Both the position numbers and the translations under genes were made by a program. The notes below the pieces were generated by a model. It did not search any database. It saw only the letters and a program-made list of their open reading frames with translations, and was not told the origin of the DNA. A stretch of DNA of 64,000 nucleotides, from contig OX387182.1 of NCBI GenBank assembly GCA_947561395.2, positions 7,860,595 through 7,924,594 on the forward strand, written 5' to 3'. This DNA is from Buxus sempervirens (lineage: Eukaryota; Streptophyta; Magnoliopsida; Buxales; Buxaceae). Below are positions 1 to 64,000 of this stretch, piece after piece (the stretch's first letter is position 1; each line of letters begins with the position of its first letter).

Positions 1-716
1 AATTTTTGAAGCACAACATTATTTGTCGCTATGGACTGCCAAGTGCCATAGTATCAGACAATGCTTCAAATATTAAGAACAAGGACATGAAGAAAATGTG
101 TGAGCAGTTTCAGATCACCCACCATAAGTCAGCTCCGTACAGGCCAAAGATGAATGGGGCAGTGGAAGCAGCAAACAAGAACATAAAGAAAATCATTCAG
201 AAGATGGTAGTGAGCTACAAGGATTGGCATGAAATGCTACCACTTGCTCTACATGCTTACAGAACCTCGATCCGAACTTCAACTGGGGCAACCCCGTATT
301 CCCTAGTCTATGGGATGGAAGCAGTCTTGCCCGTGGAAGTAGAGATCCCATCACTCCGAGTGCTCATGGAAGCAGAACTAGAAGAAGCCGAATGGATCCA
401 GTCGAGACATGATCAACTTAACCTAATAGAAGAAAAGCGGTTGAAAGCGCTTTGCCATGGACAGTTGTACCAGAAGAGAATGGCCCGGGCCTACAATAAG
501 AAAGTGAGGCCCAGAACTTTCCAAGAAGGAAACTTAGTGCTAAAGAAAATTCTACCATTTCTGGAAGATCCTCGTGGTAAGTTCAAGCCCAATTGGGAAG
601 GCCCATATGTCGTCAAGAAAGTCCTGTCAGGGGGTGCACTCATCTTAGCAGAAATGGATGGGTCAGATTTTCCTGAGCCCATTAACTCTGATGCGGTAAA
701 AAGGTATTTTCCTTGA
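1..716 (+). CDS. Element A integrase, C-terminal half (partial)
   Basis: Retroelement integrase fragment, cut by the window start. The second catalytic aspartate is in the VSDNAS motif (about residue 18) and the glutamate in MNGAVEAANK (about residue 50), followed by the C-terminal region with a GPYVVKKVLSGGA-like segment typical of gypsy integrase tails. Nearly the same sequence occurs in element C around 47970-48674. It would insert element cDNA into the genome. Fossil status: only a part is in the window, so wholeness cannot be judged. Confidence 0.9.
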   Translation, partial: FLKHNIICRYGLPSAIVSDNASNIKNKDMKKMCEQFQITHHKSAPYRPKMNGAVEAANKNIKKIIQKMVVSYKDWHEMLPLALHAYRTSIRTSTGATPYSLVYGMEAVLPVEVEIPSLRVLMEAELEEAEWIQSRHDQLNLIEEKRLKALCHGQLYQKRMARAYNKKVRPRTFQEGNLVLKKILPFLEDPRGKFKPNWEGPYVVKKVLSGGALILAEMDGSDFPEPINSDAVKRYFP

Positions 717-1681
717 GTGAATATTTCTAGGAAATGATCCGAGGCCATTTTTCTTTATTTCCTTCAAAAAGTTTAATCCCTAGTCTTGCCAAGTTGAGCC
801 GGTTCGTTTCTTTGATCAACCCAAACCGGATTTACAGTCAAATTGGGGCAAAATCAATTGGGGGCAAAAGTAAGGAAAGAAAAAGAAAAAGAGAGGAAAA
901 GCAATGGAAATGGCAAATGAAAGCCAAGCGTGAAAAAAAAATGCAAAAAATGCAATTTGGGGGAAAAGGGTTAAATTAATCATGACTGTAAGTCCGGTTG
1001 ACCTATTTCCACACTTGGAAAATTTTTTGGGCCTTTAATACCCTTTCTTTCATAAACTGAGCCTAGCCTTTATTTCGTCCTATTTTTAAGCCCTCGGTGA
1101 TCTTAGCTTGTTCATTCAAGTATCAGAGTAAGATGGGTGATGACGGAATTTAGAAGCCAGCCCTAGTGAAAACCGTAACTGGCTCTAGGGGCACTATTGG
1201 CAAAAAGAAAAAAGCAAAAAGAAAAAAAATAAGAAAATGAAAGAAAATCAGAGGTTGAGTTGATCATGGGGATCTGAGCTTCAAGCAAAATCGGCATGAG
1301 CAGATTGGGTAATACAGTCAATTCTGGAAGAAAAGGCAGTTGGGGATGACTCTAAAGGTCCTAAGATGGACGGTTTTGATCCCTCAGTATTTTGTGGACT
1401 ACCCTTTTCATTATTTAACCTGGTTCTAATTCCTTTAATTATAGGTGATTAAGTGCATGGACCAAATTTCAAAAATACAAAAAAAAATATATAAAAAGGA
1501 AAAATTATACTTTGGCCAGTGATGAGAAATCAAATACTTTTCAAAAAACCTTTGTTTTTACAAGCATCTGAGCATTCTGAGGCCAATAATATAAAAATTT
1601 TATTTTGAATTAAATCCTTTGTCTTTCCACTATTGGAGTTCAATTTTGTACAAAGGTATGAAAAATGTGCAGGAAATAAAG
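717..1681. other. Element A spacer between integrase and antisense genes
   Basis: No gene seen. The stretch is purine- and A-rich in places and is conserved in B (11084-12038) and C (48675-49617), including a shared segment near 1050-1100. A related but more diverged version is in D near 41940-42240, which ties D to this family. The sense pol frame and the antisense gene converge on this spacer, so it probably holds the 3' ends of the antisense transcripts (inference). Confidence 0.6.
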
Positions 1682-3390
1682 CTAGTCTCCTAGCCGCTCC
1701 TCAAGCTCCCGAATCCGAGCTGCCTGAGCTGCAATGACTCCTGAAGCCCCCTCTGCAGCGGGATCACTCAAGAAGGAAATGACCTCATCTGAAAGGGCCT
1801 GCTGGATCCTCATACTCCTAAGGCTGGCCAAAGTATCCTGGTACTTCTGCCGGATCATACGGACCTCGAAGCGACGGGCCTGCCTCTGCTCCTCCAGCTT
1901 CTCTTCCACGGCAATACGGCGTGAGGTCTGCTCATCAAGCTGCCTCTCCAGATAAGCACTCTGTATCCTGAGCTCCTGGGCCTCCCGTACCCATATCTGC
2001 TGAAGCCGCTTATGAGAAGCCCGCTCAGACTCTAGAATGTCCTCATAGATGGGAGCCAAGACTACAGGAGGATCTTCGGGTACTGGGGCCTGAGTCTGTA
2101 TCTGTTCCTTGATCCAGAAGAGATAATCCTTCACATGGGTTTCTGAGAAGACAGGACCATGCATAAAGCGGACATAAGACCACTCCTTCATAAACCAGGC
2201 ATTCAGCTTCATAGAAAGAGGCCCAAGACGATCCTCGTATCCATATGGGATGATAATCCCCTGGGTCGCTCGGAACTGACGAAGGACCCGCAGAGGAAGA
2301 TAAAGCACTGCATGCTTTAGGCCTGCTAGGATCAGAAAGTTGCGGTCACGGAAGCTAATCACTGTCTCCGCATTGGGCTGATAAGTACCAGGCCATCTCA
2401 CCTGGTCATCCTGAAGCGAGCCCAAGAAGGTGAACCAGCCCTGTTTGCCCCCTGAAATATCGGGGCACCCCCTGTTGCTCATCAACAAAGGGACTTTCAG
2501 ACTCGGGAAGAAGTGTCGATTGATCTCTTCAATCTGGCTCAAATGATCAAGTAGCCAAAGCTGCAAAGGAAGAGAGAGGTGTCAGCACATTGTACAAAAA
2601 AAAAAAAAAAAAGGCAAAAAGAAGGCCAAAAAGCAAGAAAAAAGAAAGAGAGAAAAAGAAAAGAAAAAAAAAACTTGTTTACCTGCAGGATCTGGGCACA
2701 TGCTAAGAAGCGTTTCGATTTCCTGTTGTAGCAGTCGGTCAAGGCCTGATACATCCCTGCTAAAATCATAGGGGCCAACCTCTCCCTCTCCCGAACCTGG
2801 CATATCACGGAAATCAAGGCCAAGTCCACCTCGTCATCCTCCCGTGGGAAAAGTAATTGGTTGACCACAATCAAGGTCAAGGCATTGAATCGGGCCTCCT
2901 TATCTTCTCCCCTCAAAAGTTTCTCAGTCAAAAAAGCCTTAGATAGGGTCAAAAGGGTGTCAGAATCCCCCAAGTCCTTCTTCCCTATACCCAAAAAAGT
3001 AGAAGCTTCCTTCTTATAACTGGGCCTAAGAGGTGGATTCACCACCTTCTCATCAAACCTCAGGCCCAGGATGGTTTCCACCTCTTCAATGGTTGGGGTC
3101 ATCTCATGGGTCCCAAAACGGAACAAGTTGAGATCAGGAACCCAATGACCAATCATGGCCTCGATAATCTCCCACTTAAAGGGAACCTTGGGAATGAGCA
3201 GGGTATGGCCTAGGTTAGTAGTACCCCATCTCCTCTCCTCATCTAGGGTCATAGAGTTAACCCACCTTGTGTAAAAGGAATCCACAGGGTTGTACCTAGT
3301 GAGATTTGGGGGTTTTGGTCTAAAAGGCTGTTTTGCAGGGGAGGCAGTGTGGACAGACAATAGTGGGGCAGAAGATGATCCAGATTCCAT
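1682..3390 (-). CDS. Antisense gene 1 of element A: DUF7745-like protein, two exons
   Basis: Proposed exons are 3390-2683 and 2560-1682 with a 122-nt GT-AG intron that is pyrimidine-rich on the coding strand; the junction is in phase and would give about 528 residues. The start is the methionine at 3390 rather than an upstream one at 3483, because a TATA box (3501-3510) lies too close to the latter. Exon 1 has the WEIIEAMIGHWVPDLNLFRFG and MTPTIEEVETILGL stretches resembling DUF7745/plant-mobile-type domains; exon 2 has YLPLRVLRQFRATQG, also seen in that family, then a charged coiled coil at the C-terminus. Function is unknown. The copy in A looks whole. A plain PMD relative is the main alternative name. 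Confidence 0.72.
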
Positions 3391-3500
3391 TGGATTTGAC
3401 GGGAGCAAGCTAGAACTCAAGAGGAGGAAGAAAAAGGCGAAAAAGGGGGTTTTTAAACTCAAAAACTCGTAAAAAATGCTCAAATCCCGAGACTGGTTGC

Positions 3501-3510
3501 ATTTATAGCA
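3501..3510 (-). promoter_or_regulatory. TATA box of antisense gene 1 (element A)
   Basis: On the minus strand the sequence reads TGCTATAAAT, about 110 bp before the proposed start codon at 3390, with a CT-rich leader between. The same box is found in element C at 51451-51460. A palindrome array begins only 11 bp further upstream. Confidence 0.6.
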
Positions 3511-3520
3511 TCTTTTAACA

Positions 3521-3658
3521 TATCCGGTAACTCAGACCGGATACAAAGGCTTTAGTAAGATCCGGATAAGTGTACCGGATACAGGGCTTCCATGAATATC
3601 CGGTATGACATACCGGATACAAAGACCAGTCAATGTATCCGGTATGTCAGACCGGATA
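3521..3658. repeat. Palindrome array upstream of antisense gene 1 (A)
   Basis: Four 23-bp palindromes (arms TATCCGGT and ACCGGATA around a 7-base centre, with slight variation) start at 3521, 3559, 3597 and 3636, a period of 38-39 bp. They lie between the TATA box of antisense gene 1 and the 3' end of antisense gene 2. Spacers are less conserved than the palindromes. Likely protein-binding or regulatory sites (inference). Confidence 0.85.
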
Positions 3659-3865
3659 CCGAGAAAAAATGCAAAAAAAGAGCTAAGGATGAAAAAATCC
3701 GAATTTTTACCTGTTTTACCTGCTTACAAGTCATAATTGCATAGAATTGAGAGCAAAAGATGTGCAAGACATGATAGAATGAATAAAAAGTTTTTCATAT
3801 ATATATCTGAAAGTTTTTGTACAGGGATGATAAAAATACATGAAAATGAAAAATATAATCCTAAT

Positions 3866-6553
3866 CTACTCCTGTGCAGGATCATCCCCGCGTCCTCGGC
3901 CGCGTCCACCTCTACGGCGTCTCCCCCAAAGGGCTCGGCCTCTAGAGTATGCAAGAATCCGCTCGGCCGCATGGCGAGGATGCCGACCTACCACCTGCTG
4001 AAGATGATACTCCAAGCAATAATCCTCGAGATCCGGGGGAGGAGCAGGAGTAGAATCTGGAGAAGAAGTCTCGGGCTCAGCAGCAACCGGCCCAACTGGG
4101 CCCTCATCCAAAGCATCCTCTACTCCCGCAGCCCCAGAAGGCCCAGCATCCGCAGCAGAGGGGCCAGGATCAGAAGTAGCTGAGTCCACAGAAAAGAGAA
4201 AAATCAGAAGATTCAGATATAAGGAAGAATAAAAGAAGAGAATAAAAAGAAGATCATACCAGGAATGTCTGCAGAAGGAGCGGGAGGATCCGGCTCGTCA
4301 AGACCAGCCACTGGGGCATCCTCAGGATCAGAGGCCCGGGCAGGAGATGGGTCAGGAATCAGGAAATCATGCCCATAAAAGGCATCCTGATCATGGACCG
4401 GGCCCTGCACAAGTCAAACAAGCATATCAGAATAGCAGAAACAGAAAAATAATGAAAGAAATGAACATATAAGAAGGCCAAGTACCTGTCTAGCCTGGAG
4501 CTCAGCAACCAAGGCCTCCAGCTCCCTGATCCGGGCATCCCGCTGGGCCACGACCGCATCGTGCTCCGCGATCATATCATCGATCGCAGCCCGCTGGCTC
4601 TCGAACCGGTCCCGAATGGAGTTCAGCTCGTGTACCTGCCAGCAAGAACGGAAGCATGGTCAAAAAGGCATAAGGAAGGAAAAGAGGATAAAAATGGGAA
4701 GAATACAAGGCTTACCGTGTCCTCATGGATCCGGATACGGATCCCGCCAATCTCAGTCACCCCAGCACGAGTGGGTCGATCCATCAAGCATCCAATAGAC
4801 ACCCGCTGGAACCACTCGTCATAATCTCCAGCTACTGTAAGCCCCTCCGCATCCAAGAAGTGATCGAACTGATCAATATCAAAGCCCGGGAGGAGTGTGT
4901 CGGGACCCACAGCAGGAGGAGGGACGGGGATGCGAAGTGCGCCAGTGTGCTGGTAGTACAGGCGCTCTCCCAAGTACATCACCCTACCAAGCCTCCCGAG
5001 GAAGCACTGGTAAGGCTGACGTCGGAGATCTCTCTCAAAAGCATCCTGTACTGCCATCTCACGGGCAACTCCGACATCCACGTCATCTGGACGGGATAGA
5101 ATGAGCTGAAAAGAAGCAAAGTGGTCAGATACAGTCAAGATACAGGAAAGAAAATAAAAGAAAAAAATAGAGGACTTACATCAGATCGGCGGGCACGGTC
5201 TAAGTGCACCCGAGCGGTGCGGGGCTGACTCCTATCAGCATCCCGGACCTGGGCTGACCATCGCAAAGCCACTGGAAAATCTGCGACCTCAGGTACCGGG
5301 GAGGGTCGGAAGAAGGTCATATAGGTGTACATGAACACCTAGCAAAAGAAAAATCAGTCAAGAAAAGATATAGCCGAAGGAATTAAACCAGATAGATAAA
5401 TGCAATACCTGTAGAATCTGCCAGAAGAACCGGCTGCTAACTCCATCGCCTCTCGGGGATGCCAGACCTCGAACTGCACGGCACAACCCGGCCAAGATGG
5501 TCCCATAAATGAGTCGGCCCCAGGCCAGCTGGCGGGTCTGATGGAGATCTCTCAAAGCGTCCAAAAAGAGCGGACTGACACCGGTAGTATCCTCTGGGAA
5601 GAAGCAGCTCCCCAGCATCAGCAAGAATACGTGCCGGAAGATAGGAATAAATGCAGCATCATCCACAGCCACAGTCCTATGCCTCCCCTCAAAATGTCGA
5701 GCCAGACTCTCCCGCAGCCAACTAATGGAGAGCCGGCCACTCCGCCCATCCCAAGCAGTAGGAGGTAGGGCCTGATATCCCAAAAGAAGTCCCATATCCT
5801 CCGCAGAAGGCCGCTCTAAGACAATGGTCCGCCCCGTCAGAGGAATGCCGGTAATCATCACAAAATCGGAGGGGCGGATCCCCAGCTCCACGTCCGGCAG
5901 GTGGAACGACTGTGTCTCTGGGAAGTATCTCTCCATCATGGCAAAAATGAGTGGACGGTCGGCTCTGAATGATGGAATACTGAGGAAGTGATCCAGATGG
6001 CACCTCCCAAACTCCCGCCTGAGTGCCGGAGAAAGTGACCGTGCCAACTCGCTGAATCTCCCCCAGCTGCCGCGCAAGTGGGAAGAGTAGTAGGGAAGCG
6101 GCACATCAGCCCTGATGCACATAGAGGGGTGGCTATCCAAGCCATGGAGGAGCTCTGTATCATGCACAGAAGCCCTCAACTCCTCAGAGACCCCTGCCAG
6201 AGCTACAGTAACCCCCTCCGGAGCCGTATCTCTGGCTCTGCCTCGGCCTCTGCCACGGCCTCTCTCGCCCTCAGGGGCCTGATCCTGAACTCTGCCTCTG
6301 CCTCTGCCTCGACCCCGAGCCGGTGCAACCACGGGCTAAATGTCAAAGAGAAAGGTGTGAAGATTGATGTAGGGGGAGAATAGAAGAAAGAAAGAAAGAA
6401 AATTTGAAAGCCTACCTCAGCAGAGCTCTCTCGGGAGACATCTAGTGGCTCCGACACGGTGGCGCTGGAACTCGCCTCCGTACGAGCCCGCGAAGAGGAG
6501 GGCTGATCAGCTGGGTCAGCCTCCTCTCTAACTCGGGAACGACTCCTAGCCAT
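3866..6553 (-). CDS. Antisense gene 2 of element A: plant mobile domain (PMD) protein, seven coding exons
   Basis: Proposed exons are 6553-6416, 6335-5409, 5338-5180, 5105-4716, 4635-4486, 4404-4260 and 4179-3866. All junctions are GT-AG and in phase, giving about 740 residues. Exon 2 begins with RG repeats (RGRGRGR) and then holds the PMD core: SFHLPDVELGI.PSDFVMITGIPL and LLMLGSCFFPEDTTGVSPLF are typical of the MAIL1/MAIN 'aminotransferase-like' plant mobile domain. Exon 5 is a short coiled coil; exons 6-7 are acidic and proline-rich, ending in an RRGGRGRGRG tail. Host PMD proteins act in the nucleus in gene expression and transposon silencing; what an element-borne copy does is unknown. 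The A copy looks whole. Confidence 0.8.
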
Positions 6554-7525
6554 CTACACAGGGAAGTGTTTTATAAATTTCAAAGTGGGCTTTGCTTGCA
6601 GTTCACATCCAATTTTACATGATTATTTTTCAAAATTATTGTGAATTATGAATTTTACTGGGAAGTGAGAAATACTTCTGTTGCTAATCCGGAAACATTT
6701 CCTAAAAGATTCCTACAGTACTTAACATTTCCTGTATATTGTGTTTCCAGGATATGAGAAGAGGGAAGGCTCAGGTATCAAAGGCAAGCAGAATTACAGA
6801 AATCCAGATTGGACAGTCAATTAAGGAAAATTCACAGCAAAAGGGAAAGGGAGCAGAAGCTTTTTAACCCAGGCAATACTGAAGATAGAAAATATGCAAG
6901 TGGCAGATTACCACCAGCATGCAAATCAGGATTCAAGTCAAACTTTTGTAGCATGGTATAACCATTGGCAGGCAATCTAAAGACAGCAAGAGTTGGCATA
7001 CAAAGCAAATTGTAGAAAAGCACAGCATGGCATTTACAATAAGCAATTCAGTCTGGCATCAAGCCCAGGCTACTTGGTCACTGTCAATTTGGGCGTACTT
7101 CAAAGACAATTTTTTAGACCAAGAGGCTTGCAGCCGATGAGATGATCAAAGTTGGTCCCCTCAAGCAAACAAAAATAACCAATTGACAGCATATGGTCAG
7201 GCCAGATGTCAATCAAGGTACCAAAGCATCACAAACATGGCAATTCGGCATAGTATATGGCAAAAATGCTGGAAATCATGCAAGATTTGAGGAGCAAAAA
7301 TTCATCAAACCATACTCGAACTCAACTGTCTGAAGTTGGGAACAAAAGGGCTATTCAATCTGAGCATGGCCATTCGATAGGAAAATTTTGGCATACAAGA
7401 AAGAAATTTTCGGCAGAAAAGTTAGAAAATAAGTGGCCATTCGGTGCCTAAGCTAAACAGGAGCATGATTCGATTAAAAATGCCAAGCTACCACTGTTGG
7501 ATTAATAAGGAAGTAAAAGAATAAC
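6554..7525 (-). other. Leader intron of antisense gene 2 (element A)
   Basis: On the minus strand a donor CAG|GTTATT lies at 7526/7525 and an acceptor TGTAG lies directly before the start codon at 6553. The 972-bp interval holds no reading frame of note and diverges strongly from the matching interval in element C. Inferred from splice-site consensus and from the CT-rich, UTR-like sequence above 7526. Confidence 0.5.
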
Positions 7526-7783
7526 CTGGGATTGCTGGAACTTAGATGGAACCACCGAAAATGGGAGGAAATCGAGCTAGGGCTCGACTGCAGCTGTCAA
7601 TGGCCGATCACTGAAGTCGCCGGAGTTGCAGGTCACCACCGGCAGCAATAGACGTCGCCGGAGCTACTGGAGATCGCCGGAAAAGCCAAACGAGTCGTCG
7701 GGGACGAGGACGAGAGCTTAGAGCCGGTCTGAGTTGTCGGAGACTGGAGAAAAGAAATGAAAAGTCGCGGTCGCGCGCGACTT
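7526..7783 (-). promoter_or_regulatory. Proposed noncoding first exon and start region of antisense gene 2 (A)
   Basis: On the minus strand this is rich in TCC/CCGGCGAC-type sequence like a plant 5' UTR and ends in a splice donor. A perfect GC-rich inverted repeat with arms AAGTCGCG and CGCGACTT spans 7762-7783; it is nearly conserved at the matching place in C (about 55994-56015). A two-unit palindrome array lies just upstream. No TATA box was seen. Confidence 0.45.
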
Positions 7784-7797
7784 AAGTAAACATGCGG

Positions 7798-7859
7798 GAT
7801 CCGGATACTCAGGCCGGATACCCGCAGAGCCTTCATTATCCGGATACACCTACCGGATA
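7798..7859. repeat. Palindrome pair upstream of antisense gene 2 (A)
   Basis: Two 23-bp TATCCGG...CCGGATA palindromes at 7798-7820 and 7837-7859, 39 bp apart, directly upstream of the proposed transcription start of the PMD gene. The same pair is at 56031-56092 in element C. Confidence 0.8.
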
Positions 7860-8035
7860 CCAAAGAAAAAAGAAAAAAAATAGAAAAAAGCAGAAAAAAA
7901 TAGAAAAAATAGAAAAAAAACAGGGAAAAATAGAAAAAAAGAAAAGAAAAGAAGAAAAGAAAAAAAAAAGAAAAGAAAAAAGAAAAGAAAAAGAAAAAAG
8001 AAAAAAAAAAAGAAAAGAAAAAAGAAAAGAAGCAA
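7860..8035. repeat. Purine-rich (A4-6G) tract
   Basis: About 175 bp that is almost all A and G on the plus strand, in irregular AAAAG/AAAAAG units. The counterpart in element C is 56097-56283. Long lysine-rich or phenylalanine-rich frames here come from base composition only. Confidence 0.8.
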
Positions 8036-8442
8036 ACTTGTGCTACAACTTCTGTTTTCTCTCAAAATCCTATCTTTGTCTTGAAATCCACCTCACAGCC
8101 ACGAGAGCTCTGTGGAATTTGGGACAACTTTGGGAAATGTGCCTGGTCAAAAGGATGATATCCACTCAATTTTCAACTTGGTTTGATAAAAAATCAGTTT
8201 TTCAAAAAAAATCCTATTTTTGGGCTTAAAATCCACTTCACAGCCACAAAGGGCTCAGTGGAATTTAAGAACTCTTGGAGAGATGCCCCCTTAAAGTGAG
8301 GGCTTTTTGGCAAATCTCCACTCAAAAATGGTTTTCTACAGAAATTGAATTGAACCGAGCAAATCATGCTCAAGGGAATGCAATTTGGGCTTGTCTACTC
8401 TTTGCAGCTCACTGCTTCGCAGCTCCCGCAAAGAGGGGCAGT
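8036..8442. other. Pre-LTR region and polypurine tract (A)
   Basis: No gene. Two diverged copies of a roughly 140-bp segment, each with a 'CCAC..CACAGCCAC' stretch, occur near 8060-8130 and 8200-8270. The polypurine tract AAAGAGGGGCAG (8430-8441) precedes the LTR by one base, as in B, C and D. Confidence 0.7.
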
Positions 8443-10720
8443 TGTAGACACCCCAAATTGCACAAACAATCATCAAAAAATCATTATCTCCTGGAAAGCC
8501 AGCACAGAATTTGAAGAAAATAAATTTTTGCCTGTATCCGGATACTCAATCCGGATACAAGTACTCCTTCATGTATCCGGAATGATTATCCGGATACATG
8601 TGAGCCTTAATGTATCCGGTACCATGTACCGGATACCTTAAGGCCCTTTGTTATCCGGTCTGATGTACCGGATACCTTAAGTTTGCTCAAAATTAGGGTT
8701 TTCCGAGAGCTTTTCACTTTTACCATCATGTCCCTCATTAAATGAGGGGAAATCGCGGAAATAACCTTAGGGTTTAGGTTGGAGGGGTTCTAGACATTAA
8801 GTTGTGTCTACCAATGACCTTAGCCCTTGCCTATAAATAGGAGCCTCCTCCTTGAGCAAATGGCACACAACTCTTGTTTTGAATTCTCGCAAAGAAGAAC
8901 TCCAAGAGAAGAAGAAAACCGCTGTGGAATCGCCTCCAGCACTCAGGTAAGCCTCAACTTTTCTTTTTATTTTCTGTCTTTACATTCTTAGATCTAGATC
9001 TCTTCTTCTACCTTTCTGTAGTGTAAAGCCTTGTTTGCATGTGTGGAAATCCTTCCCCGGCTCAAAGTATCTCAAGACTCCCCTAGCCGTAAAACGTGAA
9101 GGCGGATCTAGGAGAAACGAGACTGGGGATTGACCCTAGTGCTAGAACCTATGTAGCATAAGGCCTTTTTGATTGATTGTAAACCGTTCCATATTCAAAG
9201 TACCCTTGATTATCTTAAAGAGAACAGAGGGAAACGATAATGGAACGGAACCCTAGGCTATGCTAGAACCTATTTTATTGAATCTATATGCATGTGTATG
9301 GATCTTGCTAGGTTTTTTTCACTTTTGCACACATATCACTATTTTGGCGGGATAGGCTCATATTTGGGGTTTATTGCATTTATTGTGATAAAACTCCAAT
9401 AAATGGCCTAAATCAATTCTGGAGTGTTTTTAAATGTTGTTCAAAGGTTTTGGATTCATCTCACACGAATCACACACTTTTTGTCAATTTTCGGATTTGA
9501 TTTTCTTCAAAAATGGCTTAGCTTGACAGCACCTGTACCCCTACTTCGGACGTCCGTAACTTCATCATCCGGATGAATTTTGGGGCGATTCCAGAACCAT
9601 GGGAAAGGTGAGGCTGTCTAGTTTATGTCCACCAAATTTCATGATTTTCTATCTAGCCGATTTTGGACACCTCTCTGTCGAAGTTGAGTGGACAGTTCAG
9701 GTTCAAGTACAGAACTTGTCACTTCGACGGACCGCCATGTGTTCGTTTTAAGTCCGATTAGAGTGATTTTTGTTTCCGAGTACTCCTTTATGAGTCTATT
9801 TTCAAATCCAGTTGGTTTCATAATTTTTGGATTCCATTTGAATTATTGGTAGCCGATTTACTCAGAACTGCTCATTTGCATTTTTCTGGGTAAATCTGTG
9901 ATCTTCGGGGCCTGTTCGGGAGACCACCCAAGGCACACCCGAAGGGATTTTTGTATGAGGCTAGTTTCTGTTGAAAGATGGCCATACAGACTTCAATCAC
10001 ACCAAATTTCACGGATTTCTATGTAGTGGATTTTTCTAGACAATTTTCCAAAGTTGCCCACTTACCACTTTTAAAAATCCCCAACAGCAACTTCAAAGGA
10101 GCATAACTCCTAGATTTTTCATCGAAATGAAGTGAAATTTTGTATGAGACTCTTATTTACCCTAATCTTTCAAATGGATTTGGTTTGGGTCAATTTAGAA
10201 TTGGATTTGAATGATTTTAAGGCAAATGGCATACTTTTTACCGAATTTTCCGGATTTGATTTAACTTGGTTTTATGCAACCTCTACTTTGATTTCCATCC
10301 TTTGAGATATTCCAGAAGTGATATTGACATAAGAGAGGATCTAAAATCCATTTAGATCTTCATGTGAAAATATCATACATTAATCCTTTTTCAAGGTTTT
10401 CTATGATTTTTAGCAAGCTTTCTTACTTTATTTTTTGCATGAACATACACTTGGCAACCACTTCGTGTGGATGAATGGGGGTGCCTAACACCTTCCCCCG
10501 TTCATAATCTAATCCCCTTACCCATCTCTGGACTTGATTTTCAAGTAGGGTTATTTTTATCCTAGAATTTGTCTTTTGGCTATTTTTGCATATTTTAAAC
10601 TCTTTTGGTGTCCATTCTCACCCCAAAATCATGAATGGTGGCGACTCTCCCAATTTTTGCGTTGAGCCCGTGTGTTGACGGAGGGACGATCACTCCGGTG
10701 ATTTTTTCCCATGCACCACA
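8443..10720 (+). repeat. 3' LTR of element A
   Basis: 2278 bp, TG...CA ends (TGTAGACACC...CACA). It carries a four-unit palindrome array at 8535-8674 (starts 8535, 8574, 8613, 8652) and a TATA box CTATAAATAG at 8831-8840. It is the same family as the LTRs of element C. Confidence 0.9.
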
Positions 10721-11083
10721 CTTAGAGTGCTCATGGAGGCAGAATTGGAAGAAGCTGAATGGATACAGTCAAGACATGATCAACTCAACCTGATAGAAGA
10801 AAAGCGGTTAAAAGCACTATGTCATGGCCAATCGTACCAGAAGAGAATGGCCCGGGCCTACAATAAGAAAGTGAGGCCCAGAACTTTCCAGGAAGGAAAC
10901 CTAGTTCTAAAGAAAATTCTACCAGTTTTGGAAGACCCTCATGGTAAGTTCAAGCCCAATTGGGAAGGGCCTTATGTCGTCAAGAAGGTCCTGTCAGGGG
11001 GTGCACACATCTTAGCAGAAATGGATGGGTCAGATTTTCCTGAGCCAATTAACTCTGATGCGATAAAAAGGTATTTTCCTTGA
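10721..11083 (+). CDS. Element B integrase C-terminal tail (partial)
   Basis: Begins at A's insertion point and matches the last ~120 residues of the integrases of A and C (LMEAELEEAEW near the start, NWEGPYVVKKVLSGG further on). It is a fossil fragment separated by A from the rest of its gene. Confidence 0.85.
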   Translation, partial: LRVLMEAELEEAEWIQSRHDQLNLIEEKRLKALCHGQSYQKRMARAYNKKVRPRTFQEGNLVLKKILPVLEDPHGKFKPNWEGPYVVKKVLSGGAHILAEMDGSDFPEPINSDAIKRYFP

Positions 11084-12038
11084 GTAAATATTTCTAGGAA
11101 ATGATCCGAGGCCATTTTTCTTTATTTCCTTCAAAAATTTTAATCCCTAGTCTAACCAAGTTGAGCCGGTTCGTTTCTTTGATAAACCCAAACCGGATTT
11201 ACAGTCTTAAATTGGGGCAAAGCCAATTGGGGCAAAGTAAGAAAAAAAAAGCAAAGAAAAATGGCAAATGAAAGCCAAGTATGAAAAAAAAAGATGCAAA
11301 GAATGCAATTTGGGAAATGGGGTTAAATTCATCATGACTGTAAGTCCAGTTGACCTATTTTCACATTTGAAAATGTTTGTGCCTTTGATACCCTTTCTTT
11401 CATAAACCGAGCCTAGCCTTTATTTCGTCCTATTTTTAAGCCCTCGGTGATCTTAGTTTATTCATTCAAATGTTAGAGTAAGATTGGTGATGACGGAATA
11501 CAGAAGCCGGCCCTAGTGAAAACCGTAACTAGCGCTAGGGGCAATATTGGCAAGAAAAAAAAAAAGAAAAAAAATAAAAGAAAAATCAGTGGTTGAGTTG
11601 ATCATGGAAACCCAAGCTTGAAGAAAAAATCAGCACAAGTACTGAGACTGAGCAGATTGGGTAATACAGTCAATTCTGGAAGAAAAGGCATTTGGGGATG
11701 ACTCTAAAGGTCCTAAGATGGACGGTTCTGATCCCTCATTATTTTTGTACTACCCTTTTCATTATTTAACCTAGTCCTAATTCCTTTAATTATAGGTGAT
11801 TAAGTGCATGGACCAAATTTCAAAAAAATAAAAATAAAAAAAAATAAAAAGGAAAAATTATACTTTGGCCAGTGATGAGAAATCAAATACTTTTCATAAA
11901 ACCTTTGTTTTTACAAGCATCTGAGCATTCTGAGGCCAATAATATAAAAACTTTATTTTGAATTGAATACTTTGGCTTTCCACTATTGGAGTTCAATTTC
12001 GTACAAAGGTATGAAAGAAAAATGTGCAAGAAATAAAG
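11084..12038. other. Element B spacer after integrase
   Basis: Homologous to 717-1681 and 48675-49617. No gene seen; A-rich near 11540-11590 and 11820-11860. Confidence 0.55.
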
Positions 12039-12932
12039 CTAATCTCTGTCTCCTAGCCGCTCCTCAAGCTCCTGAATCCGAGCTGCCTGAGCTGCGATAA
12101 CTCCAGAAGCCCCCTCTGCAGCGGGATCACTCAAGAAGGAAATGACCTCATCTGAAAGAGTCTGCCTAATCCTCATGCTCCTAAGGCTGGCTAAAGCATC
12201 CTGATGCTTCTGCCGCAGTGCTCGGACTTCAAGACAGCGGGCCTGCCTATTTTCCTCAAGTTGCTTCTCCATAGCCAGACGGCGAGATACCTGTTCTGCA
12301 AGTTGCCTTTCCATATCAAGGCCCCGTATCCTAAGCTCCTGGGCCTCTCGTACCCATATCTGCTGAAGTCGCTTGTGGGAAGCTCTCTTAGACTCTAAAA
12401 TATCCTCATAAGTAGGAGCCAAGACTGCAGGAGGATCTTCGGGTACTGGAGCCTGACTCTGTATCTGCTCCCTGATCCAGAAGAGATAGTCCTTCACATG
12501 GGACTCTGAGAAGACCGGGCCATGCATAAAGCGAACATATGACCACTCTCTCATCAACCAAGCATTCAGCTTCATGGTGGTTGGTGAAAGTGGCCCAAGG
12601 TGGTCCTCATATCCACTTGGGATTATAATCCCCTGGGTTGCTCTGAACTGACGAAGGACCCTCAAAGGAAGGTAAAGCACCGCATGTCTCAGGCCAGCCA
12701 GAACCAGAAAGTTGCGGTCTCGGAAGCTGATCACAGTCTCTGCATTGGGCTGATAAGTACTAGGCCACCTCACCTGATCATCTTGGAGTGTAGCCAAGAA
12801 AGTAAACCAGCCCTGTTTACCCCCTGGAATGTCAGGACACCCTCGGTTGCTCATCAAAATGGGAACTTTCAAGCTTGGGAAGAAGTGCCAATTTATCTCC
12901 TCAATCTGACTCAGGTGGTCAAGTAGCGAAAG
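12039..12932 (-). pseudogene. Element B antisense gene 1, second exon only
   Basis: About 297 codons matching exon 2 of the DUF7745-like gene of A and C, including YLPLRVLRQFRATQG and the C-terminal charged coiled coil. The intron's pyrimidine-rich side is still present above 12932, but no sequence like exon 1 and no PMD gene follow before the LTR. B therefore carries a shortened cassette. Confidence 0.75.
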
Positions 12933-13776
12933 CTGCAAGGGAGGAGACATATTTCAGTGTATTGCATAAAAAAAAAAAGCAAAAAGCAAAAAATAAAAAT
13001 AGCAAAAAAAGAAAAAAAAGAAAAAGTGATAAAAAAAAGAGAAAAAGAAGAAAAATAAGAAATAAGAAAAAAAAGAGAAAAAAGAAAAAGCAAAAAAAAA
13101 AGAAGTTTCGAAGCAGTTGCATGTTTTCTCCTTTAAACAAGGGTTTCTAATTCTTCAATCATGAAGAAGGATTTTACTGGGGCAGCAAGAAGGCATGAAT
13201 GAGAGGTCATGGGTTGTAAAGGCATGAGGTTAGATCAACAGATCATGATTTTCAAATCCATCAGTCAAGAAGAACCATTCACTTGGGCAGTTGAAAAGAA
13301 TGAACGTAGGTTATGGGCAACAATGGCACATACATCCTTATTGAGAGAGCAAGAAGATGAAGAAGCAAAAGCAAGTTGCAGAATATTCAAGCACAGGTTT
13401 GGGCATCAAATGGCACCCAGGTAAATCAAATAAGAAAATCAATCAGGAAAATTCAATAAAATATTTCCTTCCTTATTGCTGAAAACATCAAAAGCAATTG
13501 AGTTTGCAGAGGTCAATTTTAAATCTACATTCTTTTCAAAATTTGCTTGTCTCAGATTTCTTTTCATAGCCACGAGAGCTCAAAGAAATCTGAGATAAGG
13601 AAGAGACGCCACCCCGTCAGACTATACACAGCAGGGGTGTCATTGGCTATCTTCAAATCCATGTTTTTTATCACCCATTTGTTTGACCAAAGCAAGTTCA
13701 AATAATGAGGTGTCTTTCAAACGTGCAATTTTGAGTTGTGTCTATTCTTTGCTGTTCATTGTACTACAACTCCAGC
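12933..13776. other. Element B region between antisense exon and LTR
   Basis: 12960-13100 is an A/G-rich tract, the intron side of the antisense gene. 13100-13700 resembles neither the A nor the C interior and holds no supported gene. A segment near 13550-13600 has the 'CATAGCCACGAGAGCTC' stretch seen before the LTRs of A and C. Confidence 0.5.
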
Positions 13777-13788
13777 AAAGAGGGGCAG
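13777..13788 (+). other. Polypurine tract of element B
   Basis: AAAGAGGGGCAG, one base before the LTR start; identical in A, C and D. Primer for plus-strand synthesis in LTR elements. Confidence 0.8.
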
Positions 13789-13789
13789 C

Positions 13790-16089
13790 TGTAGACACCC
13801 TAAAATTGCACGATTTTTGATAAATCTTGAAGGAGAGAAATATTTTATTGGAATTTTCAATTCTTTGCATTGGGTTTGAGATACTTAACCCATTTGAATC
13901 CAAAACGGAAAAGGAAAAGGCCAAAATTCAATCTTTTGTGCAAAGTCAAGCTTTTTCCGGTTGAATTTTGTTGACTTTTGACGCCAAAAAATGAAATATT
14001 TTTTAAAGCCAAATTTCAAGATAATTTTTCCCGGTAATCAGGTTTTTAGCCATGTTATTGCATAAAAGAATTTTTTTAGATTTTAAATCTTGACGAATAC
14101 CTTGGTTTTAACATATTGAACCTTTTTTCCAGACCTGAAAAATCGGAATTTTGCCTAGAACTGGAAAGTTGACTTTTTATTCACTTGGAATTTGGGTCTA
14201 GAACTATTTTTAATGGATTCAAATGGGGGGTGTTTGCTTATTTACATGTAATATCTTAAGTAAATGGACATTTACTTAAACGATATTACATGTAAATAAG
14301 TATTGACTGTGTTAAAATTTGGAAAAAAGGCTTTTTTCTTTGTATCCGGCAACTTAGGCCGGATACAAGTACATTTCTTTGTATCCGGTAGAACATACCG
14401 GATACAAGAGAGCTTTAGTGTATCTGGTATTATATACCTAATACCGGATACCTTAAGGCCCTTGTGTATCCGGCCTGACATACCGGATACACAAGTTTTG
14501 CTCAAAATTAGGGTTTTCCGAGAGCTTTTCACTTTTACCGTCATATCCCTCATTAAATGAGGGGAAATCTCGGAAATAGCCTTAGGGTTAAGGTTGGTGG
14601 GCTATAGACATTATGTTGTGTCTACCATTCTCACCAACCCTAACCCTAACCTTTGCCTATAAATAGGAGGCTCCTCCTCAAGCAAATGGGAATTAACTCT
14701 TGTTTTGAATTCTCGCCAAGAAGAACTCCAAGAGAAGAAGAAAACCACTGTGGGATCGCATCCAGAACCCAGGTAAGCCTCAAACTTTTCTTTTATTTTC
14801 TGTCTTTACATTCCTAGATCTAGATCTATTCTTCTACCTTTCTGTAGAATAAGGCCTTCTTTGTGTGTGAAAACCCTTCCCCGGCTCAAAGTATCTCGAG
14901 ACTCCCCCTAGCCGTAAAACGTGGAGGCGGGATCTAGGAGAAACGAGACTGGGGATTGACCCTAGCATTAGAACCTATGTAGCATAAAGCCTTTCGATTG
15001 ATTGTAAACCGTTTCATATTCAAAGTACCCTTGATTATCTTGAAGAACCGTGTTTAACAGGGAGAGAGAACAGAGGGAAACGATAATGGAACGGAACCCT
15101 AGGCTATTTTAGAACCTCATTTTGATGAATATGTATGCATGCTATTGATCTTGTTTGGTTTTTCACACTTGCATATACATAGTGCCATTTTGGCGGGATA
15201 GGCTCATATTTGGGGTTTATTGCATTTATTGTGATAAATCTCAAATAAACGGCCTCAATCAATTCTAGAATGTTTTCAAATGATTTTTCAAAGATTTGTG
15301 TTCATCTTGCACGAATGGCACACACTTTATCACAATTTTGAGTTGGTTTTATCACAATTGTGATAAAATGTGGTCATTTTATAAAATAATTCAAAAATCA
15401 ACTTTCTTTTACCCGAATGGATTTGAACTGACCCGAACTGGTTTGACCCGGCCCTTTTAGCAATTTGGGCTATTTTAAGCCCACTTGTAGACTGTGGACC
15501 TAAATGGGCCCACCAAGACCCCCTATGCCTACCTATGGGGCCCGCACTATTACTGGCCTAACCCAAGCCCGTTTTCAACAAACGGGCCCAATGTCACTTG
15601 CTATATTGCCTCAGGGCCCAAACCAAGACCATTGGGCCTTGTAAACCCTTAACTTGATTAAATTTGATAAGTATACTAAGAAAGGATTACCCAATAACCC
15701 TATTGAGCACAAGCCTAAACTTGGCAACCCACGGGGTCCTCCAACGGGACCCATATCCGACCCACCTCATCTAAATAAAAAGATAAATAAAAGGGACCCG
15801 CCAGACCAAAAAGTGGCATGTTGGTCTAGGAAAAGTGAAATTCACTCAAAAACTAGGAGACCCGAGGGACCCGTCAGACCGACGGGGCGGGCCGGGGTGT
15901 CTTCGGACTTCCCCAAACGTAATCGAGGACTTAGCTAGATCTCTAATAAGCCGCAGACCAGACTTAGACCCGGATAGGCTATCCCCGTGTCTGCCTGCAC
16001 TTCTCAGGCAGTGGCGACTCAAAAGTCCCGAGACACGCACGAAATCACATGCGCCCCGTGTGCGATCTAGGCAAATTTAGGTGCACACA
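13790..16089 (+). repeat. 3' LTR of element B (mosaic)
   Basis: 2300 bp, TGTAGACACC...CACA. The first ~1.5 kb matches the A/C LTR family, including palindromes at 14343, 14382, 14421 and 14467 and a TATA box at 14658. From about 15430 to the end it matches the last ~700 bp of the D LTR (GGCCCA-rich stretch and the GGCAGTGGCGACTC region near 16010). The switch lies between about 15320 and 15430. Confidence 0.82.
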
Positions 16090-17269
16090 GATGCAACCAC
16101 AATTGAACCAATGCCCCTTGCATCTCAACTGAGATTCAAGTCAACAAACATAAATGGTCTATTAAACCATGTTTCTGCCTGACATGTCGCATTCTTAGCC
16201 TGATGTTTCTTACAGATGGTTCAGCTAGTATTTCTCTTGCAAGCTAACTCATCACTCATGTAGACTTGACCTTGACATTTTCAATTGGATGAACATAGAA
16301 ACTGTTAGTTATTTCAAATATTTGACCTAAAGGAACTAGATTTCCCTTATCAGAGACATTCAGGATTTGTCTAAAGAGATGTGGTATGTTAGTTTTAGTT
16401 GATTACATCCACAAGTTTTGATGAAGAAGAGGATCAGAAAGCCACTGCAATTATGATTCCAATGCAAGATTTCAATAAACAATAAATGCTACATGAGTTC
16501 TAAGAATCAAAAACACTAAACACCCCAGACGATTTTCCCTCTTATCATTTTCTTCAATTTAATTATGCCGTTTGAAGAACAATTTCATTTTTTTAGTAAG
16601 AGAATCTTTCTGCGTGAACAGATTCGTGAATGGATTCCTTGATTTCAGATTTCTTTTGCATCTCGTCATGCATACAACTGTACACAACTAGACATCTTAC
16701 TTCGTATTGTTGAAAATCTATTGAATTTGAACAGAAAAAGGGCTGCTACAATCTCAGGAGAGAATCTGCCGATCATGTCCTCCTTTGCTTTCCTGACTTT
16801 GCTACAAGGTTCCTCGGCACTGTAATTACAACTATCAACAGCAATTAGACAAGATTAACTATAATCCAACACTAGCGTCTGCCAATCACGAAGAATGTCT
16901 CAAACTAATACATTCTTGAGGGTTCCTCAGGACTGTTACTTCACTCATTTCATCCACAAGCAACAGGTCACTGTTTTCTTCCATCAAGTAATCTGCAATC
17001 CAGACCTGTTTGTAGCGATAATAGGTGTTGACCAAAAATTGTAATCTTTGATCGAACACGATTTCACCCATTATTGTGGGTATTTATTTACATCCTAGAC
17101 TCTAAAAACAACCATTTGATTCTAACTCTCAAAGTATATAAAGAAATACTTGGTTTGATTTGCATTTTTATTATTGTGGCTGTACCTAATATTCGGGCTG
17201 CTTACGTACCCAAGTATTTGGGATCAAGCCATATCATAGTTCAAATGGGATTTGGGATTTAAAATTTGG
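16090..17269. other. Host-side sequence, unassigned
   Basis: AT-rich with no clear element ends. A minus-strand frame at 16886-17071 is listed separately. The stretch 16250-16420 could be a remnant of something coding on the minus strand, but no family was recognised. Confidence 0.4.
16886..17071 (-). CDS. Possible small host exon, unknown
   Basis: 61 codons from ATG, with a balanced amino-acid make-up (starts MGEIVFDQRL, contains LLLVDEMSEVTVL) unlike the low-complexity frames around it. Further along the minus strand an AG acceptor-like site near 16828 is followed by another open piece (AEEPCSKVRKAKEDMIG), which could be a second exon, but a matching donor in phase was not found. Family not recognised; may be a fragment or chance. 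Confidence 0.25.
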   Translation of the reverse strand: MGEIVFDQRLQFLVNTYYRYKQVWIADYLMEENSDLLLVDEMSEVTVLRNPQECISLRHSS

Positions 17270-17880
17270 TTTGAGTTACAAGATTCTGGTTCAAGTTTGG
17301 TTTAAACCGAAACATAGAGGGAACGGTTTGATTTAGTTTGGATCGATTTAACTGTATGGGAAACTTCATTTGGTTTGGCTTAAATGCCATGATTTGCATG
17401 AGTTCGGGTCAATTTGGAACATTTGGGTTTGAGTTGGAATAATTTGGTTTGATATAGGGAGCTTGGTTCAAGATGGGGGACTTTAATTTGATTTGGAAAA
17501 GGTTTGGTTCAATTGCAAAAGGGGTTGGTCCAATTTAGGACACTTTAAACCACTTTTAATAAAGGTAAGAAGGGTATTTGATTTTTTTTCCACCAATGTT
17601 TTAGGTACAATTTAGTTGGATTTGGGTTCCAGAAGGCTTTAGGGATTTTTGAGGATTTTTCCAAGTTGGATTTGGCTTGAAAATGGGTTAAACCTCATAA
17701 AGAAGTTCCGGACCAGATGGGTCATATAACTGGGTTGGAATAGGGTCATGGGCCAACGTTTTGGGTGCTAGAATTAGCCTAGGTTTATATGCGCCAGGGT
17801 CGTGCACGATTGTGCTCGCTTGGCCTGCACGCGCAAATCTCTAGCTAGTGGGCCTAGTTTCAAGGTCCAACGCCCACTTA
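17270..17880. repeat. GGTTTGATT-type degenerate repeat stretch
   Basis: 17270-17560 is built of short imperfect 'TTGGTTTGA/GGTTCAA' units, a common degenerate simple sequence in plant intergenic DNA. No gene is seen from there to 17880. Confidence 0.45.
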
Positions 17881-17892
17881 TCATTTTTTTTT

Positions 17893-18240
17893 CTTTCGGG
17901 CTGGGCGTGGGACACGAGGAGCGCAGGTACACCCAAGTGCATTGGGCTTCCTTGCATGCGCAGCCCATAGCACCTGCAATTTTTATTTTTATTTTTATTT
18001 TTATTTTTTTGAAGGCTGGCCTGGTCATCGGGTTGGATTTGGGAGCGTAGGTACGACCTAGGCGTGCTGGGCTTTGCGCATGTGCGGCCCATGCTACCCC
18101 TATACACATTTTTTGCCTCTTTTTTGAAAACGGGTCAAGACTCCGGGTTGAACATAGGAGCTTGCGGGTAGCCCAGATGTACTGGGCCAATGGCTGTGCA
18201 CGGCCCAAATATGTTGGGCTAGCGCATACCTGTAGCCCAA
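17893..18240. repeat. GC-rich imperfect tandem repeat, ~115-bp unit
   Basis: Three diverged units (about 17893-18000, 18010-18115, 18127-18240), each with a 'GGAGCG.AGGTA' or similar stretch, then TGGGC and a GCGCATG.GC-GCCCA segment. A (TTTTTA)n run at about 17978-18010 separates the first two. Possibly part of an old LTR or promoter; no frame is supported. Confidence 0.4.
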
Positions 18241-19032
18241 AGCACCCCAACATTGTGTTGCCGTCCCTATTGGCCTATTTTTTTTGGCCAAAAAATCATC
18301 TGTAGCGACCAAGCTTCAACGGAAATCTGCTATGCTCGTCGGAGAAATGGTGCTAAGTGCTACCATGGCTCCCTAGGCGCTTCCAAGCGGACGAACACGC
18401 TAGGAAAACTGCGCCTGAGCACTGCCATAGTGTCTTAGATACATTTCAAGCAATGAAGGTCAAGCAATTGAGGTTCTTCTTTATATCCATCTCAGCTCCT
18501 CCTTTTTTTTTCTTAACTTGTCGTCCCCCAATTTGGGTATGTAGATAAAGATTAAATGGGGCCTCTGAAATCCTTATCTCATTCATTTTTTTTCCTTTTT
18601 TTTTTATCTTCCAGAATCTTGCCGTGAATATTTAGAGAGAATTCAGAGAACAAATAGGAGCATATCTTACCTTTAAATCTCCTTGAATCCTTTCACTCCT
18701 TTATCGCCTAGGATCTCTCTCTTGATTTGTTTGTCCAATCTCCTCCCTTTTTTTCTCTCCAAGCTCATCCCTTTTATAGAACATTGGACGTGGGGTAGTT
18801 ATGAAACTACCCCACTAAAAGAGGTTACATAATCAACACTCGCGTTAAAGCTCCCTTATTATTTATTTATTTTATTTCCTTTTTTATTTTGTTTTATTTG
18901 AAAAGTGGGGCCCAACAACAAGCAACGACATTTCTGTGGCAACTGCAATGGATCATTCCCAACCTGCTGCCCTTGATGGAATTACAAATGCATTGACTGC
19001 TTTATACATTCTAAGAAAACCAGAGTCCATCT
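18241..19032. other. Intergenic, no gene seen
   Basis: T-rich runs near 18500-18620 and a perfect inverted repeat GGGGTAGTT..AACTACCCC near 18792-18814. No coding support. Confidence 0.4.
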
Positions 19033-19299
19033 TGTTAAGGAAAATATTATATATATAAAGTTCACCCCTATTATCAGAATGGTGTTCTACATGGTATCAA
19101 AGCGTTAGGCAAACGCCAAGATCTTGGGTTCAAACCTTCACTCCACCCATTGAGAAAAAAAATATTCCATGTGTAGGGCCTCCCTAAAAACGGGTTTGAG
19201 TCTGGCTCACACGCTAGGGGGAGTGTTAAGGAAAATATTAAATATATAAAGTTTACCCTTACTATCAGTTTGAGCTTTTAGTGGGAACGGTGTTCTACA
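19033..19299 (+). mobile_element. TRIM (miniature LTR retrotransposon)
   Basis: 267 bp with terminal direct repeats starting TGTTAAGGAAAATATT and ending TTCTACA (5' copy 19033-19091, 3' copy 19224-19299; the copies differ in length). Directly after the 5' repeat comes TGGTATCAAAGC, close to the initiator-Met tRNA primer site; directly before the 3' repeat is a purine tract CTAGGGGGAG. Flanks CATCT (19028-19032) and CATCC (19300-19304) look like a 5-bp target duplication with one mismatch. No coding capacity, as expected for TRIMs. Confidence 0.8.
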
Positions 19300-19304
19300 C
19301 ATCC

Positions 19305-21921
19305 ATTGAAATCAATCACAAAAAAATAATAAAAAAATGATAATCTATAGTATTCATGAATGAAAGATAAAAAGAGAACCTCTTGAGAAGTGTAAGAAGA
19401 GAAACTTTTGATATAAAGTGAAGCACGGAATGTCAAAAGAAAGATTAAATATCATTCTTACAAAAGAATTGGTCTAGATATCATTCTAGAAGACAAAGAA
19501 AACACTCAAAAATCCAAGAAAATTCTAAACTTCAATAATATTTGTGATTAAAAAAAAATGAACTCACTTAAAAGCCTTTATATAGGGGGTACCAAAAAAA
19601 AACTAAGAATAGAAAAACGAAATTTGATCAAAAATAGTAAAATTCAAGATAAATATAAATTCCTAAAATATAATTTAAAATAAGAGTTTTACCAAAAATA
19701 AAACTCAAAACGGATTTTCTACCAAAATACAACTCAAAATGGATTTTCTTTGTCCCTAAACGAAAGTAATCAATTATTTTCTAACATAGCAAATTTGCTA
19801 ATTTGAAAGTCAAAATGATGGAATTTGGCCAAAATCCATCGTAGTCACAAGCGGTGACAATCAATTATTTTCTAACATAGCAAATTTGTTGATGAAATTG
19901 TCCTTTAAGTATTTTTTTATTTTAGTTTTAATATAATATTTGACTTATAAGGTGTGAGAAGAAAATTGATTGATTAGTTGTGTTCAAATTATATAATGTT
20001 CACAGTGCTTTTTTTAAAATTTGCAAGATCAGATTTATGTAGGTAAAATACAATGGGAAGAAGCATATATGAAAGATTATTTAACTAAAAGGAGAGGTAA
20101 AAACGAACCTAATCAAGTACTTTATACATCCTAATTAAGTAATTATAGGGTGATACAACTTGCATGTCAACAGAACTATGTACATGTTTTAAGAAACTCA
20201 TAACAACCATCCAATATGAAGAACAGCTATCGTTTTCTTCTTCTTCTTTTTTTTTGGTAAGCAGCTATTGTTTTCTTCTTGTGCTCTAATATTTTAGAAC
20301 ATTACACAGTATGTATTCAATCATCTGATTTTGACTCTGAGTATTCCACCAATGCTTGATCACTGCATTTTTGATAAGCCTTAGAGCCTACATGAAGAGA
20401 AATAAAATGATCATCAGTTTTTCTCATTGTTCAACTTGAAATGCTAGTCAATCGTGAAAGAGATGTATACTTGACATCATTCACACCCCTCATTTTGCAA
20501 ACTGAGATTTAGTTGGATATCGTGAAATTAGCTACTTCTAAAGTTTACTAATTTTGAGATGAAATTCAAGGTTCACAGTAACTATTTTTCTTTAGTCGGT
20601 TCATAATTCATTGGGGTTACACTTATGCATCTTGTGTATTGAACAAATTGACATAAGATGAAAAACACACTCATTGTCAAAAGAAAAAGATCCCCAAAAC
20701 ACATCAAAACTAAAAGAATTAAATCCAACAAATTGTCTCATCTTATGACACTACTTATCATTACACAGAGAATGAGGAATATGCCCATATAGGATTGGTT
20801 AGTTGTCCAGGACACACTTACATATACAGATAAGTATAATGAAGTTTTTAATGGATATCTTGTTACTTGTGTAGTAGGTCATCCATATAATAACCAAAGG
20901 CAAAATATATGTGAGGTTGATTTTGTCTGGCTTCGTAATCCTAACAATCATGGGAAGCCACTAAGGAAAGCTTCATTGAAGCTTTTGTTGAAAATATTAA
21001 GGTTTGTAGATAAAGTTTGTAAATATTAAGCTTTTGTGGGTTTGCTCCTACATTCATATATTATAATGTTTCAGAATTGTCAATATCTACTTCAATCCAA
21101 TAGAAGTACCTACGAAAAGGTGTTAACTGAAGGCACAGAACCACTACATCGTATCTATTATATAAAAGTAGACACTTACATAGGTGGAGCAATTGAAATT
21201 CGAGAATTCAATGCAAGTATCAAGTCGTTTTTCTTACTGATTTTTTTTCTCTCAATCTCAAGTGTGTCAGTAAAAAGAAGAAAACAAAGAAACTGATAAT
21301 GGAAAAGAAAAACCAGGAGCATTTGTTTCTTTTCCCATTTTTAGTAGTAAAATTTGTGATATTTCACCACTTTCATCTTTTAGTATGTTTTACAGTCACA
21401 AAAAATGGAAAAGTTTATATAGTATGGATGATTTGTTCCAAATAATTCATAAGAGCTTGTAGACTTATGTATGAAACAACAAAATAGGCATCTAACATTC
21501 AAAGATAGCGTTATGGAAATAGATTATAGAAAATAAAACAATCATTAAAGCAACCAAGAAAAATAGAAAAGAAAAAAAAATAGAATTGAAGGCATTACCA
21601 TCTACTCTGTCCAGTTGACTGAGAGAGATAAGAGAGAAAAAAAAAACCCAAAGTGAGGGATAAATGGCACAGTGGACTCACACAGATAAGAGGGAAAAGA
21701 AATGCACAATTATGAACAAATACCCAATCAAGTTTGCCAAAAATGGAATAATTAAGCTTCCTGATTCAGCGTCCTTCGTTAGGTTGTCTGAGACAAAGAA
21801 ACAAAAACAGTAACATCAATTTCATGTCAATAATCAATAGGAAAAATAATAATAAAAAACATCAATTAGTGAGAATCTAAGATTGCAATGACCACTTCTA
21901 GGAGATTTCACAATGGATGAC
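19305..21921. other. AT-rich intergenic stretch
   Basis: No supported gene. Two short local duplications: a ~32-bp unit near 19690-19745 (AACTCAAAA.GGATTTTC) and a 27-bp stretch at about 19768 and 19862 (CTAACATAGCAAATTTG). A frame at 21036-21296 has no recognisable features. Confidence 0.4.
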
Positions 21922-22969
21922 TGATTTGTAACGCCCCGAACCTGGGTCAGTGCAAACCGGCACCTGACTCGAACCCGGTTCGCTACTGTAACAATCCGAA
22001 TTCAGTTCAACAACCAAATCCGAGGTGTTACTAGCCCATATAAAATACATCATCAATAATATACCAGACAATAGAATTAAATAATCCATTCACTTTATTA
22101 TACTATTAGAGTGCGGAAGAGTGCGAAACAAGTATGTGGGGAAGTGTAGTCTAAAATCCTCAATAACCAATATAGTTAATCATCAACATTAATATCAAAG
22201 TCTGGTAAAATAAAAGGTCACTATCTCTCTCATCTCTCTAATACATCAAACCAAATGAATAATAGTCTAATCAAAGAAACTAAGTCTATATCAATCATCC
22301 ACCTCAGACAATATCTTGGTAAAAGTAATCCTCCAGTGAATACTCAGCTAACTCTCCTTGGAAATCACTATGATCCCCCTCTCGCGTATCAGCTGAAAAA
22401 TGAAATAAAAGTAGGGTGAGATATGAATATCCCAATAGGTAACACATCCATGGTTAAACAGTTCATATAAGAAAAATAACAGTTCATGCATGATTAAGCA
22501 ATCTCGACTAAGAAGGCTCGTATAATCATGAATACAAAACAGTATGATAAACAGTTCTAAAGATGAATTTCAGCAAGTTCTATTATAAGAATCCAATATC
22601 AGAATCAATAACATAATTCATACTTTGCTAGGATGCACTAAACAGTCACATCCGACCAATAGCTCAATCACATGCCTCCAGTATGGATACAATAATAATA
22701 ACAAGTGTTTGTGATTTCAGTGTCATTGTAGGACTCACAAAGATAGATAAACCTTTTGAGATGACTCTCGACCAATCGCTATACCACCGTGCGACTTAGG
22801 TGTAATGCTACTAATGATACTCAAGTCCCTTGCAGTGCAGCTTAGACAAGAGCTATAGTCACTGACTTATTGCACACGTACCCATTAGAGTTGGCATGTA
22901 CCACCAGCATGCAGCACCAGAATCAATGCATGGAGATGGTCGCTTATTCACATGTACAGAGAATCACCA

Positions 22970-22974
22970 GTGAC
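22970..22974. other. Target site duplication of element C (left)
   Basis: GTGAC, repeated at 58990-58994 directly after the 3' LTR. The exact match pairs the two LTRs as one insertion. Confidence 0.92.
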
Positions 22975-25272
22975 TGTAGACACCCCAAATTGCACAAACA
23001 ATCATAAAAAATCATTATCTCCTGGAAAGCCAGCACAGAAATTGAAGAAAATTAACTTTTACCTGTATCCGGATACTCAGGCCGGATACAAGTACTCTTT
23101 CCTGTATCCGGATACTCATACCGGATACATGTGAGCCTTAGTGTATCCGATACCATGTACCGGATACCTTAAGGCCCTTTTTTATCCGGTCTGATATACC
23201 AGATACTTTAAGTTTGCTCAAAATTAGGGTTTTCCGAGAGAAATCACTTGTTACCATCATGTCCCTCATTAAATGAGGGGAAATCTCGGAAATGACCTTA
23301 GGGTTAAGGTTGGGGGGGTTCTAGACATTAAGTTGTGTCTACCAATGACCTTAGCCTTTGCCTATAAATAGGAGCCTCCTCCTCAAGCAAATGGCACTCA
23401 ACTCTTGTTTTGAATTCTCGCAAAGAAGAACTCCAAGAGAAGAAGAAAACCGCTGCGGAATCGCCTCCAGAACTCAGGTAAGCCTCAACTTTTCTTTTTA
23501 TTTTTTGTCTTTACATTCCTAGATCTAGATCTCTTCTTCTACCTTTCTGTAGAATAAAGCCTTGTTTGTATGTGTGGAAATCCTTCCCTGGCTCAAAGTA
23601 TCTCAAGACTCCCCTAGCCGTAAAACGTGAAGGCGGATCTAGGAGAAACAAGACTGGGGATTGACCCTAGTGTTAGAACCCATGTAGCATAAGGCCTTTT
23701 TGATTGATTGTAAACCGTTCCATATTCAAAGTACCCTTGATTATCTTGAAGAACCGTGTTTAACGGGGAGAGAGAACAGAGGGAAACGATAATGGAACGG
23801 AACCCTAGGCTATCTTAGAACCCTATTTGGATGAATATGTATGCATGCTATTGATCTTGTTGGTTTTTTTACACTTGCACATACATATCACTATTTTGGC
23901 GAGATAGGCTCATATTTGGGGTTTATTGCATTTATTGTGATAAATCTCAAATAAATGGCCTCAATCAATTCTGGAATGCCTTTTGGATGATTTTTAAAGT
24001 ATTTGTGTTCATCTTGCACGAATCACATATTTATATCAATTTTCGGATTTGGTTTTTCTTCAAGAGTGGCCTAACTGGACAGCACCTGTACCCTTACTTC
24101 GGACGCTCATAACTTCATCGTCCGGATGAATTTTGGAGCAATTCTAGAACCATGGGAAATGTGAGGCTGTCTAGTTTATGTCCACCAAATTTCATAAATT
24201 TCTATCAAACGGATTTTTGACACCTCTCTGTCGAAGTTAAGTGGACAGTTCAGGTTCAAGTACAGAACTTGTCACTTCGACGGACCGCCATGTGTTTGTT
24301 TTAAGTCCGATTCGAGTGATTTTTGTTTCTGAGTACTCCTTTATGAGTCTATTTTCAAATCCAGTTGGTTTCATAATTTTTGGATTCCATTTGAATTATT
24401 GGTAGCCGATTTACTCAGAACTGTGCATTTGTACTTTTCTGGGTAAATCTGTGATCTTCGGGGCCTGTTCGGGAGACCACCCAAGGCACATCCGAAGGGA
24501 TTTTTGTATGAGGCTAGTTTCTCTGGAAAGATGGTCATACAGACTTCAATCACACCAAATTTCGTGGACTTTTATGTAGTGGATTCTTCTAGACAATTTT
24601 CCAAAGTTGCCCACTTACCACTTTTAAAAATCCCCAGCAGCAACTTCAAAGGAACATAACTCCTAGATTTTTCATCGGAATGAAGTGAAATTTTGCATGA
24701 GACTCTTATTTACCCTAATCTTTCAAATGGATTTGGTTTGGTTCAATTTAGAATTGGATTTGAATGATTTCAAGGCAAATGGCATACTTTTTACCGAATT
24801 TTCCGGATTTGATTTAACTTGGTTTTGAGCAACTTGAGCTTTGATTTCCATCTTTTGAGATATTCCAGAAATGATATTGACATAAGAGAGGATCTAAAAT
24901 CCATTTAGATCTTCATGTGAAAATATCATACATTTGACATTTTTCAAGGTTTTTCATGATGTTTAGCAAGCTTTCTTACTTTCTTTATGCATGAACATAC
25001 ACTTGGCAACCACTTCGTGTGGATGAATGGGGGTGCCTAACACCTTCCCCCGTTCATAATCTAATCCCCTTACCCATCTCTGGATTTGATTTTCAAGTAG
25101 GGTTATTTTTATCCTAGAACTTGTCTTTTGGCTATTTTTGCCTACTTTTGATTCTTTGGTGTCCATTCTCACCCCAAAATTATGAATGGTGGCGACTCAC
25201 CCAATATTTGCGTCGATCCCCATGTGTTGACGGAGGGAAGATCATTCCGGTGATTTTTTCCCATGTCTCACA
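22975..25272 (+). repeat. 5' LTR of element C
   Basis: 2298 bp, TGTAGACACC...CTCACA. Palindromes start at 23066, 23105, 23144 and 23183 (39-bp period). A TATA box (CCTATAAATAGG, 23361-23372) lies about 155 bp after the array. Confidence 0.95.
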
Positions 25273-25274
25273 AC

Positions 25275-25292
25275 TGGCGACTCTGCTGGGGA
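25275..25292 (+). other. Primer binding site of element C
   Basis: TGGCGACTCTGCTGGGGA two bases after the LTR. The first nine bases match the 3' end of plant tRNA-Arg(ACG) and the rest pair with a few G-U or mismatched positions; tRNA-Arg is the primer known for Ogre elements. D has the same site at 36103. Confidence 0.75.
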
Positions 25293-27217
25293 CTTGTGGA
25301 TTTAAGCCATTTTGTGGATATTCATGCTTTTTCTTCACTTTTGAATGCTTGCTATTTTGCTTATTTATTTTTTTGTTAATATTGTTGTATCTTAAATCTG
25401 AATGGTATGCTTAAAATTTTTCATGGATAAAGGCATGGTCATGTTGCTTGATTTGGTTTAAGGGAAAAACCCACAATGTTATATGACTTTGCTATATTAT
25501 GTGTTAGCATTGGTTTTGGGGTTAGAATGCCATGAAAAAATATACAATATTGGAAATCTGGAAATTTTGTGGTTATCTTAGGTATTCAAGCATGTTTCCC
25601 ATGAATAAAGCTTTTTTTTGTGCTTAATGTTTGCCTTATGCCATGCTTGGGATTTTGGAGTATATGATGACATGATTTGAGCATGACAACAATGAGCAAA
25701 ATTCTGTAAATACAGTAGCCATTAGGATGGTTTTCAAGCATGTTTTACCTCATGGAAATACTTTTGTACCATGTCAAGTAGTTGCTAAATTTTTAGGCAT
25801 TAATTTGGGGTATGAAGGATGCACTTTTGGGCATGAGAAATCTGAAAATTTTAGTGCATATTTCTGGAGATTTTAAAGCATATTTTACCTCATTGAAACA
25901 CTTTTGAACCATGCCAAGTAAGTGCTCAAATTTTAGGCTTCAATTTGGGGTAAATGGTATACTTTGAGCATGAAAAAGAGCATGAAAATCTGGGATTTTA
26001 GGGAATGCTTTTGGGTTTCAAGCATGCTTCCATGGTTTAATTGTTGTTTGTATAAACAACATGTTTTGTATACTACTTTTTGGGCATGTAATATTTTTGT
26101 ACATATTTGGTGCTTGCTTGCTTGTATTTGGCTTCATTATTTTGTCATATATGCCTTGGCTTGGAATGAATGCATGGCTACGAAAAAGAGTGGCAAGGGG
26201 CTGGGACGTTATGAATGTTACCACAATTTAAAATTGCACTTGAGCACTTGAAACAATTTGCACAGCCTACCCTTTACCTATTAGGAAGTTGAACCATGAA
26301 TGTGTGTAGCTTGACGCACCGAGGTCGTGACTTCGGAAAGCGAAAGTGAAAACATTTACCTTAAAATTTGAGTCAATGATGTGATGACAATGGGATCTGT
26401 GATTCGATTCCGGGCATCACTAGACTTGAGTTCTAAGTTGCCAATTAAGCCAAAACCCAAAAACCATACGCTTGAAGGTGGAGAAACACGTTTTCAGCTA
26501 AAAGCACACAATTGCATTTGGGGAATTGGGTGTAAATGTGGGAAGGCCGTTTGCATGTTTTACAGGCCAAGGTATAAATACCATATTGAATGAAGGTAAT
26601 ACAAGGTGGCAAGGTAAAGCCATGTTCTTTTCCTAAATTTAGGGAATTTTGCAAGTATGATGTCCAAGCCCAATTTGGGGCAAGTTTTGAAGGTCAAATT
26701 AAGGTGAACATCAATTGGGAATGAAAAAAAAAACTAATCGGGTGAAAAAATGAGTCAAAAAGGGCCATTTCGGCAATAACCGGCAACTCAGGCCGGTTAA
26801 TAACAATTCTATTCATATCCGGTATGTATTTCCGGATACAAAGGCATATGCGTGTATCCGGTTAGGCTGACCGGATACAATAAGACATATTCTTATCCGG
26901 TATAGTATACCGGATACATTCAAAAAATGCACAAATTGGCTTTTCAGCCCAAATTTTCAGAATAAAATGCCTAAAACACTGTGGATGATCCTTAGGTACC
27001 CCGAAAAGAACATATGAAATGTTCCCAAAAATACAAAATCAAAAACAAAAAAAATAATAAAAAAAATAAAATATTCTTTCAGGATTTAACCTAAGTTTGA
27101 AAATCAAAGAGGAAACCAAGGTATCATATTTTTTGACACCAACTCGACTCAAACATGTGCCAGTCAAACTTTGGAACTTGAAAACTGATAAAATTCAGCA
27201 AATTTGAAGAAAAAAAA
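25293..27217 (+). other. Element C leader, first part
   Basis: No gene. An imperfect ~130-bp duplication lies at about 25735-25860 and 25870-26000 (TTTTACCTCAT, ACCATG.CAAGTA, AATTTGGGGTA shared). A palindrome array lies at 26777-26916. Confidence 0.55.
26777..26916. repeat. Palindrome array in element C leader
   Basis: Four 23-bp palindromes at 26777 (arms TAACCGG/CCGGTTA), 26816, 26855 and 26894 (arms TATCCGG/CCGGATA), exact 39-bp period, about 300 bp before the minisatellite. Same architecture as the LTR and antisense-promoter arrays. Confidence 0.85.
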
Positions 27218-28748
27218 AACCTTTGGTTGGTTCTTTTTATCAATCAAATCAAAACATTTGTGGGATACTTGGAAGCCCTAGAATATTCCAAGAAGCCTTT
27301 GGTTGGTTATTTTTATCAATCAAATCAAAACATTTGTGGGACACTTGGAAGCCCTAGAATATTCCAAGAAACCTTTGGTTGGTTATTTTTATCGATCAAA
27401 TCAAAACATTTGTGGGATACTTGGAAGCCCTAGAATATTCCAAGAAACCTTTGGTTGGTTATTTTTATCAATCAAATCAAAACATTTGTGGGATACTTGG
27501 AAGCCCTAGAATATTCCAAGAAACCTTTGGTTGGTTCTTTTTATCAATCAAATCAAAACATTTGTGGGATACTTGGAAGCCCTAGAATATTCCAAGAAAC
27601 CTTTGGTTGGTTATTTTTATCAATCAAATCAAAACATGTGTGGGACCTTTGGAAGCCCTAGAATATTCCAAGAAACCTTTGGTTGGTTATTTTTATCAAT
27701 TAAATCAAAACATGTGTGGGACCCTTGGAAGCCCTAGAATATTCTATGAAAACCTTGGTTGGTTATTTTTATCAATCAAATCAAAAAAAATTGGGACCCT
27801 TGGAAGCCCTAGAATATTCCATGAAAACCTTGGTTGGTTATTTTTATCAATCAAATCAAAAAAAAATTGGGACCCTTGGAAGCCCTAGAATATTCCATGA
27901 AAACCTTTGTTGGTTATTTTTATCAATCAAATCAAAAAAAAAAAAGAATTTTGGGACCTTTGGAAGCCCTAGAATATTCCATGAAAACCTTGGTTGGTTA
28001 TTTTTATCAATCAAATCAAAAAAATTTTGGGACCCTTGGAAGCGCTAGAATATTCCATGAAAACCTTGGTTGGTTATTTTTATCAATCAAATCAAAAAAA
28101 AATTGGGACCCTTGGAAGCCCTAGAATATTCCATGAAAACCTTGGTTGGTTATTTTTATCAATCAAATCAAAAAAAAAATTGGGACCCTTGAAAGCCCTA
28201 GAATATTCCATGAAAACCTTGGTTGGTTATTTTTATCAATCAAATCAAAACATTTGTGGGATACTTGGAAGCCCTAGAATATTCCAAGAAACCTTTGGTT
28301 GGTTATTTTTATCAATCAAATCAAAACATTTGTGGGATACTTGGAAGCCCTAGAATATTCCAAGAAACCTTTGGTTGGTTATTTTTATCATTCAAATCAA
28401 AACATTTGTGGGACACTTGGAAGCCCTAGAATATTCCAAGAAACCTTTGGTTGGTTATTTTTATCAATCAAATCAAAACATTTGTGGGATACTTGGAAGC
28501 CCTAGAATATTCCAAGAAACCTTTGGTTGGTTATTTTTATCAATCAAATCAAAAAAATTTTTGGGACCTTTGGAAGCCCTAGAATATTCCATGAAAACCT
28601 TGGTTGGTTATTTTTATCAATCAAATCAAAAAAAAAAATTGGGACCCTTGGAAGCCCTAGAATATTCCATGAAAACCTTGGTTGGTTATTTTTATCAATC
28701 AAATCAAAAAAAAAATTTGGGACCCTTGGAAGCCCTAGAATATTCCAA
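27218..28748 (+). repeat. 76-bp minisatellite in element C leader
   Basis: About 20 tandem units of roughly 76 bp, each with GGTTGGTTATTTTTATCAA and a CCTAGAATATTCCA stretch. Two subtypes alternate in blocks: one with AACATTTGTGGGA and CCAAGAAACC, the other with an A-run, TTGGGACCCTT and CCATGAAAACC. Order along the array: type 1, type 2, type 1, type 2. Overlapping short frames across it arise because 76 is not a multiple of three; they are not genes. Confidence 0.95.
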
Positions 28749-28967
28749 CACAAAATCAAAACAACAAAAAAACAAAAAAACAAAAAAAAAAAAAATTAAT
28801 CTGGATTGGTGTTCACCTAACCTACTGGTTTACATATATAGGGGTGTGACTCAAGTTAAATGGAAGCTAACATGTTCTGTTCATTTTTTCGTCAGGTACA
28901 TTTACTTTCAACCCAGGTGCACTTATTTGCAATCATTGCTCCCGTGACTAGATCCAAAGCAAAAACC

Positions 28968-30652
28968 ATGAATACTGAAGAGAACCAAGCCCAAGATACT
29001 GTCCCTGCTTAAGACTTTACTCAACTGTAGGAGCAAGTGGCCGGTCTGGCCAAAATGCTGGGGAACTTACTGGCGTCGCAGGCCCAACAGGCCAAGCCCA
29101 AAACCAGACCTCTACCTCCCATCAGACACCACCACCTCAGGCCTACATACCGCCTCCGGCTCAGCCCATGCCTGAGCCCATTTCTGAACCAGTTCCTGAG
29201 CCCATTCTGATCAGGAAAAATACAGTAGAGTCTAAGAAAGAGCTGGAAAAAGAAAAGGCCCGAGATGAGATGGAAAAGAAAATGCTGCTGAGGATAGAAA
29301 GAATCCAGGCAGAGCTGAAAGAGGTGAAGGGGGGAAGCAGCCATGGAGGCACCACCTTCGAAGACCTGTGCATGTACCTGGACGTCTGTCTACCGGCTAA
29401 GTTCAGGTGCCCAGACTTTGACAAGTTTGATGGCACGGGCTGCCCATTGAGCCATCTGAAATTATACTGCGGGGCCCTATGCCAATTTGGCCGGGATGAT
29501 GGCATACTGATCCAGCTCTTCCAGAGGAGTCTGACCGGGTCAGCCCTTAGGTGGTTCGCTACAGTGGACCATGGAAGAATCAGGAGGTGGAAGGACCTAG
29601 CCGACACTTTCCTGGACCAATACAAGTTCAACTCTGAGATCGTGCCGGACCGGTACGACATGATGAGGATGACAAAGGGGAAAGATGAACCAGTACGGCA
29701 GTATGCCAAGAGATGGAGAGAGGCCGCCTCCCAGGTCAAGCCACCTATGCAAGAGCCGGAGATGATCTCCACATTTATGGGCACACTGGGACAGCCATTC
29801 TACAACCATCTGGTGGGACAGATAACCACCAACTTTGCTGCCCTGGTACAAGTGGCGGACCGGATCGAGGAAGGGGTCAGGTCAGGAAGGCTGATAGACT
29901 ACTCTACTCTGACTGGGCAGTCTGATTCCTCTGCCTCCATGGCCCAGAAGAAAGGGGTCGGATTTAAAAAGACGGGGGCCCGAAAAGAAGGGGAGGTGAA
30001 CCTGGTCCAGGCTCCTCCCGCCAAGAAGCCGCTTCATGTGAACATCTCGGCACCCCAACAGGTCCAGCAGGCCCAGCAGTCGTACCAGACCCCGCTGAAT
30101 GTCAACTTCTCTCCCTCTGCGCCAGCTAACACAAGGAGGACCTTTACAAAGGAGGAGCGGGATGCCTGGTTCGCAGCAAGGAAGAACCGAGTCTTCACTC
30201 CTCTCCCGATATCTCTGTCCTAACTACTGCCAACCCTGCTGAAAGGGGAATACTTGACTCTGAAGGAGCCTAACCCAAATGCTCCGAAGGGGAGGAATTA
30301 TGATCCGGCAGCCACCTGTGACTTCCACATGGGTGCACCAGGGCACTCTACAGATAACTGCTGGGTATTGAAGCATGCGGTCCAGGACCTGTTGGACCAG
30401 AAGGCTTTGGTCTTTAACACTGCTGCACTCGCCCCGTCGAGAAATGATATTGGGCAGAACCCTCTGCCGTACCACAATGGGGCAAGCCCATCCAACTCCA
30501 TCACATCCATATCCACCACGAGAAGGGCCTTTGACCCATCTCAGCTTATAGCACCCGTGGGGACCACAGTCCAGGTCCATTTCTTCCAAGAGGAGGACGA
30601 AGAGGAGATCAACATGGTCTCACAAAAAAAAATCTTGCTGCTGAGGACATAA
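28968..30652 (+). pseudogene. Element C gag region
   Basis: Capsid-type Gag of the Tat lineage. The core domain runs at about 29340-29900, with motifs LRWFATVDHGRIRRW, FLDQYKFNSE and VRQYAKRWREAA. A zinc-knuckle variant CDFHMGAPGHSTDNC lies near 30320-30365, with His in place of the second Cys. It would form the particle and bind RNA. Fossil: the region has a few breaks. Confidence 0.88.
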
Positions 30653-30681
30653 GCTCCTCCTTAAACCGGGTCTCTTCTCTG

Positions 30682-32674
30682 ATGGCCCAGATAAATACTG
30701 CAAGGCCTCCATTGGTCTTCAATTGCAGTCCACTTATTTGCTCACCATCCAAGCTGTCCAAGGCTCCACTGGTCATCAACCTTGACCCCACCACTACTTC
30801 CATCACTTCTTCTGTCCCCACCAAATCCAAACTTCAACCTTTGGTTGTAAATGTGCAGCCAGCCCATACTATCCCTAAACCGGCCCATACATCCTGGTCC
30901 AAACTCCAGCCACTAGTAGTTAACATCCCTAAATTAGCCTATTCAGAGGCCGCTGTACCATGGAACTACAGCGAGGGAATCACGGCTACGGTTCCAATGG
31001 TCAGGAACCAGAATCAGGAGGAGGTGAACCTCATGACGAGGTCGGGGAAATGTGCAGGGGGTGAAGAGAAAGAAAAGGAGACAGAAGCAGAAAAAGAAAA
31101 AATAGAAAAAGAAAATGAAAAAAGAAAACAAAAAGGAAAAAATAAAGTGGGAGAAGACACCCCCCAGGGTGCAGAAAATGAGGCAGCCGACCTCATAAAA
31201 ATAATAAAAAAAAGTGAATTTAATCTTGTGGATCAGCTGAACAAGGTCCCGGCCCAGATTTCAATACTGGGCCTTTTGCTGAATTCTGAAAAGCACAGGG
31301 ATGCATTGTTAAGGGTGCTACAGAGTGCACACGTATCCCAGACCATCGATCCAGACCAGCTTGGCAAAATGGTTGGTCAAATCTTGTCACATAATGTGAT
31401 AAGTTTCTCAGAGGGTGAGATCAGCCCAGGTGGGTGTTATCATGTGGACCCTTTGCACATCACTGTGCTTTGTAAGGGCTGCATGGTTGCACGGGTTTTA
31501 ATTGACAACGGGTCAGCGTTAAACGTTTGCCCGTTAATCACTTTTACCAAGCTGGGTCTGGACCAGTCAAGGATCAAACGAAATAGGAAGATAGTGAGGG
31601 CTTTTGATAGCTCCAAGACCCACTCCCTAGGGGAGATTGAACTGCCGGTCACAATTGGGCCGAATATCTTTAACATCACATTTGAAGTGATGGATATACC
31701 CGCAGCTTTCAATCTGCTCCTAGGAAGGCCGTGGATACATTCGGCTAGGGCAATACCATCTACGCTCCACCAAAGGGTGAAATATATAAGAGGGCAAAGG
31801 GTGATAACAGTCCTAGCCGAAAACTTGGTGCCACCCATCGTGTCACCTGATGTACCCTTGATCAATGTGGACCTAACTGTCGACAAGATTGCATTCCACT
31901 CATTCCAATTTGAGGCGATAAATTACATACCTGGGGGGTGTGATAAAAAAAAAAGGAAAAGGGGACCACTGCAGAAAAATGGTCAAGAAAGTGATGGAGA
32001 AATACCACTTTCACCCAGGGAAAGGCCTGGGGATCAATCTGCAAGGGATGGTGGAGCCAATCACGGCTAAGAAACTGATTCCCAAGGTAGGGTTGGGCTT
32101 CAAGCCCAGAGGCTGGAGAAGAATGAAATATGAAGAAGGGGAGAGCAGAAGCAGAGGAAAACTCCCGCATCTGAGGGTGAACTTCCCAAAACCCTCCTAT
32201 ATAATCCAAATTTCTCCTCCCATGGACCAGTCCGAGCCTCCTTACCGAAACATTAACCCATTTCAAAAACCTTTTGTTTCGGCCCTGCAACCCTACAACC
32301 CATCTCCAATACTGGAAGTAGTGGATGGGCCTGGGCCACAACCAGAGCAGCGGACAGACTTCTCTGAGGATATTGGGGCCTTTTTCGCCATGACTGAAGG
32401 CGAAAAGACTGATGGTGACATGGACCTGCTGTTCATTGACTGGACCGCAGTGAAGATTCCAGAAGAGGTCATTTCTGGATTGGGCCCCGTAGTAGAAAAG
32501 GGCAGTACCCACCCGGTGATGATGGCATCGGATGCTGGGCTTGAGGAGCAGGCTTTCCCTATTTCCCCTGCTCCCCAAAATTTTGTACTGAACAATTGGG
32601 AGGAAACTCCCCTTACCTTTGAAGCAGCGTCTGTGTGGCAAACTGATGCGGCTTCCAAAAAAAAACTCCAATAG
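30682..32674 (+). pseudogene. Element C protease and Pro-RT linker
   Basis: The aspartic protease has LIDNGSALNVCPL (DNGS active site, near 31500) and the later LLGRPWIHSARAIPSTLHQ region (about 31720-31770). Before it is a Lys/Glu-rich stretch (about 31060-31150); after it comes a linker with a G-patch-like GKGLGINLQG motif, common in Tat elements. It would cut the polyprotein. Fossil with at least one break. Confidence 0.82.
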
Positions 32675-33624
32675 TGGAATGCCATTTCCCTGAAGGTTCT
32701 AATGGGCCTTCGTCTTCAGGGGAATTATGTTTAGAAGGCCCGCAAAAAACCCAAAAAGATTTTTCTATTTTTTCTAGAAAATTTAAATTTTTCAAAAAGG
32801 TCCAAACCACTTATGAACCATATAATCAGACCAAATTGGACCAGGTTGAATATGACTTCGACCTTGAGCTCGACTTTGATCTCATGGGGGTCGAAGAAGA
32901 GACCGAGGTCGAAGAAGAAGACGTTCCAAAAGAAATTGAATACCAATTGGAACGTCATGAAAAAGGGGTCCAACCTAATATTGAGGAGACCATATCCATA
33001 AACCTTGGGACCAAAGATGACCCAAAAATTGTAAAAATCGGGTCATGCTTGTCTGATATGCAGAAAAATGAAATGTCACAATTCTTGGCAGACTACAAAG
33101 ATGTGTTCGCTTGGTCATATCGGGACATGCCGGGGTTGGACACGGACATGGTGGTGCATAAGTTGCCAATTTTACCAGGGGTTAAGCCGATTAAGCAGAA
33201 GCTGAGAAGATTGAAACCTGAGTGGACTCTGAAGGTCAAGGATGAAGTGGTCAAACAGTTCCAAGCTGGATTTTTGGCAGTCTCTACGTACCCGGAGTGG
33301 CTCGCAAACATAGTGCCGGAACCCAAGAAGGACGGGAAGGTCCGAATGTGCATGGACTATAGAGACTTGAACAAGGCAAGCCCAAAGGACGATTTTCCGC
33401 TTCCACAGATCGACATTCTGGTCGATAATACTGCGGTACATAGCCTGTTCTCTTTTATGGATGTGTTCTCGGGATATAATCAGATCAAGATGGCTAAGGA
33501 AGATCAAGAAAAAACAGCATTTATCACACCTTGGGGCACATTCCACTATACAGTCATGCCGTTTGGGCTTAAAAACGCTGGGGCAACATACCAGCGGGCC
33601 ATGACTGCACTATTTCATGACATG
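32674..33624 (+). pseudogene. Element C reverse transcriptase, first part
   Basis: Fingers and palm: MCMDYRDLNKASPKDDFPLP, then SFMDVFSGYNQIKMA with the first catalytic Asp, and MPFGLKNAGATYQRAM. Ends at element D's insertion point. The remainder of the domain lies beyond D. Confidence 0.9.
33620..33624. other. Target site duplication of element D (left)
   Basis: ACATG, repeated at 46033-46037 right after D's 3' LTR. Confidence 0.92.
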
Positions 33625-34206
33625 TGTAGACACCTGATTTTTGCCCCCCAAAAATGCAGAAAATGAAATTTTAATTAAAAAGTCAAACCCTGAGGGGACC
33701 GAAATTTGACTTTTTGATCCAAAGAAAATTGGCCATCAAACTTCCCTTCATTGAAAAGAGCATTTCGACACGGTTCTAACGCAACTGAGTTTGCCAGAAT
33801 CGGGGTCCGGATGAGGAGGTTGTGAGCAGGTCAAACTTTTGGGGAAGCGAAAGTTGACTTTTTGCTCGACCCCAATTCAGCTGCCAAACTTAATCCCAGT
33901 GGATAGTGTGTTCCGAGCTGATTCCAACGACACCAAATTTACTGAAATCGGACATCGGACGGAAAAGTTATGGGCAGTTGAAATTTCAAAGAAAGCTGCC
34001 CATGTGGCAAAACAGCAGCAAAACGCAGAATAAATGAGTTAAATAAATAAAATAATCATTTAATAAACATATCTTTATTTTTTAATAATATTTTAATAAA
34101 AGAATCTCGTTTTTATAATAAAATAATCAAAAAATCGGATAAAAATCTTTAAATAAACCAAATTGAATAAAGGTTTGAAATCCAAACATTTTAAAAACGT
34201 GCTGGA

Positions 34207-34409
34207 CCGTATTTGAAGTACGGGCGAGGCATGCCCGTACTTCAACTACGGGCAAGCTTCTAGAAGAGGACGCGTGGCGGGACACGCGTCCCGTACGGAA
34301 GAATCTGCGATAATTGCAAATATTCGTTTTTCGCCCGTATTTGAATTACGGGCAAGGCACGCCCGTACTTGAAGCACGGGCAAGGCATGCCCGTAGTTCA
34401 AATACGGGC
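34207..34409. repeat. CCCGTA palindrome array in D 5' LTR
   Basis: Palindromes GCCCGTA..TT.AA..TACGGGC (21 bp) at about 34205, 34233, 34333, 34361 and 34389 with 28-bp steps, broken by a different GACGCGT...ACGCGTC palindrome at 34269-34290. Ends just before the TATA box. Duplicated in the 3' LTR at 44140-44342. Confidence 0.85.
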
Positions 34410-35261
34410 ACGAAAATTTTGCCTATAAATAGAGAGGCCACCCCCCTCATTTGAGAAAAGCCTTCATCCTGGCCGAAACCCTCTTCTTCCAGGAGCTCTC
34501 CATACCCAAAACCCTGTCCAAATTCCACCATCCCAAAACCTAAACCTCTTTTAATCCCCAAATTACCCCTATACTCCTAAATTACCCCAAAACCATGCTC
34601 AAATCTCCTTCAATTTGGTCTTGAACCCATCCACCTTAACCAAACTCTTCCCAATTCTTCCCCGCAAAATTTGGAGGACGCGGAAGCGCTGCTCAAATCA
34701 TCGGAGAACCATAACACCAACCAAACAAACAGTTATATTGTAAGTATGTTCTTACCTTAAATTAAATGAATTTTGATTTTATTTTCTCTTCCTCACTACT
34801 TCTTTTCGTTTTTATGTTATTTCTAACATTGTCTTGAGTGTTGCATGTGATGGGGAATTGCATCTAAAAGTAATTGTTCCTATGCAAGAAAAAAAAAGGT
34901 GATAACAAAAGGGTTATCAAAAGGTTTCAAAAATGGAAATTTGACCCCATTTGATCACCATTATGAGAAGGAGATTGAAGTTATTTTTGAACATATGATG
35001 TCCCCTGTAAATCACCTCTTTCCCATTCCTAAAAGTTGATGATCAATAACTAAGAAGGGGACTTGCTTGATCAAAGAACAAAAAGAGGGAAAAGATGGTC
35101 ATTTGAACTAAAAGAAGGAAATGCAATATACTGAAGGAGCTGGAACCATCCTGGAAGTTGCAGAAAGCTCCTAAGAAGGCTACGGGATTGATCCCGAAAA
35201 GAATCGGCTGCAAAAATGCAAAACAAGCCGCGCCCGTAAACTCAGGTCGGTCCGGGCGGAA

Positions 35262-35332
35262 CCGTATTTTCTTCACGGGCGAGGAAGACCGTAATTCATC
35301 CACGGGCAAGGTGGACCGTATAGAAAATACGG
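35262..35332. repeat. Second CCGTA palindrome array in D 5' LTR
   Basis: Three 17-bp palindromes (CCGTA...ACGG) at 35262, 35289 and 35316, 27-bp period, about 840 bp after the TATA box. Copy at 45195-45265 in the 3' LTR. Confidence 0.75.
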
Positions 35333-36102
35333 TCCAATATGAATGTAACTTAAAAAATGTAATTTTTTCGGTCCGATTGGACTTGATCCGGCCTAAACCG
35401 GCCTGAACCGACCCCTTTAACAGCTTGGGCTGTCTTAAGCCCATTTTTGGACTTTGGGCCTAGATGGGCCCACCAAGGCACCTTGGGCCCACTTGTGGGG
35501 CCCACTTTTGACCGGCCCAAACCGGGCCCGTTTTCAATAAACGGGCCCAAGGCCACTTGATTCGGGCTAACGGACCAAATCCAAGCCCATCAAGCCCAAA
35601 TAAAAGTGTAAATAAATAAAATTTAAATAACCAAAAAAAGGGTTACCCAATAACCCTACTGGGCCCAAGGCCCAACCATGGCAGCCCACGGGTCTTCCAA
35701 CGGGACCCGGATCCGACCCACTTCATTAACTTAATGAAAAGATAAAATCAAATAAAAGGGGACCCACACCATCAACGGTCCCCACCAGACCAAATAAGTG
35801 TGCATGTTGGCTTAGGAATTGGGTGAAAACTAAGTTGACTCAGACCAAGGAGACCCACGGGACCTGTCAATCGACGGGGCGGGCTAGGGTGTCTTCAGGC
35901 TTCCCTAGACGTAACCGAGAACTTGCTCAGAACTCTAATAAGCCGCAGACCAGAATAATTAGGCCCGAATTGGTGCCCCTTTTGTGTCTGCCTGCACCTC
36001 TCAGGCAGTGGCGACTCCAAACCAAATCAGTCCCGAGGCGAGCATCACTTCTTCATGCACCTCGTCGTGCGGCCCGAAATCAGAATGGGGGTGCGCACAG
36101 CT

Positions 36103-36119
36103 TGGCGACTCTGCTGGGA
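36103..36119 (+). other. Primer binding site of element D
   Basis: TGGCGACTCTGCTGGGA, three bases after the LTR, the same tRNA-Arg-type site as in C. Confidence 0.75.
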
Positions 36120-38768
36120 ACCTCTCAACCCAATTGGACCTTGGTCAGGGAATGAGTCAACATAGGGGGATATGAGCAGATTTAGGAAATACTTTTTGTC
36201 CAACCTTAGTGAGGTATGGAACTCTTGCAATTACGTGATATTGGGGGATCCTGTCACAAGGACGAGATAATTGCCTAAGGAAAGTGGAATTTAAGCGGTT
36301 CCCTGTGACCCTCCACTTACCTGGGGATCCACCCAGACATCGTATTGCATGTTGTTCTGTACTCTCACTATAAAAGAGACATTAAGGAACCCTTTATCAA
36401 CTCATCATCTGAGAATCACCCAAATAGACACAGCACCTTGCCCCACTGCACACACAAGCACTTCACTACACCGTGAATGATCTTTTAACTGCATGGGGTG
36501 ACATGCACGAGGGGGTCTGCATGAATGATCCGCTTTGAATAATTTGATGAAATGCTACTCTTCCTCAGCAAAACCTAGATCTCTCTAGCAGCCACCCTTC
36601 TCAAACGATGAACTTACTTTTGGGATGGTATTAGCTCTACGCTCCCGTGGCTTGCCGGGGAAAGCAGGGTAAACCCATCTCCCCAGGTTTCTGGATTCCT
36701 TAGCACCACTGGCTTCATGCTGTGGTACGCGAGGGTCTAGTACTTGGCTCAGACCCTTGTAGACGAATGTCTCGGGCTGGGTACCCTTTCCCCACCTATT
36801 GTTTCTGATAAACCACGGCTTTGTGGATACAGCATGGATACGGATGTGGATGTGAATATTGGAAAATAAAATCAATTTAAAATCCAAGAGTCCATCAGGG
36901 GCAAATACCCCCGTTCTTTTGCATTGAATTGAGTGAACCCTAGATCTTGGGCTGCCTTAGCCCTAATTTAGGAAGCCAACCAAATTCTGATCAGGGGAAC
37001 CACCCCAGATCCATACATTAAGTCCTGTGAACCATGGGCCTTGACCCATTGAGTCCGCAGGGAGCACTCTGAGTCCAGGTCGGCCTTTTGAGCAGATGAA
37101 AGCCAATCCGGCAGAAATAGGCCAGATCAGAACAGGGGCATAAAACCCTAGATCCAGGATTCCAGCCTACCTGACTTGAAGAAAATTTGTATCCTTCTTT
37201 TGGGTTCCCAAAAGCCCTTAAGATGAAATTTTTCAGATTTTGAATATCATGTAATTTTAGCCCTTTTCGGCAAATTATTAATTCTTTTGGTCTGACACCT
37301 GAAAGCAAAGACAGACGAAAGAACAGAAAAAAGAAGGCTGATCTAGACTCAGATGTGCTTCCATACAAAAGTATGTCTAGAAGTCGTGCCTCGAGGGGCA
37401 CCAACCTTTTTAGGACTATGCACACACTTTTTAATTATGCAGAATGGTAATGTTGGTTCTAATTTTGTGTACGCATCTTCATGCATCAAGTGCACACACT
37501 TCAAAATCATCTGCATAAGCATGCCTGATTAACTCATTTCAAAAAAAACAAAAACAAAAAAAACAAAAAAAAAAAACTTCAAAAATTTAAATTGCCTCTA
37601 AGTGTACATTAAATTTGCCTTAGGGCGAAAAATGGTTTCAATCCCCTGTGCATAAACCAAGTTTCAATTGGTTGTGAAACAGCCCAAAATAAGGAAGTAA
37701 AAAAAAAAAAAGAGTCAAGGAAAAAGTCTGATTTTTGCCGATGGCCATCGGACCAAAAAAAAAGAAGAGAGAGTCAGCCAATTGGGAAATCAACTCTTGC
37801 AGTTTCCCAGATTCTGATGGAAATCAATACTTTGTGTTCCTACCATCCTAAATCCCTTATCATTCCTTGGAATTCTCCAAACTGATCCTTTGGAAATCAA
37901 CGCTCCGCATTTCCGAAATCAAAATCGGCTCCTGTGTTTTCTAAACCCAGAGATTATTTCCTTACCTCCGAAGTGGCGGTCAACCTCCGAAGTGACGGTT
38001 GAGGGAAATCATTTTCAGAAATCTTCTTTCCTTACCTCCGAAGTGGCGGTCAACCTCCGAAGTGGCGGTTGAGGGAAACCATTTTCAGAAATCTCCTTTC
38101 CTTACCTCCGAAGTGGCGGTCAACCTCCGAAGTGGCGGTTGAGGGAAACCATTTTCAGAAATCTCCTTTCCTTACCTCCGAAGTGGCGGTCAACCTCCGA
38201 AGTGACGGTTGAGGGAAATCATTTTCAGAAATCTTCTTTCCTTACCTCCGAAGTGGCGGTCAACCTCCGAAGTGGCGGTTGAGGGAAACCATTTTCAGAA
38301 ATCTTCTTTCCTTACCTCCGAAGTGGCGGTCAACCTCCGAAGTTGCGGTTGAAGGAAACCTTGTCCAAGGATTATTTCCTTACCTCCTAAGTGGCAGTCA
38401 ACCTCTGAAGTAGCAGTTGAAGGAAATAATTTCCAAAAATCTTCTTTCCTTACCTCCGAAGTGGCGGTAAAAAGGAGATTATTCTCAGGGACTCTCCCCT
38501 TGTCTCCGAATGGCGGCTAAAAAGAGATCAAATTATCCTCCTTGGTTGTTGAATAAAAGTTTCAAAACGAAAAAGAAAAAAAATCATCAATTAAGTGAAA
38601 ATCAATCAAATCAAAAAGTCATGAATAATCTGCATTGGCATGCATCAACCTGCATTATGTTTTGATATAATATGAATTCTATATACTAATTTATATCTTT
38701 TTGTTGAAGTAGGTACCAAGATTGCGTATCGCAGCCCGTACCTCCTACGTTCAAGAAGAAAACTCCAA
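36120..38768 (+). other. Element D leader
   Basis: No gene seen. Contains A-rich runs near 37540-37580 and a 70-bp minisatellite (37958-38530). Confidence 0.6.
37958..38530 (+). repeat. 70-bp minisatellite in element D leader
   Basis: About six good 70-bp units (starts 37958, 38028, 38098, 38168, 38238, 38308), then degenerate ones. Each unit holds two copies of CCTCCGAAGTGGCGGT, so there is an inner repeat of about 19 bp. Confidence 0.93.
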
Positions 38769-40370
38769 ATGGATCCTACTGAAGGACTTGAACAAGCACT
38801 CCCTCCACCTCCTCAGGAGCAAGAAAAGCTGGAAGATCATCCAGTGATCACAGGAATTAACCAGCAAATGGCTCACATGACGGCCATGATGGCAAACATG
38901 ATGCAGAGAATGGAAAGGCTGCAAGTACCTCCCCAGTTTGCACAACCGCAGCAGCAGTTGCCAATACCTCCACAACAGCCGGTACCTCCCCAGGAGCCAC
39001 AAGTACCGCCACCACAGCACTTGGCTCCTCAACCTTTACCAGTCATGCCAGAGCAGCCACCGCCTGCTATTCCACAGATGAATTTGCAACCACCAGAAGA
39101 ACCAGTTCCTCAACCACTACCTGTCCAAGCAGAGCAACAGCTAAGAATTCCAGCAGCCCCTGCCATGCCACAGGAAATGGGGCATGAAATAGAAGATTGG
39201 TATCGGGCACAAGAATCGATGCAAGCCGATGTGCAGGCCTTAAAAGAACATGTACGGAATGCAAACCGAAGTTCTGTGCCAAAAGAAGCCTCACTGGATA
39301 GGCTAGGGTTCTTCCTTGATTTACAGCTTCCACCAAAGTTTAAATGTCCAGATCTCGTAAAATTTGATGGAAGTGGTGATCCGCTGTTACATCTCAGAGC
39401 GTACTATGGAGACATGTGCCAGTATGCGTATGATGAGAGGATCATTATCCAATTCTTCCAACGCTCACTGACGGGATCAGCACAAAAATGGTTCGCTAGT
39501 CTAGACAGGAGTCGAATCAGGACTTGGGATGACTTGGCAAGCACTTTCCTAGAGCACTTCAAGTTCAACACCGAAGTCTTGCCCACTCGGATGGAACTAC
39601 AAAAGATGGTCAAGAAAAGCACGGAGTCCATCCGCGAGTATGCCAAGAGGTGGCGAGAGATGGCTGCGATGGTTCAGCCACCCATGCTGGAAAAAGAGAT
39701 GGTAACCCTATTCATCTCAACACTAGGACAGCCATACTATACACTGCTACTGGGACAGTTTGCTGCGAGTTTCGCAGACCTGGTGGTTGTGGCAGACAGG
39801 ATAGAAGATGGAGTTAAGTCTGGTAGAGTTACAGGATTTCCTGAGCAGAGAAGAGGCCCTGTTAGTGGGAGAGGTCCGGAAAAGAAGAAAGAGGACGAGA
39901 ATGTTAACTACGTCCAGCAAAGCAGACCTTACCACTTTTCAGCACCTAATAACCAGAACCCTGGACAGGAGACACAAGCTGCAAGAAGGCCTAGGTTGAC
40001 CAGAGAGGAACACCAAGCAAGAATGACCAGAGTGTTTACTCCTCTCCCTTACTCAGTATCAGAATTGCTACCAACCTTGTTGAAAAAGGGATATTTGCAG
40101 AAAAAGGAGCCAACCCACCAGCCGACTAATAGTCGCAATTACAATCCTAATGTGCACTGCGAATATCATATGGGAGCTCCTGGTCATCATACGAACTATT
40201 GCTGGGATTTGAGGCATGATATACAAGATTTGATCAACAATAAGCAAATTTCCGTCGATCCCCCAGCAACAACTCCTCCAGTAGGGGTCCAGACTAATCC
40301 TCTTCCAGACCATAACAAGGCATCTACTAGTGGGCCAGTAAACCTTGTGAGCAATTGTGATAAAAGCTAG
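38769..40370 (+). CDS. Element D Gag
   Basis: 533 residues in one frame. N-terminal Met/Gln/Pro-rich region (residues ~30-150), then the gag core (about 175-370) with SAQKWFASLDRSRIRTW, FLEHFKFNTE and IREYAKRWREMAAM, and a zinc-knuckle variant CEYHMGAPGHHTNYC near residue 465. Clearly related to C's Gag but diverged over its whole length. It would build the particle that packages D's RNA, with enzymes supplied in trans. Looks whole. Confidence 0.92.
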   Translation: MDPTEGLEQALPPPPQEQEKLEDHPVITGINQQMAHMTAMMANMMQRMERLQVPPQFAQPQQQLPIPPQQPVPPQEPQVPPPQHLAPQPLPVMPEQPPPAIPQMNLQPPEEPVPQPLPVQAEQQLRIPAAPAMPQEMGHEIEDWYRAQESMQADVQALKEHVRNANRSSVPKEASLDRLGFFLDLQLPPKFKCPDLVKFDGSGDPLLHLRAYYGDMCQYAYDERIIIQFFQRSLTGSAQKWFASLDRSRIRTWDDLASTFLEHFKFNTEVLPTRMELQKMVKKSTESIREYAKRWREMAAMVQPPMLEKEMVTLFISTLGQPYYTLLLGQFAASFADLVVVADRIEDGVKSGRVTGFPEQRRGPVSGRGPEKKKEDENVNYVQQSRPYHFSAPNNQNPGQETQAARRPRLTREEHQARMTRVFTPLPYSVSELLPTLLKKGYLQKKEPTHQPTNSRNYNPNVHCEYHMGAPGHHTNYCWDLRHDIQDLINNKQISVDPPATTPPVGVQTNPLPDHNKASTSGPVNLVSNCDKS

Positions 40371-40388
40371 GGGCAATTTAACCCGTCA

Positions 40389-41009
40389 GTGCTGATTGGA
40401 CAGCCAGGTCAGAAAGTAGGGGTGTATCTCAGGGAGGGAACCAAATCATTGGCTGCGGTTGGAGACATGCCCTCTACTCCCATTAAGGAATCTAAGACTG
40501 AAAAGGGCTTGGATGCCTACATCTGTGCACTTGAGGATGATCCTCAAAGTAGTGAAGAGGTCACAGGACCACAAGGCCAAAACAACTGTGGATGGATCAG
40601 TGATTCGCCATCGCCTCTAGCCAAAGAAGGAGCGAGTAGCTCTGTAGGATTCTGGTATCAAGGCAGGTTACCTGCCCAAGATTCATCAGTGGATAGCTCG
40701 AGGGTACCCCCTCAAAGGAATACTGAAGGGCCTCCTGACTTAGAAGGAGTGCCACCATCTACTCCTGAGCTCAGGAATCTGCCTGACCCATATGAAAGCC
40801 AGGGTGAGGATTCAGATGATACTTCATCAGAGAAGGAGGATCCGGATGAAGACATGGAAGATGTAGCAGCGCCAGATGAAAGTGATCCAGACGAATCCGT
40901 CAATATGATCACGATTGGTGGAACTGAACCGGAGGAGGTGGTTGAAGTCAAGACACCGCTCAGGAACTGGAGTGCTGTGCCCGTTGCGATCCGCAAGGCC
41001 AACCTTTGA
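40389..41009 (+). CDS. Element D acidic frame after gag
   Basis: 206 codons, strongly acidic in the second half (EDSDDTSSEKEDPDEDME), with no recognised domain. It follows gag closely. May be a remnant of the Gag-protease linker or a chance extension; function unknown. Confidence 0.4.
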   Translation: MLIGQPGQKVGVYLREGTKSLAAVGDMPSTPIKESKTEKGLDAYICALEDDPQSSEEVTGPQGQNNCGWISDSPSPLAKEGASSSVGFWYQGRLPAQDSSVDSSRVPPQRNTEGPPDLEGVPPSTPELRNLPDPYESQGEDSDDTSSEKEDPDEDMEDVAAPDESDPDESVNMITIGGTEPEEVVEVKTPLRNWSAVPVAIRKANL

Positions 41010-43544
41010 AGGGAAGTTTAATTTACTTTAATGCTTTTTGACGTAAATACCTTTTAATTCTGCATAATAAATGAATAAGAAAAAAAATGTGTAAGTGTTT
41101 GGTCAGTGATGACATTGTTCTGAGACCATACCTTTTGGCAGGACCATGATCATGGAAAAATGCCAAGTAGCTCAAAGGTATTTTCAGCTGGGTGCAGGAT
41201 ACTGTCCCATGAGAACCTTGACTGAGCCAAAGGCAGTCATTTCCTGATCTATGCTCTGATTTTTCTCCCAAACCCATCCTTGCACTGGGGCAGAATAACC
41301 CTGGAGAGGAAAGAGAGAAAAAAGAGAGAAAATGTCTAAACCAGCTAAGGGCCGAGACCGACTTGAGCAATTATGTCTTTGAGAAAGGATGAGAGGCCAT
41401 CCTTCATCCATCCTGAATTTTAAGAATCGCTAGTCAAACACTTTGAGCCTGATCGTATTATTCAAATACCTGTGTTGGGTCTAGCCACCCCACACTGGGG
41501 CAAAGCTAAAAAGGAAATAAAAAGGAGGAATTGATTCCTGAATGAATTTGCATGAAACAATCCAATCAAGTTGTCACAACTTCTGTAGAATGATGAAAGG
41601 CCATCTTTGATTTGCATCCCAAATTTCCCTAAATCATACCCTTAGTCAAACCCCTTGAGCCTAACAATTTTCTTTCTTAACCCACTGAGTCAGATACCCC
41701 GAATATGGTACTGGACAAAGAAGAAATGAGGCAAGTATGCAAAAGTAAAGAAAAAAAAAAGAAAAAAAAAAGGAAAAATCATAATGCACACTGGGGCAGG
41801 CCAAGCAAATCAAAAAGCAAGAATCGGCCCCCAGGCAAAAGAAAAATAAAGGAAAAAGCAAAAGGCCTCAAAAGAAAAGAAAAGAAAGTGGAACAGACAT
41901 TGTTAAAGTCCAAACAATCAAGAAAAGGGTAGAACATGACTCAACCCATTTATAAAAAAAAAACTTTGAGCCGTATTCCCTTTCTCTCATAAACCAAGAC
42001 CTCGGCCTTCATTTTGTCCCAACAGAATGTCTTTTCTGATTACAGAAGAAGTGACGATCAGACTTGTGCGGATTTGTGATGAAGGAATCTAAAAGAGGAA
42101 GAATGAGCTTCGGCCAGACACAAAGTAAAACCTGAAAATGAAAAGATTTTGAGCCTTGCCACCTTTCATTTCTCAGACTTAAAACCAAGCTGACGTTTCG
42201 TCCTAATTTCAAGACCTCTTTGATCTATGGGACATGATGTAAAAAGGTTGGCCAAAGATCCTCAAGCTGGAATAGACACTAACCCATGAAAGAACCCTCA
42301 ATTGCCAAATCCTGAAACTTCCCTCAAAAAGGAGAAAATGAGAGAAACCGAAACCTGGGAAAGGGGGAACAATCCTTGAAATACCCCTCAGCTTTTTAAC
42401 CCTTGTTGGCACAAGTCAAGAGTTTCATGGGAATACATGTCGAGCACACTGTCCCAAAACATTTCGAGCTAATAAGGCAAACTTCTGTGGTCATTGGTCT
42501 TGCCTTTTCTTTAAAGATCACTTGCATTAAAAAAAAAAAAAAGAGGACCTATTCTACTTATCTTCTTGATTTCAGATACCTCACCGCTTTGTGAGATCTT
42601 TGCAGGCCATCAAGAAACGCCTTGAAGCCAGAAAAAAGAACAAGCCAAGCAGAGGCAAAGGGGAATTGCAAAAAGATCTCTCGTCCCCAGCGGATTCTAT
42701 TTCCAATAAAGCTCCTTTAATCCCCACAGAGTGCCCATACTCAGCAGAAGCTCCTAACCAAGTGAAAGAAGCAAAATGCGGTAAAGGTTCCCACCAATCC
42801 CCAGTAGAGTCATTCCAAAGAACCTCTACCTTATCACGAGAGGAGCTGACAGAAGAACTCTTCCCCAAGCTGAGAAGGCTATGCCGTGAAAAAAGAGCAG
42901 TGAAGTTCTCAAGACTTGAAGAAGAAAGCAGAATAAAGAAGTTCTGGGCAAATTGGCCCTTTTGTAATTTTTGATTTACCACTTTTGTAAATAGAATAGG
43001 ACAGGTGTGTGAGGTTCTCCGGATGACAGACAGCAGCAAGGCAGCCTCCTCCCGACTCCTTCATTCCTAAACCACCATCATCAACCCTCATCTAGCCTCT
43101 AAGCTCTAAAAAAAAAAAACTCTAAATCTGCTGAAAGATAAAAGAAAGCCACAAATTGGAAATCACCTAAAAGCTTTAATGGAACAAATAAGAAGAAAAG
43201 AACATTGTTGAGCATCTTGCATCAATGCCGAAACAGGTTGGTGAGCTTAAGTCCAATTCTCAATTTACCTCTTCTTAATCAAAATCAAGAAATTGCTCCA
43301 AGAAACCCGCGAAGTGTGGGTGAGCAAGCTTCGAGATCCAGGTAGGAACCAATCAGGAGTTGCTCCGAGAAGCCCGCGAAGTGTGGGTGAGCAAGCTCCA
43401 AAAAACTTAGTGGAAACCGTTTCGTGTTTCCACTGCTTTGAAAATCAAGAGGACTTGAGCTCGTTGATCATGTCGACCGAAGTGCAAAGTGCAAAAATAA
43501 GGTTCTTTTTCTTCTTTGCCGTTCATCCCCAAGGTGACTCCGGC
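41010..43544 (+). other. Element D non-pol region
   Basis: No pol motifs found. 41940-42240 resembles the post-integrase spacer of A, B and C, as if the enzymes had been lost between gag and this spacer. A basic 127-codon frame at 42591-42974 has no recognised domain. A ~40-bp direct repeat (CCCGCGAAGTGTGGGTGAGC) occurs at about 43305 and 43374. Confidence 0.55.
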
Positions 43545-43556
43545 AAAGAGGGGCAG
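43545..43556 (+). other. Polypurine tract of element D
   Basis: AAAGAGGGGCAG, one base before the 3' LTR; identical to A, B and C. Confidence 0.8.
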
Positions 43557-43557
43557 C

Positions 43558-46032
43558 TGTAGACACCTGATTTTTGCCCCCCAAAAATGCAGAAAATGAA
43601 ATTTTAATTAAAAAGTCAAACCCTGAGGGGACCGAAATTTGACTTTTTGATCCAAAGAAAATTGGCCATCAAACTTCCCTTCATTGAAAAGAGCATTTCG
43701 ACACGGTTCTAACGCAACTGAGTTTGCCAGAATCGGGGTCCGGATGAGGAGGTTGTGAGCAGGTCAAACTTTTGGGGAAGCGAAAGTTGACTTTTTGCTC
43801 GACCCCAATTCAGCTGCCAAACTTAATCCCAGTGGATAGTGTGTTCCGAGCTGATTCCAACGACACCAAATTTACTGAAATCGGACATCGGACGGAAAAG
43901 TTATGGGCAGTTGAAATTTCAAAGAAAGCTGCCCATGTGGCAAAACAGCAGCAAAACGCAGAATAAATGAGTTAAATAAATAAAATAATCATTTAATAAA
44001 CATATCTTTATTTTTTAATAATATTTTAATAAAAGAATCTCGTTTTTATAATAAAATAATCAAAAAATCGGATAAAAATCTTTAAATAAACCAAATTGAA
44101 TAAAGGTTTGAAATCCAAACATTTTAAAAACGTGCTGGACCGTATTTGAAGTACGGGCGAGGCATGCCCGTACTTCAACTACGGGCAAGCTTCTAGAAGA
44201 GGACGCGTGGCGGGACACGCGTCCCGTACGGAAGAATCTGCGATAATTGCAAATATTCGTTTTTCGCCCGTATTTGAATTACGGGCAAGGCACGCCCGTA
44301 CTTGAAGCACGGGCAAGGCATGCCCGTAGTTCAAATACGGGCACGAAAATTTTGCCTATAAATAGAGAGGCCACCCCCCTCATTTGAGAAAAGCCTTCTT
44401 CCTGGCCGAAACCCTCTTCTTCCAGGAGCTCTCCATACCCAAAACCCTGTCCAAATTCCACCATCCCAAAACCTAAACCTCTTTTAATCCCCAAATTACC
44501 CCTATACTCCTAAATTACCCCAAAACCATGCTCAAATCTCCTTCAATTTGGTCTTGAACCCATCCACCTTAACCAAACTCTTCCCAATTCTTCCCCGCAA
44601 AATTTGGAGGACGCGGAAGCGCTGCTCAAATCATCGGAGAACCATAACACCAACCAAACAAACAGTTATATTGTAAGTATGTTCTTACCTTAAATTAAAT
44701 GAATTTTGATTTTATTTTCTCTTCCTCACTACTTCTTTTCGTTTTTATGTTATTTCTAACATTGTCTTGAGTGTTGCATGTGATGGGGAATTGCATCTAA
44801 AAGTAATTGTTCCTATGCAAGAAAAAAAAAGGTGATAACAAAAGGGTTATCAAAAGGTTTCAAAAATGGAAATTTGACCCCATTTGATCACCATTATGAG
44901 AAGGAGATTGAAGTTATTTTTGAACATATGATGTCCCCTGTAAATCACCTCTTTCCCATTCCTAAAAGTTGATGATCAATAACTAAGAAGGGGACTTGCT
45001 TGATCAAAGAACAAAAAGAGGGAAAAGATGGTCATTTGAACTAAAAGAAGGAAATGCAATATACTGAAGGAGCTGGAACCATCCTGGAAGTTGCAGAAAG
45101 CTCCTAAGAAGGCTACGGGATTGATCCCGAAAAGAATCGGCTGCAAAAATGCAAAACAAGCCGCGCCCGTAAACTCAGGTCGGTCCGGGCGGAACCGTAT
45201 TTTCTTCACGGGCGAGGAAGACCGTAATTCATCCACGGGCAAGGTGGACCGTATAGAAAATACGGTCCAATATGAATGTAACTTAAAAAATGTAATTTTT
45301 TCGGTCCGATTGGACTTGATCCGGCCTAAACCGGCCTGAACCGACCCCTTTAACAGCTTGGGCTGTCTTAAGCCCATTTTTGGACTTTGGGCCTAGATGG
45401 GCCCACCAAGGCACCTTGGGCCCACTTGTGGGGCCCACTTTTGACCGGCCCAAACCGGGCCCGTTTTCAATAAACGGGCCCAAGGCCACTTGATTCGGGC
45501 TAACGGACCAAATCCAAGCCCATCAAGCCCAAATAAAAGTGTAAATAAATAAAATTTAAATAACCAAAAAAAGGGTTACCCAATAACCCTACTGGGCCCA
45601 AGGCCCAACCATGGCAGCCCACGGGTCTTCCAACGGGACCCGGATCCGACCCACTTCATTAACTTAATGAAAAGATAAAATCAAATAAAAGGGGACCCAC
45701 ACCATCAACGGTCTCCACGAGACCAAATAAGTGTGCATGTTGGCTTAGGAATTGGGTGAAAACTAAGTTGACTCAGACCAAGGAGACCCACGGGACCTGT
45801 CAATCGACGGGGCGGGCTAGGGTGTCTTCGGGCTTCCCTAGACGTAATCGAGAACTTGCTCAGAACTCTAATAAGCCGCAGACCAGAATAATTAGGCCCG
45901 AATAGGTGCCCCTTTTGTGTCTGCCTGCACCTCTCAGGCAGTGGCGACTCCAAACCAAATTAGTCTCGAGGCGAGCATCACTTCTTCATGCACCTCGTCG
46001 TGCGGCCCGAAATCGGAATGGGGGTGCGCACA
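43558..46032 (+). repeat. 3' LTR of element D
   Basis: 2475 bp, nearly identical to 33625-36099 (about nine differences seen), and followed by the ACATG duplication. Confidence 0.95.
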
Positions 46033-48674
46033 ACATGATCCATAAGGAGATGGAGGTCTACGTGGACGATATGATCGCCAAATCATGCAAAGAGGAGGAC
46101 CACTTGATCAACCTGAAGAAAGTGTTTGATCGGCTCAGGAAGTACAGTCTACGGCTTAACCCGGCTCAGTCTGTCTTTGGGGCTACATCAGGGAAATTAC
46201 TGGGGTTTATAGTGAGCCGAAGAGGAATTGAAATTGACCCGGCTAAGGCCAAGGCCATAATTGAAATGCCAGCACCTAGAACTGAGAAGGAGGTCAGGGG
46301 TTTTCTTGGAAGGATTCAATACATAAGCCGGTTCATAGCACAGCTCACTGCTATCTGTGAACCAATTTTCAAACTTTTGAGGAAAGATAACCCGACGGTC
46401 TGGAATGAGGACTGCCAGCAGGCATTTGACACAATAAAGAGGTATTTGCTGAACCCACCTGTGCTAGTGCCACCAACTCCAGGAAGACCGCTGATCCTGT
46501 ACTTGTCAGTGTTGGAAACGTCGATGGGATGTGTCTTGGGGCAGCATGATGAGACTGGTAGAAAAGAAAGGGCAATTTACTATCTAAGTAAAAAATTCAC
46601 AGAATATGAAGCCAAATACTCACCATTGGAAAAGACTTGCTGTGCTCTAGTGTGGGCCACTCAGAGGCTAAGGCATTATTTCCTTAGTCACTCCACACTG
46701 TTGATATCCCGGATGGACCCGCTGAAATATTTATTTGAGAAACCAGCACTGACTGGCAGGACGGCAAAGTGGCAACTGCTACTGTCCGAGTTTGACCTCA
46801 CATACATCACCCAGAAGGCGATCAAGGGTCAAGCCATAGCTGATCACCTGGCTGCACATCCTCTGCCAGAATATCAACCCTTGAAGACCAACTTCCCAGA
46901 TGAGGCAATTCTGTACACTGAAGAGGAGGACAGTGAGGGTTCTTGGCAGATGTTCTTTGATGGGGCCGCCAATATGAATGGGAACGGAATAGGGGCAGTC
47001 TTGGTTAAACCAGATGGTTCACATATCCCAATTGCAGTAAAGCTGAGATTCCAGTGCACCAATAACATAGCAGAATATGAAGCATGCATAATCGGATTGC
47101 AAGCAGCCATGGATCATGGAGTAGAGGAACTTGACATATACGGGGATTCGATTCTTATCATCTTCCAAACAACTGGTGAGTGGAAAACCAAGGATCACAA
47201 ATTGATTCCCTATCACCAGTATTTGGAAGAAATAAGCACAAATTTCACTCGAATTTCCTTCAACTATATGCCAAGGGCCAAGAATCAGTTTGCAGACGCC
47301 CTAGCGACCTTGGCTTCAATGGTCAGCATATCAGAAGGAATAGACATCAGACCACTGGAAATTGAGGTCCGAGATGAACCAGCTTACTGTCTCGTTCTAG
47401 AGGGAGCACCAGAAGAAGAAGCACCATGGTTTCAAGATATCAAGAATTTCTTGAATAATCGGAGTCTGCCAGAGAATGCCACTGCTACTGAGAAGAGGAC
47501 AATACAGAGATTGGCTGGTCAATTTCTACTAAGTGGTGGACATGTGTACAAGAGGTCGCATAACGATATTCTGCTAAGATGTGTTGCCAAGGCTGAATCA
47601 GAAAGGCTGATCGAGACCGTACATGGAGGAGTCTGCGGGCCCCATATGAGTGGGCACATGTTGGCAAAGAAGATCCTGAGGCTAGGATATTACTGGACGA
47701 CCATGGAGCACGATTGCTGTACACATGTCAGGAGGTGCCATCAATGCCAAATCTATGCAGATAACAAGCATGCACCCCCAGGTGAGCTGCACAACATGAC
47801 ATCACCCTGGCCCTTCTCTATGTGGGGCATAGATGTCATTGGCATGATTTCACCTAAGGCATCGAACGGACATAGATTCATCCTGGTGGCGATTGACTAT
47901 TTCACTAAGTGGGTGGAAGCAGCTTCATATGCGAATATCACAAGCAACCATGTTATGAAGTTTTTGGAGTACAATATCATTTGTCGCTATGGACTGCCAG
48001 GTGCCATAGTATCAGACAATGCTTCAAATATTAAGAACAAGGACATGAAGAAAATGTGTGAGCAGTTCCAGATCACCCACCATAAGTCAGCTCCGTACAG
48101 GCCAAAGATGAATGGGGCAGTAGAAGCAGCAAATAAAAATATAAAGAAAATTGTTCAGAAGATGGTAGTGAGCTACAAGGATTGGCATGAAATGCTGCCA
48201 CTTGCTCTACATGCCTACAGAATCTCGATCCGGACTTCAACTGGGGCAACCCCATAATCCCTAGTCTATGGAATGGAAGCAGTCTTGCCAGTGGAAGTAG
48301 AAATCCCATCACTCCGAGTGCTCATGGAAGCAGAACTAGAAGAAGCCGAATGGGTCCAGTCGAGACATGATCAACTCAACCTGATAGAAGAAAAGCGGTT
48401 GAAAGCGCTTTGCCATGGACAGTTGTACCAGAAGAGAATGGCTCGGGCTTACAATAAGAAAGTAAGGCCCAGAACTTTCCAAGAAGGAAACCTGGTGCTA
48501 AACAAAATTCTACCATTTTTGGAAGACCCTCGTGGTAAGTTCAAGCCCAATTGGGAAGGCCCATATGTCGTCAAGAAAGTCCTATCAGGGGGAGCACTCA
48601 TCTTAGCAGAAATGGATGGGTCAGATTTTCCTGAGCCCATTAACTCTGATGCGGTAAAAAGGTATTTCCCTTGA
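46033..48674 (+). pseudogene. Element C reverse transcriptase end, dual RNase H and integrase
   Basis: Resumes with the YVDDMIAKS catalytic motif just after D. Then the gypsy RNase H (GRPLILYLSV...YSPLEKTCCALVWA, ~46480-46860), a second RNase H (QMFFDGAANMNG...NNIAEYEACIIGL...FADALATLASM, ~46940-47320), and integrase with its zinc-binding Cys pair (CHQC), GIDVIG, VSDNAS and MNGAVEAANK. Two RNase H domains in tandem are a known mark of the Tat lineage. Fossil, with at least one break besides D. Confidence 0.92.
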
Positions 48675-49617
48675 GTGAATATTTTTGGGAAATGATCCGA
48701 GGCCATTTTTCTTTATTTCCTTCAAAAATTTTAATCCCTAGTCTAGCCAAGTTGAGCCGGGTCGTTTCTTTGATAAACCCAGACCGGATTTACAGTCTTA
48801 AATGGGGGCAAAACAAATTGGGGCAAAGTTAAGGAAAAAAGAAAAAAAAAAGAGAGGAAAAGCAATGAAAAATGGCAAATGAAAGCCAAGTGTGGAAAAG
48901 ATGCAAAAAAAAATGCAATTTGGGAAAAAATGGGTAAATTTATCATGACTGTAAATCCGGTTGACCTATTTCCACCTTTGAAAATTTTGGGCCTTTAATA
49001 CCCTTTCTTTCATAAACTGAGCCTAGCCTTTATTTCGTCCTATTTTTAAGCCCTCGGTGATCTTAGCTTGTTCATTCAAATATCAGAGTAAGATGAGTGA
49101 TGACGGAATTCAGAAGCCGGCCCTAGTGAAAACCGTAACTGGCGCTAGGGGCAATATTGGCAAAAAGGCAAAAAGAAAAAAAAATAAGAAAAATGAAAGA
49201 AAATCATAGGTTGAGTTGATCATAGGGATCTGAGCCTTAAGCAAAGTTGGCATGAGCAGAATGGGGCAGTTTTGGCATTTGGGAATGACTCTAAAGGTCC
49301 TAAGATGGACGGTTCTGATCCCTCAGTATTTTGTGGACTACCCTTTTCATTATTTAACTTGGTTTTAATTCCTTTAATTATAGGTGATTAAGTGCATGGA
49401 CCAAATTTCAAAAAATAAAAAAAATATATAGAAAGGAAAAATTATACTTTGGCCAGTGATGAGAAATCAAATACTTTCATAAAACCATTGTTTTTACAAG
49501 CATCTGAGCATTCTGAGGCCAATAATATAAAAATTTTATTTTGAATTAAATCCTTTGTCTTTCCACTATCGGAGTTCAATTTTGTACAAAGGTATGAAAA
49601 ATGTGCAGGAAATAAAG
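48675..49617. other. Element C spacer after integrase
   Basis: Homologous to 717-1681 in A. No gene. Confidence 0.6.
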
Positions 49618-51339
49618 CTAGTCTCCTAGCCGCTCCTCAAGCTCCCGAATCCGAGCTGCCTGAGCTGCAATGACTCCTGAAGCCCCCTCTGCAGCGGGAT
49701 CACTCAGGAAGGAAATAACCTCATCTGAAAGGGCCTGCTTGATCCTCATACTCCTAAGGCTGGCCAAAGTAGCCTGGTACTTCTGCCGGATCATACGGAC
49801 CTCGAAGCAACGGGCCTGCCTCTGTTCCTCCAGCTTCTCTTCCACGGCAATACGACGTGAGATCTGCTCCTCAAGCTACCTCTCCAAATAAGTGCCCTGT
49901 ATCCTGAGCTCCTGGGCCTCCCGTACCCATATCTGCTGAAGCCGCTTATGAGAAGCCCGCTCAGACTCTAGAATGTCCTCATAGGTGGGAGCCAAGACTA
50001 CAAGAGGATCTTCGGGTACTGGGGCCTGAGTCTGTATCTGTTCCTTGATCAAGAAGAGATAATCCTTCACATGGGCTTCTGAGAAGACGGGACCATGCAT
50101 GAAGCGGACATAGGACCACTCTTTCATCAACCAGGCATTCAGCTTCATAGAAAGGGGCCCAAGACGATCCTCATATCCACATGGGATGATAATCCCCTGG
50201 GTCGCACGGAACTGACAAAGGACCCGCAGAGGAAGATACAGCACTGCATGCTTCAGGCCCGCTAGGATCAGAAAGTTGCGGTCACGGAAGCTAATCACTG
50301 TCGCTGCATTGGGCTGATAAGTGCCAGGCCATCTCACCTGGTCCTCCTGAAGTGAGCCCAAGAAAGTGAACCAGCCCTGTTTACCACCTGGGATATTGGG
50401 GCACCCCCTGTTGCTCATCAAGAGGGGGACTTTTAGACTCGGGAAGAAGTGTCGATTGATCTCTTCAATCTGGCTCAAATGATCAAGTAGCCAAAGCTGC
50501 AAAGGAAGGGAGATATGTCAGCACATTGTTAAAAAATAAAAAATAAAAAATAAAAAAAAAGAAGCGAAAAAAGGCAAAAAGAAAGCCAAAAAGCAAGAAA
50601 AAAAAGAAATAAAAAAAAAATTTTTTTTTTACCTGCAGGATCTGGGCACATGCTAGGAAGCGTTTCGACTTCCTATTGTAGCAGTCGGTCAAAGCTTGAT
50701 ATATTCCAGCTAAAATCATAGGGGCCAACCTCTCCCTCTCCCGAACCTGGCATATCACTGAAATCAAGGCCAAGTCCACCTCATCATCATCCCGTGGGAA
50801 AAGCAACTGGTTGACCACTATCAGGGTCAACGCATTGAATCGGGCCTCCTTGTTCTCCCCTCTCAAAAGCTTCTCAGTCAAAAAAGCCTTAGATAGGGTC
50901 AAAAGGGTGTCAGAATCCCCCAAATCCTTCTTCCCTATGCCCAAAAAAGTAGAAGCTTCCTTTTGTAACTGGGCCTTAGAGGTGGATTCACCACCTTCTC
51001 ATCAAACCTCAAGCCCAGGATGGTTTCCACCTCCTCAATGGTTGGGGTCATCTCATGGTTCCCGAAACGGAACAAGTTGAGGTCAGGAACCCAATGACCA
51101 ATCATGGCCTCTATAATCTCCCACCTGAAGGGAACCTTGGGAATAAGCAAGATGTGGCCTAGATTAATTGTACCCCATCTCCTCTCCTCATCCAGGGTCA
51201 TAGAGTTAACCCACCTTGTGTAAAAGGAATCCACAGGGTTGTACCTAGTGAGATTTGGGGGTTTTGATCTAAAAGGTTGTTTTGCAGGGGAGGCAGTGTG
51301 GACAGATAGTAATGGGGCAGAAAATGATCCGGATTCCAT
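49618..51339 (-). pseudogene. Antisense gene 1 of element C: DUF7745-like
   Basis: Exons at about 51339-50633 and 50496-49618, same intron position as in A, TATA box on the minus strand at 51451-51460. Motifs as in A: MTPTIEEVETILGL in exon 1 and YLPLRVL in exon 2. Closely similar to the A copy but with about two breaks, so probably not functional here. Confidence 0.75.
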
Positions 51340-51470
51340 TGGATGTGATGGGAGCAAGCTAGAACTCAAAAGGAGGAAGAAAAAGGCGAAAAAGGGGGTT
51401 TCTAAACTCAAAAATTCGTAAAAAAATGCTCAAATCCCGAGGCTGGTTGCATTTATAGCATTTTTTAACG

Positions 51471-51610
51471 TATCCGGTAACTCAGACCGGCTACAAAAGG
51501 CTTTAGTAATATCCGGATAACTATACCGGATACAAAGGATGCCATGAGTATCCGGTATGTTATACCGGATACAAGGACCAATCAATGTATCCGGTATGTC
51601 AGACCGGATA
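51471..51610. repeat. Palindrome array upstream of antisense gene 1 (C)
   Basis: Four palindromes at 51471, 51510, 51549 and 51588, exact 39-bp period, 11 bp above the TATA box, as in A (3521-3658). Confidence 0.85.
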
Positions 51611-51812
51611 CCAAGAAAAAATGCAAAAAAAGAGCTAAGGATGAAAAATCCGAATTTTTTACCTGTTTTACCTGCTTACATGTCATATTTGCAAGAAATT
51701 GAAAACAAAAGATGTGCAAGACAAGATAGAATAAAAAGTTTTTTCATATATATGCGAGTTTTACAAGGAATGATGAGATCCATACATAAAAAAAGGAAAT
51801 CCTAATCTACTG

Positions 51813-54579
51813 CTAATGTGCAGGATCATCCACGCGTCCTCGGCCGCGTCCACCTCTACGGCCTCTCCCTCGAAGCGCTCTACCCATAGAATAGGCAAGA
51901 ATACGCTCGGCTGCATGGCGAGGATGCCGACCCACCACCTGCTGGAGCTGATACTCCAGGCAATACTCCTCGATGTTTGGGGGCAGAGCAGGAGTGGAAT
52001 CTGGGGAGGAAGCCTCTTGCTCAACAGCAACCGGCCCAACTGGACCCTCAGCCATAGCAGGCTCTGCTCCCGCAGCTCCAGAAGACCCGGCAGCAGAAGA
52101 ATGGCCCGGAGCAGAAACATCTGGATCAACAGGGAAAAAATCAGAAATGAAAGCATCAGAATAAACCAAAGAGAAAAAATTAAAGAAAGCATACCAGGGA
52201 TATCTACAGCAGGTACTGGAGGATCCGGATCCACTGGGTCAGCAGTAGGGACCTCCTCCGGCTCATGAACCATCACTGGAACAGCCGGGGCATCCGCAGG
52301 AGCAACTGGGGCATCAGTAGGTGGAGCATCACCAGGATCAGCAGCTGGGACGTCCAAAGGATTAGAAGCCCGAGCAGGAGATGGGTCAGGAATGAGGAAA
52401 TCATGCTCAAAAAATGCACCCTGATCATGGACCGGGCCCTGCACAAGTCAAACAAGCATATCAGAATAGCAGAAACAGGAAAATGAAGGAAATGAAAATA
52501 TAAGAAGGCCGGATACCTGTCTAGCCTGGAGCTCAGCAACCAGGGCCTCCAGCTCCCTAATCCGGGCATCCCGCTGGGCCACAACCGCATCGTGCTCGGC
52601 AATCATATCATCGATCGCGGCCCGCTGACTCTCGAACCGATCCCGAATGGTATTCAGCTCATGTACCTGCCAACAAGAACAGAAGTAGGGTCAGAGATGC
52701 ATAAGGGGAGAAAAGATGAAAATATAAAGAGTACAAGACTTACTGTGTCCTCATGGATCCGGATACGGATCCCGCCGATCTCAGTCACCCCGGCACGAGT
52801 GGGTCGATCCATCAAGCATCCAATAGACACCCTCTGGAACCACTCGTCATAATCTCCAACTACTGTAAGCCCCTCCGCATCCAGGAAGTGATCGAACTGA
52901 TCAACATCAAAGCTAGGGAGGAGTGTGTCGGGACCCACAGCAGGAGGAGGGACGGGGATGCGAAGTGCGCTGGTGTGCTGGAAGTACAGGCGCTCTCCTA
53001 AGTACATCACCCTACCAAGCCTCCCGAGGAAGCACTGGTAGGGCTGACGTCGTCGATCTCTATCGAAGGCGTCCTGTACCGCCATCTCAGGAGCCACTCC
53101 AGCATCCACGTCATCAAATCGGGACAGAAGGAGCTGCAAAAAAGGGAAACTGTCAGGTACAGTCAAAATACAGGAAAGGAAATAAAAGAAAAAAGATAGA
53201 GGACTTACATCAGATCGGCGGGCACGGTCTAAGTGCACCCGGGCAGTACGAGGCTGGCTCCTATCAGCATCCCGGACCTGGGCCGACCATCGCAAAGCCA
53301 TTGGGAAATCTGCGACCTCAGGTACCAGGGATGGACGGAAGAAAGTCATGTAGGTGTACATGAACACCTGGTAAAAGGAAAATCGGTCAGGAAGGGATAA
53401 AGCCTAAACGAATTAACCCGGACAAATGAATTCAATACCTCTAGAATCTGCCAGAAAAACCGGCTGCTGACTCCATCACCTCTCGGAGATGCTAAGCCTC
53501 GAACCACTCGGCACAGCCCGGCCAGGATGGTCCCATAGATCAGCCGACCCCATGCTAGCTGGCGGGTCTGATGGAAATCTCTCAAGGCGTCCAAAAAGAG
53601 CGGACTGATGCCAGTCGTATCCTCCGGAAAAAAGCAGCTCCCAAGCATCAACAGAAAAACATGTCGGAAGATCGGTGCAAAGGCTACATCCTCCACAGAG
53701 ATGGTCTCGTGCCTCCTCTCAAAATGACGAGCTAGACTCTCCCGCAGCCAGCTAATGGAGAGCCGGCCACTCCTCCCATCCCAAGCAGCAGGTGGCAGGG
53801 CCTGATATCCCAAGAGAAGGCCGATGTCCTCCGCAGAAGGTCGCTCCAAGACAAGGGTCTGCCCCGTCAAGGGAATGCCGGTGATCATCACAAAATCCGA
53901 GGGGTGGATCCCCAACTCCACGTCCGGCAGATGGAACGACTGAGTCTCTGGGAAATATCTCTCCATCATGGCAAAAATGAGTGGACGGTCGGCTCTAAAT
54001 GATGGAATACTGAGGAAGTGATCCAGGTGGCACCTCCCAAACTCCCGCCTGAGTGTTGGGGAAAGCGACTGAGCTAACTCACTAAATCTGCCCCAGCTGC
54101 CTCGCAAATGAGAGGAGTGATACGGAAGCGGCACATCTGCCCTGATACACATGGAAGGGTGGCTATCCAAGCCACGGAGGAGCTCTGTATCATGCACAGA
54201 GGCCCTCAACTCCTCAGAAACTCCTGCCAAAGCTACAGCAACCCCCTCCTGAGCCGTATCTCTGGCTCTGCCTCGGCCTCTGCCACGGCCTCTCTCGCCC
54301 TCAGGGGCCTGATCCTGAACTCTGCCTCTGCCTCTGCCTCGACCCCGAGCCGGTGCAACCACGGGCTAAAATTCAAGAGAAAGATGTGAAGGTTGTGTGG
54401 GAAAGCAGAGTAGAAGAAAGAAAGAAAGAAAAATTTTTGAAAGCCTACCTCAGCAGAGCTCTCCCTGGAGACATCTAGCGGCTCCGACAGGGTGAACTCG
54501 CCTCTGTCCGAGCCCGCGAACTGGAGGGCTGATCAGCAGGGTCAGCCTCCTCTCTAACACGGGAACGACTCCTAGCCAT
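51813..54579 (-). pseudogene. Antisense gene 2 of element C: plant mobile domain protein
   Basis: Seven exons at the same places as in A: about 54579-54449, 54365-53439, 53367-53209, 53133-52744, 52666-52517, 52438-52195 and 52120-51813. The PMD core is in exon 2 (SFHLPDVELGI, LLMLGSCFFPEDTTGISPLF). Exon 6 is about 100 bp longer than in A and encodes extra Asp/Pro/Ala-rich sequence. The gene is nearly whole, with about one break. Confidence 0.8.
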
Positions 54580-56030
54580 CTATACAAGGAAGTGTTTTAT
54601 AAATTTCAGTTCAAATCTATCTAAAATCCTACTTTGCTTTTAATCTGGATTTAGTTCAAATTTATCAGAAATTTCACTTTGCTTTAGTTTCCAACTCTAG
54701 TTCATCAGGAATCTTATTAAAATTTTCAAGAATTGTGGTTCGGTTCAAAGTCTTTTAGAAAATATTTCTATATTACTCTAAAACATTTTTACAAGGCCTA
54801 ATATCTGATAATTTACTACAGGATTGCTACAATGGCGCAAAAGCAAATGGTCTGAGCTAAATCAAGGATCGGAATAAACTGAGGAGTCCAAGAACCAACC
54901 ACAGAATGGTCCTGGCAGTTAGAGCACCACATTAACACCAAGTGGATTAAGAGGAATAAACCCCCAGAGATTCAAGTCAAGGAAAATACAGCATGGTATG
55001 GACATCAGAAAAATTGCAACATAGCATCAGCAGCATACCATAAACCAGGCAATATTAAAGAATTATTGGCGAGTCAGATCACAGGAATTGGCAACATCAA
55101 GTTGGAAGCCAAAGCAAATTAGAACAGCATAAAAGTAATTCAGTCGGTTAGAATTTCTCGTCAGCGGGAATTCCAATCAAATCCGAGCAGAAATCAAAAC
55201 ATGGCAATAGCATGGATTATCAGCAGTTACAAATTCCAGCTCAAGCTTGGCAATGAATGAACAAATTTGAGCAATTGCTTGCAAAAGAACCAAATCCAAC
55301 CAACAGTCAAAGCAAATTGTACAGCATGGTATTTACAGGTTGAAAGTAACCAATTCAGTCGGAATTCCTCATCGGCAGCAATTCCAATCAATACAAGTGA
55401 GAGGCATGGCATCAAAAATTTTGAAGCATCACAATTCATCATCAGTGAACAAAGAATTCATCAAGCAAGTTCAAGAACCAAAGTTGCTCGAAATAAGGAA
55501 TCAGCAGGACAATCCTATAAAATTACAGCAAATTCAAGACCTATCCTAGCATGTAAATTGGAAAAGCCTACACAATCAGAAAATCGGCAGTCATGCAAAC
55601 AATTGTTGAGATGAAATTTCGGATGAACACCTACTTGTGAATTGCCGAAGAGGGCTGAGATGATTATTGCTACTGTTGGAAGAAGAAAGGAGCTGGAGCA
55701 GGGATGAGAACTCGTGCACGAAGGCGTCGAATAGCGGATTGGCCGCCGGAAGGTCGACTGGAATCACCGGAAATCAAGCCGGAGAATCGCCGGAACTTAA
55801 ACTGTCGAACAGAATCGAGCAAAACCCGAAAATGGCGAGCTAGGGCTTGGTCGCACAACCAGGCTGGGTCGCCGGCATCAACAGGAGCCACCGGAGCTCA
55901 AGGAATCGCCGGAGAAGAAGGGAGCAACCGTCGGGTGAAGGAGAAGAGGAAGATAGCCGGTCTGAGTTATCGGAGAATGAAGAAAAGAAATGAAAGGTCG
56001 CGGTCGCGCGCGACTTAAGTAAATCTGGGA
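54580..56030 (-). other. Leader intron and noncoding first exon region of antisense gene 2 (C)
   Basis: Same position as 6554-7783 in A but much diverged. 55690-56015 is rich in GCCGG units, as a plant 5' UTR might be, and the GC-rich inverted repeat near 55994-56015 is nearly conserved. No protein gene is supported. Confidence 0.45.
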
Positions 56031-56092
56031 GATCCGGATACTCAGGCCGGATACAAACAAGGCCAAGTGTATCCGGATACACCTACCGGATA
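56031..56092. repeat. Palindrome pair upstream of antisense gene 2 (C)
   Basis: Two 23-bp palindromes at 56031-56053 and 56070-56092, 39 bp apart; same as 7798-7859 in A. Confidence 0.8.
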
Positions 56093-56096
56093 CCAA

Positions 56097-56283
56097 AGAA
56101 AAAAAGAAAAAAAGAAAAAAAAATAGAAAAAACAGGAAAAAAACAGAAAAAATAGAGAAAAAAACAGGGAAAAAATAGAAAAAAAGAAGAAAAGAAAAAG
56201 AAGAAACAGAAAAAAATAGAAAAAAAAAGAGAAAAGAAAAGAAAAAAAAAAGAAGAAGAAGAAAAGAAAAAAAAGAAAAAAAG
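56097..56283. repeat. Purine-rich tract (C)
   Basis: A/G-only-like run matching 7860-8035 in A. Confidence 0.8.
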
Positions 56284-56691
56284 CAAACTTGTGCTATAAT
56301 TCTTACTATTTTCTCAAAATCCTATTTTTGTCTTGAAATCCACCTTACAGCCACGAGAGCTCTGTGGAATTTGGGACAACCTTGGGAAATGTGCCTGGTC
56401 AAAAAGATGATATCCACTCAATTTCCAACTTGGTTTGATAAAAAATCAGTTTTTCAAAAAATCCTATTTTTGGGCTTAAAATCCACTTCATAGCCACGAG
56501 AGCTCAGTGGAATTTAAGAATTATTGGAGAAATGCCCCCTTAAAGTGAGGGCTTTTTTGGCAAATCTCCACCCAAAAATTGTTTTCTATAAAATTGAATT
56601 GAACCGAGCAAATCATGCTCAAGGGAATGCAATTTGGGCTTGTCTACTCTTTGCAGCTCACTGCTTCGCAGCTCCCACAAAGAGGGGCAGT
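56284..56691. other. Pre-LTR region and polypurine tract (C)
   Basis: Homologous to 8036-8442. The polypurine tract AAAGAGGGGCAG lies at 56679-56690. Confidence 0.75.
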
Positions 56692-58989
56692 TGTAGACAC
56701 CCCAAATTGCACAAACAATCATAAAAAATCATTATCTCCTGGAAAGCCAGCACAAAAATTGAAGAAAATTAACTTTTACCTGTATCCGGATACTCAGGCC
56801 GGATACAAGTACTCTTTCCTGTATCCGGATACTCATACCGGATACATGTGAGCCTTAGTGTATCTGGTACCATGTACCGGATACCTTAAGGCCCTTTTTT
56901 ATCCGGTCTGATATACCGGATACTTTAAGTTTGCTCAAAATTAGGGTTTTCCGAGAGAAATCACTTGTTACCATCATGTCCCTCATTAAATGAGGGGAAA
57001 TCTCGGAAATGACCTTAGGGTTAAGGTTGGGGGGGTTCTAGACATTAAGTTGTGTCTACCAATGACCTTAGCCTTTGCCTATAAATAGGAGCCTCCTCCT
57101 CAAGCAAATGGCACTCAACTCTTGTTTTGAATTCTCGCAAAGAAGAACTCCAAGAGAAGAAGAAAACCGCTGCAGAATCGCCTCCAGAACTCAGGTAAGC
57201 CTCAACTTTTCTTTTTATTTTTTGTCTTTACATTCCTAGACCTAGATGTCTTCTTCTACCTTTTTGTAGAATAAAGCCTTGTTTGTATGTGTGGAAATCC
57301 TTCCCCGGCTCAAAGTATCTCAAGACTCCCCTAGCCGTAAAACGTGAAGGTGGATCTAGGAGAAACGAGACTGGGGATTGACCCTAGTGCTAGAACCCAT
57401 GTAGCATAAGACCTTTTTGATTGATTGTAAACCGTTCCATATTCAAAGTACCCTTGATTATCTTGAAGAACCGTGTTTAACGGGGAGAGAGAATAGAGGG
57501 AAACGATAATGGAACGGAACCCTAGGCTATCTTAGAACCCTATTTGGATGAATATGTATGCATGCTATTGATCTTGTTGGTTTTTTTACACTTGCACATA
57601 CATATCACTATTTTGGCGGGATAGGCTCATATTTGGGGTTTATTGCATTTATTGTGATAAATCTCAAATAAATGGCCTCAATCAATTCTGGAATGCCTTT
57701 TGGATGATTTTTAAAGTATTTGTGTTCATCTTGCACGAATCACATATTTATATCAATTTTCGGATTTGGTTTTTCTTCAAGAGTGGCCTAACTGGACAGC
57801 ACCTGTACCCTTACTTCGGACGCTCATAACTTCATCGTCCGGATGAATTTTGGAGCGATTCCAGAACCATGGGAAAGGTGAGGCTGTCTAGTTTATGTCC
57901 ACCAAATTGCATGAATTTCTATCGAACAGATTTTTGACACCTCTCTGTCGAAGTTAAGTGGACAGTTCAGGTTCAAGTACAGAACTTGTCACTTCGATGG
58001 ACTGCCATGTGTTCGTTTTAAGTCCGATTCGAGTGATTTTTGTTTCTGAGTACTCCTTTATGAGTCTATTTTCAAATCCAATTGGGTTCATAATTTTTGG
58101 ATTCAATTTGAATTATTGGTAGCCGATTTACTCAGAACTGTTCATTTGTACTTTTCTGGGTAAATCTGTGATCTTCGGGGCCTGTTCGGGAGACCACCCA
58201 AGGCACATCCGAAGGGATTTTTGTATGAGGCTAGTTTCTCTGGAAAGATGGCCATACAGACTTTAATCACACCAAATTTCGTGGACTTTTATGTAGTGGA
58301 TTCTTCTAGAAAATTTTCCAAAGTTGCCCACTTACCACTTTTAAAAATCCCCAGCAGCAACTTCAAAGGAGCATAACTCCTAGATTTTTCATCGGAATGA
58401 AGTGAAATTTTGCATGAGACTCTTATTTACCCTAATATTTCAAATGGATTTGGTTTGGTTCAATTTAGAATTGGATTTGAATGATTTCAAGGCAAATGGC
58501 ATACTTTTTACCGAATTTTCCGGATTTGATTTAACTTGGTTTTGAGCAACTTGAGCTTTGATTTCCATCTTTTGAGATATTCCAGAAATGATATTGATAT
58601 AAGAGAGGATCTAAAATCCATTTAGATCTTCATGTGAAAATATCATACATTTGACATTTTTCAAGGTTTTTCATGATGTTTAGCAAGCTTTCTTACTTTC
58701 TTTATGCATGAACATACACTTGGCAACCACTTCGTGTGGATGAATGGGGGTGCCTAACACCTTCCCCCGTTCATAATCTAATCCCCTTACCCATCTCTGG
58801 ATTTGATTTTCAAGTAGGGTTATTTTTATCCTAGAACTTGTCTTTTGGCTATTTTTGCCTACTTTTGATTCTTTGGTGTCCATTCTCACCCCAAAATTAT
58901 GAATGGTGGCGACTCACCCAATATTTGCGTCGATCTCCGTGTGTTGACGAAGGGAAGATCATTCCGGTGATTTTTTCCCATGTCTCACA
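56692..58989 (+). repeat. 3' LTR of element C
   Basis: 2298 bp, pairs with 22975-25272. Palindromes at 56783, 56822, 56861 and 56900; TATA box at about 57078-57089. Followed by GTGAC. Confidence 0.95.
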
Positions 58990-60299
58990 GTGACTTATCG
59001 GAGTGTCCCTCCAAACATAGGACCTTCCCAGACAAACTAACTTGCAAAGGAAGCACGTCGCACAAGGGAGAAACTCAACCCAAATGACATATCCCTCAGC
59101 TATCTAACTACAACTATGGATCCATAACCAGCTATGCCCACTAGACTCCAAAATTCCCTAAATTATAATATTTCTATAAGGGTTGGTGCCTAGCGACATA
59201 TAAAGGTTAAATCTGTCAATTACTTCAATATTCGGGTCATCTGAGTTCTGAATTCTCTTTATGAAATTTTCTGGTTTATAGTGTAATTTAAAGTTGTTCT
59301 GATAATCAAATAGTAGTCAAGTTTTCCAAAGACTAGATTTCTCAATTACTTTCAAAGTTTGGCAACTACTATCCTAAATATCTTCCTAATTTATTTTTCT
59401 GTAAAACAGGGAATTAGATAATTTATTTTGGTCTTAAAACATCTTAATTAATCATTAAAATTTACTAAAAATAGTTTGGAATTGAATCAGGTTCGAAATT
59501 ACGAAAATCGGGAATTTCTGCATAGAGCGCCTAGGATCGCCTCGGCAGTCAAAGGTTGGCGGTAGTACAAAACAGGTCGCTGACGATAAGTCTTCTAGCG
59601 GTCTTCAACGGTATAAGAATTTTAACTAGCACCGATGATCGTCGAGCACAGTCGAGGTCGGCGGTCCCCAAAAAACGAACAGTAACACTTTAAAAACGTG
59701 ATTTTTCTCGTCCAATATCATTCTATCATACATATAACATTGTTATCAAACTAAATACATCAATATATCATGTAAAATCATGCTTTGGTGATTAAACGAA
59801 TGTAAATACAAAAACGAACGAAAACAGTGTCACCTACCTCTTTCGTGCGTGGTTTCTCTTTCTCTTCTCCAACCAACTATACCGACAGATGTGAGATAAT
59901 CCCTGGATGATGAAGACCACAAACTAGGCTTCCTCCCTTCTTCCTCTTCTTCTCTTCTTCCTTAGTAGTTCTCGGTCGAGCTACTATCGCTTGCGGCTGA
60001 CAATACCAACGAGAATACAAACGTATATGTTTAGGTTATTAAACTATTATATATACTCCTTGATCCCATGTATCTCACATACAAAAGACTCCATACACAC
60101 GCCCAATCATAGCTCTTAAAATTAAAGTGTTAATCATACCTTGATATCTCATGATCGGACGGTCAGAGCTGCGTCCAACTCTGGATCTCCACTAATTATA
60201 TCATCCCCTACATTAATAAAATATTTCCATAAGTTATAACTCTCCTGGATTTTATTTATTAATTTATTTTATTATTTAAGGAAAATTCGAGGTTTTACA

Positions 60300-61060
60300 C
60301 GATTCTAGGGAATTTGAAATCGGTGAGAACATTCAGAGAAGAAGGGTGGAATTGTGAACTCTTGATTTTAAAAAGATGGAAAAAAAAACCATTAAAGTTC
60401 GGAACAAAAATAATAACAGAAACGTATCTTACTGTAAAAAGTATTCTCGGGATATATGCAACAGGCTAGTTACGGTCTGGAGGAAAAACAAATGCATTAT
60501 TCTTGAAACAATCAAGTTTAGGGTCTGCAAATCCAACAAAGCATGAGCAGTGCCTCATGGATCTCCTGTTCAAGAACAATGATGGTTTAGAGTCCATGAA
60601 TGAAAGGAAAGCTATTTGAATCCATAAACAGGGAAAGAAATGTTTAAAACCATGATTCCTATGTCTCGTCCTATCTTCTTCAGAACTAACATAGAAGCAA
60701 ATAAAAAGAGGAAAAAGTTGAATGAAAGACTCTTTGCACGTAAGACCATCGTCGATCTCGGCCAAGAACATTGTATGAGAGAGGGATAGGAGGAAGAAGC
60801 TGAATGAAAGACTCTGTACGTAGATCTGTGTGCTTCCTAAAATTACCAAGGTCTGACTCAATAACCAACACTATCTCAAAGAATCCCCGATTGGAACTGG
60901 ACCGTTAACAAAGAATCCACTCACCGTGTGTTGAATTTAATAGAGGTAGCCGACGATGAAGTGTTTTGCTAATCACAGATCGGCTCCAAAAAAGCTGTTG
61001 GAGATGATGCATCTTCTTTAGACCATGATGGAGATTGAGGAATAAGCAGCGATGGAGACC
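60300..61060. other. Intergenic, no supported gene
   Basis: A ~20-bp stretch (TGAATGAAAGACTCT) is repeated at about 60719 and 60801. A minus-strand frame at 60466-60861 has no recognised features. Confidence 0.4.
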
Positions 61061-61097
61061 AAAGATGAAGAAAAGAGTTGTTTTGGGGTTTAGATTT

Positions 61098-61332
61098 TGG
61101 AGTGAGGAAAAAATACCTTATTCACCACCGACCGTATGGATTGTTTCGAAACAATGTAGAAGACACCAGAGGAACCGAGAATGTTGTCGTATTCTATAAA
61201 ATCACTAAAAAATTTTTGAGTGAGGAAATATACCTTCTTCACCGCCGACCGTATGGATTGTTTCGGGACAATCCAGAAGACACCAATGGAACCGAGAATG
61301 TCGTCGTATTCTATAAAATCACTAAAAAAATT
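61098..61332 (+). repeat. Two-copy ~118-bp tandem duplication
   Basis: Units begin GAGTGAGGAAA at about 61100 and 61218; both contain GACCGTATGGATTGTTTCG and GTCGTATTCTATAAAATCAC. A frame runs through both copies, but the repeat itself explains it. Confidence 0.75.
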
Positions 61333-61542
61333 TTAAGAAAATTTAAAACTTTCTCTACATGCCACGATGGAATGTTTTTTAGGAAAACAAAGCAGCAAAA
61401 ATTCTTACTGTCGACACTTCAGAGTAAGATTACTTGCAGTCCAAACACTATAGAAGAGCAGTTGACTGCAGTTGAAACGATGGAGAGAGAGTAAGAGAGA
61501 GACGGGTGAGTGGGAGGGAGGTTTAGAGGCTCGAACGGGCGA

Positions 61543-61800
61543 GGTGACCTGCAATAGCACCTAATACACTGGATGGATGAGGGAGTGAGCAAGAGAACAA
61601 CGGGTGAGAGAGAGATGGTTTAGGAGAGAAAAAAAAAAAAAGAAAAAAGACAAAAACAGAATTGCCTTCTTCGCCGCCGACTCATTAGAACATTCGAGAA
61701 GATGACCTGCAATCGCACCTAATACACTATGATGGATGAGGGAATCAGCAAGAGAATGACGGATGAGAGAAAGAGATGGGCTAAGGTAGGAAAAAAAAAA
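61543..61800 (+). repeat. ~160-bp spaced duplication
   Basis: Two ~90-bp copies (about 61543-61635 and 61702-61795) sharing GACCTGCAAT.GCACCTAATA and GGATGAGGGA. Followed by A/G runs and a GC-rich stretch near 61860-61905. No gene. Confidence 0.6.
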
Positions 61801-62251
61801 AGAAGAAAAAAACAGAACGATATTTTAATAAAAGAGAAAAACAAATAATAATAAAGAGGTTCAGGCGGGCGAGGCGGTCACGTCAGCCCGAGGTTGTTTC
61901 CCTTTATATAATAGATGATGGGATCGCAATAGCATTGATTGTTGGAATGAACTGATTCCTAATCTATTAGAAAAGTTATGGTTTTGGAGAGTTGCCTGGA
62001 AGTGGGAGCTAAGATCAAGGTCCAAGGATAAGCGTTTAAAGCAGTTTCAGATTTCTTCTTTCTCTTGGGTCAATTTTTGTAAATTTGATAAAGTTCCAGG
62101 TCATTTTTTATATATTAAAACGTTCAGAGATTAAAATAAAATTTTAAATTTTCACATTTCCCCCTTTTTTTTTTTGGACGAATACATTTCCCCTGCTTTT
62201 GACTCTTTCAGTTTTTGATCAATCGAGAAAATAGGTCAGAAAGAGAGGAAT

Positions 62252-62600
62252 TTGAAGGGAGGAGTTATGTTGGATCTTAATCTGAATGCTTTTTCTGGTG
62301 CTGATTCTACTTGTGATAAAACCAAGAATATGATGGACAAGATTCCGGGAGGTTCCGGAGGACAAATGGTTGATTCTGGTACTGCGAATTCATCCTTCTT
62401 CAAGCTCTGCGTAATGGTGGAGATGTGGACTCTTCCTCAACTCAGACCACGAGTGGTGATGTTTTCTTCTTCAACAGGAGATGGGCTGAGAAACACTGAT
62501 GCTGGGGTTCGATTGCTTGAAGAAGGGGGAAGATGGAGTAAGGAACGCTGTTGAGAACGAAGGCGGCGATAATGGGAAAAGAAAGTTGAAAAAAATTAAT
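62252..62600 (+). pseudogene. AP2/TOE-like transcription factor, broken first exon
   Basis: The start is best placed at MLDLNLNA (62267): LDLNLN is an EAR-type repression motif at the N-terminus of euAP2/TOE proteins. It is followed about 35 residues later by VDSGTANSS, close to the conserved D-S-G-T-S-N-S-S. After that (about 62400) the family-like reading (RNGGDVDSSST, then GDVFFFN) continues in another frame and then meets a stop, so there is a frameshift and the exon is cut short. No AP2 DNA-binding domain follows. Probably a relic copy of a host gene; being the start of an active gene is unlikely. Confidence 0.6.
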
Positions 62601-62639
62601 TTTTCATTTGATAAGGCAAGGATAAGTCGTTATTTATTT

Positions 62640-62735
62640 ATTTTTTTTGGTAGTCAAGGATAACCCGTTATTTGGTGAGGACGAAGACGATAAGTCTTTG
62701 TTATTTGGTGAGGACGAGGACGGCTTAATTGTGAC
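62640..62735. repeat. Short tandem repeat GTTATTTGGTGAGGACGA
   Basis: Two copies of a ~40-bp unit near 62668 and 62699. No coding support. Confidence 0.45.
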
Positions 62736-62916
62736 ACGTGTCGCCATTTTTAACCATTTAGTTGTAACTTGTAAGGTCCGTGTTTGACGCACTGTTTTTG
62801 CTGATAACTCTTTGATCCCAATATCTCTTTGATAAATGGTTTTCCAAACGAATGACTGAAATTCGCCTGCTGAAGTACTATGAAATATTTTGTGATTGCT
62901 CGCAAGTTTTGTAGCA

Positions 62917-63240
62917 ATGGTTTCCAGAAACAAGCTATTGTTCTTCCTTTCTATTGTGCTTGTCTAGCAAGAACTAGTCTCTGCATCGGAGACGCCATGG
63001 CTTCCGGCGACTCACTCTCTCCCAACCAAGCCCTGACATCCAAAATTGTAGTTTGGGTGGCCAACAGAGAAAAACCTCTCTCTAACGCTTCTTCTTCTTA
63101 GCTAATCCTCTCTGAAGAAGGTAATCTACACCTTTTGTATTATGGACTCTATGTTTGGTCAACTAATCTGCCCTCTCCCACCTTTTCTCCCAATTTCTTG
63201 GGGAAAGCTCATGTGCAACTGAAGATCCACTTAAAAAAAA
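62917..63240 (+). pseudogene. G-type lectin S-receptor-like kinase, broken N-terminus
   Basis: Begins with a signal peptide, MVSRNKLLFFLSIVLV, followed by a stop codon. A shift of frame then leads to ASGDSLSPNQALTSK and VVWVANREKPLSN, the hallmark of the bulb-type lectin domain, and later LILSEEGNL and VWSTNLPSPT. The usual ~40 residues between ALTSK and VVWVANRE are missing, and a second stop lies before LILSEEGNL. No S-locus, PAN or kinase domains follow. It is a truncated relic of a membrane receptor gene. Confidence 0.78.
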
Positions 63241-63310
63241 AGGCGGATTAGTGGCAGTCTTTGTGAGACGTTTAGCAGCGGTCTTTTAAAAGGCCCCCGC
63301 TAAAACTCAT
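63240..63310. other. Inverted motif resembling CACTA-transposon ends
   Basis: TTTAGCAGCGGTCTTTT is followed at once by AAAAGGCCCCCGCTAAA, an imperfect palindrome like the subterminal repeats of plant CACTA elements. No CACTA terminus or 3-bp target duplication could be shown. Confidence 0.3.
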
Positions 63311-64000
63311 AATAGTCGGTCATCAAATTTCACCACCGCCTTCCCTTTCTCTGACGTCTCTCTCCTCAATCCCTTTCCCTTTGTGAATCTGTTCATTTCT
63401 CTCAGTCTCTCTCTTCCGTCTGTGCAATCTCTCTAATCTCTCGTCCTACTTTTTATGTGACTTCAAAGCGATGAAAAAGAGCACACCAGCAATCTCTTAT
63501 CCGCACCAAGCCTTTTCCATTTCATCAGTCTCTTTGCCGTAAGTCACAGGACTTCTTCTTCAAATCGTTACCGATCAAGGTTTCTACGACAATGGCCGCA
63601 AATTGAATGAACGAGATTCTGATAACGTGGAGCTCTCCTCGAGAAAAGGTAATTTCCCTATCCTCATCATCCACTCTCTCATTAATTAATTTATTACGAA
63701 GTTGTTGAGGAAACACGTTCTAAAACTTATGAGGATTCTCGGAAACATCGCTTACTTTTTCTCCTTCAAATGCCTTCAATGCTTGAGGCCTCGGTATCTG
63801 GAGATGTCATTTTTAATATCTGGAGAGTTCATTTTAATGGCAGACTGAGAAAGCCGTCGTACTATGTTTTTTTCATCTAGGAATTAGAATCTTTATTTCG
63901 AAAAAAATACAAAGATGCTTCCATACTAAACATTCATTGAGAGATTCTTTCTTTCTTTCTTTCTCTGTCTTTGTTCGATGTCAAGATCTTTCAATGCGAT
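63311..64000. other. Pyrimidine-rich sequence at window end
   Basis: CT-rich from 63340 to 63430 and a (CTTT)n microsatellite at 63946-63965. It could be the 5' UTR of a gene beyond the window, but no coding exon is seen. Confidence 0.35.

Follow-up and report, generated by a model that had tools for sequence, protein, structure and literature searches.

Palindrome arrays at near-fixed 39-bp pitch as putative operators of an Ogre-like retrotransposon with antisense plant-mobile-domain genes in Buxus sempervirens

Introduction

Palindromic repeated motifs have been described in the LTRs of Sireviruses, which belong to the Ty1/copia elements; their function is given as unproven in the sections of that work drawn on here (Bousios et al. 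2010, PMC2829016). Among the Arabidopsis MULEs, VANDAL elements bear short motifs bound by VANC proteins, for which demethylation has also been demonstrated (PMC5735166). A separate body of work concerns extra genes with a plant mobile domain (PMD): as excerpted here, a survey assigns PMD and similar extra domains to Gypsy-type, and not to Copia-type, elements (PMC9289625), and PMD extra genes are reported in 57% of the elements of the Ogre clade (PMC6317226). We found no demonstration of DNA binding by PMD or DUF7745 in the literature consulted, and the excerpted parts of the papers on the Arabidopsis PMD proteins MAIN and MAIL1 leave direct binding open (PMC7156037, PMC9899485). Here we analyze a window of 64,000 bp, the whole stretch of Buxus sempervirens DNA under study, in which arrays of a 23-bp palindrome accompany an element with two antisense genes.

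Results

Geometry of the arrays in the window and across the genome

The window contains 32 palindromes of the form TATCCGG-N9-CCGGATA, 23 of them exact and nine with one to three mismatches, grouped in nine arrays; the initial annotation had given this total together with the nine array starts, and all were exact. Each palindrome spans 23 bp and consists of two TATCCGG half-sites across a 9-bp centre. The near-constant spacing that had been claimed is borne out by the distances between neighbors within an array, which are 39 bp in 20 of 23 cases, 38 bp in two and 46 bp in one; the commonest distances between CCGG cores in the window are multiples of 13 bp (39, 13, 78, 26, and 52). With 20 fetched stretches added to the window and sites of up to two mismatches counted, 104 of 112 adjacent distances are 39-bp steps. 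Inside one array the arms are alike and the centres and spacers differ from unit to unit, while the first units of the arrays have ACTCA in common in their centres. The drift of the spacers reported earlier holds for their letters; most are still of length 16, with a purine/pyrimidine pair at the centre.

In the Buxus sempervirens genome we counted 28,399 exact copies of the palindrome (reversed-pattern control, 5), and among the 28,460 genome palindromes whose inner gap measures 4–14 bp, the N9 form makes up 28,399 (control, 11). Exact CCGGATA-N16-TATCCGG pairs, corresponding to the 39-bp period, number 17,900 genome-wide (control, 0); CCGGATA/TATCCGG pairs at any gap of 2–30 number 20,411, a total that takes in some longer overlapping matches (control, 89). 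The geometry, for which a genome search had been proposed, is constant genome-wide. Chance or low complexity as the origin of the arrays is ruled out by these controls and by the absence of any exact site from 200 dinucleotide shuffles of the window. All exact sites listed for the first 5.92 Mb of C1 lie inside LTR-element arrays, with no use of the palindrome by host promoters in that sample. In IMG/VR the motif occurs in 107 stretches, two of which (L086 and L127) have more than one site; L086 is phage-like by its open reading frames, and its site spacing is other than that of the 39-bp array.

The element that carries the arrays

The carrier, a Ty3/gypsy retrotransposon of Ogre-like type, has two PMD/DUF7745 genes in antisense orientation and is represented in the window by copies A and B. 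Copy B is bounded by a 5′ LTR (22975..25272, + strand; TSD GTGAC at 22970–22974) and a 3′ LTR (56692..58989, +; TSD GTGAC at 58990–58994) with 98.3% identity to it; copy A contributes a 3′ LTR at 8443..10713 (+). The sequence TGGCGACTCTGCTGGGGA follows the 5′ LTR as a candidate PBS and may match tRNA-Arg, to which the PBS of Ogre elements is complementary. The frame at window positions 45906–48257 has the domain order RT, RT_RNaseH (192–296), RVT_3 (351–469), Integrase_H2C2 (562–617), and rve (636–733), and so includes an additional RNase H between the RNase H and the integrase, a feature of the Ogre clade that is also present in Retand. The extra PMD genes are another Ogre feature: PF10536 was matched by three antisense ORFs (E = 3.8e-14, 1.2e-13, and 2.9e-13) and more weakly by two pieces, with no PMD match in 5 of the 10 antisense pieces scanned. 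An element of a related family (33625..46032, +; TSD ACATG) is nested in the window; it has a gag, and no pol was found among its open frames scanned.

Antisense gene 1 lies at 1682..3390 in copy A (−; the DUF7745/PMD exon 1 has its ATG at 3390, and another open frame is taken to be exon 2) and at 49876..51411 in copy B (−; three open frames). By eye, the C-terminus encoded by the copy A gene is charged and coiled-coil-like. Antisense gene 2 occupies 4623..6332 in copy A (−; an RG-rich N-terminus and a PMD, with several predicted exons) and 51761..54362 in copy B (−). Among shared variants the N/S values of the antisense genes are 0.07, 0.13, and 0.05, and both antisense proteins are under purifying selection, that is, constraint at the protein level. 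A comparison of the antisense proteins with the PDB recovered no solved structure with E below 0.1 (best E = 0.22, a ribosomal protein).

Placement relative to promoters

The arrays sit at four fixed places, namely the U3, the promoter of antisense gene 1, the putative promoter of antisense gene 2, and the 5′ leader, which together take in 32 of the 37 clusters of sites that the fetched stretches contain; all of the arrays are carried on the full-length RNA. Four-unit U3 arrays are found in the LTR of copy A (8535..8674, +; TATA box at 8832) and in the 5′ and 3′ LTRs of copy B (23066..23205, +, TATA box at 23363; 56783..56922, +, TATA box at 57080). Sixteen of 19 rows, copy A included, have 157 bp between the U3 array and TATAAAT; one row has 156 bp and two have 168 bp. 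A further array at 14343..14489 (+), located in a partial LTR from a diverged subfamily, has one degenerate unit and one 46-bp step. At antisense gene 1, the four-unit array of copy A (3521..3658, −; units at 3521, 3559, 3597, and 3636) has its TATA box 13 bp downstream (3501..3507, −), a distance kept in 7 of 7 rows; the four-unit counterpart in copy B is at 51471..51610 (−), with the TATA box at 51451–51457 on the − strand. The two-unit arrays assigned to antisense gene 2 (copy A, 7798..7859, −, followed by a conserved inverted repeat; copy B, 56031..56092, −, with a degenerate unit of three mismatches at 55954) lie ~1.4–1.7 kb upstream of the open frame, and a 5′-UTR exon and an intron are predicted to intervene. 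For the four-unit leader array of copy B (26777..26916, +), whose first unit has the symmetric double change TAACCGG..CCGGTTA, a start site was sought and not identified. The initial claim that arrays precede every transcription unit is therefore slightly too strong: it stands for the LTR U3s and antisense gene 1, and probably for antisense gene 2, but the leader array lacks a start site. At 12 other PMD loci, chosen from the best of 117 scored Pfam matches and not from near relatives of the antisense gene, a scan for at least three perfect palindromes with 6-bp arms in 300 bp recovered no array.

Conservation of arms and variation between them

In 40 aligned pieces, a sample of related copies drawn solely from the window and the first 5.9 Mb of one chromosome, shared variants are scarce in the arms (22 singleton and 2 shared over 196 columns) and common in the centres (27 and 40 over 126), the spacers (47 and 42 over 159), and the flanks (92 and 96 over 918). 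The shared-to-singleton contrast of the arms with these three classes is significant (Fisher p = 9e-6, 3e-4, and 5e-5, respectively), and every arm position has the same letter in 66 to 74 of 74 distinct sites. Selection appears to maintain the arms and the spacing and to let the intervening letters vary. The conserved cores of the initial annotation are upheld by these counts, and neither of the findings that it had named as contrary, equal frequency and spacing of the motif in other DNA or conservation of the spacers to the level of the cores, was obtained. Indels are not significantly depleted in the arrays (4 events in 482 bp vs. 20 in 919 bp of flanks; p = 0.08).

Other families and other codes

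The initial annotation had proposed to ask whether the motif is confined to one family, and strictly it is not: the TATCCGG palindrome is also the code of a second family, L022, which has no matching flanks around its arrays and, like other arrays with different flanks, keeps the same pitch. The related nested family has a palindrome of its own, GCCCGTA-N7-TACGGGC at 28 bp, with 11,266 sites in the genome (control, 0); in the window it forms an array in the U3 of the nested LTR (34206..34409, +; 28-bp steps with one 100-bp gap, TATA box at 34424) and a second copy at 44139–44342. The order of array and then TATA box is common to the two families, at 39 and 28 bp, respectively. The Citrus-Sirevirus-type pattern AATCCGG-N4-CCGGATT has no site in this genome (control, 10). 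One copy has in its leader a hairpin-like array with covarying arms and a fixed loop.

Discussion

Whatever the identity of its reader, the palindrome very probably forms operator arrays for a dimeric trans-acting factor at the promoters of this Ogre-like element. The phased dimeric binding at sense and antisense promoters proposed in the initial annotation is well supported at the sequence level by near-fixed arms, a free centre, a fixed gap and pitch, shared variants that are rare in the arms only, and a constant distance to the TATA box. A dimeric sequence-specific protein would read each 23-bp palindrome through its two half-sites across the fixed 9-bp gap; two to four such dimers would lie side by side on the DNA at the 39-bp pitch; and one factor may co-regulate both antisense promoters together with the sense promoter in the LTR, through activation or de-silencing. 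Were the antisense genes to encode this reader, it would regulate the LTR as well as the promoter that drives its own expression.

The likeliest reader, at a little under an even chance, is a protein that the element itself encodes in antisense, and the complete statement, operator arrays together with such a reader, is likewise one that we would put slightly short of evens. It is favored because the code differs between related families while the array-then-TATA order is kept, as in the co-evolution of VANC and VANDAL (PMC5735166, as excerpted). Weighing against it are the 12 PMD loci that yielded no palindrome array, the PDB comparison that gave no match with E below 0.1, and the leader array for which no start site was identified. 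The next candidate, which we take seriously while doubting it somewhat more, is a host transcription factor, such as a stress or developmental regulator, that would dimerize on TATCC/GGATA-type half-sites and have been recruited to all promoters of the element, leaving the antisense proteins to do something else. What favors a host factor is that Sireviruses, of another superfamily, show the same kind of array, with palindromic motifs upstream of the TATA box and of an extra gene, and that the survey found PMD-type extra domains in Gypsy- and not Copia-type elements; the Citrus Sirevirus motif AATCCGGCTWRCCGGATT even has the same ATCCGG half-sites (PMC2829016, as excerpted), but its exact pattern is the one absent from this genome. 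The shared code of L022, despite its unmatched flanks, would also suit a host factor, whereas the unrelated palindromes that related families in the same genome put in the same place are unexpected for one common target, and the confinement of the sampled C1 sites to LTR-element arrays speaks against it too. GGATA/TATCC is known as a core of the MYB-related or GARP type.

A special case of the element-encoded reader, which we consider unlikely, would be VANC-like anti-silencing, in which the antisense protein on the arrays strips the element of DNA methylation. Family-specific motif arrays in non-coding DNA, an accessory protein under selection, and the CCGG in each arm, a CG and CHG methylation context, are consistent with it. 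CpG change in the U3 is lower in the arrays (7 of 152 cells) than in the flanks (16 of 133; p = 0.03), but the difference is small and selection alone explains it equally well, and singleton changes per CpG column in the arms (9 in 56) are not clearly below those in the flanks (6 or 9 in 46 by two counts). Far less probable are hairpins of RNA or single-stranded DNA, acting in packaging or as a siRNA source in place of duplex protein sites. The arms can pair into a 7-bp stem with a 9-nt loop on the full-length RNA, the double change in the first leader unit is compensated, and palindrome-rich LTR regions of Sireviruses are small-RNA hotspots (PMC5311732, as excerpted); however, the arm sequence is near-invariant and the loops are free, the reverse of the hairpin-like leader array, and it is hard to see what purpose a fixed 39-bp pitch would serve in RNA. 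We dropped this as the main reading on account of the nearly fixed arms and free centres. Least credible of all is that tandem duplication and gene conversion homogenized functionless units: the ACTCA of the first-unit centres is a trace of common origin, yet homogenization would have copied centres and spacers too, which differ between units, and the same pitch recurs in arrays with different flanks and in the second family.

Returning to the antisense-encoded reader, we offer as a tentative extension, rather less probable than that reader itself, that these are private regulatory codes: an antisense PMD/DUF7745 dimer would recognize, at the LTR and at the promoter of its own gene, a palindrome lattice specific to the family, and related families would switch codes, or share one as L022 does, to escape or exploit one another. 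PMD proteins would then be a class of sequence-specific regulators, a retrotransposon counterpart of VANC. More generally, a palindrome of such copy number and near-fixed geometry, apparently under selection at antisense gene promoters, offers a concrete sequence on which DNA binding by the PMD and the antisense proteins of Ogre and Retand elements can be assayed. A PMD protein as its reader would help explain why many giant plant retrotransposons keep such genes; a host factor as its reader would point to the host input behind an abundant component of the genome. Because related families in a single genome use two separate palindrome codes, the co-evolution of motif and reader becomes testable.

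Comparison with known systems

The following comparisons draw on excerpts of the papers cited. Among Ty3/gypsy Tat elements, the Ogre clade resembles the present element in its extra RNase H, very large size, and PMD extra genes, and differs in the palindromic promoter arrays, the string "palindrom" being absent from the main text concerned (PMC6317226). Retand with antisense TRP28 has, between pol and the 3′ LTR, extra genes in antisense orientation with a proposed regulatory role, along with tandem repeats in that region; TRP28 is, however, not a PMD, and palindromes are named only in a reference title (PMC11963269). MAIN and MAIL1 tie the PMD to the DOWN promoter motif and to transposon silencing, but that motif, CATGCAGTTT, is not palindromic and direct binding is not shown there (PMC7156037, PMC9899485). 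With VANDAL and VANC the likeness lies in family-specific short motifs in non-coding DNA, where the arrays of our sampled stretches are likewise concentrated, in an accessory protein, and in motif switching between families; VANDALs are DNA transposons, unlike the LTR retrotransposon here, the VANC21 motif YAGTATTAY keeps a single orientation in its arrays, with "palindrom" absent from the main text, and binding and demethylation were shown there, whereas the likeness here is a functional analogy from sequence (PMC5735166). The nearest precedent is the palindromic repeated motif of Sirevirus LTRs: there too, high-copy CGG-CCG palindromes cluster in the LTR just before the TATA box, and further copies precede an additional gene, which is ENV in that case; in ours they precede the antisense genes, putatively including gene 2 (PMC2829016). 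Sireviruses are Ty1/copia, whereas the RT-RNase H-integrase order here is that of Ty3/gypsy; the extra genes here are of the antisense PMD/DUF7745 kind, and the palindrome, at 23 bp, is the longer of the two; its centre has a fixed length of 9 bp, its pitch is nearly fixed at 39 bp, and the shared/singleton test points to selection on its arms.

Phased palindromes in an Ogre-like retrotransposon family

The window (C1:7860595-7924594; host genome 677 Mb) holds copy A (3-10713), the 3′ part of a long LTR retrotransposon, and copy B of the same family, with LTRs at 22975-25272 and 56692-58989 (98.3% identical; TSD GTGAC), into which an element of another family is inserted (33625-46032; TSD ACATG). 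Both copies have two antisense genes in the region separating pol from the 3′ LTR, of which gene 1 matches DUF7745 and the plant mobile domain (PMD) and gene 2 matches PMD. These genes and an additional RNase H in pol, placed between RNase H and integrase, fit an assignment to the Ogre clade; PMD is found in 57% of Ogre-clade elements according to PMC6317226.

The initial annotation is correct in all nine array starts and in its total of 32 palindromes (TATCCGG-N9-CCGGATA), of which 23 are exact and nine have one to three mismatches. Its spacing of 38-39 bp holds for all but one of the 23 adjacent distances (39 bp in 20, 38 bp in two), the exception being 46 bp. The exact palindrome is absent from 200 dinucleotide shuffles of the window and occurs 28,399 times in the genome, versus five matches for a reversed control. 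Freeing the inner gap to 4-14 bp raised the total to just 28,460 (control 11), the gap being exactly 9 bp in 99.8%. Neighboring palindromes lie exactly 39 bp apart in 17,900 pairs (control 0); allowing any gap of 2-30 gave 20,411 matches, some of them longer overlapping ones (control 89). The arrays are a real, strongly constrained feature and most likely regulatory.

Arms are kept while centers and spacers change

Singleton variants are mostly young, and variants shared by at least two copies were inherited by active elements. We compared the two classes in alignments of four regulatory pieces: the U3 (18 copies), the leader (7) and the promoters of antisense genes 1 (7) and 2 (8). A nineteenth U3 copy, from the host stretch L023, was removed because it had been included on the strength of its own array. 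The palindrome arms showed 2 shared versus 22 singleton variants over 196 columns, as against 40 versus 27 over 126 columns in the centers (p=9 × 10–6), 42 versus 47 over 159 in the spacers (p=3 × 10–4), and 96 versus 92 over 918 in the flanks (p=5 × 10–5); the exact p-values, though not the contrast, are weakened by the relatedness of the copies, all drawn from the window and a single chromosome end, and by the impurity of the singletons as a neutral class (antisense-gene singletons also have N/S below 1). The difference persisted without CpG columns (p=3 × 10–4, 3 × 10–3 and 2 × 10–3, respectively), and a first version of the test with all copies included gave the same picture. With so few shared variants, the arms have therefore been kept while active elements altered the letters of centers and spacers, bearing out the proposal that cores are conserved and spacers drift. 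CpG change in the U3 was lower in arrays (7/152 cells) than in flanks (16/133; p=0.03); since arms (9 in 56 columns) and flanks (6 in 46) have similar rates of singleton change at CpG columns, this difference does not establish protection from methylation.

Within the spacer, positions 29 and 34, which are symmetric around its center, hold a purine and a pyrimidine, respectively, each in 67 of 69 distinct versions. Across 16 slots taken as independent (10 from this family, 6 from the different element in stretch L022), they are present in 15 and 14, respectively (binomial p=3 × 10–4 and 2 × 10–3, before correction for 16 positions), and both are found in 16,391 of the 17,900 exact genomic pairs, which are related copies. 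CCGG-core distances in the window are most commonly multiples of 13 bp. Post hoc, this pattern suggests that the entire 39-bp unit might be a single binding module.

Placement of the arrays

We surveyed 20 stretches of chromosome C1 (192 kb), 18 picked for listed exact sites and two (L008 and L024) as adjoining such stretches. Allowing up to two mismatches, they contain 37 site clusters, 32 of them in four standard places of the family: the U3 (15), the leader (6), and upstream of antisense genes 1 (5) and 2 (6). Confinement to this family is incomplete, as two clusters lie in the different family of L022; the other three, lone two-mismatch sites close to where antisense gene 1 ends (3′), are probably due to chance.

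A TATAAAT box follows the array within 220 bp in 27 cases. The gap in the U3 is 157 bp in 16 of 19, 156 bp in one and 168 bp in two, both from a diverged subfamily, and that at antisense gene 1 is 13 bp in all seven; the remaining case (stretch L009, 174 bp) has its box on the opposite side of the array. Upstream of gene 2, five aligned copies share one order: the two-unit array is followed by a conserved inverted repeat, by a pyrimidine-rich stretch of moderate conservation and by roughly 1 kb with poor conservation, after which a TGTAG acceptor-like site precedes the conserved coding start. We infer that the region between array and coding start comprises a 5′-UTR exon and an intron, which would put the array at the gene-2 promoter. 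The inverted repeat, AAGTCGCG-CGCGAC-CGCGACTT (7762-7783 and 55995-56016, minus strand), is kept in all five copies, copy B having a single change; neither TATAAAT nor TATAAAA was seen nearby on that strand. A search for a start site served by the leader array found none.

Downstream of the array, the leader has tandem hairpin-like units (27217-28748; also L007 9823 to L008 665), about 71-81 bp long except in the L007/L008 copy (41 bp). In the latter, covarying arms (TCTAAAA/TTTTAGA in 11, TCTATAA/TTATAGA in five, TTTGAAA/TTTCAAA in three; 19/19 fully paired) enclose a fixed loop, GCCTCTGAA, seven matches to which elsewhere are unpaired; among the longer units, all seven pairs form in 24/64 and five or six in 40/64. 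These are perhaps selected RNA hairpins of the genomic RNA leader. Separately, GTACAA-type inverted repeats form irregular clusters in stretches L013 (541-900) and L015 (~4123); in IMG/VR, stretch L127 has three palindrome sites, and the viral contig L086, which appears phage-like from its ORFs, has repeated intergenic inverted repeats of the form CTTATCCGG...CATCCGGATAAG (3500-3800).

Another code, and another family sharing the first

The nested element has its own palindrome, GCCCGTA-N7-TACGGGC, repeated in 28-bp steps up to about 15 bp from the TATA box of this element, and a degenerate version in 27-bp steps deeper in the LTR (arrays of both: 34206-34409, 35261-35333, 44139-44342, 45194-45266); the palindrome has 11,266 exact genomic sites (control 0). 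A third element, in L022 (LTR at 2447-5299), is related to the nested family (74-76% match in LTR parts, 78-79% in the leader) and carries TATCCGG arrays at 39 bp, one before a TATATAAA box and again deeper in the LTR. Thus, related families have different codes in the same arrangement, and one code is shared by two families whose flanks do not match. Nothing else hints as strongly at a trans-acting reader, one that can be lost, gained or borrowed.

Candidate readers and known systems

Most likely, each palindrome would be gripped by a dimer at its two TATCCGG half-sites; several such dimers, stacked at a pitch of 39 bp directly upstream of every promoter, would jointly set the output of sense RNA and both antisense mRNAs. 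That the reader is an element-encoded antisense protein is a tentative reading, just short of an even chance. Both proteins are under constraint: shared variants have an N/S of 0.07 in gene 1 exon 1 (7 copies), 0.13 in exon 2 (8) and 0.05 in gene 2 (7), with amino-acid changes in excess among pooled singletons (p=5 × 10–7). When exon 1 of gene 1 was used to search the genome, the best-scoring matches numbered 127 (126 of 8,849 candidates scored), 20 of those listed having an internal stop. By eye, gene 1 ends in a charged, coiled-coil-like C-terminal segment and gene 2 starts with N-terminal GRGRGR repeats, features consistent with dimeric DNA binding. If an antisense product were the reader, the circuit would be self-controlling. 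Against an element-encoded reader, palindrome arrays occur at none of 12 other PMD loci, and Sireviruses carry such arrays, yet one survey found PMD in elements of the Gypsy type, not of the Copia type (PMC9289625). That a host factor reads the arrays is possible, at a chance only slightly lower than that of an element-encoded reader. Pairs of same-orientation PMD genes with long open frames, about 3.4 kb apart, occur elsewhere in the genome (C10:32400939 and 32404363; C12:33557562 and 33560985; others); two such loci examined (L025, L026) lack palindrome arrays.

None of the open-licence PMC papers surveyed by title and abstract beginning describes an Ogre promoter with phased palindromes. 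Among known features, the nearest is the palindromic repeated motif found in Sirevirus LTRs, whose clusters precede both the TATA box and the ENV gene (PMC2829016) and which is alike in its way of working; the present arrays, being in the other LTR superfamily, fall outside membership of that motif. VANC/VANDAL (PMC5735166) provides a functional analogy.
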